DNA from: Gentiana macrophylla
Taxonomy: Eukaryota; Streptophyta; Magnoliopsida; Gentianales; Gentianaceae
DNA length: 64,000 bases
Reading direction: 5' to 3'
Assembly: GCA_026214975.1 (NCBI GenBank)
Contig: JAOBSW010001128.1
Location: 62,001-126,000, forward strand
The notes beneath the pieces are model-generated. The model was not told where the DNA came from. It made no database searches and saw nothing but the letters and a program-made list of their open reading frames with translations. Position 1 is the stretch's first letter. Each line of letters begins with the position of its first letter. Both the position numbers and the translations under genes were made by a program. This document shows positions 1-64,000 of this stretch, in pieces.

Positions 1-861
1 TTGCCCTCCATCACAATCGATGAGGGCTCTAACTGTAGATAAGAAAGGTCTTCCAAGAATCAGGGGGACGTTTTCATCTTTCTCTATATCTAAAACATAC
101 CAATCGACTGGAAAGGTAAATCTATCAATCTGAACCAAAACGTCTTTCAGGATCCCTGAAGCTTTCTTAGAGGATCTATCAGCGAATTGTAAACTCATAG
201 TAGTGGGTTCTAGAAGGCTTTGTAAACCGAGTTGTTTGCATACAGACATTGGCATAAGACTTATAGAGGCACCTAGATCACACAAAGAATTAGGGAAGAC
301 TAGACCTCCCATTAACACTGTAAGTACGAACTTGCCAGGGTCACCTCTTTTAATTGGTAAGTCTTCATAATTAATCATGGAACAATCCTCACCAATCAGC
401 CTCTCCATGTCTGATAATTTCTTTCTCGAAGAAACAACATCCTTAATAAATTTTGTATACTTAGGCATCTCAACCAAGACATCTGATAATGGACGATTTA
501 CCTGAGTATTTTTCAAAAGGTTTAGCACCTTTTCATACTTCTTATCTTCACTTAAAGGGATGTTGCTCTTTCTTGGTGGAAATGGAAGCTTTTTCAGATC
601 ATCCTCAGAAAATACTTTCTTTGAGGATGCACTGACAGCTTTGTCTTCTAGATCCTTCCATCGAACAGCTTTTTCAGATTTTTTTGTAGTCAGGGGATCA
701 GGCTCCTGACTTTCGCTTGCTTTTTCAGTCCTCAAGGGATCAGCCACTTGAGGATCTCCAACTTTTTCACCTCTCAGGGGATCAGCCACCGAGTTTTCTC
801 TTGCGATTGAGGGAAGTGTAGGTGCTCGGCTTCCCTCACGCCATATCAATGGCGAGGAGGG
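1..861 (-). CDS. Pol N-terminus with retropepsin (partial, M1)
   Basis: The minus frame is open from about 861 to the window edge, in a different frame from gag. It begins with a charged, repetitive linker containing several copies of a VADPLR-like unit. Then comes an Athila-type linker (LPFPPRKS, NRPLSDVLVEMPKYTKF) and an aspartic protease with the CDLGASISLMP active-site block, the LQFADRS strand and the ILGRPFL motif close to base 1. In this lineage DLG normally replaces DSG/DTG. The protease would process Gag-Pol in the virus-like particle. RT and later domains must lie outside the window. The frame opens after a TAG at 862-864, so it overlaps gag by about 16 bases. Confidence 0.85.
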
Positions 862-2594
862 CTAGTGGTTTCACGATGGGAAGGACCACTAACTTGAGTA
901 CCGCTTCTGAGGTTCATCGCACTGGCCTCTTCTTTACCGTATTGAATTGATGGCACGAGGTCAGTACATGGGCCTTTGTTCAAGTCAGCTTGAGCAACTT
1001 GACCACCCTTTGGATTCTTCTCGGTGAAACTGGGCAGCTGCCCTGGGGGTCTATAAGCTAACTGTTCAGCCAGTTGCCCAATTTGTCTCTCAAGATTTTT
1101 CATTGATCTACTTTGCTCCTCCAATTTAGCTTCAAGATTGGTAGATTGGGAGGGGCCTTGAGAGTTTTGGAAATTTGGAGAATATGGTTGGCTGGGCCGA
1201 CTTTGGACTGCAGAATTAGAATTGGCGGGCCAATTCTGATTGAACCTTTGAGTAGGATTGGAAAAATTCGAGTTTTGGTTCTGATTAAAACCAGGGTTTC
1301 TATTGAAATTTTGATTCGAATTAAAATTCGAATTAGGATTAAAACTTGAAGATGGATTAAACCCTTGGTTTTGAAAATTGTTCTGGCCGGAAAACTGATT
1401 GAACCTTTGATTGTTCTGGCCATAGAATGCATTCACTTCCGCATTCTGTCCGTTCATAGGACAGAATCTAGAAGTGTACCCCACCTCGTCACAATTCTGA
1501 CATGTGACTTGATTGTACTGTCCATAATCATGAACAGCATTCACTTGATAAGGTGCAGGGGGATTAAATTGACATTGGCCATTCATATGGCCAGTCTGAC
1601 AGCAGTTTTCGTAGTATAGAACCTGAGGGTTCTGTGGAAAAGAAGAAGTTTGATTTATCGGATTTGAAACTTGAGATGTTGCCATCTGCTTCTGCAGCAT
1701 GGCGATCAAACTTTGCATATTGACTTCCTCAACCTTAGGAGGAGGAGGTGCTTGGATTGCTTGATAAGAGGGGGCATAGTTATACTTAGCAATGTCCTCG
1801 AACAATGCCCATCCCTCTTCAGGTGTTTTCTTTAGAAATGCCTCACCAGATGAACTGTTGACCATGCCTTTTGTAAGCTCGGTCAATCCGCTAAAGAAAG
1901 TGTTGACTTGCCTCTCCAGTGGCAAGCCATGGTGGGGACACTTTCTCAGAAGAGACTTGAATCTTTTCCAACACTCGAAAAAGGATTCATTCTCTTTCTG
2001 ATAGAAAGTGAATATTTCATTTAAACACTGGGCTGTCTTTGAAGGTGGAAAGTATTGACTCATAAATTCCTTTTCAAGTTTAGACCAGGTGGTGATAGAT
2101 TCAGAGGGAAGAGAGGTGTACCACTCTTTAGCCTCTCCCTTCAGAGAAAATGGAAAAAGTTTCAGTCTGATAGCATCCTCACTTACTCCTTGGATGCGTG
2201 TAGTGCCGCATATCTCTAAGAATGTATGTAAGTGGGTATGCGGATTCTCTGAGTGATAGCCATGAAAAATTGATGCATGCTGCATCATCTGGATAAGTCC
2301 CGGCTTGAGTTCGAAAGTTTGTGCAGTAATGGCTGGTAAGACGATACCCGGGTTGACTGTGACTGCGCCAGGCATGGCGTAGTCTGCCAACGTACGTCTA
2401 TTATTAGCGGCCATTATCACAAAATCAGTGATTTCCTTTGCTAGTTGATCTTCAAGATCTTGCTCGGCTCTGTCAGCCAGAACCGCAGAACGGAAAATCC
2501 GCCTGTTTGGCCGGACTACGGTTTGCTCGGGGTCAGGGGTGTATAATAACGGTCCCTTTTGACTCCGAGTTTGCATAAACCGGACCAAAAACAA
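846..2594 (-). CDS. Gag polyprotein (Athila, M1)
   Basis: This 582-residue frame encodes the structural protein of the virus-like particle. The likely true start is the ATG at 2576 (MQTRSQKG), because MxTRS starts are usual for Athila gag and the first six residues are leader. The retrotransposon gag domain lies at roughly residues 80-240 (FELKPGLIQMMQ, LFPFSLKGEAKEWY, FFECWKRFKSLLRKCPHHG). Two degenerate zinc knuckles follow: one reads YENCCQTGHMNGQC with the first Cys lost, the other CQNCDEVGYTSRFC with Tyr in place of His. A long Asn/Phe/Gln-rich tail comes next, then a short coiled-coil-like stretch (EAKLEEQSRSMKNLERQ). The frame is intact and ends with TGA at 846, before the protease frame. 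Confidence 0.88.
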   Translation of the reverse strand: MFLVRFMQTRSQKGPLLYTPDPEQTVVRPNRRIFRSAVLADRAEQDLEDQLAKEITDFVIMAANNRRTLADYAMPGAVTVNPGIVLPAITAQTFELKPGLIQMMQHASIFHGYHSENPHTHLHTFLEICGTTRIQGVSEDAIRLKLFPFSLKGEAKEWYTSLPSESITTWSKLEKEFMSQYFPPSKTAQCLNEIFTFYQKENESFFECWKRFKSLLRKCPHHGLPLERQVNTFFSGLTELTKGMVNSSSGEAFLKKTPEEGWALFEDIAKYNYAPSYQAIQAPPPPKVEEVNMQSLIAMLQKQMATSQVSNPINQTSSFPQNPQVLYYENCCQTGHMNGQCQFNPPAPYQVNAVHDYGQYNQVTCQNCDEVGYTSRFCPMNGQNAEVNAFYGQNNQRFNQFSGQNNFQNQGFNPSSSFNPNSNFNSNQNFNRNPGFNQNQNSNFSNPTQRFNQNWPANSNSAVQSRPSQPYSPNFQNSQGPSQSTNLEAKLEEQSRSMKNLERQIGQLAEQLAYRPPGQLPSFTEKNPKGGQVAQADLNKGPCTDLVPSIQYGKEEASAMNLRSGTQVSGPSHRETTSPPRH

Positions 2595-3175
2595 GTGAAA
2601 CGAAGCCTAAAAACTAAGAAATTAAAAGCCTAAACTAAAAATTAAAAAACCTAAAGAAAAGAAAGGGGAAGAAAAAGGAAACAAAATTATTGAAGAAAAA
2701 GGGGCCAGACGGACGTCCAAGGGTTTGGACGGGCGTCCAGGTGGAATTTGGACTGGACGGGCGTTTAGTGGTCCAAACGCTCGTCTGAAAGGCAGAATAC
2801 TTGAGCGGGCGTCCAAATCTTATGGGCGCTTCGTCTAAGTGAATAAAAGCGAAATGAATTGATAAATTTCCAATGGACGGGCATCCAAGATATTGAGGGC
2901 GCCTGTTTGGTAGCGGGAAAACTAGAAACGAAGCGAAATTTGCGAGAAAGAAAAGAAGGTAAGACGAAAGGCGAGAAAAGCGAAAGAAAGACGATCCAAT
3001 TTCAAAGGAAACTACTAAGGGAAGGTCTTAAACCCTAACTAAACCCTAATTATCTACTTAGCAACTACCTAAAACAATTATCAACTAAAAACAGGAATTT
3101 AAAACGAAATAAAACCGGGAAAAACAGAAACAAACAGAAAAAAAACGAAAAACAAAAACTAGACAACCGTCCGGT
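2595..3175 (-). other. Untranslated leader of M1 with palindrome cluster
   Basis: This stretch between primer-binding site and gag has no credible gene. Between 2711 and 2890 it holds at least six imperfect palindromes, for example GGACGTCC at 2711-2718, GGACGGGCGTCC at 2727-2738 and GGACGGGCGTTT at 2755-2766, plus variants near 2774, 2805 and 2875. The remainder is purine-rich and unremarkable. Confidence 0.75.
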
Positions 3176-3193
3176 TCCCCGGCAACGGCGCCA
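3176..3193 (-). promoter_or_regulatory. Primer-binding site, tRNA-Asp (M1)
   Basis: Read on the minus strand this is TGGCGCCGTTGCCGGGGA, complementary to the 3' end of plant tRNA-Asp and the standard PBS of Athila and Tat elements. It starts six bases after the LTR end (ACA). Confidence 0.93.
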
Positions 3194-3199
3194 AAAACT

Positions 3200-4729
3200 T
3201 GTCACGGATTTTATTAACACAAAACACACAAGTAATAATCCGGTTAACCTCAAGTATATGGATCGTAGTAATAGTGGTTAATGCCGGGTCGATCTTACGG
3301 GGAACTGGCAATTGCTAACCCTAGTTTTTGTTTAACTAACTAACCTATGTCACGATTACTAAACTAAACAGATATGAAAACAGTAAATAATTCACAAGAA
3401 AGATAGCAATAACGTAAACTGGACAGAAGATCGAGATCTAAAGCCAGGAAAAGTACGGGTTGCGAACTATTAAACTTAAACTAATTATGAAATAAAAGTA
3501 ACTAGACTAGGCAATTCGAGTTTCACGGGATTAAATTCAAATTTTAACGAACAAACGAGCGATTGATCCACCTATCCTAACAAGTATCAATTCCTATCTC
3601 GATTATATTGCGTTTTCTAACCAAGTTGTGGTTTTACCTTGTCTAAAGCATGAACCCTAATTTCTTAGGTGATTCACTTATTAATCTATATCTTTCGATC
3701 TAAGATTAACGATTTTACTAATCAAAGGTGTGAACTTTAACCTAGCAATTTAACCTATTAACTCTCGTTATGATAGATTAAACAACCATTCCTTCATCAC
3801 AATGATCTAGGGTTCATAGAGATTTTCATCAACACAAAACAATCATAACATGCAAGTCTTTCGATACAATTGCAATTAAACAATATAAACAATGATAAAG
3901 GAAACAACTTTAGATAAAACTCACAATATAATCGCAGAAACGGAATCAAAACGTGTCAGATGGCTTCACAATGCTCGTTTGATAAGGCTTTAGCCTCTCA
4001 ACATCACTTGATCAACTCTAAAAGCTTGAGAAAAGTACATAAATTTGAAGGTGTTTATCTAGAAATTAAAAGCATAAAAACTGGATGAAAACTAAAGTAA
4101 AACGCAGCTGAGCCGCCCCTAGGTTTAGGGTTTTTGTAATGTATTGTAATTGTGGAGAAAATACGCTGCCTTATATAGAATTCGAAGTCGGTTCAGCAAA
4201 GTCGGCTACCGGACGCCCGTCTGGAAAGGGTGAACGCCCGTCCAGCTTGTGTAATCTTCTTCGAGTCGGGCCGAGTCATGACCAGACGCCCGTCCTACCA
4301 GCGTCCACTCCAGCATCCAAACATCCTGAATCAAAGATGTCAACCTGGACGCTCGTCCACTTCATCAGACGCCCGTCCACTGGACGGAGATTCTGGACGC
4401 CAGTCCAACATGATCGAATTCTGATCTCTTTGATCTTTATCCCATTCTTTCATTATCTCTTTTGTCATCAATTAGCTCGAACTTAATCAACTTTTGATCA
4501 TCTTTTGAGCCTCAATCATGTATCTATAACACATAAAAACATCGCAAAATGTAATATCGCTCAAATAATCATAAAACACATAAATTAACCTATTTTGCGA
4601 TTAACTCATTTAAAATATCATTTACTCAATATTTCCATTAAACACTTATTTCTTATGCATTTTAGTACAAATTCGGGGGAAAATATCATAGAATATAGCG
4701 TTATAAATCGTATAAATTCACCCTTAACA
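3200..4729 (-). repeat. 5' LTR of M1 (1530 bp)
   Basis: On the minus strand the LTR begins TGTTAAGGGTGAATTT and ends CCGTGACA, giving TGT...ACA termini. It adjoins the PBS through a short spacer. It contains a TATA box near 4170 and, at 4211-4405, about six GGACGCCCGTCC-type palindromes with variable arms (4211-4222, 4232-4243, 4284-4295, 4347-4358, 4367-4378, 4394-4405). Only this LTR copy is in the window. Confidence 0.87.
4169..4178 (-). promoter_or_regulatory. Candidate TATA box in M1 LTR
   Basis: The minus strand reads TCTATATAAGGC here, a plant-consensus TATA box inside the LTR, suitable for RNA polymerase II initiation of the genomic transcript. Confidence 0.6.
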
Positions 4730-5018
4730 ATCATCAAGATCTCCAGGCCAGACGAGCGTTTACTATGACTCAAACGCTCGTCCGGCCCCGACAGCATCAG
4801 ATTTTGACCAAGCACTATGAATACGCAGCTCATTCAGCCCCTGAATATATCCTTTCGTCTTTAGACACTTTTGGGGCGATTTTGGTGCGGTTTTAGTGTA
4901 GGTTGATCATACTTTGATCCTCTGATTCCCTAGATAACATCCTTCGATTCTAAACACTTTTTATAGCATAGGTTCACGTTTTAAGTTCCAAAGATTCGAC
5001 TTTTGGTGCAATTATTTA
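4730..5018 (+). repeat. Left LTR of element A, first surviving part
   Basis: It is homologous to 12555-12845. It carries the paired palindromes AGACGAGCGTTT and AAACGCTCGTCC near 4750-4783. The TATA box seen in the right copy (CTATAAATACG) reads CTATGAATACG here at about 4816, so this copy's core promoter is mutated. It is followed by the inserted solo LTR. Confidence 0.8.
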
Positions 5019-6709
5019 TGTTGGTCCCTTGAAAAGGCTCTGGTTAAGTTTAGAGGGGAGGTGAATACACTTAACACTTAAAACTTTGGAGTTAACAAAC
5101 TCAGCAACTTCAGCAGCCTGCTGATAACTCAGTAGTCTGCTGACTCTCAGTAGTCTGCTGACTATTGACTTTACTGAATTTGTTGCAGCGGAATATATTT
5201 AAATTAAGCCTTATTACTTGTTGTTAAAATATGATACCATTTATTAGATATTCAGTAGTGTATGTGTGTGATTCAGTTGCCAGTTCAGTAGATTGATGTG
5301 CTAGATATACTATATGCAGAATATAAATGGAGAAAGTAAGTAGGCAATTTTTATAGTGGTTCAAGGTGGTGTAATCCTGTCAGTCCACTCTTCTACTGTG
5401 ATGTTGGAGGTAATTCACTAGAGATTCTTGAGATAGAAGTTACAAAAATCCCTAAGTTGCTTGTCCTTCACCAATAACTATGGCTTCACAAACTGAACAC
5501 TTGGAACATGTAGGATTGCTGCTCCAAAGTCTTCCACTGGTCCTTGAAGGGTAGGATTGCCTCTTCACCAGCTCCACCACAAACAACAGTCCTTGACACT
5601 CAAAGATGCTTCACTGTCTTCGGTAAATTTCTTATAAAAGAAAGTTTGAATCAAGTAAGTGATTCAGCTTTCAGCAGCTTGATCAGGATGATATGATCAG
5701 CAGCTTGAGGTCTTCTAGTGTGTAAACTTGATGTAGCTTGATAGTAGATTACACTTGAAAAAGTTTACTGGATCAGTAGCTTTAAGTTCGGTAGGATCAG
5801 CAGGGTGTTTAATAGATTGAAATCTGATAGCTCAAGATAGATCCTTAATTTTCATCACTTGTATCTGATTTAGGAGTCCTCTATTTATAGGTAGGAATCT
5901 TTGTGACTTATGTTTGAAATTCAAACATAGCCGTTTCAGAATTGTCCGTTTCTTGACTTGCATTACGTCCTGTTCATAATCGACCTTTGTCGAATGCTTT
6001 TTGTGCTTTTGATCATCCACCCTTTGACTTGTATCCATTGTATAAGGCTCTGTTTCTTTCCAACGTCCCTTTAATCTTAACCATTGATTTGTTTGATCAA
6101 ATCAGGGGTTGTTATATGTCCTTATCCTTGTATTCTTCCAATGTAACCTTTAAATAATTCGAGATATATATCAGCAGGTTCCTGTGGGTATTAGTCTACT
6201 GAAATACATATCAGTCAGCTGTTCCAAAGTTGCTGTGTTTATAAAAACACTTCAGCTGACTTCTCTTGTATCTAACTTTTTATTATTAAGTTAGATTACA
6301 CCATTTTAATCATAACCAAGTTCCAATTACCATTTAACTTGTGGAACTTAGACCTTGTACACAAGGTATATGTAATCAGTTTAGGTCATCATAGACTTCC
6401 CTAAATTCCGATTCCATATCCTTGACTTTAAATACTAAGTTTGATCCTTTAGCCTTCAATAACTGAGTTTGAGCCCTCAGCCTTCAGTCTTCAGCAGGTT
6501 CCTAAACTAGTCTACTGACACAGGTACCCTACTGACCTAGACAGGTCTGCTGATGAAGGTCAGATGACCTTTTACGGTGCTTGTTTGATCAAACCTATAC
6601 AAAGATCAAACTCTAATAAGCCTATACATTTGATCTAGACATCTTTTTGCCTTTGCTCTATAACAGCTAGTCTGGCACTCATCACTAAAACTTAAAAACA
6701 AGTCCAACA
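5019..6709 (-). repeat. Copia solo LTR, SIRE/Maximus-like (1691 bp)
   Basis: The segment starts TGTTGGTCCC and ends AGTCCAACA, a TGTTGG/CCAACA inverted-repeat pair typical of copia LTRs. It is flanked by ATTTA (5014-5018) and ATTTC (6710-6714), four of five bases identical, consistent with a target duplication. Removing it rejoins the element A LTR. There is no internal region, so it is a solo LTR left by LTR-LTR recombination. The motif GTGTATTCACCTCCCCTCT near the left end, read on the minus strand, resembles the 3' end of SIRE-type LTRs, hence the strand. It contains many CAGCAG/CTGCTG-like stretches and no gene. Confidence 0.72.
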
Positions 6710-7555
6710 ATTTCTTCAATACTTTCTGGATCAGATTTTTAGCAATTTATATGGTAATGACTTTGTTTTATTTTATTCTTTCTAGCATGTTTTCCTTTCT
6801 TATTTAGTTTATCAGTATGATCATGAGTAGCTAATTGCAAGTGTAGTCGAATTATGTGAAAGCGAGCGAAAAAACTAAGGGGGATGAGATTGGGAGTTGT
6901 GTAGTGCGTAATTGAATGTTTAAATGATTAATCCACGTCCTAAACTTATTATAACATCTTTGAATTAGATTGATCACCTAGTTCACTGTCACACACATCG
7001 AACTCATAGATGCATTTTGCGGTGAGATGTGGGATAAGGGGTTTTAGGATCGTTGCGTAGATTCGGCCTAGTTGTTAGGTCCGTTTCCAATACAGAGGTT
7101 TGTCATTGTTGTTCGAGCAGCTCTAAAGCTTAATCATGTTAGGATAATCAGTTTTCTAAAGGGAGAGTCGGTTAGCTTAACATAGGGTGGTTAGATCGAG
7201 TTGTTCAGTCTAATCGCTAGAATTAGGAGTTGGCACCCGTGGATGTCGTTAAACTACATTGGATAGGTAGGTCGGTTAAGACACGCTCCCTGTTAAGTCC
7301 TTCCTAAAGGGTAAAAATAGCTCGTGGGATCATAGTTCGGGTATACCTTTTAGTATCTAGAAGTAAAACTCGTTAGTATAATCTTTATTTCTGCATTAGT
7401 ATAATATCTTCCACCATTATTTTGACCTGAACTAAATTATACGTCAGCTTTGGTTTTTAGACATTACTCCCTGTGGATTCGACCTTGTGACCATAATACT
7501 CCCGTTGACCCAATACTCTGTCGGTGAAAGTTAGCGGTTAAGTATTTTGCTAGCA
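6710..7555 (+). repeat. Left LTR of element A, second part
   Basis: This continues the LTR after the solo-LTR insertion and ends TTTTGCTAGCA just before the PBS. It aligns closely to 13881-14637 and less closely to 12915-13668. The tail contains CCCTGTGGATTCGACC, a block common to U5 regions of Athila LTRs. Confidence 0.85.
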
Positions 7556-7562
7556 AGAATTT

Positions 7563-7580
7563 TAGCGCCGTTGCCGGGGA
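7563..7580 (+). promoter_or_regulatory. Primer-binding site, tRNA-Asp (element A)
   Basis: TAGCGCCGTTGCCGGGGA matches the tRNA-Asp PBS with one change, TAG for TGG at the start. It lies seven bases after the LTR end. Confidence 0.9.
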
Positions 7581-7668
7581 GTAACGTTTAATATCTTTTA
7601 AGTTGACCGAAAGCTTGGGCTTAGGTCATTTTTATTATGTTTTCTTGTTGTTTCCTATTTTACAGTGA

Positions 7669-10114
7669 ATGACCCGAAGCTCCAAAGAACCTCTTATCGA
7701 ACCGATTGAAGAAATTGAAGCGTTTGCGCACATCACAGAAACAGTCAGCGCCGAGGAGAGATCCTGATTGCTAGTCCGAACCCTTTTTTTGAAGAAGAAG
7801 GGGTAGTAGAAAGATCACTCTCAGATTCCTCTGACGAAATGGACGATATAACAACTCGTAGAGAGGGCAAAGATCCCATCGATGAACATAATGCACAAGG
7901 GCAAGCCTCAAACACTACTCGTGGTAATGCGACACTGCAGTTACAAACTCCACCGAGGAACCCTCATGACAAACAGTTAAGGAGGGATGATACAGTGTTA
8001 CAACAGTTTTTTACCCCACAGTTTAATCAAAGAACAGGGATTAGATAGAACAGGGGAGGACAGAATGCCCAGAACTTTGGGCTAGAATTCGACCAAGATA
8101 CTGTAAACCGATTACTGTAGATGCTAAGAGATCAGGGAAACCAACAGGTGTTCCAAAACCTATATAATCAGCAACCACCTATGCAGCAGTTTAATCAACA
8201 GCAGAACTATCAGCCACAGAGAGCTCAGAAGGGACAGGGACCAAGAGTTTGTCGAGACTACGTCACAACACCTCAGGAAGTCACGGGAACAACCCAATTA
8301 GAGTGCCCCTATCAATGCCAACAACATGGACATAAAGCAAAACATCTTGAACATGTTGGGGGAACATGCCTTATTCCACGGGAAGTCAACTGAGAAACCG
8401 AACAGCTTTCTGGATCATTTCCTATAGATATGTGGGACAATGAAGTATAATGGGGTAAGTGATGAGGCGATAAAGTTGATAGTTTTCCCGTTTGCACTTA
8501 GAGGAGCTGCTAAAGATTGGTACAATTCATTACCTAATGATTCGTTGCATACATGGGCGGATGTAGTTCGAGTGTTTCTGGGGAAGTACTTTCCTCCAGC
8601 GAAGATTCTGGACTTTAAAGAAGAAATCTATTCGTTTGATGGTCTCGAAGGAGACATATGAGAGATTTAGGGGTCTACTGAAGAGATGCCCTCCACACGG
8701 TTTTTCCACTATTGAGCAAGTGATTATACTATTCAGGGCCTTAGAGCCAGTGGATCAGAATAAACTGAACGCCTCAAATGGCGGAGATATTATGAATCTA
8801 ACTTCAGAACAAGCTATGAGACAGATTGAAAATGCGGCAGATGGAGAAGGACAATGGGGGTCTAGTAGGAAGAAGAAGAAAGCTCCAATGGAAAGTGTGA
8901 AGCCGTTGAAAGAAGAACTTGATAGAGAGTCTTCCATGCATGACAAGATGCAAGAAATGGTACTGAAGATGGACCAAATGGAGTTGGAGAGAAAGAAGTC
9001 ACGGCAATGCCAACTTTGTGGAGGTGGACACTCAGCAATGGAGTGTACATCATCAAAAAAGTTCACTTACCCACAGCAGTTGGTACCTAACCAAGCACAA
9101 CAACAGTTCAGGAATCAATGATCAGCAGAAGATGAATGTGTATGCAATGAGGCAGATGAATACAAATCAGCAGGATTATGGTCAGCAACAGTGGAATCAG
9201 AATTTCGACAATCAGCAAGGGCCGACAATGGAGTATGGTATGGGTGATGATTCACAGCAATATGATGTGAGCTGTGTTGGACAAGGTAGTGGGGGACAGT
9301 GGAATCAGAGTCAGCAAGGTCAAGGTTGGAATCAGGGGCAGAACCAGAACTGGAACCGATCAATAATCAAAGCCAAGGTTTTAAACAAAACCAAAGCTCA
9401 TACAACCGACCTTATGACCAAAACCCCCAGAATCAGAATTCCTACCAGAATCAGAACCAAGGTAACTTCCAGAATAACCAGAATCAGCAACCTCAATCAC
9501 AAGGCCAACAGCAACAGCAAAGTCAGAATTGGGGTCAGAATCAAGGATGAAATCAAAATCAAGGCCACCAGAATAATCAGAATCAGCAACCAAGCCAGCC
9601 TCCGAGAAACAATAATTCTGGCACCTATCAGCATCCGAATGCTCACCTCCACCATAACAATCAGCAATCGAACAATTCTGGTGCTCAGAAGATGCCCACT
9701 GAGATACTCCTGGAGAGATTAGATAAGAGTGTGTCTGAGTTGAACAAGAATGTTGTGGAGCAAAAGGTAGCCACTCATTCCGCTATCCGGAACTTAGAAA
9801 CCCAAGTGGGTCAGATCATGAATACATTGAAGAAAAATTTGAGTGGTGGCCTCCCAAGCAATACTGAACAGAATCTGAGGGAAGTGAATGCAGTATTTAC
9901 TAGAAGTAGAAGAGATTTGGGGGTTGATTGGTCAAAGAAAGATAAGGTGACCGAAGCAGAGAATTATCTGAATGAAGAAGATGAGGCTGAGGATTTGGAA
10001 AGAGGCTGGGTCGAAACTGAGTTAGAGGCAATGAGAAGAGAGTTCGCAGCAGTCAAAAGAGATCTAGCAATTGCAAAGAAAGAGAGAGAGATGGAAATGG
10101 AGAAAGAGCTATAG
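7669..10114 (+). pseudogene. gag of element A, frameshifted
   Basis: Translation probably began at the ATG at 7669 (MTRSSKEPLIEPIEE) but a TGA stops it at 7765. Gag then continues in pieces: a Gln-rich N-terminal part (7839-8393), the core at 8440-8661 (VFPFALRGAAKDWYNSLP, FLGKYFPPAKI), the continuation at 8636-9121 (YERFRGLLKRCPPHGFS) and an Athila-type zinc knuckle CQLCGGGHSAMEC at about 9007-9045. A very Asn/Gln-rich stretch follows (9130-9680), spread over two frames. The last piece, 9692-10114, carries a coiled-coil-like segment and LSGGLPSNTEQN, which normally marks the end of gag in this lineage. At least four frameshifts separate the parts. Confidence 0.82.
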
Positions 10115-10159
10115 GCTCAGAGAAAGAAGGCAGAGTCAGCAAAGAAGCGGGATTTCATA

Positions 10160-10543
10160 GTGATAGATATTAAAGAGGAAGAGTCGAGCACCCCTGCCAG
10201 GAAAGAAGCCACAGCCGTACCATCACGGCCAAAAGCTCAAGGTAAGAATGATTTTATGCCTCATCCCCCTCCTGATTTTGATGAGAGTATGCTGCCTTAT
10301 CCACCTAAAGGTCCTAAGAAGAACTCTCTCACTGATAGTCAACATAAGTTCCTAGACATTCTTAGGAAGGTAGAGATTAACGTTCCTTTGCTAGAGGTGG
10401 TCGCGAGTGTACCGGCGTACTATAAGTGTTTGAAAGGGGCGTTATCGAGTCGGGAGAAAATGAATCAAGTAGTAAAGTTGAGGGAGGAGTGTTCGGCAGT
10501 GTATGATAGTAAGATAACCCCGAAAAATGAGAGATCGCGGTAG
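10160..10543 (+). pseudogene. Gag-protease linker of element A
   Basis: This 127-residue open stretch contains MLPYPPKGPKKNSLTDSQHK followed by a helical FLDILRKVEINVPLLEVV segment, the Athila linker that precedes the protease. Its end overlaps the protease frame by 17 bases, indicating a frameshift between them. A TAG at 10112 separates it from gag. It has no known enzymatic role. Confidence 0.75.
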
Positions 10544-11102
10544 TTTTACCATCCCTATCACCATAGGGAATACTGTGATCGAGAATGTCTTATGCGATCT
10601 AGGAGCTTCTGTGAGCCTGATGCCCAGAGCCTTATATGAGAAGTTAGGGTTGGGAGAACTAGAGCCCACGGGAATGACCCTTCAAATGGCTGATAGGTCA
10701 GTGAGGACACCTATGGGGGTAGCGGAAGATGTCCTGGTGCAAGTCGGTAAGTTTCTATTCCCAGTAGATTTTGTGATCCTCGACATGGAAATGGACTCTA
10801 GAACATCTGTCTTGCTCGGTCGGCCCTTTTTGACCACGAACGATGCTCACATTGGGGTAAAGGAAGGAGATATTTCATTTGCCGTGGGAGGCGAGAGAGA
10901 GAAACTGAATGTTTACAAGGACAAGGGTCGTAAAGTTACACATGATGAATGCTTGTATGCCGAGTCTATATTTTCTTGTGTTGTGGCTCGTACTAACATG
11001 CAGGAAAGCAAGATTCCAATGAAAGGGAAGGTGGTGAGTTCACATGATGTCGTCGATGAGAGAAAGATCGAGACAGAGAATGAATCGGGATCGCCCGTCT
11101 AA
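10527..11102 (+). CDS. Retropepsin of element A
   Basis: This 191-residue frame is an Athila-type aspartic protease. It shows RGSFTIPITIGNTVI at the N-terminus, the active-site block CDLGASVSLMP at about residues 26-36, the flap strand LQMADRSV, and LLGRPFL at about residues 96-102, followed by a non-conserved tail. It would mature Gag. No RT follows: after the TAA at 11100 the sequence is non-coding, so the element ends its coding capacity here. Confidence 0.85.
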   Translation: MRDRGSFTIPITIGNTVIENVLCDLGASVSLMPRALYEKLGLGELEPTGMTLQMADRSVRTPMGVAEDVLVQVGKFLFPVDFVILDMEMDSRTSVLLGRPFLTTNDAHIGVKEGDISFAVGGEREKLNVYKDKGRKVTHDECLYAESIFSCVVARTNMQESKIPMKGKVVSSHDVVDERKIETENESGSPV

Positions 11103-11439
11103 CCGTTGATCCCAATGATGGGGGACATGCATGTTGATAAGAAAGATGTTGCAGGATGGCCCGAGGCAGCATCACGAGCGAAACGAGGTATGCCGTTCAT
11201 TAGCTCTACTATGTTGATGTTTGTACTTGGTATATCTGTGAGCATTCTTAAACTGATGAGTACGGAATTTGACTGAGTTTGAAGCCGGCTTAGGTGCTCA
11301 ACCCAGCCGCTTCGGCGGTTGCCATGACAGGTTGACATCTACATAGTCGGATTAGAGCTCGGGACTAGGCTCCGTATTTCAATTTCTTAGTTTAGATTTT
11401 TGTATATAGAATAGAATACGATATTAGATTGATAGCTTG
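11103..11439 (+). other. Post-protease spacer of element A
   Basis: I see no gene here. It contains AACCCAGCCGCTTCGGCGG near 11300, a small GC-rich hairpin, and is otherwise unique. RT and integrase would be expected at this point in a full-length relative. Confidence 0.5.
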
Positions 11440-11888
11440 ATGGAGTTCGTGCCTGGATCATTGTACGAATCAAAGGTTGTATCTTTTGATGATTTGGGAT
11501 TCAGATTTCTTGATCTACAATATTTTGATCTTCATTATTGTAAGTTTCCAAATTTCGATTTGTTTTCTCTCAATATTGTTTTGATTGTGTAGGTCATTGG
11601 TTTGATGAAATTTGATATTGATAAGAGTTTTTGATTCAGATCCTCGTTTATGCCATAAAATAGTAAACGCTTCGAACTTTTGTCTTGTTCATATACTCTT
11701 TGCCCTCTGATTTTAACACAAGTTTTATATTCGATTCAATCTCTCTGTGGAATCGACCTCGGACTCTGAACGCACTACCTATGATCGACCAGGTCCACTG
11801 CCGGTTAGAAAAAATTGAGTTTTGCCTAAGGTTTCGAGTTTCTATAAATTGTATTTGATCGAGCCGAATTGCGAAATCTTACTTATCA
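11440..11888 (+). repeat. 3' end of another Athila LTR
   Basis: The block CTCTCTGTGGAATCGACC near 11740, followed by an LTR end CTTATCA right before a tRNA-Asp PBS, identifies the U5 end of an Athila-type LTR. It is unlike the LTR of element A. The left boundary is not resolved. Confidence 0.6.
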
Positions 11889-11891
11889 AAT

Positions 11892-11909
11892 TGGCGCCGT
11901 TGCTGGGTA
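11892..11909 (+). promoter_or_regulatory. Primer-binding site, tRNA-Asp (inner fragment)
   Basis: TGGCGCCGTTGCTGGGTA matches the tRNA-Asp PBS with changes near its 3' end. Leader-like sequence follows to about 12150, but no gag. Confidence 0.8.
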
Positions 11910-12240
11910 GTCAACTTTACTGTACTTTGGTGTGCACTTTAAACCCCGTTTATTACTTTATTGGCATGTTTTGGGTAGTTCTAGACATGTTTAAGAGTAA
12001 TATCGAGAGTTATACACACGGGGAGTTAAACTGTCACATCGATAGTATACTCCGCCTTTTTAACGATATTTGACTCTTTTCCGAGTACTTTTGTCTTGCG
12101 GAATTACGCGTGGTGTTTGTTCGTATATGTTATTGCAGGACTTAGGTGATTCAAGAACCCGGAAGGCGATGTTTTGGACTGAGGAACTTGTTCGTGGCAC
12201 GAAAGTAGCATGAAAGTGGAGGAAAATAAAGTTTGGAGTG

Positions 12241-12615
12241 AAATCAAGGCAAACTGGAGTTTGCCCTACCCCAAACTGGCGTTTGAGTCAAGCTCTACCC
12301 AAACTGGCGTTTGGCCAGTACAAACGGGCGTTTAATAGAAGTGGAATTGATACTGAAAGTTAGAGTTTTAGACGGCCGAGCGTTCAAATCACCCCCAAAC
12401 TAGTGTTTGGATGCGTTCAGCCCGAATCAAGAAAGCTCATACAAGGCAAACTGGCGTTCAGGCAATCCAGACACTCGTTTGCCCTCAAGGCATGGTCCAC
12501 CAACCGAGCGTTCAAGGCATGTAAACGCTGGTTCACTAAAGACGAAACCCTAATATCATCAAGATCTCCAGGCCAGACGAGCGTTCACTATGACTCAAAC
12601 GCTCGTCCGGCCCCG
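12241..12615 (+). repeat. Palindrome cluster upstream of right LTR of A
   Basis: About ten short palindromes occur in about 370 bases. Clear ones are GCAAACTGGAGTTTGC at 12249-12264, CAAACTGGCGTTTG at 12282-12295, CCAAACTGGCGTTTGG at 12299-12314, AAACGGGCGTTT at 12322-12333 and the perfect CCAAACTAGTGTTTGG at 12395-12410. Later units mix arms of the AAA/TTT and GGA/TCC types. This part probably belongs to the start of the A LTR or its upstream UTR. Confidence 0.8.
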
Positions 12616-13668
12616 ACAGCATCAGATTTTGACCTAGCACTATAAATACGTAGCTCATTCAGCCCTTGAATATATCCTTTCAACTTTAGACACTTTTGGG
12701 GCGATTTTGGTGCGGTTTTAGTGTAGGTTAAACATACTTTGATCCCTTGATTCCATAGTTCATATCCGTTGATTCAACATACATTTTATAGCTTAGATTT
12801 ACGTTTCAAGTTTCAAAGATTCGACTTTTTGTGGATTAGTTCTTTATACTTTTTCAGATCAAATTTTGCTTCAATTATATGATGATGAATACTTTCTCTT
12901 TTATTATTTCTAGCATGATTTCAATTCTTTATTCCGTTATTACCATAATCATGAGTAGCTAATTGCATGTGTAGTCGAATTATGTGAAAGCGAGCGAGAA
13001 CCCTAAAGGGGGATGAGATTAGGAGTTGTGTAGTGTGTAATTGAATGTCTAAACGATTAATCCACGTCCTAAAACTTATTTAAAATCTTTGAATTAGATT
13101 GATCACCTAGTTCACTATCACACACATCGAACTTATAGATTCATTTTGCGGTGAGATGTGGGATAAGGGATTTTAGGATCGTTGCATAGATTCGGCCTAG
13201 TTGTTAGGTCCGTTTCCAATACAGAGGTTTGTCATCGTTGTTCAATCTTAATCATGTTAGGATAATCGGTTTTCTAAATGGAGAGTCGGTTAGCTTCACA
13301 TAGGGTGGTTAGATCGAGTTGTTCAGTCTAATCGCTAGAATTAGGAGTTGGCACCGGTGGATGTCGTTAAACTACATTGGATAGGTAGGTCGGTTAAGAC
13401 ACGCTCCCTGTCAAGTCCTTCCTAAGCGGTAAAAGTAGCTCGTGGGATCATAGTTCGGCTATACCTTTTAATACTTAAAAGTAAACACGTTAGTATAGTC
13501 TCTTTTTCTGCATCAGTATAATCCCTTCCACCGTTATTTTGACCTGAACTATGTTCGACGTCAGCTTTGGTACTTAGACATTACTCCCTGTGGATTCGAC
13601 CTTGTGACCACTATACTCCCGTTGACCCGATACTCTGTCAGTGAAAGTTAGCGGTTAAGTATTTTGCC
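12549..13668 (+). repeat. Right LTR of element A
   Basis: It aligns with 4730-5018 plus 6715-7555 without the solo-LTR insertion. It ends at TTTTGC, lacking the final TAGCA of the left copy, and passes directly into copia-derived sequence. It has an intact TATAAATA at 12641-12648. The true LTR start probably lies upstream of 12549, because the left copy is truncated at that point by M1. Confidence 0.8.
12641..12648 (+). promoter_or_regulatory. TATA box in right LTR of A
   Basis: GCACTATAAATACG is a good plant TATA element. The left LTR has G in place of the third A of TATAAA, so the two LTRs differ at this site. Confidence 0.55.
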
Positions 13669-14851
13669 ATAAATTACAAAATACCCCCCCTTGGATATCT
13701 TTTGCTAAACATCAGATATGATATGCCTCATTAAAACCTTACTAAGAAAAACCCAATGGGAAAAAATCTTAGTTAAGGAAAAAGAGTACATATTTGTCTG
13801 TGTTTCATTCACTCCACCTAACCAAGCATCAATTTAGATCTCTCAAGTGCCGCATCCCTATGCTCTTCACCAGTCTTTCAATGTTTTCCTTTCTTATTTA
13901 GTTTATCAGTATGATCATGAGTAGCTAATTGCAAGTGTAGTCGAATTATGTGAAAGCGAGCGAAAACCCTAAGGGGGATGAGATTGGGAGTTGTGTAGTG
14001 CGTAATTGAATGTTTAAATGATTAATCCACGTCCTAAACTTATTATAACATCTTTGAATTAGATTGATCACCTAGTTCACTGTCACACACATCGAACTCA
14101 TAGATGCATTTTGCGGTGAGATGTAAGGGGTTTTAGGATCGTTGTGTAGATTCGGCCTAGTTGTTAGGTCCGTTTCCAATACAGAGGTTTGTCATCGTTG
14201 TTCGAGCAGCTCTAAAGCTTAATCATGTTAGGATAATCAGTTTTCTAAAGGGAGAGTCGGTTAGCTTCACATAGGGTGGTTAGATCGAGTTGTTCAGTCT
14301 AATCGCTAGAATTAGGAGTTGGCACCCGTGGATGTCGTTAAACTACATTGGATAGGTAGGTCGGTTAAGACACGCTCCTTGTTAAGTCCTTCCTAAAGGG
14401 TAAAAGTAGCTCGTGGGATCATAGTTCGGCTATACCTTTTAGTATCTAGAAGTAAAACTCGTTAGTATAATCTTTATTTCTGCATTAGTATAATATCTTC
14501 CACCATTATTTTGACCTGAACTAAATTATACGTCAGCTTTGGTTTTTAGACATTACTCCCTGTGGATTCGACCTTGAGGCCACTATACTCCCGTTGACCC
14601 GATACTCTGTCAGTGAAAGTTAGCGGTTAAGTATTTTGCCATAAATTACATAATACCCCCCCTTGGATATCTTTTGCTAAACATCAGATATGATATGCCT
14701 CATTAAAACCTTACTAAGAAAAACCCAATGGGAAAAAATCATAGTTAAGGAAAAAAAGAGTACATATTTGTCTGTGTTTCATTCACTCCACCTAACCAAG
14801 CATCAATTTAGATCTCTCAAGTGCCGCATCCCCATGCTCTTCACCAGTCTT
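12910..14851 (+). repeat. Tandem duplication: A-LTR segment plus copia end
   Basis: Two head-to-tail units each consist of about 755 bases of element A LTR followed by about 213 bases of copia 3'-end sequence (13669-13880 and 14638-14851). The copia parts are nearly identical. The inner junction at about 13878-13883 shares ATGTT between the copia side and the LTR side. The second unit's LTR part is closer to the distant left LTR (6791-7555) than to its neighbour. Confidence 0.85.
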
Positions 14852-15329
14852 TCAATGTTGCCGCCGGCAATGTTTTGGTAAATAAATCTATCAGATTGTC
14901 GGTTGACTGGACCTTCTGTACATTATTCTCTCAACTCTTTTACAAATAATGAGTAAAGAATAACTTAGCTGATATATGTTTTGTTAATCCCCATTAATAT
15001 AGTCTCACTTCAATTAAGATATCCAAAATGCATTGTCTTCATATATTATAGTTTAATGAACTTCTTTCTCAAGTAGACAATGTCTCAATGAATAAATGAC
15101 TAAATTGATTTTCTCGATTGTGGTTGCATAACATATATGTCATATACTATTAACTTTGCTAGAAAAACCCAGTGGGAAAAAAACTAGACAAGGTAAATAG
15201 TTCATTTTATATACGTATTACGTGTCGCACTGACTGTCTCATTAAAATCCTTTAACCAAAAAAACCCTATGGGAAAAAACATAGTTAAGGGGAAAATAGT
15301 ACAGTCATTGGTTTTTAGGACCATAGACT

Positions 15330-16450
15330 CAAAATAGTTTTGATGTTGTCGCTCTTCTTAACGACAACAGTCTTTCAAACGTACGCATTCTGGTAGTATA
15401 AACACATTTATTCCAAAACAAATGTATGAATAATCCTAGTGAACAAATCTGACAGATTGTCACTAGAGCGTACATTTTGTATATCAACTCTCTTCTAGAG
15501 TTCATGTAGATTACCAGATGTAGGGGCTAATAAGTTCCAAACCCACTACTCACTTGTGCAACACATGCAACATAATCAGCACTGTAATTATCAAAACAAT
15601 GAGGGAAGTAATATAATCGCAATTTGCATGCATATGTTTCCACTGTCATGTATCGTAATGCTATAAAATTCATGATATTAACCATGCATTACTTACATAT
15701 TCCTTCCTTAATAGGAATATACTATAGCCATATTACATTCAACATGAATGTTAACGACATTTTTAACTTAACGGTATGCATGTTGCGATTTTCATATTAA
15801 TTCATTTCTGAAATCCACCTAGGATTTTCATATCAATATTCATGCCCAACGGCTCATAAATATGCGGTCATGACATGTAAAAACTCAAAGTTACTGCCAT
15901 ATATATGAGTTAGCGGAACATAACATTATCTATAATGTGAGTATATATTTGATCATTAACAAACAAAAATTTCCAATTCAAACTCAACCTTAATTTCCAA
16001 TTTCACTTTTACCAGTCTATGTGCTTCTGACACTCTACTATTGACTTGGGTTCTAGATCCAGATTATTAGCAAATTATGAGGCAAATATGTCGTCGACGA
16101 CTATGATATTTTATTATAAACATCTCTCAAGAAATTCATTGTATGGATTGGTTGTTCCGCAACCCCAATATTTAACCATTCGATGCATGTGCAATTTTAT
16201 TTTGGGGTTTTCGTCTTCAAAATGAATCTCTTTACGAGATTTTATGAGTGACTCTGTGAATTCATTTTCCGCGGTTTTTTATCTTTTACACCGATCGGTC
16301 TTCTACGTTTCTGTCGTAGAGAAATATTATCAATAATACCTTCGGTGCATTTTTAAATGGTCACTCTTTTTATTCGATTAAGGCATCTGGAAAATTACTT
16401 GCTAAATACTACAATTAAGATTATTTTCACAGTTCGGTTGAACGGATGCA
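15330..16450 (-). pseudogene. Copia pol relic (integrase end, RT, RNase H)
   Basis: Translated on the minus strand, 16110-15960 reads NIIVVDDIFA, stop, FANNLDLEPKSIVECQKH then IDW, the conserved segment before copia RT. Upstream, LASNFPDALIE near 16390 matches the block that precedes it. At 15880-15790 IYEPLGMNIDMKILGGFQK matches the TAYLYGSLD-IYMKIPEGF region of RT, with a frameshift before it. Traces of the RNase H end lie near 15480-15340. Many in-frame stops make it non-functional. No complete catalytic motif can be read. Confidence 0.72.
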
Positions 16451-18665
16451 TGGAAGATCATTTATGTTGTTAAAATTTCTCGGCATTCTTTTATTCTAAC
16501 ATGAGGTTTTCTTTATCTCCCCCTAATGCCGAGAATCAATCTTCATCAAACATATTGCACCGAGCTATACCTTGATGCTCTTTTATTTGCTTCAAGTGAT
16601 TTACAAATTTAAAACATAGTGGTTTCATTAAATATCCATTTTATGAGATTTTTTAAAACGTTATCTCTTTTGTGCTTTATATATCACTATATGATTTCGG
16701 ATTCTTCAAGAATCGTTCGAATTATACATCATATGTAGAGAAATCACTAGAATGAGACATTGATTTTTTGCTTCATTTCTCCATTTTTTTAGAAGATATT
16801 TGATGTATGCAAAATGTGCATAATATCTACCGTTCGTGCTTTTTATGTCAATAAATAATATATAAACCCATGGTTCATATATGTCAATGTTTGTCACGAG
16901 ATATAATTCATAAAGGATTTTCCTCCTCTTAATCTCGGACAACACTCTTTCACAATCAATAACTAGAAAATTTGCAATAACCTGTGACGGATTCAACATT
17001 TTAATGTGAGATCCTCTTGTGCGTGTATCAACAAACTTCCTTAATATTTTTCAATACATGGAGAAATATTGTCTCATATAGAGATATTATATCCTTTCTC
17101 ACAATTATGGATACAATATATTGAATATATCAATGCTCTTGAGTCACCGACCAATTCTAGTGAGATTCTCACAAAAGAATGATCATAACCACAATAATCA
17201 AAATATTCAGAATCACTATATCTTGAATATTTAATTTTGTCACATTCATTTCACAGAATGAATGTGATGCATCTCATACATATATCATTGTTTTAAATGA
17301 TGCATATAGTACCAGTCACATTCTCTTCGTGGAATGGACATATCTCATTATTTTCAAACATATACTTTATACACATTTCGTTGGGAAATAGTATATAAAG
17401 CAAATATTCCAATCTCGATATAATACTCATATTACTCAAAAACATAGAGCATAGTGCTTTATTTCAAACAATTTTTATTTCGTTGGCTTTTTTGAAACCT
17501 TACATAGCACTTACAAATTATGCATTTCACATTCGCATCTCTCATATTTTATTTTAAGAGTTTCACTCTGGTATCCAATATAACGTGCGTTGTCGCACTA
17601 TTGATGATACTAATATCGTCATCACCATTAATCGGTTCAGCTCTCTTCTTTAAGAAAAAATAAAATTATGGCACATTAGAGGGAAACAATAATTTCCAAA
17701 CAAATAATAATGTTCACGATATATATATATATATCACAAAAATAGATTCGTACAATAATTATCTTTCAAATAAATCAATTATGAGTTGGAATTATATGTG
17801 CTAAGGGATCCAAGGGACAATTATTTGATATTGCGATAAGTGAATCAATCTTTATGCTAGCTATGACAGCTATAAATTCACTTACTAATGAAGAATAATA
17901 ATATGTTGTCATATTTAATTTTACCATTATTTGACCAAAAATTGGGGAAAAAAGTAATAAATGGAATATACAGAGCAAACGCAATTTAAAGACCATATAA
18001 TGGTAGTCATGTTTCAAAATCCGCACGCTGAATGCTTTTCTTTTGTAAGGAATATATGTATAAAAAATCACATTAATGATTATCATTATTCTAGCAATTA
18101 ATCAAGCAATATACTATATTTTTCATTGAATGAACAAATATTTTTATTTATTAAATTTAATGCAAATACGGTTGCCAAAAATACAATGAATGCATAAATT
18201 ACTGAAATGATCATGCAAATATTGTAAAGTTATGGTTAATATCAATCCAATAATTAAATGATATGGCAATATCATATGTTTTCTTTTTCATACAATGTCA
18301 GTTTTCGGTTGGAAAATATATTGCTAAGTTATAAACAAAAAAAAAAATTCTCATGCCGTATCAAAATACAGATCATGTATGCATTACGTAAGTGATTAAC
18401 ATAACTATACAATCAATGTGATATAATCTATTTAATTTTAACAATTTAAAAAGATTTTATTTACTTACATTTATACGAATATAATTGCCAAAAGTAATAT
18501 ACATTGATTAATCCACTGATTGGGCAATTATATATTATTATTGTGGGCAATATCAAGATCTACTTACCTAAAATAAATGACAATACAATTGTATTCCCTT
18601 TTTGATGAAGAAAACTAGCAACACATATGCATTATACACAATCAAAAAAATTTAATTCCATAAGT

Positions 18666-18714
18666 ACTATATATATGTGTATATATATGTATGTGTGTGT
18701 GTGTGTGTGTGTAT
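18666..18714 (+). repeat. Microsatellite (TA)n/(TG)n
   Basis: Alternating TA then TG dinucleotides. Confidence 0.9.
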
Positions 18715-18899
18715 CCCCAAAAACTTTAGCCATATCTAAATAAGGCCAAGACAAGAAACAATTTATTAATAAATGATGCTTAAATTTTAAATGCATCTCG
18801 TATAAACAATTTCTCGAAATCGCCACTAACTCTGACATGTGGCGTGATCTTCTAAAAGATCACTTTGTTTCTTGTCATGATCATTATCTTAATCATATA

Positions 18900-19715
18900 A
18901 AAATGATCATTGTTTTAATCATATAAAAATAATTTTATGAGGACTGTATCAACCATGTCCTCCTCCACGACCATAACAAAATATTTATAAATTTAGTCAC
19001 GTTCTTTATAAAGTATGAACTCTCATAATTCGGTCAGGACTCATTAGTCATATCAATGATGACTCATTATTTATTTTCATTATTCCACATCTAGTGGATT
19101 ATTATTTGTCATTCATGATACAAAATTATAATTAATTTCATATACACCATAAATTACTTTTTGTTTGATATTGCTGCTTCAGGAGTATATCATCATGATA
19201 ACAAGTTATTTAACTTTTTTTCAATTGTGATCATGAAATCTCATGATATATTCAACAAATTCCTTATCTCTGAATTTCAGATCACTCGTGGAACATGTCT
19301 TTCTCTATGGACTTCGGGTCCTAATTTATTTATATGAATGAAATGTTTGTACTTTTTTTCACCGTAAATTTCATATTCACTTTCACGATATTTCGACATG
19401 TCTGAAATTTATATATGTGAATTTGATATTCACTTTCACCGGTCTTTTACATGCCCACTTATGTGAATTATATATTCACTTTTACGAGCTTTCTATTTTC
19501 ATACGGTTTTCTAGTCCATTACATGCTCGTTTAAAACATTGATCAACTTCATGTGATCATATATCCTTTTCCAATTTGCACAAAAGACAAACTCTTTTGT
19601 CTAAGGAATATAGCCTTCAAGGCTGCATATTACTGATGAGAATTACTCATATTTTTTTCTTACGTGGTATTGAATTAATCCATCTTGATTTGATGATGTC
19701 AATACCACTAGAATC

Positions 19716-19799
<84 letters not shown>

Positions 19800-19990
19800 A
19801 TATAATTGATCACAGTAAATATTTTAAATAAATAATTTTTTTACCTAAATGTTTACCTATATCGTGATGCAGAGATATAAAATATATCAATTGATCGGCT
19901 TGCGTCCTTATGGCAATCTATGAATGGTGATTCTTGTGGGTTTTTTTTCTTTCGAAGGTTGCCAAACTCATCAAAACAATTTTGATAATT
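18900..19990 (-). pseudogene. Copia gag traces (C1)
   Basis: Near 19960 the minus strand has an ATG reading MSLATFE, as in starts of copia gag proteins beginning MSNLAKLEF. At about 18985-18940 YGRGGGHG resembles the Gly/Arg-rich linker before the gag zinc knuckle. The rest cannot be read in one frame and includes a long TA repeat, so this is a weak call. Confidence 0.4.
19721..19796 (+). repeat. Microsatellite (TA)n
   Basis: About 38 TA units in a row, inside the copia relic. Confidence 0.95.
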
Positions 19991-20002
19991 TGGGACGTGG
20001 TT

Positions 20003-20022
20003 AGAGACTCGTGTTGATAACG
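20003..20022 (-). promoter_or_regulatory. Candidate primer-binding site of C1
   Basis: The minus strand reads CGTTATCAACACGAGTCTCT immediately after the proposed LTR end TTTATAACA. This resembles the CGTTATCAGCACGAG sequence that follows LTRs in many plant copia elements. The matching tRNA is not identified. Confidence 0.5.
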
Positions 20023-20255
20023 TGTTATAAAACTAAAAAAATAATAGATGAAGAACAAGAGGAAATAGAAGTATAGAAGAAAGGAAAATTGTTTGTGTAT
20101 AATTTCAAAGGTATAAGGGGTATTTATAGTACATTTTAGAGTGTGAAAACAATAAATGAATAGAATAATAATATTACAAAAACTCAATCAAAATCAATAG
20201 ACAGTCCAAAATATATTATTACATAATATTTTAAAAATTACTGGGCCCACCAACA
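20023..20255 (-). repeat. 5' LTR of C1 (233 bp)
   Basis: On the minus strand it runs from TGTTGGTGGGCCC to TTTATAACA. Termini TG...CA and the adjacent primer-binding-like site support the call. With no second LTR in the window, the limits rest on these signals alone. Confidence 0.55.
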
Positions 20256-20733
20256 ATCACGTAAAGAATGCACAATAATTTTCCTTAGGATGATCACCCA
20301 ATTGACAAACATGAGAGTGCAAAACATGACACTTGTAAAAAAAAGTTTGAGGTAAGAGAATCGCAGTGTGGGCTTCCTTGGAAAGTTATTAGGTGCACCC
20401 GCCATATGCGGAAAGCACCCATGTGGCACGATATGAGTATTTTATTTCTAAACTGAAGTCAAATTGTGCCGTCCAGATTTGTTTATCCGTCAATTTAGTA
20501 TAAATGAAGATACTACACAATAACTTCCCGACTACCTTTTATAGCGTAAAATGCAATCTGAGCAGTCCTTTTAGACTAAAATGTATACTTATTCGGCTAC
20601 TCACAACCAGTATGCAAAAAATTATAACCACTACTGACTGTGAATTTATTATTAGTCTAGCCAATATTACCGTGGACTACCAGAGTCATCCCTAAAATCA
20701 TTTGCTGCGATACATATATGATAGCAAACTGAT
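20256..20733 (+). other. Unclassified sequence between C1 and Reina
   Basis: This stretch holds no recognisable coding region, repeat or terminal structure. Reading frames here are short and lack domain motifs. It may be old host DNA or a decayed element. Confidence 0.4.
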
Positions 20734-21208
20734 TGTAGGATCTAGATGAAAGCTTTAACCTTTTATTGATTCAGCACTCAATTTCTAGGGTTCATACGAA
20801 TTTTAGGCTAGGGTTTATTTACGAGCAGATTGCTAACTTCGGGATAATGAATTTCGTGGATTATTTGGAACACACAAAGCGAATAAACAACAATAACCAA
20901 TCTCTGATTATCGTCTCGTGATAATCCTATCTCAGGAGAACCACCCAACTATTCCATCTTAGAATAATTGAAGAAACCCAATCACTGGAAGTTTCTGAAT
21001 AAAATTCAATTCATGATTCCAAAATAATCTGCATAATACGTTCATGTTTGGCAACTATAAATAGCGAAATAGAAACCTAATTCCTAAGGAAATAAGGCGC
21101 CACTTTATCAGCTTTGGGCCTGAATATTAACTCCCTAATTAAATAAAAAAGCCTAATTAAAAATAGCATAATTAAAAGTCTATAAAAATAATCAGCAAAT
21201 GTGATGCA
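20734..21208 (-). repeat. 3' LTR of the Reina element (about 475 bp)
   Basis: The minus strand begins TGCATCACATTTGC a few bases after a purine-containing tract (GTATGGGGCG) downstream of the pol stop, and ends TAGATCCTACA. No second copy is present to confirm the ends. Confidence 0.55.
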
Positions 21209-22326
21209 TAAAACGCCCCATACTTGGGCCTTTTCGCACACTAAGCCCAATCAACAATGAATAGACTTAGAGTAGTTGGATCATCAATCCTCGAGGCCTC
21301 ATTCTCCCTTCCAACATCTTGGACCAGCTTTGCATAAGCTTCTCGAGCCATCTTCTCTTGAAAACGTGTGATAGGTCCATCTCGAACAATAATAGGATCC
21401 TTGGGCTTGTGAATGCGTGGCTGATCATCTTGGAGTGCATCATTCCCTCCCGGTTCGGAAGGATCTGACCTCAAATCATAATGAGGATCATCAAACGGGG
21501 ACAAGTCCTTAACGTTGATTGTTGAAGACATAGCCCAATCCGGTGTCAAATCTATGACATAAGCGTTGTCATTCACCTTTCGTAGCACTTGAAATGGGCC
21601 ATCACCTCGGTAATTCAGCTTGCTCTTCCGTTGATGTGGAAAACGCTCCTTGCGTAGGTATAGCCATACCCAATCTCCCGGTTTGAAGATCATTTCTCTG
21701 CGCCCTTTATTAGCCTGCTTGAGATACCGCTCCGTAGCTTTTCAACCTTCAAACGAGCCTTAGTATGCAATTCACGAACAAGTGCAGCTTTGTCTTCCGC
21801 CTCCAAGCTCACGTGTGTACCTGTAGGAAGAGGAACAAACTCGAAAGGAGCAGAGGGTAAAAAACCATAAACAACTTCAAACGGTGCAGCCTTAGTAGCC
21901 GAGTGAGGAGCACGATTATAAGCAAATTTAACAAATGGAAGACACGTTTCCCACATCCTAAGGTTCTTACCCACCACAGTTCGAAGTAACTGACCCAAAG
22001 TACGGTTGGTAACCTCTGTTTGACCATCAGTTTGTGGGTGAAAAGAAGTGGAATATAACAAGGATGTACCTAGTTTCTTCCATAACACTCTCTAAAAGTG
22101 GCTAAGAAATTTGGTATCTCGGTCACTAACTATGGATCTAGGCACACCATGCAAACGTACTATTTCCTTAAAGAACAAGTCAGCAATAGCAGAAGCAATA
22201 TTAGTCTTATTACATGCAATGAAATGTGCCATCTTAGACATTCTATCAACAACCACAAAAATTGAATCATGACCATTCCTAGTTCGTGGCAAACCTAAGA
22301 CAAAGTCCATGGAAAGATCAGTCCAA
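20734..22326 (-). mobile_element. Reina-type chromovirus, 3' half
   Basis: The minus strand carries the integrase core and C-terminus followed by an LTR. The [15 protein letters not shown] and HPQTDGQTEVTNRTLG blocks are of the Reina type. The 5' part (LTR, gag, protease, RT) is absent: at 22326 the integrase runs into the LTR of element E. Confidence 0.82.
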
Positions 22327-22330
22327 GGTT
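21241..22330 (-). pseudogene. Reina integrase core and C-terminal domain
   Basis: From 22330 downwards the minus strand encodes the integrase catalytic core: [13 protein letters not shown] supplies the first Asp, [13 protein letters not shown] the second, and HPQTDGQTEVTNRT the Glu. A TAG at 22092-22094 breaks it just after LSHF, and a one-base shift near 21693 separates the core from MIFKPGDWVWLYLRKERF. The GPFQVLRKVNDNAYVIDL block of the C-terminal domain follows. The protein ends at 21241. A canonical chromodomain is not seen; the tail (DDPHYDLRSDPSEPG) is short and charged. Only these two lesions are evident, so this piece is younger than C1. Confidence 0.85.
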
Positions 22331-22611
22331 GAAATTCAGAGATTGAATTTTTATCATAAGAAACTTTCAGAGATTGGGTTTCTTTCAAGAAGTTTTCAGA
22401 GATTGGACTTCTTTCGATTATCCTGAGACGGGATAATTGGTTGGTGTTCCTGAAATGGGATCACCATAGTAAATATTCTGAGATGGAGTTTTTACATATC
22501 CCTTTAGTTATTTTCGTTTTATTTTCAGAAAATCCATAAAAAATATACTTTTCAAAGCTGAATCGTTTGCTGTGCTTTAATCAACGATCCTACGAGTTTC
22601 GGTTTACATCA
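22327..22611 (+). repeat. Left LTR of E, truncated (285 bp)
   Basis: It matches the last 286 bases of the right LTR and ends TTTACATCA. About 228 bases of the LTR start are missing. Confidence 0.85.
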
Positions 22612-22613
22612 AG

Positions 22614-22625
22614 TGGTATCAGAGA
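22614..22625 (+). promoter_or_regulatory. Primer-binding site, tRNA-iMet (E)
   Basis: TGGTATCAGAGA follows the LTR end by two bases and matches the usual TGGTATCAGAGC complement of initiator tRNA-Met. Confidence 0.85.
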
Positions 22626-22975
22626 TCAGGCGATTAAAGCAACAACAGCTGCTGCGTTTTCTTAGAGTTCCTGGCGTTCTTGTTCTCCGAGAAACCCTAA
22701 CTGCAGCCTTATATTCGTCACTTGCTGCTGCATTCGATCCTTTCTTGATCATCATCAAGAAGCCCTAATTTGGCCGACCGTTATCACAAGGTAATCAAAG
22801 CATCCAAAATAGCTGCGTTCATAATCTGCTGCGTATTTTCTGAATCTTTTCGAATTTTGTTCTAGTCGTTTCCTAATCAAATCATATCGAAAAATTCTCA
22901 AAGTTTACCAGTAGATATAACTTTGTATTTTCTGTCTTTTTCTCTTTGGCACTTTGGCAAATTCGGTTTTTATCT

Positions 22976-25090
22976 TGATCAAATTCCGACTTTCGGGAAA
23001 GGGCAGACGTGTCTTTTTGCGAAAACGAAATATTAGGTTCGGTTTCCTTTTATTCGGAGTTAATTATTTTGGACATTATATATTTATATATTCTCGAAAT
23101 TTTATATATGTAATTAAAAGGAAAATCAGTTTTGTGGTCAAGGGCAATTAAGGAAAATGGTTAACTCCTTTTTAATGCTAAGACCTAACCTAATTCAGGG
23201 ATTTTCAGTTTGATTTCAGCCTTCCCCCTCCCCTTGTGCGGCATTGTGAGGAGAGAAAGAGAGAAAAGAGAGTTCTTCACAATTCTAAGAGGTAGAGTTG
23301 ATCGTTTTCAAAGCGGATTCAAGAATTGGACTCGCGTGAAGAGCACTGACATTTTTGGCATCAGTTTTGTGGGGTTGCAGCAGTTTTTCAGAGCAGTATT
23401 GATCAGTTTTGGGGCTGCAAATAGGTAAGAGAAACAGCCCTATGAATTCTATCATTTGTTATAAGGAATTGATCATGTTTTAAGGCTTCTTGGTGTTAGA
23501 AATATGAATCTTTGTTTTGATTAAAGACTATGGTTGTTACAGTACGTCTAGATGTGGATCCTTGTGTTGTTTTGTTGGTTATTTGCTGGTTTTGGGTTGA
23601 ATTACGATCTGGAAATCGCATGATGATGAAGTTAGGGTTTTGGTCGAACCAGGTGGGACGGGCGTCGGTTCTGCGGACGGGCGTCCGCTTAGGTCGAATC
23701 TCAGACGGGCGTCTGGCTTATCCGGACGGGCGTCTGAGGTGCAATTTTACATTCAGGATTGAACTGTTTTGGGTGGACGAGCGTCCACTATTTTGGACGG
23801 GCGTCCAGTAAACTGAACGGGCGTCCAGGTCTTTAAACGGGCGCCCGATTTTGTACGCCTCCTTTCTATTGTTAATCGTTGTTCACCAAATATACATGCT
23901 TTACTTACTTGAGATATATATACGATATGTTAAACATGGTATAACTTAGACAAGCTTGGATTGAGCTTACGATTCGTTCGATTAAAACACCGAATGTACT
24001 CTTAAAGGGAGTTGAAGTTCGGATCCGTCGGGAAGAGCATGATAGGCTTGTGCTTTGATGAATTAGTATTCATCAATGTCTATGTATGTGCTAGGACTTG
24101 TCCGTGTCTAGTGGTCTAAGAAGAGAGTAGTTGTGTGAGGAGAATACTTGAAAATACTCGGGTTGGCTAGCTAATAACCTAATAAACAACGTATGTGACT
24201 AGTAAAAGATTAAACAACATGTCCCTCTTGGCTAGGCACCGAGGCTAAATCGCGATGCATGTGCTACCTCTCGAAGGTAGAAGAACCGTGAGTCAAAAGA
24301 CCCTAAGTGCGGAGGGACTCTGCTTTGAGGTGTGCGTGCTATCGGAGTCTACCTTTTCTAGACTTCGTGGATATTGGTGTGATCCACTAATATGTTGCAA
24401 AAGAGTGTTCCCAAGGTAGAAGAACTCTGAGGTCAAAGACCCTAAGTACAGAGAGGACTCTCTTTGGGGATCTTGGCGTAGTACCCTTGAGTGCGGTTGT
24501 AACATAGATAGGCTAAGTTAAGCGATTAGTCACAGCGTGTTGATGAGCATGAAGTGAACCCTAGATGGAGTTGGTCTCGGTTAATCAACTAATTAAATAA
24601 TTATCTTTTTCGTTATAACTATGATTGCTTTCATAGCTTCTCTTTCTTTCTAAGCACGTTGTACTTACCTCGAATGCATACTTTTTTTCTATGTGTTTGG
24701 GGACGAGAAGGCGAAACAGTTTTCGAGGAAGAGTTTGCGACGACGTTTGACGCCGCTCGTTGAAGAATCAAGATGTTTCTTTTCTGCTTCTCTTTGGTTG
24801 TACTTTCCGTACTTTTGAGGTAGACTACCGGTTTGACGTTTTGTCGTATTCTGTCTTTTGGGATTTTCGTACTTTTCCAAATGTAATAATTTACATTTCT
24901 ACCCTTAGATTTCTTTTCTACTCTTTAATTTTGGGAAAAATTTTATATACCCGAGTTTTGCTTCCGTTTTGCCTTTGATTTGATACGACGTAGTAGAGGC
25001 TTACGTATAAAATGAATTTACTTTTATTTTATACGTGCCGAACGTTTCTTTTCCGGATAAGGACTCGGTGTCCGGGAACGGGGCGTTACA
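22976..25090 (+). repeat. 5' LTR of T1 (2115 bp)
   Basis: It runs from TGATCAAATTCCG to GGGGCGTTACA and matches 29828-31937. The first bases differ from the 3' copy (TGTAATATTCCAC). It holds a palindrome array at 23655-23847. Reading frames in it, including a Trp/Val-rich one at 23530-23811, are not genes. Confidence 0.88.
23655..23847 (+). repeat. Array of CGGGCG-core palindromes (T1 5' LTR)
   Basis: Nine units of 12 bases lie about 20-40 bases apart. Examples: GGACGGGCGTCC (23675-23686, 23795-23806), AGACGGGCGTCT (23703-23714), GGACGAGCGTCC (23775-23786), GAACGGGCGTCC (23816-23827), AAACGGGCGCCC (23836-23847). Arms change in a complementary way around the constant core. The 3' LTR repeats the array at 30499-30694. 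Confidence 0.9.
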
Positions 25091-25092
25091 GT

Positions 25093-25104
25093 TGGTATCA
25101 GAGA
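25093..25104 (+). promoter_or_regulatory. Primer-binding site, tRNA-iMet (T1)
   Basis: TGGTATCAGAGA lies two bases after the LTR end GTTACA. Confidence 0.9.
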
Positions 25105-25185
25105 AAAAGCGTTCTTTAGACTTCCTTTCTTTAAGATAAGTTTCTTTAGATCTTTAGTAACGTCTGGTTTTCTTGATCTTTCAGC

Positions 25186-26690
25186 ATGGTAACGACAAGA
25201 GAGGCGTTCGTGAGCCTGGGAGCTCGAGGGGTTAGTCAAGGGTAGGAGCCCAGTGCCCGTAGTAGGGGCGGATTTGTGAGGCGAGAATCCTTCGCCTCGT
25301 TTGAGTCTTCGCCACCACCCCATACTGACCACACCTATACCAAGGTCTCAACAAGATGTGTCACCGAGGCGCATCGAATCGCCACCCGACCACCGCCAAG
25401 ATATAACTACATTTATGGAGAGCCTGGACAAGCACCTATTCGTGTCAACATGTAGTAGGCGACATTCCACCGATTAGTGCGCCACCACCGGTGACCAATG
25501 TGTATCCACCACCATCTAGTGCTTATCCTCCGGTGTATCCTCGGTGCAGCAGGTCTTCTACCCTCCTCCTCAGGACATGTTCCTCAACCTCTGAGCACCA
25601 CCTTCACCACGCTTTGACCACCAAAGCAAGGCGTCGGTCATCCACCCTTTGGTTTCAGCCAGACCTCAACAAAGATCGGGCCTTATCGGGGTACTATCCG
25701 TATCGAGAATGAGCCTCAAGTAATCCCACCTTATCCTCAACATCGCGATATCGGCCGCATGTATCTTTTGGTTACCCTCCGGTTCACCCACCGATTAGAC
25801 CGACTTTCGAGCAAGCACCGGTGGATTGGATTATACAAGATTGAGGAGAAATCGGGTTGAGAACTTCTTTGGTAATGTGGAGCATTCTAAAGCGAGGAAT
25901 GGATAAGAGGATTTGAGAAAGCTTGTAGGAACATACATGTTCCTCGAGGCAGAAATGGCACGACTAGCGATCGGTTTTATGTTGGGAGCGGAGAAGCATG
26001 GATTGATGCCGTCCAGCAAAGAACGGTAAGGTAACGGATTGGGAAGGGTTCAAGGCGATGTTTTATAATGAGTACTTCCCGGTTCTGATTCAAGCGAGAT
26101 AAAGCAAGTCAATTCTGAAGAAGCACAAGCAAGGTAATCACCGACGATGGCCCAAAGATATACTAATAAATTCAATGAGTTAGGAAGGTTCTATCCGGAA
26201 TTGATGAAAGTGGAAGAGAGAAAGATGGCCCTCTATAAGGATGGGTTGGCCTACGAGATTCAGTCGGGCATGCTAGGATTCACGGCAAGGAATATGGCAG
26301 AGTTGATGAATAAAGCCTTGGAAGTCGAAACTTTCAGGAAGAGAGCTACAGTGGTTGTAAATAATAAGAGAAATTTTGGGACAAGTCAAGGTAGTTATAG
26401 GGGAGCGCCACAGCAAGCAGCCAAGAAGACTACAGCTCCTCTACAGCCTAAGGCTCGACAAGTGCACCACTTTGCCCCAAGTGCAACAGAAATCATACAG
26501 GAGAGTGCAGGCAGAGTAGTAACGGTTGTTACGTTTGTGGTGAGCAAGGACACTTTTCTAGAGCGTGTCCAAACAGAGGAAACAAGAGTGGTTCGAGCCA
26601 AGGTAGCGGAGGAGCGGCCCGAGCCGACCGGTTCGAGTTTTTGCAAATGGATGCTAATTTTGTGGAACCAGAGGATGACGTTATTTCAGG
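25186..26690 (+). pseudogene. gag of T1, frameshifted
   Basis: Gag likely starts at the ATG at 25186 (MVTTREAFVSLGARG). The N-terminal and proline-rich part is broken by stops and shifts. The C-terminal half is readable at 26147-26460: YTNKFNELGRFYPEL, ALYKDGLAYEIQSGML, MAELMNKALEVE, the usual chromovirus gag core. The zinc knuckle CYVCGEQGHFSRAC (26527-26568, C-X2-C-X4-H-X4-C) is intact but in another frame. Confidence 0.82.
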
Positions 26691-26767
26691 TACCATGTTT
26701 TGTTTCATTCTTTTGTTAAGATATTTTATAGCGTGATTATTCATGTTGTAACTATATTTAAATAAAT

Positions 26768-27184
26768 GAATATGCATCCTAGTACGATAATGTTAGAAAA
26801 CCTAGTGGTCAAGGCTTTGTTTGACATGGGAGCGTCAAATACTTTTGTGTCAACCAAGGTAGCTAAGAATTTGGATTTACCTTGAGCCTTTAAGAAACAC
26901 TTTGGAGATAACTACATTTGTTAGGGAAGGTAACAAGGGTAACTAGAATGATACCACAAGTGGAAGTTCGAGTCGGACCTTATCGATGTAAGAGCAACTT
27001 TACAGTTTTGGACTTTTCGGATTTTGATGTAATCCTCGGAATAGATTGGCTATCCGAGAATTATGTACACTTGGACTGTAAAGAGAAGAAAGTAACTTTT
27101 AAAGTACGGGAAATCAGACAAGGCGTATCAAGGAATGTGTACAAGCCGAGTAAGAAGAAACATCCGATCATATCGTTCGGTTAA
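26768..27184 (+). pseudogene. Retropepsin of T1, active site altered
   Basis: The sequence reads ALFDMGASNTFVSTKVAKNL, the aspartic-protease active-site region, with Met where chromoviruses normally have Ser or Thr (DSG/DTG). A TGA follows at 26882 and the rest resumes at 26918 in another frame with VILGIDWLSENYV, the C-terminal protease motif, ending at a TAA at 27182. Loss of the hydroxyl residue plus the frame breaks make it inactive as written. Confidence 0.78.
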
Positions 27185-27398
27185 GGCGGTGAGGGCTTGT
27201 CGGAAGGGTTGTGAAGGCTACTTGTTGTATGCACGTGGACGTGGAACAAGTGAAGCCTAAGTTCGAGGAGACTTATAGTGAGGGAATACCACGAGGTATT
27301 TCGGAAGAGTTACCGAAACATGCCGGACGAGAGAGATAGAGTTTGAAATTCGGGATTGATACCGGGAGCGGCACCGATCGCTAAAGCACCTTACTGTA

Positions 27399-29030
27399 AT
27401 GGCACCGGCTGAATTAAAGGAGTTGAAAGCTCAACTTAAAGATATGCTTGAAAGGAACATAATTCAGCCCAAAGACCTCGCCTTGGGAGCCCCTGTTTTG
27501 TTTGTGAAGAAGAAAGATGGCAGCATGAGAATGTGTATCGACTACTGAGCACCGAACAACCTTACCATCAAGAATAAGTACCTCTACCAAGGATAGATGA
27601 TCTGTTTAATCAGTTGCAAGGTAAGAAAGTGTTTTCCAAGATCGACCTGAGATCCGGATATCATCAGTTGAAGGTTAAGATAGCAGATATACCGAAGACG
27701 GCTTTCAGTACGAGATATGGACATTATGAGTTCCTTGTTATGCCTTTTGGACTCACTAATGCTCCATCTGCATTTATGGATTTGATGCAGCGAGTCTTCA
27801 TGCCGTACTTGGATAAGTTCGTGATAGTGTTCATAGACGATATCCTAGTTTACTCTAAGGATGAGAAGGAACACGAGGAACACTTAAGGATAGTGTTGGA
27901 CACACTGAAGAAGAATCAATTGTATGCAAAGTTTTCTAAGTGTGACTTTTGGTTGGATCGAGTGAGTTTCTTGGGTCATGTCATTTCTGGAGATGGCATT
28001 CAAGTTGATCCGGCAAAGATCGAGGCAGTTGAGAATTGGCCTAAACCTACCACAGTTTCAGAAGTAAGAAGTTTTCTTGGGTTGGCTGGTTACTACCGGA
28101 AGTTCGTACGAGATTTTTCGAAGATAGCTACTCCACTCACCGGTGACATACGGAAGAATGTGAAATTTGAATGGACTAATGAGTGTGATAAGGCCTTTCA
28201 TACCTTGAAGAGTAAGTTGACTACGGCACCAGTGTTAGCAGTTCCGGAGATTTTTGATAACTATGATGTCTACACGGATGCTTCGGGACAGGGTTTGGGT
28301 TGTGTGTTGATGCAAGGAGGAAAAGTGATAGCTTATGCATCTAGGCATTTGAAGGTACATGAGAAGAACTACCCGACACATGATCTAGAGTTGGCAGCGG
28401 TAGTATTTGCCTTAAAGACTTGGAGGCATTACTTATATGGGGTTAAAGCAAGGATCTTCACCGACCATAAGAGTTTAAAGTATTTCTTCACACAAGAGAA
28501 CCTGAATATGAGACAAAGAATTATGGAAGAAGCACATAGGATAGCTTTTGTGGTTCATCCGGGTGCTACTAAAATGTATAGAGACTTAAAGGAAAGATTT
28601 TGGTGGCCCTCGATGAAAGTGGAGATAGCCAAGTTTGTGGCCGAGTGTGATGTATGTCAGAAGGTTAAGGCGGAGCATAGAAGACCCGGTGGAATGCTTA
28701 AGCCATTGGATATCCCGGAATGGAAGTGGGATAAGATCACAATGGACTTCATCACCGGATTACCTAAGACAAGAGGCGGACACGACGCAATTTGGGTAAT
28801 CGTGATGATTGACCAAATCGCCCATTTCTTACCGTACAAAGGTCGACATGCCATTAAAGAAGATGACGACACTATATCCGGACAATATAGTGAAGTTACA
28901 TGGAGTTCCATCTCGATAGTTTTGGACCGTGATTCGAGATTCGTAAGTCGATTTTGGAAGAGCTTGCAAGAAGCCTTCGGGACCAAGTTGGATTTGAGCA
29001 CGGCTTTTCATCCTCTCGCATGATGGACAA
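27399..29030 (+). pseudogene. RT, RNase H and integrase of T1, internally deleted
   Basis: RT begins near 27399 (MAPAELKELKAQL, FVKKKDGSMRMCIDY) with a TGA inside the motif after CIDY. From 27614 one frame runs 469 codons: [39 protein letters not shown] (catalytic YxDD equivalent), [11 protein letters not shown], and RNase H with [29 protein letters not shown] and [10 protein letters not shown]. Directly after NLNMRQ it jumps to RIMEEAH...[12 protein letters not shown], the integrase zinc region ([13 protein letters not shown]). The RNase H end and connection, probably well over 100 residues, are missing in frame. The integrase core follows ([25 protein letters not shown]) and breaks near 29020 at the HPQTDGQ motif. 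Confidence 0.88.
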
Positions 29031-29793
29031 TCCGAGAGGACCATCCGCACACTCGAGGACATGTTGAGGGCTTGTGTTTTGGAGGTAGGCGGATCATGGG
29101 ACGATTACCTATCGGTAGCGGAGTTTGCCTACAACAACGATTTTCATGCAAGTATAGGCATGCCGCCCGTTTGAAGCGTTGTATGGGAGAAGATGTCGAC
29201 GCCATTGTTTTGGGATGAAGTCGGGAGAGGCAGATTACAGGGCAGAGATGGTTGAACAAGCAAAGGAAAGGGTTCAATTTGGTCAAGAAGAATCAAGCGG
29301 CACAAGACAAGAGACAGAAAAGTTGGGTGATGTTAGAAGAAGACCTCTTGAGTTTGAAGTCGGCGATAGAGTTTACCTCCGGCTTCGCCAATGAAAGGAG
29401 TGAAACGCTTTGGACAAAAAAGGAAAGCTAAGTCCAAGGTATGTTGGACCTTTTGAGATTTTGGAGAGAGTTGGGACGTTAGCTTATAAGCTTGGTTGCG
29501 AGAATCAATGTCGAGAGTCCATAATGTGTTTCACGTTTCGATGTTGAAAAAGTGTGTCGGCGAAGAATGATGTGGAAACTACGGTTGACCCAGAAATCTT
29601 ACAAGATAATCTTGCTTATGACGAGAGACCGATCAAGATCCTAGACCGGAAAGAAAAGATGATTAAGAGACGGATGATCCCTTTGGTGTTAGTTCAGTGG
29701 AGCAATCATTCACCCGAGGAGGCAACTTGGGAAGTGGAAAGCGACATGCTTAGTGAGTTCCAAGAATTTGGGGATTTACCAGGTATGTTCTAG
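29031..29793 (+). pseudogene. Integrase C-terminus and chromodomain of T1
   Basis: After the break near 29020 the integrase continues in other frames (RTLEDMLRACVLEVGGSW, EFAYNNDFHASIGMPP, LEFEVGDRVYLRL, YVGPFEILERVGTLAYKLG). The last frame, 29554-29793, holds VDPEILQDNLAYDERPIKI followed by VLVQWSNHSPEEATWE, the Tekay-type chromodomain-like tail thought to direct integration to particular chromatin. The stop at 29791 precedes a purine tract (AAGTGGGGAGAA) and the 3' LTR. Confidence 0.83.
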
Positions 29794-29827
29794 TTTCGAG
29801 GACGAAAACTCCTTTAAGTGGGGAGAA

Positions 29828-31937
29828 TGTAATATTCCACTTTCGGGAAAAAGGCAGACGTGTCTTTTTGAAAACGAAATATTAGGTTCGGTTTCTTTTA
29901 TTCGGAGTTAATTATTTTGGACATTATATATTTATATATTCTCGAAATTTTATATATGTAATTAAAAGGAAAATCAGTTTTGTGGTCAAGGGCAATTAAG
30001 GAAAATGGTTAACTCCTTTTTAATGCTAAGACCTAACCTAATTCGAGGATTTTCGTTTGATTTCAGCCTTCCCCCTCCCTTGTGCGGCATTGTGAGGAGA
30101 GAAAGAGAGAAAGAGAGTTCTTCACAATTCTAAGAGGTAGAGTTGATCGTTTTCAAAACGGATTCAAGAATTGGACTCGCGTGAAGAGCACAAGCATTTT
30201 TGGCATCGATTTTGTGGGGCAAAGCAGCTTTTTTGAGCAAGATTGATCAGTTTTGGGGCTGCAAATAGGTAAGAGAAACAGCCCTATGAATTCTATCATT
30301 TGTTATAAGGAATTGATCATGTTTTAAGGCTTCTTGGTGTTAGAAATATGAATCTTTGTTTTGATTAAAGACTATGGTTGTTACAGTACGTCTAGATGTG
30401 GATCCTTGTGTTGTTTTGTTGGTTATTTGCTGGTTTTGGGTTGAATTACGATCTGGAAATCGCATGATGATGAAGTTAGGGTTTTGGTCGAACCCAGGTG
30501 GACGGGCGTCCGGTTCTCTGGACGGGCGTCCGCTTAGGTCGAATCTCAGACGGGCGTCTGGCTTATCCGGACGGGCGTCTGAGGTGCAATTTTACATTCA
30601 GGATTGAACTGTTTTGGGTGGACGAGCGTCCACTATTTTGGACGGCGCGTCGATAAAGCGAACGGGCGTCTGTGTCTTTAAACGGGCGCCCGATTTTGTA
30701 CTGCCTCCTTTCTATTGTTAATCGTTGTTCAGCCAAATATACATGCTTTACTTACTTGAGATATATATACGATATGTTAAACATGGTATAACTTAGACAA
30801 GCTTGGATTGAGCTTCTGATTCGTTCAGTTAAAACACCGAATGTACTCTTAAAGGGAGTTGAAGTTCGGATCCGTCGGAAGAGCATGATAGGCTTGTGCT
30901 TTGATGAATTAGTATTCATCAATGTCTGTGTATGTGCTAGGACTTGTCCGTGTCTAGTGGTCTAAGAAGAGAGTAGTTGTGAGAGGAGAATACTTGAAAA
31001 TACTCAAAGTTGGCTAGCTAATAACCTAATAAACAACGTATGTGACTAGTAAAAGATTAAACAACATGTCCCTCTTGGCTAGGCACCAGGCTAAATCGCG
31101 ATGCATGTGCTACCTCTACGAAGGTAGAAGAACCCGTGGGTCAAAAAGACCCTAAGCACGGAGGGACTCTCTTTGAGGTGTGCGTGCTATCGAGTCTACC
31201 TTTTCTAGACTTCGTGGATATTGGTGTGATCCACTAATATGTTGCAAAAGAGTGTTCCCAAGGTAGAAGAACTCAGAGGTCAAAGACCCTAAGCACTGAG
31301 AGGACTCTTTGCGAGGGATGGGCGTAGTGCCCTTGAGTGCGGTTGTAACATAGATAGGCTAAGTTAGAAACAGATTAGTCACAACGTGTTGATGAGCATG
31401 AAGTGAACCCTAGATGGAGTTGGTCTCATTTAATCAACTAATTAAATAATTATCTTTTTCGTTATAACTATGATTGCTTTCATAGCTTCTCTTTCTTTCT
31501 AAGCACGTTGTACTTACCTCGAATGCATACTTTTTCTATGTGTTTGGGGACGAGAAGACGAAGCAGTTTTCGAGGAAGAGTTTGACGACGACGTTTGGCG
31601 CCATTTCGTTGAAGAATCAAGATGTTTCTTTTCGCTTCTCTTTGGTTGTACTTTCCGTACTTTTTGAGGTAGAGACTACGGTTTGACGCTTTGTCGTATT
31701 CATCTTTTGGGATTTTCGTACTTTTCCAAATGTAATAATTTACATTTCTACCCTTAGATTTCTTTTCTACTCTTTAATTTTGGGAAAAATTTTATATACC
31801 CGAGTTTTGCTTCCGTTTTGCCTTTGATTTGATACGACGTAGTAGAGGCTTACGTATAAAATGAATTTACTTTTATTTTATACGTGCCGAACATTCTTTT
31901 CCGGATAAGGACTCGGTGTCCGGGAACGGGCGTTACA
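29828..31937 (+). repeat. 3' LTR of T1 (2110 bp)
   Basis: It runs from TGTAATATTCCAC to GGGCGTTACA, directly after the polypurine tract at 29815-29827. It aligns over its whole length with 22976-25090. Differences are mostly small, localised and often at CAG/CTG versus CG sites. Confidence 0.9.
30499..30694 (+). repeat. Array of CGGGCG-core palindromes (T1 3' LTR)
   Basis: It is the counterpart of 23655-23847, starting with GGACGGGCGTCC at 30500-30511 and 30520-30531. One unit reads GGACGGCGCGTCGA where the 5' copy has an intact palindrome. Confidence 0.88.
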
Positions 31938-33026
31938 GCTGCGTTCTTGAGCACCAAGAACCCTAATTACAGCCGCACTCAAAAGCTCCTTACGTCATCG
32001 AATTTTGCTGCTATTTTCGCAACCCTAGCTGTTCTTGAAATCCAAGAAACCCTTGTGCAGATCGTGTACAGCCCTAGCATCATAAAAAGCTGCGTTTTTA
32101 GTCCTGAAATTCTGTTCTTGCGAGGAATCATCTGCTGCGTTCTTGGAAGATTATTTGCAAGTTGCTGCAATGGATAAACTACGTGCAACTTTCGACAACA
32201 TCCATCTGAGACTTGAGCGACATCAAGTTGAATCCGATCAAAGACATCTTTGAAATTATATCCGCCACTAAATGCATTACATGACAACCTCGATCCACGA
32301 CGTGAATTAGAACGTATTGCGCAACGGAAATTAGAGGCAGAACAACGGAAATTAAAACGTGCAGAACATTGGAGGAAATTAGACGCAAAGTGGAAGGCGG
32401 ACGATGAACTTTTCTTTATCCCGTATGGTGTAACACGTGAAGAAGCTATGGTGGCAACCGCCCAAATTCTCTCCTTCACATGCTAAATCGAATAAGCAGT
32501 TATTCCCAACCCCCTACGGCCGTGTGGTACACGAGGAGGTTGACATTCTTATTGTTGATTCAGCCACGAGAAGAGTTCATTGAGGTTCCTAATGCACTTA
32601 CTAATGATGTTGTTCCGATTCGCTATTGGTTCTCCTTTACCGGTACCCGACCATTCTGACGAGATTGCCGACGTCAAGGTGGATATTGGTGTTGACCCAA
32701 TCACTATGCCCGTGGACATACTTGCTGAATCGATTGTGGTCCAACCGGGGACCAAACCGGTGCACTCCGATGGTTCAAAGGTGCACTCGGCAATTTTAGT
32801 TGCTGATTTGAAGGCGTTACAAGCACCACAAGTATATGTGGATCCATATTTACAGTATTGCCGCCCTTTGGATTTTGTTGTCGCTGCTTTCTCCACTCTC
32901 GCCATTCCATGTTTTTGCGATGTTGTGATTCTGAGTTTCTCCGTGGTTGAGTGGACGTATGGAAGCACGATATTCGTGTTCGATCCGGATTGATTCGAGG
33001 ATGAATCCTTTTGAAGCGGGAGGGAA
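31938..33026 (+). pseudogene. Interior of element E with gag-like remnant
   Basis: After T1 the E interior resumes. An ATG at 32170 opens MDKLRATFDNIHLRLERHQV, a gag-like start, broken after 27 residues. A second piece (about 32260-32486) is a basic, charged helix (LERIAQRKLEAEQRKLKRAE) followed by DDELFFIPYGVTREEA. A third frame (32580-32993) encodes 137 residues without a known domain. The stop at 32991 is followed by a purine tract (GAAGCGGGAGGGAA) and the LTR. No protease, RT or integrase is seen. Function is unknown. Confidence 0.5.
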
Positions 33027-33540
33027 TGATGTAGCCCAATTCAAGAGGAAGATTGAGTCTTTTATTTAGTTTCTTAATTAGCATTTTATTATCCCACATT
33101 GGTTAATTGTCTTTTATATTTATTATTATTTTTAATTATTGTTATTTTGTCCTACATTGCTAAAATTGCAATTGGACTTGAAGTCTGTAGCCTATATAAA
33201 GCATTTCCTTGTATTTGAATAGGTAGCTTAATATTGAATCAAAAAAACTATTTTGGTTGAAATTCAGAGATTGATTTTTATCATAAGAAACTTTCAGAGA
33301 TTGGGTTTCTTTCAAGAAGTTTTCAGAGATTGGACTTCTTTCGATTATCCTGAGACGGGGTAATTGGTTGGTGTTCCTGAGATGGGATCACCATAGTAAA
33401 TATTCTGAGATGGAGTATTTACATATCCCTTTTGTTATTTTCGTTTTATATTCAGAAAATCCATAAAAAATATACTTTTCAAAGCTGAATCGTTTGCGAT
33501 GTGCTTTAATCAACGATCCTACGAGTTTCGGTTTACATCA
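33027..33540 (+). repeat. Right LTR of E (514 bp)
   Basis: It starts TGATGTAGCCC and ends GGTTTACATCA, giving a perfect 7-base terminal inverted repeat (TGATGTA/TACATCA). It has a TATA box, CCTATATAAAGC, at 33191-33202. Its last 286 bases match 22327-22611. Confidence 0.85.
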
Positions 33541-33983
33541 ATATACTTTGTCAAGTTGAGGAAGTTCGTGGCTTTTGGAGAAGAAAAGGGTTTCCGTATT
33601 TTGTGACAAGCACCCTCACCCACAAGAAAATATCATCAACCAGTAAGTGTCACACGAGTTTTAAAATCAAGAAAAGCTAAAACCATCAAGTGAAGATGTT
33701 TGAAGCCAATTACAGAAAAAATATGATAAAAGTGTGTTGTATTATTTACAATTAGGATACGCCGTATTTATAATACATACAAGAAGATCATAGTGATCTT
33801 GTAATGAATGCCTAGGATTACATAATATCTTTACAATAATGAAATATTATTCTCAGTATAATGACGTAACAATAATATTATTTCTTAATACGCACCCTCA
33901 AGCTGGACGAGGGGAGTGAAGGCCAAGCTTGTACTTAAACCACTGGATCGTAGAGCATGGTAACGGCTTGGTGAGTGCATCAG
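33541..33983 (-). pseudogene. Copia C2: end of RNase H, 3' UTR and LTR
   Basis: On the minus strand, from 33983 downwards, the end of a copia RNase H is readable, including STIQWFKYKLGLHSPRP and a TGA at 33898-33900. An LTR-like sequence then starts TGTTACGTCATTATACTG at 33871. The missing upstream half of this RNase H lies at 54024-54250, on the other side of the 20-kb Athila A2, and the reading frame is continuous across the A2 target site. Confidence 0.78.
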
Positions 33984-34654
33984 TGATATACTACTTTTAT
34001 ATGATTAAATATATGTTATATTATTATGTTTTATCAACGAATTCTATATAAAATATATGAAATTATGATATAAATGTTATGAAATGTTAATCTTTATAAT
34101 TTAGAGTAGTTAGTAGTAAAACTTAGTAAAAAGTTATCATTTTGTACCGATTTTAGTAAATCGGAGTGTCGTGTCAGATTTACGTGGGTATTTGTGGTAT
34201 TTTATTGCAGATTTATAAACCGAGACCCCGAGAATCGACATGTTAAAGTATAAACATATCTCTGGAAGGATTTAGAGAGTGTCACGAGCTTAAATGGTCA
34301 ATCGAATTGCTTAAATGGTCAAGTGGTCAATCGAAGTGGTCAAGTGGCTAATCGATTCGATTAAGTGGTAATCGAGAAATATCTTCGACAAACGAATGGC
34401 TCATCAAAACGACATTATCTAAAGAAGAGTCCTTCACGAAAGTTGTAGATTTTCCCGAGAGCTTTCCGATGCCTCTTGAATCATGATTTTTGGAGATCCA
34501 AAACTCGAGATATGAATTTTAGAAGTTTGATAATTATATATAAAAATATATAATCATACGGAGCATATGCTGATTAATCAAGGAGGTGGAAGCCATCATT
34601 ACACCGGACTGGTCCGGCTAGTTCTCGGCCCGGTCCGGCCAAGGAATTCACTTC

Positions 34655-34663
34655 TATATAAAG
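34655..34663 (+). promoter_or_regulatory. TATA box in A2 LTR
   Basis: CTTCTATATAAAGAGC is a strong plant TATA element, conserved in the 3' LTR near 49054. It lies about 40 bases after the GC-rich palindrome. Confidence 0.65.
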
Positions 34664-34717
34664 AGCTCATTTGCAAACAGAGCGGGGGTACCAATATATA
34701 TATACATATACATATAC

Positions 34718-34767
<50 letters not shown>

Positions 34768-35749
34768 TCTCCTCTTATTTTCTTTTTTAGTAGTAGTTTG
34801 TAAATAGGCCTTACGCCAAAAATAATAATCTCGTAGTATCGTTGTAATGCTCGAGAAATTATCGGAAGTTCGGTGTTGTTGAAGTCGTTGTAATGTCCGG
34901 AAAAATACAACTCTGATTCAGCATTTGTAATCGGTAAATTTTCTTAAGTATTTATGTTTGTTTTTATCTTTTTCGTTGTTATAATGATTTTAGGCTAACT
35001 CTAAATAACTAGCCAAAGTTATGTAATAGTTTTATTTCAATCTTTTCGGTAAAGGAATGATGTCTAAGTAAAATTTGATTAAAATTGAGATAATTGAATC
35101 TTTTTCTATTTTGTAAACATTGATAATATTCGGATTGACGTAATTAACCAAGATGAATCGCACCATATAACCTAATGATGAACTGACCAGAGAAGTTAGG
35201 ATATGAGATAAAAGATAGAAAAACCGGAGGGTAAAATTGGCCGTCTTGGCGTGACAACGGAATCCTATTTCCTACCCGAGGCGATTTGTCTTGGGAAAGA
35301 TTAATCTTATTAATTGTGCTCGAGATCGTAATAATGTTAAAATCAACAGTTTAATTAAAACTAACACCGGAAAGTTAAATCGATCCGCGACAACGGAGCC
35401 TTTTGAATAACATCGGCCGTCGACAAGCGGAATAACCTCTTTTATCCGGTGTAGATTTGTACTCAAAGTACTGTTCGGACTAACTAAGATTAGCATGGGG
35501 CGGTTGTGGAGATTGAAGCGATGACAATGACATATGACAATTTCATACGCGCCGTGTGAGGAGGAATTGTTAACCTCAGGAGTGCACCGTTTCATTTACT
35601 CAATTGGACCTAATATAAAAGGAAAGATCGAGCACATTCCGTTTATCTTGAAAAGATCGTATAAATCAATTATATAAACTTTGGCTAGTTCTCTAATGAT
35701 ATATTGGTATCTATATATTTATATCTATATATATATTTTGCAATCTATG

Positions 35750-35755
<6 letters not shown>

Positions 35756-35828
<73 letters not shown>
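35756..35828 (+). repeat. Microsatellite (TA)n
   Basis: About 36 TA units; the 3' LTR has a much shorter tract at the same place (about 53758-53785), so the repeat expanded or contracted after insertion. Confidence 0.9.
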
Positions 35829-35833
<5 letters not shown>

Positions 35834-36074
35834 TAGAATAACTTTTAAATTACGCATTTATTTTATATGTTCAATAGAATAGTAGTAATCTGTGTGATAA
35901 AATTGCGGTTTAGATCGAGTTAATAATGACTCTTTGGTGTTTAACCACACTTAAAAGAATTACCACGTTTTCCCGAGGATTCGACACTCTGACTCACCAT
36001 ACTAGCACTATGATTTGACCCGGTACACTGCCGGTTAAGGATTATTAGCACTAGAAAAGGTCCTGTCAGCTTTC

Positions 36075-36092
36075 TGGCGCCGTTGCCGGGGA
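36075..36092 (+). promoter_or_regulatory. Primer-binding site, tRNA-Asp (A2)
   Basis: TGGCGCCGTTGCCGGGGA is an exact 18-base match to the tRNA-Asp 3' end complement, six bases after the LTR. Confidence 0.95.
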
Positions 36093-36289
36093 AATCACGT
36101 CGCTAATTTCTTTCTTTGTGTCTATGGTTACTACTTGTATTAGCTCAAAATTCTCGAGAATAAATCAACACTTTTTCTTATCTCATTTCTATTTTATTTT
36201 TCGTTGGTATCTACTTTCTTTTAGTTACCAATTTTCTTTCTCTATAAAAGTCGAGTTTTTCTATTTTCGTTAGTTGATGACCGTAGTGG

Positions 36290-37962
36290 TAAGGCCCCGC
36301 TCACTCCTTATAAGCCCCGACATAAACACTTACGAAAGGCGATTAAAGTAGAGAGTAAACGCGGTCATACTAGTCGTGAAATCGACCAAGAATCATCTTC
36401 AAACAAAAATACGAGAATGGTCAAACTAGTGATGAAACAAATGAGCAGAGGCTAGATCATGCTCCAGGCATGGACAAAACCCCGTTAACCCTAATAATAA
36501 TCAAAATCATAATAATAGAAATAATCAAGATCGGAACCGAGAATAATCGTAATAACCCACCAAACCCGAGACCTATCTCGTGATCAAACCGTAAGAAGAA
36601 ACCGGACTAATAATCCCATACTTTTACCCAATGAAGGAGCAAACAATTTGAAATTAAATCTCATCTTTTGGTTTAATTGACGCAAGAGCCCAATTCTAGG
36701 AGAGGATGATGAAGATCCACATCATCATCTCTATCTTTTGAAGAATCGTGCAATACTGACCAAAAGTCAAGGTGCTCATAAGGAATTAACGAGGATGACT
36801 ATGTTTCCTTTTTCTTTAAAAGGACGAGCCCGAGATTGGTTTATGTCTCTTCCACATCATTCACTTACGAGTTGGGAGGATATTCAAACTGAATTTCTAA
36901 AACAATATTTTACTCCTGGAAGAAATTTGGAATTAAAAGTCGAGGTTGCTAACTTTAGACAAGGATCTGAAGAAACGCTTGGGAATGCCTGGGAAAGATT
37001 TAAAAAATTGTTAAGAGCCTGTCCCGATCATGGTTATTCCTTAGATATGCAAATTCATTTTTACGTCAGTAAATTAAGAAAAGATTCACGTCTGAGATGT
37101 AGATCATGCATATGGTGGTTCTTTAATGATGAGTGAAGCACAAATAGTTTACGATGCTATAGAAAAGATTTCCAAGAATAACAGAATGTGGGAAACCGGT
37201 TCTAGCACCAGAAAAGTAGCTTTTGCAGGAGAATGTACATCTAATACGGAAGTTTTAGCACATTTGGAGAATTTGAGTAGGAAATTTGATAGGCTACAAT
37301 CGAACAAAAACCAAAGTTCAGAAAATAGTACACCAACTGAATACTCAAATCAGGATAATATGATCGAAGAACCAACAGGATATTCAAGAGAGGAGGTGAG
37401 TTTTCTTCAGCAGCATAGGAACTTGAACAATGCATACTCAAACTCGTTTAATGCTATTAGAAGAGATCACCCTACTTATCGATGGTCTGAAAACCCTAGT
37501 AAGCAAGGACAACCGCCATATCCAGTCCCATATAGGAATATGAATAATAATCAAGTTTATCAAGAAAGTACATCTAATCAGAATTTACAATCATTACCTA
37601 GATCCTATCCTCAACATACCACTCAAAGTATACCAGTAACTCAAAGTTCAACTCAACCTGCAGAAGGAGTTGAAAAATGGGAAAAACTAATGGAAAATAT
37701 GATGGGTGTAGTATCTACTCAAGCTAAGAATATGGAAACAATGATGACTTCTATAGGTACAGTCTCTAAGGATCTGAGTACAATGAAAACATCTATGAGT
37801 GGACATGATACCAGAATGAGAACGATAGAAGCCTCATTGAGGAATATGGAAGATCATTTGAGTAGGGAAGGTGAACGTAATAACAGTAGACCTCCAGGAG
37901 GATTACCAAGCAATACTGAAAGAAACCCAAGAGAGGTAAATGTTGTAGTTAAGAGAAGTTGA
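36290..37962 (+). pseudogene. gag of A2
   Basis: The N-terminal part (36290-36737) is readable only in fragments with stops. The core lies in 36738-37136: MFPFSLKGRARDWFMSLP, FLKQYFTPGRN, AWERFKKLLRACPDHGYSLD. It then shifts frame to 37126-37962, a 278-residue stretch ending GGLPSNTERNPREVNVV, the usual Athila gag end. The C-terminal part contains VSTQAKNMETMMTSIG with coiled-coil character and a Gln/Asn-rich middle. A CCHC zinc knuckle was not found. Gag forms the particle shell; this copy has at least one frameshift in the core. Confidence 0.85.
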
Positions 37963-38599
37963 AAACTCTGTGGTAGTAATGGAGTAGAAAACTTCGGAAA
38001 TAATGAAGTAGAAAATGATTTAGATGGAAAGAATGATGAAATTGAATTCACTGATGAGGAAGAAGAAATTATAGAGAATTTCTTGAAAAGGAATAGAAGT
38101 TTGGAACCTGAGAATGAATGTGAGAAATGGGTAAAAATCCCTAGGATTTTGAAAGATCCCATGGATAAAGATTTAAGGAATTTATTCAAGGAACATGTTA
38201 GAATAGAGGATAATGAAAACAAGGATGAGAAACAAGAAAAACTGAAGGAATCTGAAGTAGAGATTGATTCAGGGAATGTTTTAAAAGAAAAAATTCAAGA
38301 ACCTGAAACATGGCGATCAAATAATACTCAAAGGTTTAAGGAGAAAGGAAAAGAGAAAATGACTTTGGGATCAAAGGTTATAGATTTAGAATCTTTACCT
38401 TACCCACCTAAAGATCAAATTAAAAAGATTAAAACTGATCGTAGTATGCTCGTTTCCTTGATACTTTTCGTCATATTCATGTTAATATCCTCATTATCGA
38501 AGCTACAATTAGTATGCCTCGCTTATGGAAAGTTTCGAAAGATATTACATCAAACAAGAAAAAATTAGAGGAATATGAGAATATATGCCTAAATGAAGA
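37963..38599 (+). pseudogene. Gag-protease linker of A2
   Basis: A charged, Glu/Lys-rich stretch (38083-38430) leads to LPYPPKDQIKK, the Athila linker also present in element A at about 10290. After that, the frame changes and the helical linker continues in another frame up to the protease. No enzyme motif is present. Confidence 0.7.
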
Positions 38600-39646
38600 A
38601 TGTTCTGCAGCTTTTGCAAAGATAAGTTACCGCCTAAACTGAAAGATCCTGGAAGTTTTACCATTCCATGTGAGATTGGAGGATTTCTGTTTAAGAAGGT
38701 CTTATGTGATCTTGGAGCTAGTATAAATCTCATGTCTTATGAGGATTATAAGAAGCTAGGCATAGGAAAGCTTGCTAAAACTGAAATGACTCTGCAGATG
38801 GCAGATAGATCGATTAAATACCTTAAAGGAATTATTGAGGACGTATTGGTTAAAGTAGACAAGTTCTATTTACCAGTAGACTTTGTAGTTATGGAAATGG
38901 AAGAAGGATATTCAGCGCCACTTATTCTAGGTCGACCATTTCTAGCTACAGGAAGAACTTTAATAGATGTCCAGAAAGGAGAGTTAATTCTGAGAGTCAA
39001 TGAAGATGAAGTTGCTTTCAATATTTTCAAAGCTATGAACCATCCATACAGATCACCAGAATCATGTTCTTTTATAGAAGATATTCATTCTGTCTATGAT
39101 AATCAGTTACCAACTTTTGAAGACAGATTAGAAGAATGTTTAACTCTGTCTATCTATAAGGAAGATGAGAAAGACACCGAAATGAAAGAGATAATCCTTT
39201 CTCTAGATAAAGGAAATTTTACTTTTAAACCATCATGGCATAAGTATTTGGAATTAGAACTAGAAGGACCAGTTCTTAAACCATCACTGGAAGATCCACC
39301 TAAGAATCTGGAATTGAAACCGTTACCTTTAAATCTAAAATATGCTTTTCTTGAAACTAATAATCTATTACCGGTTATTATTTCATCATCTTTAACTAAG
39401 CAACAAGAAGATCAATTACTTAGAATGTTGAAAAAGCATAAGAAAGCTTTTGGATGGACAGTTGCCGATATTCGAGGTATTAGCCCTGAGATTTGCGTTC
39501 ATAAGATAATTTCGAAGGAAGATGCTAAACCTTGTATTCAACCGGCGCTACGCCTCAACCCAAATTTGCGATTAATTGTTAAGAAAGAGGTCATTAAGCT
39601 ATTAGAAATGGGGATAATTTTTCCCATATCGATAGTGAATGGGTAA
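38600..39646 (+). CDS. Protease and RT N-terminus of A2
   Basis: This 348-residue frame starts with a retropepsin: DPGSFTIPCEIGGFLFKKV, active-site CDLGASINLMS at about residues 36-46, LQMADRSI and LILGRPFLAT. A spacer follows (LPTFEDRLEECLT, PSWHKYLELE), then the RT N-terminal region (LKKHKKAFGWTVADIRGISP, CVHKII), ending within the RT fingers at MGIIFPIS. An intact upstream frame fusion is not visible, so the ATG at 38600 may be only an internal Met. The protein would be a domain of a Gag-Pol polyprotein. Confidence 0.85.
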   Translation: MFCSFCKDKLPPKLKDPGSFTIPCEIGGFLFKKVLCDLGASINLMSYEDYKKLGIGKLAKTEMTLQMADRSIKYLKGIIEDVLVKVDKFYLPVDFVVMEMEEGYSAPLILGRPFLATGRTLIDVQKGELILRVNEDEVAFNIFKAMNHPYRSPESCSFIEDIHSVYDNQLPTFEDRLEECLTLSIYKEDEKDTEMKEIILSLDKGNFTFKPSWHKYLELELEGPVLKPSLEDPPKNLELKPLPLNLKYAFLETNNLLPVIISSSLTKQQEDQLLRMLKKHKKAFGWTVADIRGISPEICVHKIISKEDAKPCIQPALRLNPNLRLIVKKEVIKLLEMGIIFPISIVNG

Positions 39647-40160
39647 GTCCAACTCAAGTTGTACCAAAGAAAGGAGGTTTCACAAAGTGAAAGAGAATGA
39701 AAAGAATGAATGGATTCCGACAAGAGAGATTACTGAGTTATCGAATGTGCATTGATTTTAGAAAACTAAATGATCATACTAAGAAAGATCATCATCCACT
39801 TCCATTCATAGTGCGAGATGTTGGAACGCGTTTAAGTGGACATAAGTATTACTGTTTCTTAGATGGTTATTCAGGATATTTACTGAGATATTCATTGCAG
39901 CGCAGAGATAGAGAAAAACTACTTTCACTTGTCCTTATGGAACTTTTGCTTATAAAAGAATGCCGTTTGGTTTATGTAATGCACCAGCTACTTTTCAAAG
40001 GTGTATGATGGCTATATTTGCTGATATGGTTGAGAAATTCTTAGAAATTTTTATGGACGACTTTAGTGTTTACGGAGATTCATTTGATGTTTGTTTGTTA
40101 CACTTAGAACGAGTGTTACAACGTATTTGTGAAGATACCAACTGGTACTAAATCGGGAAA
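39640..40160 (+). pseudogene. RT palm of A2, frameshifted
   Basis: The RT continues over several frames: SPTQVVPKKGGF, YRMCIDFRKLNDHTKKDHH, FLDGYSGY (first catalytic Asp), then after a shift MPFGLCNAPATFQRCM and IFMDDFSVYG with the catalytic DD pair at about 40053-40058. At least three shifts lie within 500 bases. Confidence 0.85.
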
Positions 40161-40171
40161 AATGTCACTTA

Positions 40172-40846
40172 ATGGTATCAGAAGGAATTGTTTTAGGTCA
40201 TAGAATCTCTGAAGAAGGTATTGAAGTTGATAAAGCTAAAGTCGAGGTAATTGAAAAATTACCTCCTCCAGTTAATTTAAGAACCCTAAGAGGATTTCTC
40301 GGACATGCAGGATTTTATAGAAGGTTCATTGCCGATTTTTCAAAAATAGCAAAGCCTCTAAGTCATTTACTTGAAAAGGAAGTACCTTTTAACTTTGATA
40401 GTAAATGTATGGAAGCCTTTCAGACCTTAAAAGCGAGGTTGACTACTGCACCAGTGCTAGTAGCACCAGATTGGAGTTTGCCGTTTGAGATTATGTGTGA
40501 TGCGAGTGATTTAGCTATAGGAGCAGTTTTAGGTCAAAGATATAACAAAGTTCTCAAAGCTATTTACTATGCATCTCACACATTAAACGTAGCTCAACTA
40601 AATTATGCAACTACAGAAAAAGAACTGTTGGCTGTAATTTTTGCCTTAGATAAGTTTCGATCGTATATTGTTGGTTCTAAGGTAATAATTTATACAGACC
40701 ATTCAGCACGGAAATATTTATTAAGTAAGAAAGATGCTAAACCTCGTCTTCTTAGATGGATTCTCTTACTTCAAGAATTCGATATTGAAATTAAAGATAA
40801 AAAAGGAAGTGAGAATGTAGTAGCAGATCATCTAAGTAGAATGTAA
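40172..40846 (+). CDS. RT thumb and RNase H of A2
   Basis: This 224-residue frame is uninterrupted. It has [17 protein letters not shown] and [15 protein letters not shown] of the RT thumb, then RNase H with the catalytic motifs [26 protein letters not shown] and YTDHSA, and VADHLSRM near the end. It removes the RNA strand during reverse transcription. The stop (TAA, 40844) after DHLSRM separates it from integrase, which is normally fused in Athila, so this stop is likely a lesion. Confidence 0.88.
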
Positions 40847-41097
40847 AATGATGAAGAAAAGGGAATTGAAATAAAAGATTCATTTCCTGATGAACAACTG
40901 TTTAGAATAGATACTCCTTCAACCATGCAGTTATTAAAGAATAGAATTCCTTCTAAGGAAATGTCACCTTGGTTTGGAGATATCATTAATTACTTAACCT
41001 GTGATTATATTCCGTCTCATTGGACTTGGCAAATGTAAAAGAAGTTCTTTTATGACTTAAAATTTTATTACTGGGAGGAACCGGACCTTTTCCGTAA

Positions 41098-42270
41098 ATG
41101 TTCGGATGGGATAATCGAGGAAAATGTGTGCCTGATAATGAAATTTTAAGTGTTTTGTCATTTTGTCATGATCGTGAGGCAGGAGGTCATCATGGAGGTT
41201 GGAAAACTGCTTTTAAAGTTTTACAATGTGGTTTTTATTGGCCTACACTATATAGAGATGCGTATAAGTATGTTAAATCTTGTGAGTCTTGTCAAAAATG
41301 GGGAAATGTATCTAAAAAACATGAAATGCCTATGCAACCTATTTTAGAATGTGAGTTATTTGATGTTTGGGGTATAGATTTCATGGGACCTTTCCCTATA
41401 TCTTTTGGAAAAAGATTTATTCTTGTAATGGTAGATTATGTTTCAAAATGGGTAGAAGCTGAAGCTCTTCCCACTAATGATACCAAAGTTGTCATAAGAT
41501 TCCTTAAAAAGAATATATTTACCAGATATGGCATTCCGAGGGCTATCATTAGTGATAGAGGGTCACACTTTTGTAATAAACCATTTACTAAGATAGTTGA
41601 AAAATATGGTGTAACGCATAAGTTAGGAACGCCTTATCATCCGCAAACCAGTGGATAGGTAGAGGTGTCAAATAGAGAGATCAAAAGAATCGTGGAGAAA
41701 ACAGTGGAATAAAATCGTAAAAACTGGGCAGTTAAATTAGATGATGCATTATGGGCATATAGAATAGCTTTTAAAACACCAATTGGTTGTTCTCCCTATA
41801 AGCTAGTCTTTGGTAAGTCTTGTCATCTCCCAGTTGAGTTAGAACACCGAGCCTTCTGGGCTATTAGATTTATTAATTTTGATCCTAAGGCTGTCGGTGA
41901 TCATAGATTGCTTCAATTAACAGAATTAGAAGAATTTCGTCTCGATTCTTATGAAAACGCTCGAATCTACAAGGAACGCACGAAATCTTTCCATGATAAG
42001 AGAATCTTTAAACGTGAGTTCCATGTAGGTGATCGAGTGCTCTTGTACAATTCACGTTTAAAGTTGTTTCGTGTAAGCTTAAGTCAAGATGGATGAGTCC
42101 ATTTAAAGTAACACGGGTTTACAAATCGAGTCGTTGAACTAAGCGATGGAAATACAACTTTTATAGCCAATGGCCACATAGTAAAGTTATTTGTGGAGGG
42201 AGAAGGAATCACACCGAAAGAAGAAGTAATGCTACTGATTGATCCCCCGATGATTGAAAAAGGTAAAAAC
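41098..42270 (+). pseudogene. Integrase of A2 with stops
   Basis: The frame at 41098-41658 holds the zinc domain ([28 protein letters not shown]) and core motifs [11 protein letters not shown] (first Asp), [11 protein letters not shown] (second Asp) and [12 protein letters not shown] at 41656-41658 falls just before VEVSNREIKR, which carries the catalytic Glu, and a TAA follows at 41710. The sequence goes on with [36 protein letters not shown] and, after a shift near 42090, VVELSDGNTTFIANGH up to a stop near 42270. It would integrate cDNA into the host chromosome. Confidence 0.87.
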
Positions 42271-42394
42271 TAAAAAAGCAAAAAGAGAAACGAAATCCGC
42301 CAAATACCAGGTGCTATCTATCTTTACTCTACTTTTCTGTGTTTTTATGTTTAAACTCTTTTCGTCTTTTACCGGATAGACGTAAAAGAACTGG

Positions 42395-42817
42395 ATGTCT
42401 TTTTTAGATAGATTAGGAGTTTTTGTGTTACTTTTGAAATTAGGCCTTGATAAAGATGTCGCATTTTCTATAGAAGCTTTAGTTTTTGAACAAAACAAGA
42501 AATTGTTAAGAGAGATTAGATTGAGAGAGGTTTGTAATGGAACATCAAGAAGTGCAATGAAAAGAAGGGCTAAGTTTTTGATGAGATGCAGACTCTGTGG
42601 AAAAAGTAAACATGTTGGACGCTGTGGGAAAAACACAACCAAATCCCAGGATGAGTGTTTGAATATTGTTAGGAAGGGAACGATTAGGTGGTTATCCGAA
42701 AATCCCGATGGAATTCCGAGAGATAATTCAAATGCTTCGTTTTTAGGAGTTAGGTTGATTGAACGTTATATCAGAACTCTGGAAGATTTAGAAATCGAAG
42801 AATCAGGAACCCCTTAA
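42395..42817 (+). CDS. Small Cys/His ORF between pol and env-position ORFs
   Basis: An intact 140-residue frame lies 125 bases after the pol stop. It is basic in the middle (SRSAMKRRAKFLMRC) and has CRLCGKSKHVGRC, a C-X2-C-X4-H-X3-C arrangement one residue shorter than a retroviral zinc knuckle. The tail is acidic (TLEDLEIEESGTP). I do not recognise the family. It could be a nucleic-acid-binding accessory protein, or a stray exon joined to pol: sequence before the ATG (CTTTTTTAG) resembles a splice acceptor and AAAAAGGTAAAAA near 42257 a donor. Its integrity among broken neighbours is notable. Confidence 0.5.
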   Translation: MSFLDRLGVFVLLLKLGLDKDVAFSIEALVFEQNKKLLREIRLREVCNGTSRSAMKRRAKFLMRCRLCGKSKHVGRCGKNTTKSQDECLNIVRKGTIRWLSENPDGIPRDNSNASFLGVRLIERYIRTLEDLEIEESGTP

Positions 42818-43488
42818 GTTTCGAGTCTTTTCTTATGTTTTATTTTATAAAATTTTCGCATAACTTCTGAAAATTTTATAAAATTGGATCTTTATGAAAT
42901 TTGAGGAGTTTTATAAAAGTTTTTTTTAGTTTTAATTTAGATGTTTTATAAGAGTTAATATGAATTTATTAAATTTTTATAAGCTTTTTATTAAGTGTTA
43001 TAAAAAATTTATTAAATTTTCAGAAATTGTTATAAAATTATAAGATTTCCTTCAAATTTTTAAGATTTTATTAAGTTTTAAAAAATTATTATAAACTTAT
43101 CTTTAAGATTTTAATCAAGTTTTATAAGAATTTTATAAGTTTTAATCAAAAAATCATAAAAAGTAAAAAATCGGAAAAAGTGAAAAAAAAAAATGGGCAC
43201 GGACCGATCCGGCCTTAACTCGGACCGGTCCGGGGTCTAAAAACATAAAAAACGGGGAATCCCTTTTCTTCTTCTTCTTCCCTAATTTTCTAAACAAACA
43301 GCCGAAATTTTTCTTCAATTCTTCCACAAAAATTCATCTCACACTACACCACTACTTGATTTCTTCCTACATTCATCTCCTCTCTTCACACAAGTTGAGA
43401 AAATCAAAAAGGATCAAAAACAAGCTTCAATCTTTTCCGGGACTTTACAACTTTTCCGGCCTACTTTTCAACGTTTTCTACATATTAA
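42818..43488 (+). other. Spacer with GC-rich palindromes before env-position ORFs
   Basis: This AT-rich stretch has no gene. At 43200-43212 and 43221-43234 it holds CGGACCGATCCGG and CGGACCGGTCCGGG. It ends with a pyrimidine-rich, leader-like sequence. It could be a promoter or leader for a separate env-region transcript. Confidence 0.5.
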
Positions 43489-43634
43489 GGTATAATTTAG
43501 TTTATTTAGCTATCAATTTCGTATTTTTCATAATTTTTTAGATTAATTTCAACTATTTTGATTTTTGAGTGTGTTGTGACATTTTTATTTTTTGTTGTTG
43601 TTTTTGTTGTTGATTGGCTTTACCAATATCGTAG
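43489..43634 (+). other. Candidate intron before env-position ORF 1
   Basis: TTAAG|GTATAATTTA at 43489 fits a plant splice donor. A T-rich tract (43575-43620) precedes TATCGTAG at 43634, a good acceptor, and AATGGCTGAG follows at once with the likely start codon. About 146 bases would be removed. Retrotransposon env-region genes are often expressed from spliced RNA; here this is inferred from sequence only. Confidence 0.45.
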
Positions 43635-43635
43635 A

Positions 43636-45109
43636 ATGGCTGAGTCGAGTAAGAAAGCCTCTAAAAAGCGTAAATCAAACATTCCTATATCAACTCCGGT
43701 CGTAGGCACTATAATTTTATCATCTGAAGAAGAAGCCGTAAGCTTTGATAAAACAGCATCACAAGAGGCTAAGAATGCGTATAAAAGAATTTATAGTAAA
43801 TGTGATGTTCTAGTTGAAAAAGGATTAGATTTGGATGACTTAGGTGATGAAGTTAAAGATATCTTTTATTAAACGTCAGTGGTTAGAACTAGCAGCTAGA
43901 AGAGAAGGGGAGATTAACACGACTTTAGTAGCTGAGTTTTATTCGGTTTTATCTACTTTGTCACAAGATGAGCTTACTAAGTCACAAACTGTACCCCTAA
44001 GAACTAGAAATGTTCCTTTTAACCCTGCCGTTATTAATGCAATTCTAGGAGTTGAAGTTTTTTCTGATGAGGAGGATTACAGGGTAGTTTGGAATTTAGA
44101 TGATCCTGCAAGCTTTGAGCAGACTGCCCTAAGAGCTCAGAACGCTTTTGACCCAACCGCTGTGTGGGTTGAAAATCGGTTTAACTACGGGAACTATATT
44201 AGAGGTTTGAGGGCAATTAAAAGATTTATTAGCCATAATCTCTATCCTTCTAGTAAACATACTGCATATGGAAAGGAAGATGTTTGTATCGCTTGGGCGA
44301 TGGTGAATGATGTTAAGGTGGATGTTGGAAAGGTCATGTTTAAAAGAATTTTTGAAAGTATTGTCATCGCCAGACCAGGGAGTCATCTGTACTTCCCTTG
44401 TTTTATCTCAGATTTATGTCGTAGGGTGGGAGTACCAGTCCTGCCCAATGACAAGTTATCTCTGGCAGATGCAAATCTGATTGGACCAAGTTTGACCAGG
44501 CTTCCGGATGGTAGTATACGCTCTTTGATTAGAAGCCGTCAAACTCAACCAGCTCCACCAGTTTTCACATCTTCTTCCTCTTTTCCATCTTTTTCTAGTC
44601 AGCCTCAACAAACTTCTTTCTCCAACACAATCACCTATGATATGTTTCAATCTTTAGTATCAGACGTTGCACGTGGTCAAGCCAACATGGCTTTGTATGC
44701 TGAGAGTAATAGGCAGTGGTGTGATGATATTCGTAGAGGTTTAAGGAGGAACGAGCAGTTGCTTCGTAATCCTACCTTTGATGATCCTGCCTATCCACCT
44801 TGTCAGTCAGATCCGTATACCTTACCAGATTGGGTAGCGCCTATTCCACCACCTTCGAGCTTTCATCCATCGTCATATCCTTTTGGGAGCCAATCTAGTG
44901 GAACAGGTGTATTTTCGACAGGTGATCAGAGACCAGCGATGTCTAGTTGGGGAGGATTCACTGAGTTTGCACATATCACGACTGGCATGAGTTCGATGGG
45001 TCTTGATAGTTCAGTCAGGACCACGACTACAGTTCAGCCACCAGCTTCTCAGTCGTTTCCAAGTTCAAGCTTTCATGTCGATCCCGAGGAAGACTATGAA
45101 GAAGATTGA
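43636..45109 (+). pseudogene. Env-position ORF 1, plant transposon-protein domain
   Basis: The likely start is ATG 43636 (MAESSKKASKKRKSN), with a basic, nuclear-localisation-like N-terminus. An alternative start at 43558 would add a hydrophobic segment (TFLFFVVVFVV), but it lies in the candidate intron. A frameshift near 43865 moves to the frame ending 45109. That part holds RQWLELAARREGEINTTLVAE, FNPAVINAILGV, VWNLDDPASFEQTALRAQNA and IARPGSHLYFPCFISDLCRR, the pattern of the 'putative plant transposon protein' domain found in Athila env-position ORFs. The C-terminus is Ser/Pro/Gln-rich. No signal peptide or fusion peptide is apparent. Function is unknown. Confidence 0.72.
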
Positions 45110-45641
45110 ATTTTGTGACTTTGTTTGATTAAACATTTTTACTGCACATTTTTTCGACATTTTCATTCAGATATTGGTATGTTTTCGTTTTCGTTTATTT
45201 TGATCGTATTATCTAAATATGGTTTGCATTCTAAATCGTTTTAATTTTTATAAACTATAAAAAAACCCAAAAATAATTTTTGTATCATTTCTATGTCGTT
45301 TTACAAAAATATAATGTGTCGTTTTATCAGTCGTATCAAGTAGAACAAGCTTTATATCTTCAAAAAGGTAAGGATTATTCCACACGTGAAGTAAAAAACC
45401 AAAACACAACTTGTCTTTTACCTCTGTCCTCAGTAAAAGGAAGATGAGGCCGGACCGGTCCGGCTCATTGTCGGCCCGAGCCGTGAAGAAGAATGGGGTG
45501 AGTCATTCTTGAGCCCGTCTAGTGCATCCACGTATGTATAATTTTCTATCTATTAAAAGAGTTCAGGGCATGAGAAACCATTCCATACCTTTACTTTCTA
45601 TCTACTTTCAATTTTTTTTACTTTTCATCTAGCTTTTAAAA
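45110..45641 (+). other. Spacer between env-position ORFs
   Basis: Non-coding. It carries the perfect 16-base palindrome GCCGGACCGGTCCGGC at 45449-45464, followed by TCGGCCCGAGCCG. A T-rich leader precedes the next ATG at 45642. Confidence 0.6.
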
Positions 45642-46472
45642 ATGTCGAACCAATCATCTCCATCTGTAAATTCATACGAGCCTCACACTCCGGATGCTCC
45701 GGAATCTTAAGCTTCTAACGAGAATATCATTTTACACCCTCGTTTTGCTAATTCTCCAATCCAGTTGGAGAAAGGTTTAAATTTCGATAAAATTGATCGA
45801 TGGGGTAAAACGATTATTCGAGGATTTGGCGGGAAAAAGTTCGTCAGTACGCCAAGAGGAAGGATAAATGTCTCGATAGTTCGAGAATTTTATTCCGCTC
45901 TAATGACGACATCCATGTTCGATATAACTCAAATTGTCTCGGTAAGAGGAGTGGTTGTTCCCTTCTCTTCATCTATTATCAACCAACTATTTGAAATTCC
46001 ACCTGTTACGATGCAGCATTTTGAGATGAAATGGGGCTTACAAAATTCGTATAATCATTTGAATAAAGTACATGAGTCTTTCCAATGTCTGTTTCCACTT
46101 TTCGACACAAATCACGAAATGTCTACAAGAGCTTTACTTCCACATCTAAAGGCGTGGAAGCATTTCATTAATTCTAGAGTATATCCCAGCTGGGATTTCG
46201 GGAGCCTTAGTGAAAATGAAATGCTTCTACTTTATGCTTTGGCAATTGGTGAATTTGTTGATTGGGGTATTTTGATCCAAAGGACAGTGTTGGAGTTTGC
46301 AATCACGAGAGGCAGTAGGGGGAAACCTATGCCTAATGCTTGGATGATTTCGCGTCTGTGTACTCAATTGAATGGAGTGGTAGAGCTTGGGACGGATGAA
46401 ATTTTTCCGTCGAGAGATAACAGAGTTGGTTTGTTACCGGTTGATACACCGGGTTGTTCATCTACGATTTAG
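45642..46472 (+). pseudogene. Env-position ORF 2, paralogue of ORF 1
   Basis: The frame starts at ATG 45642 (MSNQSSPSVNSYEPHTPDAP) and is open to 46472 except for one TAA at 45708-45710. The body resembles ORF 1 in layout: GRINVSIVREFYSALMTTSM aligns with the LVAEFYSVLSTLS segment, VVVPFSSSIINQLFEIP with VPFNPAVINAILGV, and LKAWKHFINSRVYPS with LRAIKRFISHNLYPS. It lacks the Ser/Pro-rich tail. It appears to be a second, diverged copy of the same domain, each with its own leader. Function is unknown. Confidence 0.7.
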
Positions 46473-48381
46473 ATGGTGTGTTTGTGCTTAATTTATGATG
46501 TTTGAGTTTTAAATAAGTTAAAATTAAGTTAAGTTTGAAGTTTTTTTTAGTTGGTTAAGTTTATGTTCTCTTAAGTTTTTAATAAATGTTTATCTTGTTT
46601 AATATATATATTTCAGTTTTTAAGTTTGTTTGTAATATAATTAGTATACGCTAAAAAATGAACTCAGAATAATAACATTAATAGATAATTTTAATTTTAT
46701 TTTCAAACCTACTTTTTTAATACTCATTGAACATCGGGACGATGCCACTTCGTAAGTGGGGAGTAGAGTTAGGTTAGAAAATTCATTAAAATTTTCGAAA
46801 ATAATTATCAAGTATAAAATAATCAAAAAAAATTTATTACTTATTTTTCATTTTTAGATAAATTAAGTAGTTAATATATAAATATGAATAAAAAATGATA
46901 TAATTTGGAAGAATAAGTTTTTAATTAAGTAAAGTATATTAGATATATTATAATTATATTTTATGTCTAATTTAGATTTTAATGAGATTTTAAGTTTATA
47001 TAATTGAATAAGTAATATTAGATATTGTTTTTATGAAATTATATAAGTATGTTGATAATTATAAGTAAAATTGTTAGAATCATTTTCAAAAATGAATTAT
47101 GAGTTTGGAATTGGACTAGGGATGTCAATTTTTGGCACCACAAAAATATAACTATAGCCAAATAGCCTACCTAAATAAATTTCCAATTTTTAGTCCTACC
47201 TCAGCCTTGATTAGAGTGATCAAGACCTCACTCGAAATTGCCATTTGTGATTAATTAGAAATAACCAACCTTTAGCTAATTTTGGTCTACATTTCCTTGA
47301 AAATACCGCAAGTTTGTACGTACTTATAAAAAGAGATGAAGACATAAAAGCTAAGTTTTGGTATATGCTGAGATTGGAAAAATTAGATAAGTATTAGTAT
47401 ATTCGATCTTACCTCATGACACTTGCAAGATAGTCGATTTTGGTAATAAGTTCGGATATATTAATATTCTATATTAAGAACGAAGCAACATATTTACACA
47501 GAATTAATCAAATAACAGGTATCTTCCTTATCTGTGATCGACAACTTAAAAATAAAAAGAACATATCGGTTGTAGCTACCAATGATTTGAGTGAGTAGGG
47601 TATTATCACGAAATGTCCTATATCACTATGAGGTAATTAAGCTCCCGATTTCCTGATGATAGTAGTCCAGCTAGGGTATTATCTCGAAATGTCCTATCGT
47701 TGGGAATGAAGGCATAAAATGAAAAAGGAAAAGTCGAATCATAAGATCTCAAGAATGATTACAAGTTTAAGGAAACCGGACTTGTAATTTTCGATCGAAA
47801 GAGTAGTACTCCGATCAATCTTGATGAAGCAATGCTTGTAAGTTTGATTTTCTACACACACTCACGCTTTTAGTTCTTGATTGAAAAAAAAAAAAAGAAG
47901 AAGAAAACAGAAAATCTGAAAAAATAGTTGGAATAAAAAGAGATGCTATTAATCGATGATTATTTTTTTTATCAAGGATATGAAGATGTAGGTACGTACG
48001 ACTTGCCTCTTTCTCTTTTTGATTTCGTTTTTCCGATTAACCAACATCTTGAGCCTAAACTTTATAAGCCATTTTTGTCGACTACCTGACCAAGTTTCCG
48101 ATTCCAGGATTTCATAATAGTTGAGATTAAAAATCATTCTAATATTTTATTTATACTTATTAAGTATTACATGTACAATTTCATCTAAATAATATTTGAT
48201 GTTTAAGTTATTTAAGTTATATACACTTTCTGTCTTCTTACGATTTTAAATTGGAATAAGTAATATATTTATAATATTGACAATATAAATTACATTAAAA
48301 ATTATAATCGATCAATTATATTATCTTTTATTACGCTTATTTTTGCTCTAGGGACGATCAAAAGTTTAAGTGGGGAGTAGT
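46473..48381 (+). other. A2 3' non-coding region and polypurine tract
   Basis: No gene is visible in this AT-rich stretch. CTTCGTAAGTGGGGAGTAG near 46747-46765 resembles the true polypurine tract AAGTTTAAGTGGGGAGTAG at 48362-48380, which directly precedes the 3' LTR. A short repeat, GGGTATTATC(A/T)CGAAATGTCCTAT, occurs near 47599 and 47675. Confidence 0.6.
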
Positions 48382-49088
48382 TGATATACTACTTTTATAT
48401 GATTAAATATACGTTATATTATTATGTTTTATCAACGAATTCTATATAAAATATATGAAATTATGATATAAATGTTATGAAATGTTAATCTTTATAATTT
48501 AGAGTAGTTAGTAGTAAAACTTAGTAAAAAGTTATCATTTTGTACCGATTTTAGTAAATCGGAGTGTCGTGTCAGATTTACGTGGGTATTTGTGGTATTT
48601 TATTGCAGATTTATAAACCGAGACCCCGAGAATCGACATGTTAAAGTATAAAAATATCTCTGGAAGGATTTAGAGAGTGTCACGAGCTTAAATGGTCAAT
48701 CGAATTGCTTAAATGGTCAAGTGGTCAATCGAAGTGGTCAAGTGGCTAATCGATTCGATTAAGTGGTAATCGAGAAATATCTTCGACAAACGAATGGCTC
48801 ATCAAAACGACATTATCTGAAGAAGAGTCCTTCACGAAAGTTGTAGATTTTCCCGAGAGCTTTCCGATGCCTCTTGAATCATGATTTTTGGAGATCCAGA
48901 ACTCGAGATATGAATTTTAGAAGTTTGATAATTATATATAAAAATATATAATCATACGGAGCACATGCTGATTAATCAAGGAGGTGGAAGCCATCATTAC
49001 ACCGGACTGGTCCGGCTTGTTCTCGGCCCGGTCCGGCCAAGGAATTCACTTCTATATAAAGAGCACATTTGCAAACAGAGCGGGGGTA

Positions 49089-49127
<39 letters not shown>

Positions 49128-49619
49128 TCTCCTCTTATTTTCTTTTTTAGTAGTAGTTTGTAAATAGGCCTTACGCCAAAAATAATAATCTCGTAGTATC
49201 GTTGTAATGCTCGAGAAATTATCGGAAGTTCGGTGTTGTTGAAGTCGTTGTAATGTCCGGAAGAATACAACTCTGATTCAGCATTTGTAATCGGTAAATT
49301 TTCTTAAGTATTTATGTTTGTTTTTATCTTTTTCGTTGTTATAATATTTTTAGGCTAACTCTAAATAACAAGCCAAAGTTATGTAATAGTTTTATTTCAA
49401 TCTTTTCGGTAAAGGAATGATGTCTAAGTAAAATTTGATTAAAATTGAGATAATTGAATCTTTTTCTATTTTGTAAACATTGATAATATTCTGTGGAAAT
49501 ATTACAGCATTTACAACATTACTTCAAAGCAGAGATCAAGTTCAAAGAGGTGCCCAAAGCTGACCTCGGGAGTTAAATCTGATGAATATTTTGTACACTT
49601 TATTTAATTAATGAGACTT

Positions 49620-52150
49620 ACAGAAGCCTCACCGAGAAAGTCGAAAGTCGTTCGTGATCACCGCAAACGCACAAATCACACCAAGGACAATTGTTGGAAG
49701 CTACATGGCAAACCTACCCCTCTAAAACCTCAAAACCAACCAGGAAAGTCAAGGCAAACTTGTCGGTGAAGAGGAGAATGACAAGAAGTTGAATGCTCGG
49801 TTGTCGCCTTTAAAGCCTTTATTGCTCAAAGATCGTGAAGGTAGCTCCCCACTCGAAATGGCCACTCATGCTAAAACAGTATATTTTACTCACCTCTTAG
49901 TAAATGAGACTTGGATTGTTGATTCTGGGCTTCTTCCCATATGACTGTAATAAAACCTTATTACCCAATATATGCCATGCAACCAAATTCGCTGAAATTA
50001 AGACTCAGCTGATGGTTCTGTTTCTTATGCAAAAGGTGTTGGGAAGGTTAAACTTACTATTCGAGATATATCTACAGAATGTCTGTTTGTTCCAAAGTTA
50101 GATCAGAACCTTATATCTCACAAGAAACTCACTAAAGATCCGAATTGAATTCGTTGTTTTTAATAAGAATCGGTGCACATTCCAGGATCTTTCTTCTCGA
50201 GAAGTGATTGGGCAAGCTAAACCCCCGCTCAGGATCAATTTGTGATCAACCTGTGAAGATCGAAGATCGAAGACAGACCGCCTCAAGCACTGCACTCAAA
50301 ACCTAGACAATATCATGTTATGGCATTATAGACTAGGACATCCAAGTTTTGGTTATTTAAAGTCTTTAATCCTGAATTGTTTAAAGGATGTAATCTTAAT
50401 GATCTTCAATGTGATATTTGTCAATTTGCTAAACTCACCAAATGTGTATGCTAAGTTACCTCACATGCCCTCTTCCCTTTCACCCTAATTCACAAAGTGA
50501 TGTATGGGGACCTCAAGAGTGAAAAGTATAACAGAAAAAGGTGGTTTGTAACCTTCATTGATGATCATACCGAGAAACACTTGGTCGTTCTTAATGAAAG
50601 ACAAATCAAGTTGGACCTATCTTCCAAGAATTTTATCACATGGTCTCCACCCAATTTGATACTAAGATCAAGATCTTAAAGACCGATAATGCTCTGGAAT
50701 ACTATGAGTCTAACCTCAAGAACTTCTTGACAAACAGAGGAATTGTTCATATCAAGAGTTGTGTGGAAACACCTCAACAAAATGGGGTTCTTTGAAAGAA
50801 AGAACAGGCATCTCTGCTGAAATGGCCAGATCAATCATGTTCACTACACATGTTCCTAAATACATGTGGGGTGAAGATTTATTGATCGCAACATATTTAA
50901 TCAACAGACTTCCCAGCAGAGTGTTAGGTTTCAAAACTCCTCTCCAAACCCTCGCCGACCACACACTCTGCTCTCATCTTATTACCCAATTGCCTCCAAA
51001 GATCTTTGGTTGTCTTGTGTTTGTTTATATTCATGCTCAACATGTAGTAAACTTGATCCTAAAGCACATAAGTGCATTTTCCTTGGATATGCACAGACAG
51101 GAAAGGTTACAAGTGTTACTCTCCTATCGAAAAGAAATTTTACAATTCTATGGATGTGAAATTCTTTGAAAGGACTCCATATTACACAAACCCATTGAGC
51201 TAGTCACCGATGGAAACGATTGAGATTGAACTAAGTCCGTTCCTCAAAGAAACCATTTACCCTCGCAGAGTCCTAACCTCGGAAGACTCATAACCTTCAA
51301 AGATCCTGCGGATACTCACATTATCGACCCTCGCCAGTCTGGCGACCGAGAGCTCTTTGAACAGAACCTCAAAGAACCCATCTCTTTGAACCAGTCTGCT
51401 GGACCTCGGCTTATTGACTCTCAGTTCATCAAGTGGATGATGAGACCTATTGCTCTAAGAAAAGGAAAAGATCATGCACCGATCATTCTATTCATACTTA
51501 TTTATCTTATGATCGGTTGTCTCTGTCTTTGCCATGTTTACACAGGACTGGACGGACTCACTCTATCCCTAGAAATTTCAGAGGCCCTTCAAAATGATAA
51601 GTGGAAAGGTCTTTGTAAAGACAGATGATCGCTTCTTTCGGATAATCATACTTGGGACCTCACAACTCTTCCCAAAGCAAGAAAACAGTTAGCTGCAGAT
51701 GGTTATTCACTATCAAATACAATGTTGATGGTAAAATTGACAAGTATAAAGCCGGATTGGTAGCAAGAAGGATTCACTCAAACCTATGGCATTGACTATG
51801 AAACTTTGCACTAGTAGCAAAGCTCCCGTATCGTCCAACTTGACTCGGCCTCTTCACCAATTGGACATCAAAATGCCTTTATATAAAGAGGTTTATATGA
51901 CTGCACCCCTCGGTTTTATTAATCCTTACTCAAGGCAAGGTGTGCAACCGAGGAAATCTCTATATGGCCTCAAGCAATCACCAAGGGCATGGTTTGGAAA
52001 ACTATATAGTTACATGGATATCATCAATGCAATCGATCACACTATGTTTGTCAAGACAACCTCAGAGGAGGTCCATTCTAATTGTATATGTGGATGTCTT
52101 GGGTTGAGATGTAACTTGAAGACTCTTGGCAAAGGTGTTCCAAGTTAAAG
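49620..52150 (+). pseudogene. gag-pol relic of C3
   Basis: Readable pieces, in order: gag zinc region (HTKDNCWKLHGKP near 49680), protease/integrase start (WHYRLGHPSFGYL near 50325), integrase core (FVTFIDDHTEKHLVVL at 50545, KTDNALEYYESNLKNF with the second Asp, TPQQNGVL near the Glu), FTTHVPKYMWGEDLLIATYL and LINRLPSRVLGFKTPLQTL at 50840-50960, and RT (IKMPLYKEVYMTAPLGF, KSLYGLKQSPRAW at 51860-52000). Shifts occur every few hundred bases. The RT catalytic YVDD is not intact. Confidence 0.82.
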
Positions 52151-52159
52151 ATCGCTACC

Positions 52160-52730
52160 AAAATAATAATAAGTAGCTAGAAACACCAATGGTATCTCCC
52201 AAAGTAATGCTCATGAAGAAATTATCGGGATGCAAAGTTCGGTGTTGATTGAAGTCGCATGGTGACATTGTCCGAAAAGAACAATATCAAAACTCGACCT
52301 TTTCAAGGCCTGATATTGCATATGGGGTTAGTCTGGTCGGTCGGTTCATGCCTCACCGAGCAACATGGGATGTTGTGAAAATTTGAGATATTTAAAGTAT
52401 TTATGTTTGATCAATTTTTATCTTGATTTGGATGTCACATTGTTATAATATTTTTTATGGGCTAACTTGGAAATAAGAAACAACCAAAGTTATGTAATAG
52501 CACTTTTTATTTCAATCTTTATGGTAAAGGATCGAACTTCAAAGAACCTCTCAAGTATCAAATTTGATTAAAATTGAAGATATCCATTGAATCATTTTTA
52601 CTACTTCAAGGAAAAGATTGATGCCAAGATTATTCAATATATGTTCCTCAGCAGGTGGAAATATTACCAAGGCTATTACAACATTAGCAAACTTGGTCGC
52701 ATCAACAACACAGATCATTGATTTGAGGGG
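52160..52730 (+). other. Interleaved copia / A2-LTR sequence
   Basis: The copia RNase H region (TRPDIAYGVSLVGRFM near 52300) is mixed with the A2 LTR sequence found at 49195-49491, in the same order and direction. For example GTAATGCTC..GAAATTATCGG, GTTCGGTGTTG.TTGAAGTCG and CCAAAGTTATGTAATAG all recur with short extra segments between them. It looks like a consensus built from two different sequences rather than a natural insertion. Confidence 0.6.
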
Positions 52731-53119
52731 TGTGGAAATATTACAAAGATTTACAACATTACTTCAACAGATCATTTGAAGTTCAAATAGGTGCCCAGCA
52801 AACCTCAGGAGTTCGTGATGAATATTTTGTACACTTTATTTAATTATAAAAGACATATTAATTGAGATACATATAAACAATTAATATGTCAAACTCTAGT
52901 TTACTTTATGTCATAGACATAGCTAGTTTACTTTATGTCATAGACATAGCTTTTACTTTTACTTTTGCATTCTTGCCGCCCACATCTACATACTCAAGTG
53001 GCCGCCCAAGCTAGCTTGCTAGTCTCTCTCAATTGTATCTATTTATACACCTCTCATATCAATGAATAAACTAAGTTGAAGTTTACTCTTGTGTTTATCA
53101 CATTCTCAAACTCTCTTCA
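52731..53119 (+). repeat. 3' LTR of C3 (389 bp)
   Basis: TGTGGAAATATTAC...CTCTCTTCA, with TATTC following. Its first 120 bases match 49492-49612, the 5' LTR remnant. It contains a direct repeat, AGCTAGTTTACTTTATGTCAT, near 52888 and 52920. Confidence 0.85.
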
Positions 53120-54023
53120 TATTCGGATTGACGTAATTAACCAAGATGAATCGCACCATATAACCTAATGATGAACTGACCAGAGAAGTTAGAATATGAG
53201 ATAAAAGATAGAAAAACCGGAGGGTAAAATTGGCCGTGCGAAAGCGTGACAACGGAATCCTATTTCCTACCCGGGGGCAGATTTGTCTTGGGAAAGATTA
53301 ATCTTATTAAAATTGTGCTCGAGATCGTAATAATGTTAAAATCAACAGTTTAATTAAAACTAACACCGGAAAGTTAAATCGATCCGCCTGACAACCGGAG
53401 CCTTTTGAATAACATCGGCCGTCTGACAAACGGAATAACCTCTTTTATCCGGGGTAGATTTGTACTCGGTACCTGTTCAGACTAACTAAGATTAGCATGG
53501 GGCAGTTGTGGAGATTGAACTGATGACAATGACATATGACAATTTCATACGCTCGTGTGAGGAGGAATTGTTAACCTCAGGAGTGCACCGTTTCATTTAC
53601 TCAATTGGACCTAATATAAAAGGAAAGATCGAGCACATTCCGTTTACTGAAAAAGATCGTATAAATCAATTATATAAACTTTGGCTAGTTCTCTAATAAT
53701 ATATTGGTATCTATATATTTATATCTATATATATATTTTGCAATCTATGTACATTTATATATATTTATATATCTATATATATTATATTAGAATAACTTTT
53801 AAATTACGCATTTATTTTATGTTCAGTAGAATAGTAGTAATCTGTGTGATAAAATTGCGGTTTAGATCGAGTTAATAACAGCTCTTTGGTGTTTAACCAC
53901 ACTTAAAAGAATTACCACGTTTTTCCCTGAGGATTCGACACTCTGACTCACCATACTAGCACTATGATTTGACCCGGAACACTGCCGGGTTAAGGATTAT
54001 TAGCACTAGAAAAGGTCCTGTCA

Positions 54024-54250
54024 ATCAGCAAGTTGATCAGAACTGGAGACATGAGAGACACAAACCAAGCCTTTCTGCACTTGATCACGAATGAAATCAT
54101 TATCGACGACCACGTGTTTCATGCGGGAGCAAAAAACTGGGTTGGCAGAGACTTGTGTTGCACCTACATTGTCACAGATGATGACAGGAACAAGTGTGGA
54201 TGTGTGACCGAGATCATGGAGAAGGGATGAGCTTGGGTTGAATTAGGTTG
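54024..54250 (-). pseudogene. Copia C2: upstream half of RNase H
   Basis: Minus-strand translation from about 54230 to 54029 gives copia RNase H pieces with NVGAT-, FHSRMKH- and DFIRDQVQ-like blocks and ends at SSDQL next to the A2 target site. The protein continues at 33983 on the other side of A2. A few substitutions and shifts are present. Confidence 0.72.
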
Positions 54251-54733
54251 GGTTTTACATAGTATAAGACGGGTTGGTTATAAAACAAACTAACCCAAAC
54301 AAAACCAAATGACTATAAAACCCAATGGGTTGGTTCGTGTTGGTCTGGTTTGGGTTTCGGGTTTTCATCCACAAAACATGCATGTATATTCAACCTTTCA
54401 TGCTATAAAATCCACACACACATTATATCTAAATTCGAGTTCCATACCATTTATTCATATCAATAATCGTTATCAAAAACACATTTCTACAAATAAACAT
54501 TAAAGAAAACACATTTTTAGGAAAGAAAACAATTAATAAGTGCAAAAATTATAACAAAAGTAAGAACATAAATAATAAACTGGAAGATGACCAGTTATGA
54601 GTCCAGCTGGGAAGATAACCCAGCGGAATAGTAAGTATAAATATAAATATAAAAATATAGTATATATATAAATAGTAAATATGTCGGTAAATACCAAACT
54701 TCGTTTTTTTTTAATTATATACTGTAAGTAGTG

Positions 54734-54782
<49 letters not shown>

Positions 54783-55460
54783 CACGACTGAGAAGATAAC
54801 TCATTGGATTAGTTATATAAACATAAAATAAAAATAAAGACAAAAATAAAAGTAAAATAAAAATAAAAATAACAATAAAAGTAACAACTGGATTAAGGAC
54901 CAGTTGGACGGAACAGTATTAAACGATCGTGAGAACCCCCAATCTTGTTGAAAGAGTCACCACAGATCTCACGGAACAATAAGTAGTCTGTTGACGGAAA
55001 CAGCCGTTCATATGTCGGAATAGTATCCACTATGAAGGATGTCCGGCAAAGAGAAAAATAAAATAAAAAGGTGGTGCTATAATCGCAGCCACATGTGTAT
55101 TAGATGATAGTAATTAGGTAAAGAAGCTACCTTTATAGAATAATAGTAGATCTGAAACTTTGACTACCGGTTACGGGAAAACACCGCTCACCAGAGTTGT
55201 GATACAAGTTCCATGTGGAATCAAACTTCAAAACAAGTCCAAGTTGGACTTAAATTCAAACTTAAAGATCAAGTTAAATTTGAATCTAACTTATTTATAG
55301 TATAGAAGAAAGATCAATCAAGAACATTACAAGAATTATAGTAATTGAAAGAAGAAATTGAAAAGTATAAAAGAGTTGGAGGTTTTTGGCTTCAAAGAGA
55401 GTTTTCTTTCTTTGTTTTTCTTCTCTCTTTTTTCACCTCCCTAAAAATGAACCCAAGCTT
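54251..55460 (-). other. Unclassified repeat-like region
   Basis: There is no readable gene. It has a GGTTGGGTT-rich stretch (54235-54360), a TA repeat (54739-54781) and an A-rich stretch (54820-54890). The minus strand near 55200-55440 reads like a transcript leader downstream of the TATA-like site at 55463. Its origin is uncertain. Confidence 0.35.
54739..54781 (+). repeat. Microsatellite (TA)n
   Basis: About 21 TA units. Confidence 0.9.
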
Positions 55461-55462
55461 TT

Positions 55463-55471
55463 CCTTATATA
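55463..55471 (-). promoter_or_regulatory. Candidate minus-strand TATA box
   Basis: The minus strand reads CCTATATAAGGAAAAGC. Upstream of it are two copies of an imperfect direct repeat, GTAAG(A/G)TTCTCTTA(C/T)TATTCATGCTTG (about 55500-55570). The layout resembles the promoter of a plant pararetrovirus or an LTR. Confidence 0.4.
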
Positions 55472-55689
55472 GGAAATTTGGGTGCCAATAAAGGCAAGCA
55501 TGAATAATAAGAGAATCTTACTTTTGCCAAATAGTCAAGCATGAATAGTAAGAGAACCTTACTTTAATAATGCATAAATAGTAAAAGGCACTTATAGTTG
55601 GAAATATGGGTCCCATGTTTCTATTACTTATCTTCAACCGTAACTTGCTTCGTAGAATAGATCTTCAGTTGATAGAAAAGATAATTGAA

Positions 55690-56225
55690 GTATTCCCGAT
55701 TTTCTCTCTTTAGGAAAGGAATTAGTTTCTCCTAGCCATGATATCAATATATTTGTACTAGTTGACTAAATTGAAATATCTAGTTTCAACCTCAATAGGA
55801 GAGTATAACATATTCCTTATAATGTTGCATGGGTCTTCCATATAGAATTTGTATATCATGTTCTGGAAGGCAAGTTTGCTGCTTATCCAAGAATTTTGGA
55901 GATGTTGTATTTCCCATAGGTCAAAAGACAGAGTTCGCGGTCTCCAGTTATCAATTTGTCTTCTTTTTGGCTGTTGGCATTCAAGTTAATAATAATATTC
56001 ATGAAGCTTTGAATATGCTTCCACACTCTTAAGGAATATTACTTGTCTTGCTGGCTCAAATTTGTGACCAATCCATTCTGGAGATTTCGATTCAATATTC
56101 GCAAGCACCCATGCTGGTCTTTGAGTTGTTTGAGAGTGAAATTTTTGAACCATGGTGATAACCTTCTCTCCCAAGCAGCTTTGCTTAGCAGTATTTCAGA
56201 TGTTTGGAAAAGGATACAATCTACC
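55690..56225 (-). pseudogene. Unrecognised coding remnant, possibly pararetroviral
   Basis: The minus strand has a readable stretch at 56174-55986 (RPAWVLANIESKSPEWIGHK) and a further frame with DNWRPRTLSFDLWEIQH. Codon texture suggests real but decayed coding sequence ending shortly before the TATA-like site. I cannot assign it to a family; a caulimovirid relic is one option, based only on the following promoter-like sequence. It is cut at 56225 by the T2 LTR. Confidence 0.3.
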
Positions 56226-57366
56226 TGTGACACCCCTGTCCCGGATACCGAGTCCCTATCCGGAAAAGAACGCCCGACACGCATATAATTAAATTTTAAT
56301 CTAGTTATACACGTAAGCCTTACGTAAGCAGACATCAGAGAACAAGTGGAAGACAAAACGACTGACTCGGGTAACGGAAACGACTAATAAACGATCGCGA
56401 GTAACACATGCTGCATTTATTACTTCATCAAAAGACTTATTATAACATCAAATACAAATAGAATCCACTACATCATGACATCCATAAACTGAATCCACTA
56501 TTATTCCAACAGTACAAGGGATGAGAGAATCTACACCAAAATTACAATACAGTAAAGAATAATAAACTCCGTCTGCGTCATCTCTGGGTCACTCTTCAGT
56601 GGCCTAAAAAACAACCTACAAACACCACCTTCTCGGGGTGGGAACAAGAAAGAAGAGGGGGTAAGTACATACGTACTTAATAAGGGGTAGAAGAAACGGT
56701 TACACGGTATATTTATATATATAAGACACATCAAGATAAAGCCTACAATCTCTACCACATAGGTTGCATTGAGATCACGCTCACCCTCTACTAGATCACA
56801 TAGTACAACCTCACACACATAAATTTGTTACATCAATACCAAATGACACTACGACGGTGAACAATCGCACCGCAACACGGGAAGCACTCTCGAGGCACGG
56901 GCTTAGGTCCCCGTGTGGGAGTCACACGCGTCCCTTGGCATCAGACCAAGTAGATGAGTGTAATAGTCCCATGCTAAGAAGAATAAACGTGCCTCACCAA
57001 TGATATTGACGTTTTAGATTTTAGACACACACATATGTAAGTTACGAGTTTAAGTCTAACCACCTGATTCATTCACATAAAAAGGCTTCTTAGGGACTTC
57101 TAGTCCTAGACATCTAATTAACTACCTAGCACGTTGTAAAGAGATCATTGACTACTAAGTCAATGTCCCACAAGGCCTAAACAAAGCCTTCCGGTGCTCC
57201 CACCTTCTCCCCGCAGAGGGTCTCAGTTGTGGTACGATTTGATACCAAGGCTACCAGAAGTCAATGTTAGATATTGACAGTTAACATATAATGACCTCAA
57301 GGGCATACATACCAATCAATAACATGTTGTACACAAAGCAATATCTAAACAAGGTGAACAGACACC

Positions 57367-57513
57367 TTTGGCGCCTACAAACCTTGTCCAGAACTTAACA
57401 TACCATTCTGCCCCACTATTGGCGCCCGCCAAACCTCCTTGGCGTCCGCCAAGAGTGAACAGAGTCACACCGCATGCTTTTGGCGCCCGCCAACCACCGT
57501 TGGCATCCGCCAA
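57367..57513 (-). repeat. Array of TTGGCGCCCGCCAA palindromes (T2 LTR)
   Basis: Five units in about 147 bases: TTTGGCGCCTACAAA at 57367, TTGGCGCCCGCCAA at 57419-57432 and 57480-57493, TTGGCGTCCGCCAA at 57439-57452 and TTGGCATCCGCCAA at 57500-57513. The core CGCCCG is the complement of the CGGGCG core in T1, with different arms. Confidence 0.9.
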
Positions 57514-58189
57514 TACTTACCCGATCATCCTGTTAACCTGCTGTAATTTCCTACTCAACGATCACCAACCTTATTCCAACCTCAAACCCTGTAAATTATC
57601 AGCATAAACAACAACAATTAACCCGTTTAAGAACACCCCCTTACCTCGACTATGGCTCTTTTACTTCTTTTTTTGAACCTTGAACTATTCGATAGTAGTA
57701 TCTCGAACCAGACTGATTCCCAGCATTCCCGTAGTTTATTCGTGATTGCGATTAGAGAACGGTGTACAAAACATCTTTTGTTTATTTATTTACTTTTTCC
57801 CACGTACTATCTGCCGCATAGCTTATTCCGCCTTTCGTCTTGTTCCTATGCTAATTTTTGCTTTGGCTCCTCGCTGAACATATATTGCAACCATCTATAT
57901 TAATATTTTAGAGCAAAAAACTGTCAATTGGCCCATTTAAACCAATTGACCCGGAAATGACCCGCTCCGAACCTGAAAGAATAAAAAATAAAAAAAAAAC
58001 CACGACGTCAACTTCCGACCACGTTCATTTGCGGAAGTTTTCAGTAAATGGGAAATGGGAAGAAATTGAAAGCCGGAAGTTTGCAGTCCCCGTTAAAATC
58101 TGCGAAATTGTGCAATTCTGATCCTAATTGACCAGTTTTGAATTAAAGCTATTGAAATCTATTGATTAATAGGAGATTCGTTCATAAAG

Positions 58190-58339
58190 ATGGTAGCTGA
58201 AACAGCGGCCGCGGCGGAAGTTCTTTTCCAGCAAACTATTTCTGCTCCTCAGTATCAACTTTGCGTTCCGCAACCCACAGGAGGCGTGGAGATCCCTAGC
58301 CCTTCTTCTATAAGCATCCAAGTATGTCGGACTGAATCG
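58190..58339 (+). pseudogene. Captured first exon of an unknown gene
   Basis: It runs from ATG 58190 to a donor TCG|GTAAG at 58340, giving 50 residues in phase 0. The Ala-rich start (MVAETAAAAEVLFQQ) and the C-rich end (QVCRTES) suggest a plant nuclear gene. I do not recognise it. The preceding 290 bases may be its 5' UTR and promoter. Confidence 0.5.
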
Positions 58340-59059
58340 GTAAGTCATGGTGTTCTTTTTATCCGGCTATTACTTGAATTTTTTAGATTCTGATTGATAA
58401 CCCCTTTTTGGTTTATTATGCTTTGTTTTGAATGATTAGTTTTTCTTAAAACATCCGATTTTTTTTCTTATTTTTTTTATTTTTACGTCTGCCTTTCCTT
58501 TTTCAAAGAATTCATATCGCTGAGATCATGGAACACAATTTTATGAATCAATTCAAGCCACCCCGAATCTCCTCTGCACGATTTTTCTAAACTAATTAAC
58601 CACCCACCCTTAATTCAAGTTTATCACATTCTTTACTGATTTCAGTTTTTTTTAGATTTAAATGCCTTTGATTTTGATCTGGATTAGCGAAATACGTGGG
58701 CAAATTCTACGGGGCGCTAAGTATAAATCTGTTCTTTAAGGTATTTTGTAACATCCTCTCTATTTTAATTATCGGTTCATTCTAATTTTGGTTGTGATTT
58801 TGTAAAGTTTTTATGTTTTATTTTGAATCGAAGGATAAGAAGAGCATATTTGAATTGAATAAGAAGAGCATAATTGTAATGTTTTTTTATTGTAGGGCAC
58901 TAAATGCAGACAGTAAAGTTGACTTGAAAGGTGAATTGTTGGTTGTGTGACCATAAGTAATCCATTTTTGGTTTTGTTTCATGGTTTTGGTTTTCATTTG
59001 GAAGACTGTAATAACCTGAAATCTGAATGGTATGTTGAATGCAATCAGTTTTATCGCAG

Positions 59060-59200
59060 AGACTCAGGTTCGGAAAGGGAGTGTATGAATGGCTCATGAA
59101 GAAGCAGTTGCCGAGGTTCTTCATTTGCTAAACTCGGAAAATAAACGCTTCTATCTTGGTGTTATCCTTCGTAAAATTACAGCGACAACCGCAACTCTTA
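59060..59200 (+). pseudogene. Captured exon, copy 1
   Basis: After the acceptor ATCGCAG the block GAGACTCAGGTTCGGAAAGG begins; one frame reads MAHEEAVAEVLHLLNSENKR then FYLGVILRKIT. It is repeated, with intron flanks, at 60188-60330. The gene of origin is unknown. Confidence 0.4.
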
Positions 59201-59361
59201 TTTGCATAATTTGAAATCTGCCATCCCAATCCTTTCAAATCTACATCACTATGAATAGAGGAACGAATCCGCAGGCGTATCTGTTGAAATATTTGATACT
59301 ATCATTCTGATCATTTATTCACATGTGTTTCACAATCTCTACATTACGATTTTTTTTTCAG

Positions 59362-59609
59362 CCTGCCTGACCGGGAACTATAAACTTAATGGAATCCTTC
59401 CGGTTGTTGAGTTGTTTGAGGTAATATTTTTGTTAATCAAATTACACATTTGTTATTTTTGGTGCAATGCATTATCTCTTACTTATTTTATTTCTCCCCT
59501 GTTTCCATTTTTTCAAGGGCCCTTGCAAATTCACAGATGCAGGTGGTTCAAGGTGAAAAAAGAGTTGTTCATTTCCGTAAACGATTAGGCACAAAAAATT
59601 ATCCTATGG
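59362..59609 (+). pseudogene. Two captured exons
   Basis: Exon 59362-59420 (CLTGNYKLNGILPVVELFE) has a T-rich acceptor before it and GAG|GTAAT after it. Exon 59518-59609 (one frame reads QMQVVQGEKRVVHFRKRLGT) has AAG and GGTAAC borders. Joined directly, the second carries a stop in the first one's frame, so the fragment set is not translatable. Confidence 0.4.
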
Positions 59610-59908
59610 GTAACTTTTTTTGGTTGTTATTAGATTTTTATTATGTAAATATACGGTTCATATCGTTTAATGTGAACTTTTTTTTGCTATTTTTTTGTCC
59701 ATGCATCCTCTTCCATTTATTTCATCAGATCAACGACTATTTTAGGTCTCATGTTCCCAAAAAAAAAAACAAATCGTGCATCTTTTCGTTTTTTTTTTCC
59801 TTTCTTTTTCTTTCATACTCATTTCTTAACTTACCAATTTTTCTCTTCAATGATGATTATCATGTATTAATTTTTACCCTTTCTTCCTTCTATTTTGATT
59901 GCTCGCAG

Positions 59909-60037
59909 AAGGTTTACGTGGGCGGTGATGTTTGGCTGTTGTAAACATCAGGTCGACTGCCATTGATGCCAATCGAACTGTAGAAGACACTGTCCGAAAT
60001 GCCAAGGGACTGGCATGGCTGTCTACAAAGCATCTGA
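59909..60037 (+). pseudogene. Captured exon
   Basis: Borders are TCGCAG and TGA|GTAAGC. One frame reads VNIRSTAIDANRTVEDTVRN then AKGLAWLSTKHL; it is interrupted by a stop near its start. Gene of origin unknown. Confidence 0.4.
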
Positions 60038-60187
60038 GTAAGCTTTTCGTTCGCACCAAGATCAAATATTTGTTAATTTTTTCTTATTTATCTTTTGGTC
60101 TTTAATGAGAGTACGTGTGTGCAAAATCAGTAATAACTGAAATCTGAAATCTGAAATGTATGTTGAATGCAATCAATTTTATCGCAG

Positions 60188-60330
60188 AGACTCGGGTTCG
60201 GAAAGGGAGTGTATAAATGGCTCATGAAGAAGCAATTGCCGAGGTTCTTCATGTGCTAAACTCGGAAAATAAACGCTTCTATCTTGGCGGTATCTTTCGT
60301 AAAATTACAGCGACAACCGCAACTCTTATT
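60188..60330 (+). pseudogene. Captured exon, copy 2
   Basis: It duplicates 59060-59200 with the same acceptor. The MAHEEA frame stays open (MAHEEAIAEVLHVLNSENKR). The similarity extends upstream into the intron (from about 60128), so the duplication is genomic, not from RNA. Confidence 0.45.
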
Positions 60331-60807
60331 TGTATCCTTCATGTGAGCATTGTTTTCATCTTCCATGCATCGTTGAAGGTTTAAGCTTTGACGGTTTAGT
60401 TCGTTACTAACCAAAAATGTATTGAAATGTATAATGATTCCGCACATTTGATTGTCATTGCACGGTCACAGTATTACTTTGTCCCTAAAGTTACTTTTTT
60501 GTAGGAGGAGCTCTACCTCTATTTGGCATGGGAGATAGATTTTTTTGCATCATTCCGTATTTATATTGTAATTGTTATCTACATTCTTGCTCCCTTTGCT
60601 TCAACAAGGTCTATTTTCATTATCGATGTGAAGTTTTTGGGTATTACAGGCCATAGCGATTGCTATTTTCCGAGACTGGCCTGCTTTTTTGTCATGCATA
60701 TGGCATGTGATTTGATTAGGTTTATGTGATTCTATTACAATTTTTATTCAGTTTTGGCAAATAAATAAAATGTCCGCATTTAAAATTTTCAACAACTTTA
60801 TTTGCAG

Positions 60808-60914
60808 CGTCTGACGTAAAAGGGAGGAAAATTGGTGTCGACAATGGTGGACTGCTGCAAAATTTACTTATGACATCTTCAAGCTGGGTAGGAAGATTGG
60901 CGGCAGCTACACGG
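60808..60914 (+). pseudogene. Captured exon
   Basis: Borders are TTTGCAG and ACGG|GTATGA. The open frame reads ASDVKGRKIGVDNGGLLQNL then LMTSSSWVGRLAAAT. Gene of origin unknown. Confidence 0.45.
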
Positions 60915-62018
60915 GTATGACTGTTCGGGTGTTCAATACTTATTATATGCTTTGCATAAAGGGCAGCAATTTTCGGTAAGTTTTTTCCATTTTTTATTTT
61001 TATTTTCACAGCAGATGTGTCTGATGTTTGTGTGATTGGTAGTCATCGTCAATCAAGACAACGGGAGACTTTCCCTTTTTTTTATTGAGGTCATATATGC
61101 TTTTAGTTTTGGCACTACCGGTGTCTTTTGTTCGATGAGTCTCATTTAACCTGCAAATGGCCCGGTTAAAAAACAAAAAAATCTCACAAAAAAATAAAAA
61201 ACAATCTCTGAGATCTCTTAAAAATCTCGCTTAAATTTATTGCGGTTACGATGAATATTGATTTTGATTTTTTCTAAAGAACTTCCATTTAAATCATTAA
61301 GTACATTCCTCCGCCCAACATCATCATATAACATTAAAAAAATTAGCTGAAGTTTCTTTTTTCGACGTTTCTATTTTCCCAATTCAAAGCTTTCTAAATG
61401 TCATTTGGAGTTTCTGTTGCTTTCCTCTCTTCCTTTTTCAAGGATTTGGCATTTCATAATCAGGAGATGAGGTATGAGGTTTGGGAATTCAATGCTGAGT
61501 CTCATTTACTTATGCTACGACGACGCTGGTGGTGTAGTATGTTTTGGTATTTTCATGTAATTGGATTACATGATGACTGTGCATTTTTCTATGATTTGTT
61601 TAATATTTTTTGTTCTTTTTCACAGTAGCATAATCATATCAAAAGGATTGTGTTTTTCGTTTTTTTAGGAAGATGTCAAATCGAGAGTTGAAGTCAATAA
61701 ATGAGAAAGTTGGTGTCTTTTAATTTCACTTCCCATTTTTGCTTTTCTTGACCCATAAAAGTGAAGGTTTTGTAAGGATCAGCCGGCAACCCACCTGCTC
61801 AGTCCTTTCAATGGAGGCATCATCGAAAGCATTTACTAATTCGTCTGCAAGTTCACTTCATATAGTGCCAGCATATGGTTTTACCTCCAGCTGCAACTTC
61901 AATATTTTGACACCAAGCTCATGCCATTTTTTTTTTGTTTCACTTAAATAGCTCTTCAATTACTACAGTATTTACAAATTTCTACATACACAGATCGACT
62001 TTTTAAATATAACGTTCT

Positions 62019-62033
62019 CCGTGCATCGCACGG
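62019..62033 (+). terminator. Helitron 3' hairpin
   Basis: CCGTGCATCGCACGG is a perfect 6-base stem with a 3-base loop just before CTAG. In Helitrons this hairpin marks the end of rolling-circle replication; read-through past it is one way flanking DNA is captured. Confidence 0.8.
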
Positions 62034-62839
62034 ATTTCCTACTAGTTATATAATATATACAAGTATCACTAATTAATCCCGAACTAAAAGTTGGTTCCTT
62101 TTTATCTTATTCTATTCTTTTTTTTTTTTTTGGAACCTATATTCACCAGTACTTCTCTTACGTACACAAGCAAAGTATAAACATATATTGATTCCCTGCT
62201 GCAGTGCCTTGCATAATTTCTTCTTCTTCTTTTTTTAATAACCCACGCAGCCTTCTGTATAACTAATAATATATACAATATATATATAATACTATAGTTA
62301 TTCCCAAGCATTACTTCATCTTCTTTCACGTTAAAACACAACAAGTATTCATACAAACAACTTATATATATACGTACGTATATACATATCTCAACATGGT
62401 AGTTCAATTAAAGTCGTTAGTTCTCTTCCGTGTTGTAATCCAAATACCAATTTATGGCTATAAATGAAAACTTACGGAATTGAAAACGATTGGTGTGGAA
62501 ACGTTCGTCGTGATAAGACGATGATTTCCGTTCTCTGCGGTCTGCCCAAATTCCTGACGGATTAGCCGCGCGATTGAAGATTCCCTTACTGCTTCTCCCT
62601 CCGTCCCTTGCGCCGCCCTTCTCTAATTTATCTGAAAACTGTGCCGTGAAACATAATATGGGGTTTAGGGAATTATTTCCTTTAAGTACCCATTATTAAA
62701 TCCAATAATTAAATCCTTTACTCTTTTTTTTTTTTAATTATTCTTTTAGGTCAACATAAAAATAGGAAAATAATAGATAATTTGCATTTTACGTTTATAC
62801 CCTTTCTTAAAAACTCGGGGTGTTAAATCCCTCCCCCCT

Positions 62840-64000
62840 TAAAACAAGTTTCGTCCTCGAAACTGAACATATCTGAGATGTTTTTGAACTCTTGGACTTC
62901 GCAAAGCATCTCGTCTTCTAACTCTCATGTCGCCTCTGCTGGTGTGTGACTGCTTCATTGAACTAAGACTAGTTGTACGTCTTCCTTCTTAACTTTCTTT
63001 GTCTTCCACTCGAAGTGCATTTGACTCTTCCGCGTAAGTCAAAGTCTCTTCAACCGTTTCAAGGTCAAAGCTTGACTCACATCAACATCGGCTAACCATT
63101 TCCTTATCATTAACGCATAGAGAACGTCATACACCTGTGAAGGGATTTTGGTAACTCCAAACGGATAAGCAAAGGGTCCTAACTTAGCCACTATCACGTA
63201 AGAGCCTTCATATCCAGGGCTTACCTTGCATGTCTGCCCAAGCTATCTTGCTCCTCTCGTTGAGGACACCTTTAGATGCATTCTATCTCCAACTTCAAGC
63301 TCTGACAATCTTCTTATTCCATCTTCCCAACTCTTCTGCATGTCTCGAACCACCTCTTGGTTGCGACGGTCCACTTCAGCCTTCTCCCTGGCTTGCTGTA
63401 TCCACTCTGGCCATGTAGTTTGTTATTGTTCCACCCATCCCAGATGACTGGAGTTCTACACTTTCTTCCATACAGAGCTTTAGAAGGTGGCATCTGGATA
63501 ATAGCTTGGTAACTATTGTTGTAAGAAAACTCTGCCATCTCTATCTTCATGAAAGGTCATCAGTAGCACTGTTCTAACTCTCTGCACATCTCGGTTGCTC
63601 CGGGGTGAACTGCAATTGCTATCGTGTGGGCTTCATCCATCACTGTCTTCTTCAAATCTTCCACATCCGGAACACGAAGCCGATCTTTGACGCTGAAGGT
63701 TGCCATCTTCATCTAACTCATGACCACTAGCTGGTTTGATCCCGATGCTTGTAACTGACAACAACCGTATTTTCGTTTTACTTCTTCACGATCTCGTCAT
63801 CTGCCTCAAATCTTGCACCCAACGGTATAACAAACTTTACTTGCTCTTGTTGACCTATGTCCTGAATACTTGAGCTCCCCAACTGACCCACAATTATTGG
63901 CATGCTTGACTTATTTTGATCTCAACCTCCACCACTGCAACACAAGTCTGCTGGAGCACTGCAAGGATTCCGGCTGATGGGTTTCTGAGACTTCTCGGGG
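62840..64000 (-). pseudogene. Pol relic of T2 with integrase-core deletion
   Basis: The minus strand from 63720 down reads FSVKDRLRVPDVEDLKKTVM and AVHPGATEMCRELEQCYW, the connection and integrase zinc region. At about 63530 it passes directly from MKIEMAEF to SYNNSYQAIIQMPPSKALYG, which normally follows the catalytic core. The DDE core is therefore missing (probably over 150 residues). The C-terminal domain and chromodomain lie in broken frames down to 62860, ending FEDETCF before the purine tract. 63760-64000 is further decayed pol that I cannot align. Confidence 0.78.

What the first reader, a model, noticed from the sequence alone, without database searches (positions are those of the whole stretch)
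2711..57513. Unrelated LTR families carry arrays of core-conserved, arm-variable palindromes
Clusters of 12-16-base palindromes occur in non-coding parts of at least four families: Athila M1 (2711-2890, 4211-4405), Athila-like A (4750-4783, 12249-12605), Tekay T1 (23655-23847, 30499-30694) and Tekay T2 (57367-57513). The centre is usually CGGGCG or its complement CGCCCG. The arms vary but stay complementary: GGA/TCC, AGA/TCT, AAA/TTT, TTGG/CCAA. Paired arm changes around a fixed core suggest selection for a hairpin or a dimer-binding site. Units are spaced 20-40 bases apart in AT-rich DNA and contain CpG. Possible roles: binding of a host or element protein, RNA packaging or dimerisation, or silencing targets. 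I know of no name for this motif class.
Basis: partly seen in the sequence, partly recalled or inferred. Interest (0 to 1): 0.8.

Follow-up and report, generated by a model that had tools for sequence, protein, structure and literature searches.

The report
Palindrome-box promoter arrays in retrotransposons
Several kinds of jumping gene in this plant genome carry, often near their start-of-transcription signal, rows of short mirror-image DNA boxes set at fixed distances, which look like landing pads for paired proteins that switch the elements on.

Summary
The palindromes are real and extreme: RRACGNNCGTYY occurs 26 times in the window against 0.31 expected. In the 1.79-Gb source genome GGACGGGCGTCC occurs 31,551 times, the reversed word twice. 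The hairpin argument is only partly right. Within the window's arrays, arms match little better than re-dealt arms (78 of 117 against 71.8, p 0.08), and related copies break pairs far more often than they compensate. Between families, whole half-site classes switch on both arms: TGGCGNNCGCCA has 3,398 sites, the chimera TGGCGNNCGTCC is near background (433, control 371).

The stronger finding is a rigid layout: units 20-22, 28 or 50-52 bp apart, with ATWCAG about 14 bp into the 51-bp gap. That composite occurs 3,707 times; reversed control 0, site shifted 6 bp 1. TTGGCG-type arrays share the scaffold (71, control 1). In M1 and A a TATA box lies 31-32 bp downstream.

Best reading: promoter-proximal enhancer arrays bound by dimeric proteins, analogous to the palindromic repeats of Sirevirus LTRs but in Ty3 elements, with a stricter layout. 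The binding protein is unknown.

The parts
3200..4729 (-). LTR of element M1 (TGTTAAGGG...CCGTGACA), primer-binding-site-like stretch just inside at about 3174-3199
   Evidence: read by eye; right boundary matches where homology of element A begins at 4730
4210..4407 (-). M1 LTR palindrome array; sense spacings 28, 20, 63, 52, 21 (a degenerate unit 52 bp along the 63-bp step was read by eye)
4326..4331 (-). ATTCAG site 14 bp into the first long gap of the M1 LTR array
4172..4177 (-). TATA box (TATATA) 32 bp downstream of the last M1 LTR unit
2706..2909 (-). M1 leader array between primer-binding site and gag; orientation relative to the LTR module ambiguous (GG centres read inverted, the ATTC-like gap sequence reads sense)
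   Evidence: relative L070
846..2606 (-). M1 gag-like open frame (Retrotrans_gag PF03732)
4749..4784 (+). pair of units in the first copy of element A's repeat (starts at 4730, where M1 abuts), 22 bp apart
12250..12609 (+). element A array, 12 units kept, first units of CAAACKGGCGTTTG type; spacings 22,28,21,52,23,51,21,33,21,52,22
   Evidence: 21-copy alignment A1
12350..12355 (+). ATACTG site 15 bp into the first long gap of the A array
12641..12648 (+). TATAAATA box 31 bp downstream of the last A unit
22983..25094 (+). 5' LTR of element T1 (second copy 29834-31941); edges are those of the BLAST match
23655..23847 (+). T1 5' LTR array, 8 units; spacings 19,28,21,51,20,20,20
30499..30692 (+). 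T1 3' LTR array, nearly the same layout (20,28,21,51,20,20,20)
23751..23756 (+). ATTCAG site 14 bp into the 51-bp gap of T1
29548..29793 (+). chromodomain-coding frame of T1 (PF00385, E 4.6e-7): T1 is a chromovirus
57368..57513 (-). T2 array, TTGGCGNNCGCCAA type; sense spacings 20, 41, 20, 51; no ATWCWG at offset 14; nearest TATA match over 600 bp away
34604..34638 (+). element O LTR pair CCGGACTGGTCCGG / TCGGCCCGGTCCGG, 21 bp apart, TATA box 16 bp downstream (second copy 49002-49036)
43199..43233 (+). element O internal pair upstream of accessory frame 43844-45109, 21 bp apart
45450..45484 (+). element O internal pair upstream of accessory frame 45711-46472, 21 bp apart (second unit degenerate, read by eye)
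43844..45109 (+). accessory frame of element O (PF20167), stop to stop; a second is 45711-46472

Best explanation
The arrays are promoter-proximal enhancers of LTR retrotransposons. Each palindrome is an inverted pair of half-sites (YRRACG, TTGGCG or CCGGAC by family) around a 2-bp centre and is bound by a dimeric DNA-binding protein. Units are set at 20-22, 28 and 50-52 bp so that bound dimers and a second factor, on the ATWCAG(AGAGTT) site 14 bp into the long gap, assemble into one complex upstream of the TATA box and start element transcription. In element O the same boxes also sit before two accessory frames and probably drive internal promoters. Shown: the boxes, the spacing, the gap site, the TATA distance in M1, A, O and some genome loci, half-site class switching. 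Inferred: protein binding, dimerisation, activation, the identity of the binders.
For: Position: last unit to TATA is 32 bp in M1, 31 in A and 16 in O. In the sampled genome loci 18 of 74 array ends have TATA within 60 bp against 63 of 832 background tiles, and 12 of the 18 lie at +30 to +33. Layout: cross-array spacing coincidences 115 of 448 against 44.2 for jittered spacings, none of 5,000 trials as high. In 43 non-redundant genome loci 152 of 239 spacings of 80 bp or less are 20-22, 28 or 50-52. Gap site: ATWCWG at offset 13-16 in 26 of 46 gaps, shuffled mean 0.40, largest 4 of 2,000. Genome-wide composite 3,707 against 0 reversed and 1 with the site shifted 6 bp. The TTGG-type composite has 71 against 1. 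Phase: window spacings concentrate near a 10.2-10.6-bp period (R 0.67-0.68; no null computed, a period of 8 gives 0.58). Element O: matching pairs, 21 bp apart, at the LTR promoter and before both accessory frames.
Against: No protein or transcript was tested. T1's nearest TATA is 67-69 bp away and T2's over 600 bp. Of the 12 loci with TATA at +30 to +33, 9 match the M1 LTR, so that evidence is largely one lineage; 56 of 74 array ends have no TATA within 60 bp, though each array has two ends and at most one can face a promoter. The M1 leader array lies downstream of the presumed start. The 28-bp spacing does not fit a whole number of helical turns. T2 and the M1 leader lack ATWCWG at offset 14. 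Much of the shared layout could be common descent. The site pattern and spacing classes were chosen after seeing the data; the genome-wide counts were run afterwards.
Confidence: 0.6

Rival explanations
1. The palindromes are kept because they fold as RNA hairpins and act as templates or targets for small RNAs, as proposed for maize Sirevirus LTR palindromes.
For: Arrays fold better than shuffles as RNA: z -2.1 to -5.3 over 8 stretches; three of the five longer arrays go below -40 kcal/mol per 110 nt (M1 LTR -51.2, T1 -49.2, T2 -54.8; M1 leader -37.8, A -29.9). The Sirevirus precedent and the -40 threshold are in PMC10760457 (passages read).
Against: Any palindrome array folds. Arms are not kept by compensation. 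No G-U bias (13 against 20 A-C). Spacing set to the base pair relative to a non-palindromic site is not expected of hairpins. PMC10760457 says maize Ty3 elements generally lacked an obvious structure peak.
Confidence: 0.15
2. The boxes are targets of an element-encoded sequence-specific activator or anti-silencing protein, as VANC is for VANDAL transposons; half-site classes switch as protein and target co-evolve.
For: Half-site classes switch as a set while the scaffold stays. Element O carries two accessory frames, each preceded by its own boxes. VANC precedent: PMC5735166 and PMC10398659 (passages read).
Against: No accessory gene was identified in T1, which has boxes (not searched for specifically; T1 frame 26138-26719 has no Pfam match). 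O's accessory frames match only PF20167, no known DNA-binding domain; the model of one was useless (pLDDT 37). Boxes of one class occur in loci with no similarity to the window's elements, which fits a shared host factor better.
Confidence: 0.13
3. One enhancer module arose once and was passed between LTR families by template switching or nested insertion; the shared layout is mainly history, not constraint. This does not exclude the best explanation.
For: Gap spacers of T1-like and M1-like loci resemble each other around the site, and short T1-LTR matches to M1-type loci fall inside the array (they may be the boxes themselves).
Against: Spacers are otherwise diverged while distances hold, and half-site classes were replaced wholesale on the same scaffold; pure history would not keep distances while letters go.
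Confidence: 0.35
4. RNA packaging or dimerisation signal.
For: One array (M1 leader) lies between primer-binding site and gag.
Against: The other arrays are in LTRs, upstream of TATA in M1, A and O. No compensatory changes in the A family.
Confidence: 0.04

Closest known systems
Repeated motif (RM) boxes of Sirevirus LTRs (Bousios et al. 2010, PMC2829016; passages and section 9 read)
   Different: Reported there as Sirevirus-specific (Ty1/copia), in most with a CGG-CCG core. Here the carriers include a chromovirus and other Ty3-type elements, most boxes have RRAC(G)/CGTYY or TTGGCG half-sites, spacing is rigid, and a second non-palindromic site sits at a fixed place. Only element O has the CGG-CCG core in its window units throughout.
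[quoted passage not shown] 2016; not held; seen only through PMC10760457 passages, otherwise recalled)
   Same: Palindrome arrays in the LTR cis-region that can fold.
   Different: The motif there is CACCGGACNNNGTCCGGTG; no small-RNA data exist here, and arm compensation was not found.
VANC target arrays of VANDAL DNA transposons (PMC5735166, PMC10398659; passages read)
   Same: Short motifs at high density in non-coding parts, different motif per family, evolving as a set.
   Different: Those motifs (such as YAGTATTAY) are not palindromes, lie in one orientation, and the binding protein is encoded by the element; no such protein was found here.

Membership tests
Sirevirus RM boxes | carrier is a Ty1/copia Sirevirus | tested here: not met
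   T1 has RT-RNase H followed by integrase zinc-binding domain and a chromodomain: a Ty3 chromovirus. O has RNase H before integrase. M1, A and T2 were not placed by RT.
Sirevirus RM boxes | palindromic box in many copies in the LTR | tested here: met
Sirevirus RM boxes | CGG-CCG core | tested here: not met
   met in O; not the symmetric core of M1, A or T2 units, present in some T1 units
Sirevirus RM boxes | cluster shortly upstream of a TATA box | tested here: met
   M1 +32, A +31, O +16; not met by T1 (+67) and T2 (over 600 bp)
Sirevirus RM boxes | extra cluster 5' of an envelope-like or accessory gene | tested here: met
   O only, before both accessory frames
Sirevirus RM boxes | clusters define CpG islands | tested here: inconclusive
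   arrays are G+C-rich (0.50-0.71) but CpG observed/expected (0.89-1.34) is not consistently above flanks
VANC-type target arrays | dense short motif in non-coding element DNA, motif differing by family | tested here: met
VANC-type target arrays | motif non-palindromic, one orientation | tested here: not met
VANC-type target arrays | element encodes the binding protein | not testable with these tools
   accessory frames of O match only PF20167; model pLDDT 37
structure-conserved RNA hairpin | paired arm changes between related copies | tested here: not met
   depends on how seed units are treated

The most novel reading that the evidence does not exclude
Unrelated LTR retrotransposon lineages of one plant share an exchangeable enhancer module with a fixed scaffold (spacings 20-22, 28, 51; ATTCAGAGAGTT-like site; in part of them TATA about 32 bp away) whose palindrome half-sites are swapped wholesale between families. 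This would be a promoter grammar in which binding specificity is replaceable, driven by competition for different paralogous factors or by escape from trans-acting small RNAs.
Probability: 0.35. Interest if true: 0.85.

Novelty: new variant of a known kind. Interest (0 to 1): 0.72.

Why it matters
What switches on plant Ty3 retrotransposons, which fill large genomes, is mostly unknown (recalled view of the field). A rigid, searchable promoter grammar with tens of thousands of exact boxes in one genome gives a direct handle: one binding assay could name the activator, and the half-site classes allow a test of whether elements diversify their binding sites to escape silencing. It also takes LTR palindrome arrays beyond Sireviruses.

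Tried and rejected
Hairpin covariation was tested three ways. Window: 78 of 117 arm matches against 71.8, p 0.084. A-family alignment: no compensatory pattern. Genome loci (43 of 60 after removing near-duplicates): the result depends on whether units identical to the seed words are kept. Dropped: 201 of 375 against 206.1 (p 0.76) and 310 of 618 against 296.4 (p 0.09). Kept: 403 of 618 against 380.0 (p 0.009) and 514 of 852 against 462.9 (0 of 1,000 as high). Loci were chosen by perfectly paired seeds, so keeping them favours pairing and dropping them disfavours it. Across all 60 loci pooled, 474 of 981 against 378.2, which mixes families.

Rows dropped: of units listed, M1 LTR 6 of 9 kept, A 12 of 15, T2 5 of 7, M1 leader 8 of 8, T1 8 of 8; the second T1 LTR (8) and A's first copy (2) were left out as duplicates. 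An objective rule (exact RRACGNNCGTYY) puts 17 of 19 spacings of 70 bp or less in the same classes, and 27 of 31 with one mismatch; both T1 LTRs are counted there.

A scan of viral contigs for paired boxes gave 27 stretches of G+C 0.56-0.73, unlike this plant (0.37); their genes were not examined. A protein search with O's accessory frame scored 7,998 candidates, none at E 0.001 or better. Its structure model was useless. No Rfam family at gathering score in the window. Genome counts for GGACGGGCGTTT and AAACGGGCGTCC and a genome search with the T1 array did not complete. Candidate binders were considered from recall only (LOB-domain, E2F, TCP families); none is claimed.
Full report
What was checked. 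RRACGNNCGTYY occurs 26 times in the 64-kb window, shuffles give 0.31 on average and at most 2; TTGGCGYCCGCCAA has 7 hits at 4 places against 0.18 expected. The source genome (1.79 Gb, 1,264 contigs) holds 31,551 exact GGACGGGCGTCC against 2 for the reversed word, and 5,251 AAACGGGCGTTT against 101. So the arrays are a genome-wide feature.

Carriers. T1 is a chromovirus: RT, RNase H, integrase zinc-binding domain and a chromodomain. T2 shares 96-97 bp (77%) with the T1 LTR end; the rest is unclassified. A fifth element, O (33984-54023), has protease, RNase H, integrase and two PF20167 frames; its Tat/Ogre-type label is inference. The M1 and A LTRs show no mutual match in the self-comparison (matches over 60 bp at E 1e-10). 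Of 60 loci fetched around seed words (all from the first 26.4 Mb of contig 1), 15 have no match to the nine window element pieces compared at E 1e-4, and 11 of these 15 hold a cluster of at least 3 units; most pieces are only 400-450 bases, so more families are likely but not proved. The host plant was not identified.

Arms. Within arrays the outer three arm positions match 78 of 117 times; re-dealing right arms within arrays gives 71.8 (p 0.084), re-dealing across arrays gives 53.0 (no trial of 5,000 as high, largest 75). Arms therefore follow the family's half-site more than the partner in the same unit. In 21 related copies of A's array, 1,280 pair cells are unchanged, 127 lose a Watson-Crick pair by a single change, 44 gain one, 23 go from one non-pair to another, 6 change on both sides to a pair and 27 on both sides to a non-pair. 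Unit arms differ from the majority at 8.6% of cells and spacers at 10.7%: only a mild difference. At class level the rule is strict: TGGCGNNCGCCA has 3,398 sites (control 117), but the chimera TGGCGNNCGTCC has 433 against a control of 371.

Layout. Spacings repeat across arrays: M1 leader 20,28,20,28,22,50,22; M1 LTR 21,52,63,20,28; A 22,28,21,52,23,51,21,33,21,52,22; T1 19,28,21,51,20,20,20; T2 51,20,41,20, all in plus-strand order; O pairs 21,21,21 (last unit by eye). Cross-array coincidences are 115 of 448, against 44.2 for jittered spacings. In 43 of 60 loci left after removing near-duplicates, 152 of 239 spacings of 80 bp or less fall in 20-22, 28, 50-52. One 10-kb piece picked without reference to the motif (L050) holds a TTGGCG-type array spaced 20, 52, 21; that set is 20 pieces from the first 1.3 Mb of contig 1, not a genome-wide sample.

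Second site. In 46 gaps of 49-53 bp, ATWCWG lies 13-16 bp from a unit end, in either reading direction, in 26; shuffled spacers give 0.40, at most 4. The pattern was chosen after inspection and one gap was added by hand. The genome-wide test that followed gave 3,707 exact composites, 0 in the reversed control, and 1 when only the site is shifted by 6 bp. TTGG-type arrays give 71 against 1; 42 of the 71 listed rows, counted by eye, carry ATWCAGAGAGTT, and many of these are copies of a few families. In the window the site is present in T1 (offset 14), M1 LTR (14) and A (15), absent in T2 and in the M1 leader.

Position. Distance from last unit to TATA: M1 32, A 31, O 16 in both LTR copies, T1 67-69; T2's nearest is over 600 bp away. 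Of 74 array ends with enough flank, 18 have TATA within 60 bp against 63 of 832 background tiles; 12 of the 18 are at +30 to +33, and 9 of those 12 loci match the M1 LTR.

Structure. Arrays fold as RNA with z -2.1 to -5.3, which any palindrome array would. Sense-strand mismatches are 13 G-U and 20 A-C, so there is no sign that RNA pairing is spared.

Reading. A DNA-level, promoter-proximal enhancer with dimer sites and a second factor best explains fixed distances, the gap site and TATA proximity. Shared history through module exchange is likely part of the story and does not conflict with function. The closest known kind is the Sirevirus RM (PMC2829016), reported there as Sirevirus-specific and absent from classic retrotransposons; PMC10760457 says maize Ty3 elements generally lacked an obvious structure peak (passages). 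I saw no paper describing this in Ty3 elements in the listings of searches (16 and 17 list 20 of 83 and 15 of 32 papers) or in the passages read of PMC11963269, PMC11302176, PMC6911290 and PMC7264820, nor any plant paper with six box words searched (one hit, a bacterial paper, listing only). Only open-licence papers were searched.

Noticed in passing
33984-54023: A fifth LTR element (O) with RNase H, integrase, a viral nucleic-acid-binding-like frame (PF05515) and two PF20167 accessory frames, each preceded by a CGGAC..GTCCG palindrome pair like the one in its LTR.
   Followed up: partly
4245-4282 and 12410-12446: A second kind of 51-bp gap holds a different stretch (CTCGGCCCGACTC in M1, TTCAGCCCGAATCAAGAAAGCTC in A) that looks related between the two by eye; TCGGCCCG also occurs in O's second units.
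   Followed up: partly
23775-23786 and 30620-30631: The unit after the long gap has an AG centre (CGAGCG) in T1 and in a number of the genome loci listed.
   Followed up: partly
42386-42817: Frame with carlavirus-type nucleic-acid-binding protein similarity (PF05515, E 7.6e-14; PF01623, E 3.2e-4) inside element O.
   Followed up: no
L050:7778-7884: TTGGCG-type array with spacings 20, 52, 21 and an ATTCGAGAGAGTT sequence in the gap, in a locus picked without reference to the motif.
   Followed up: yes
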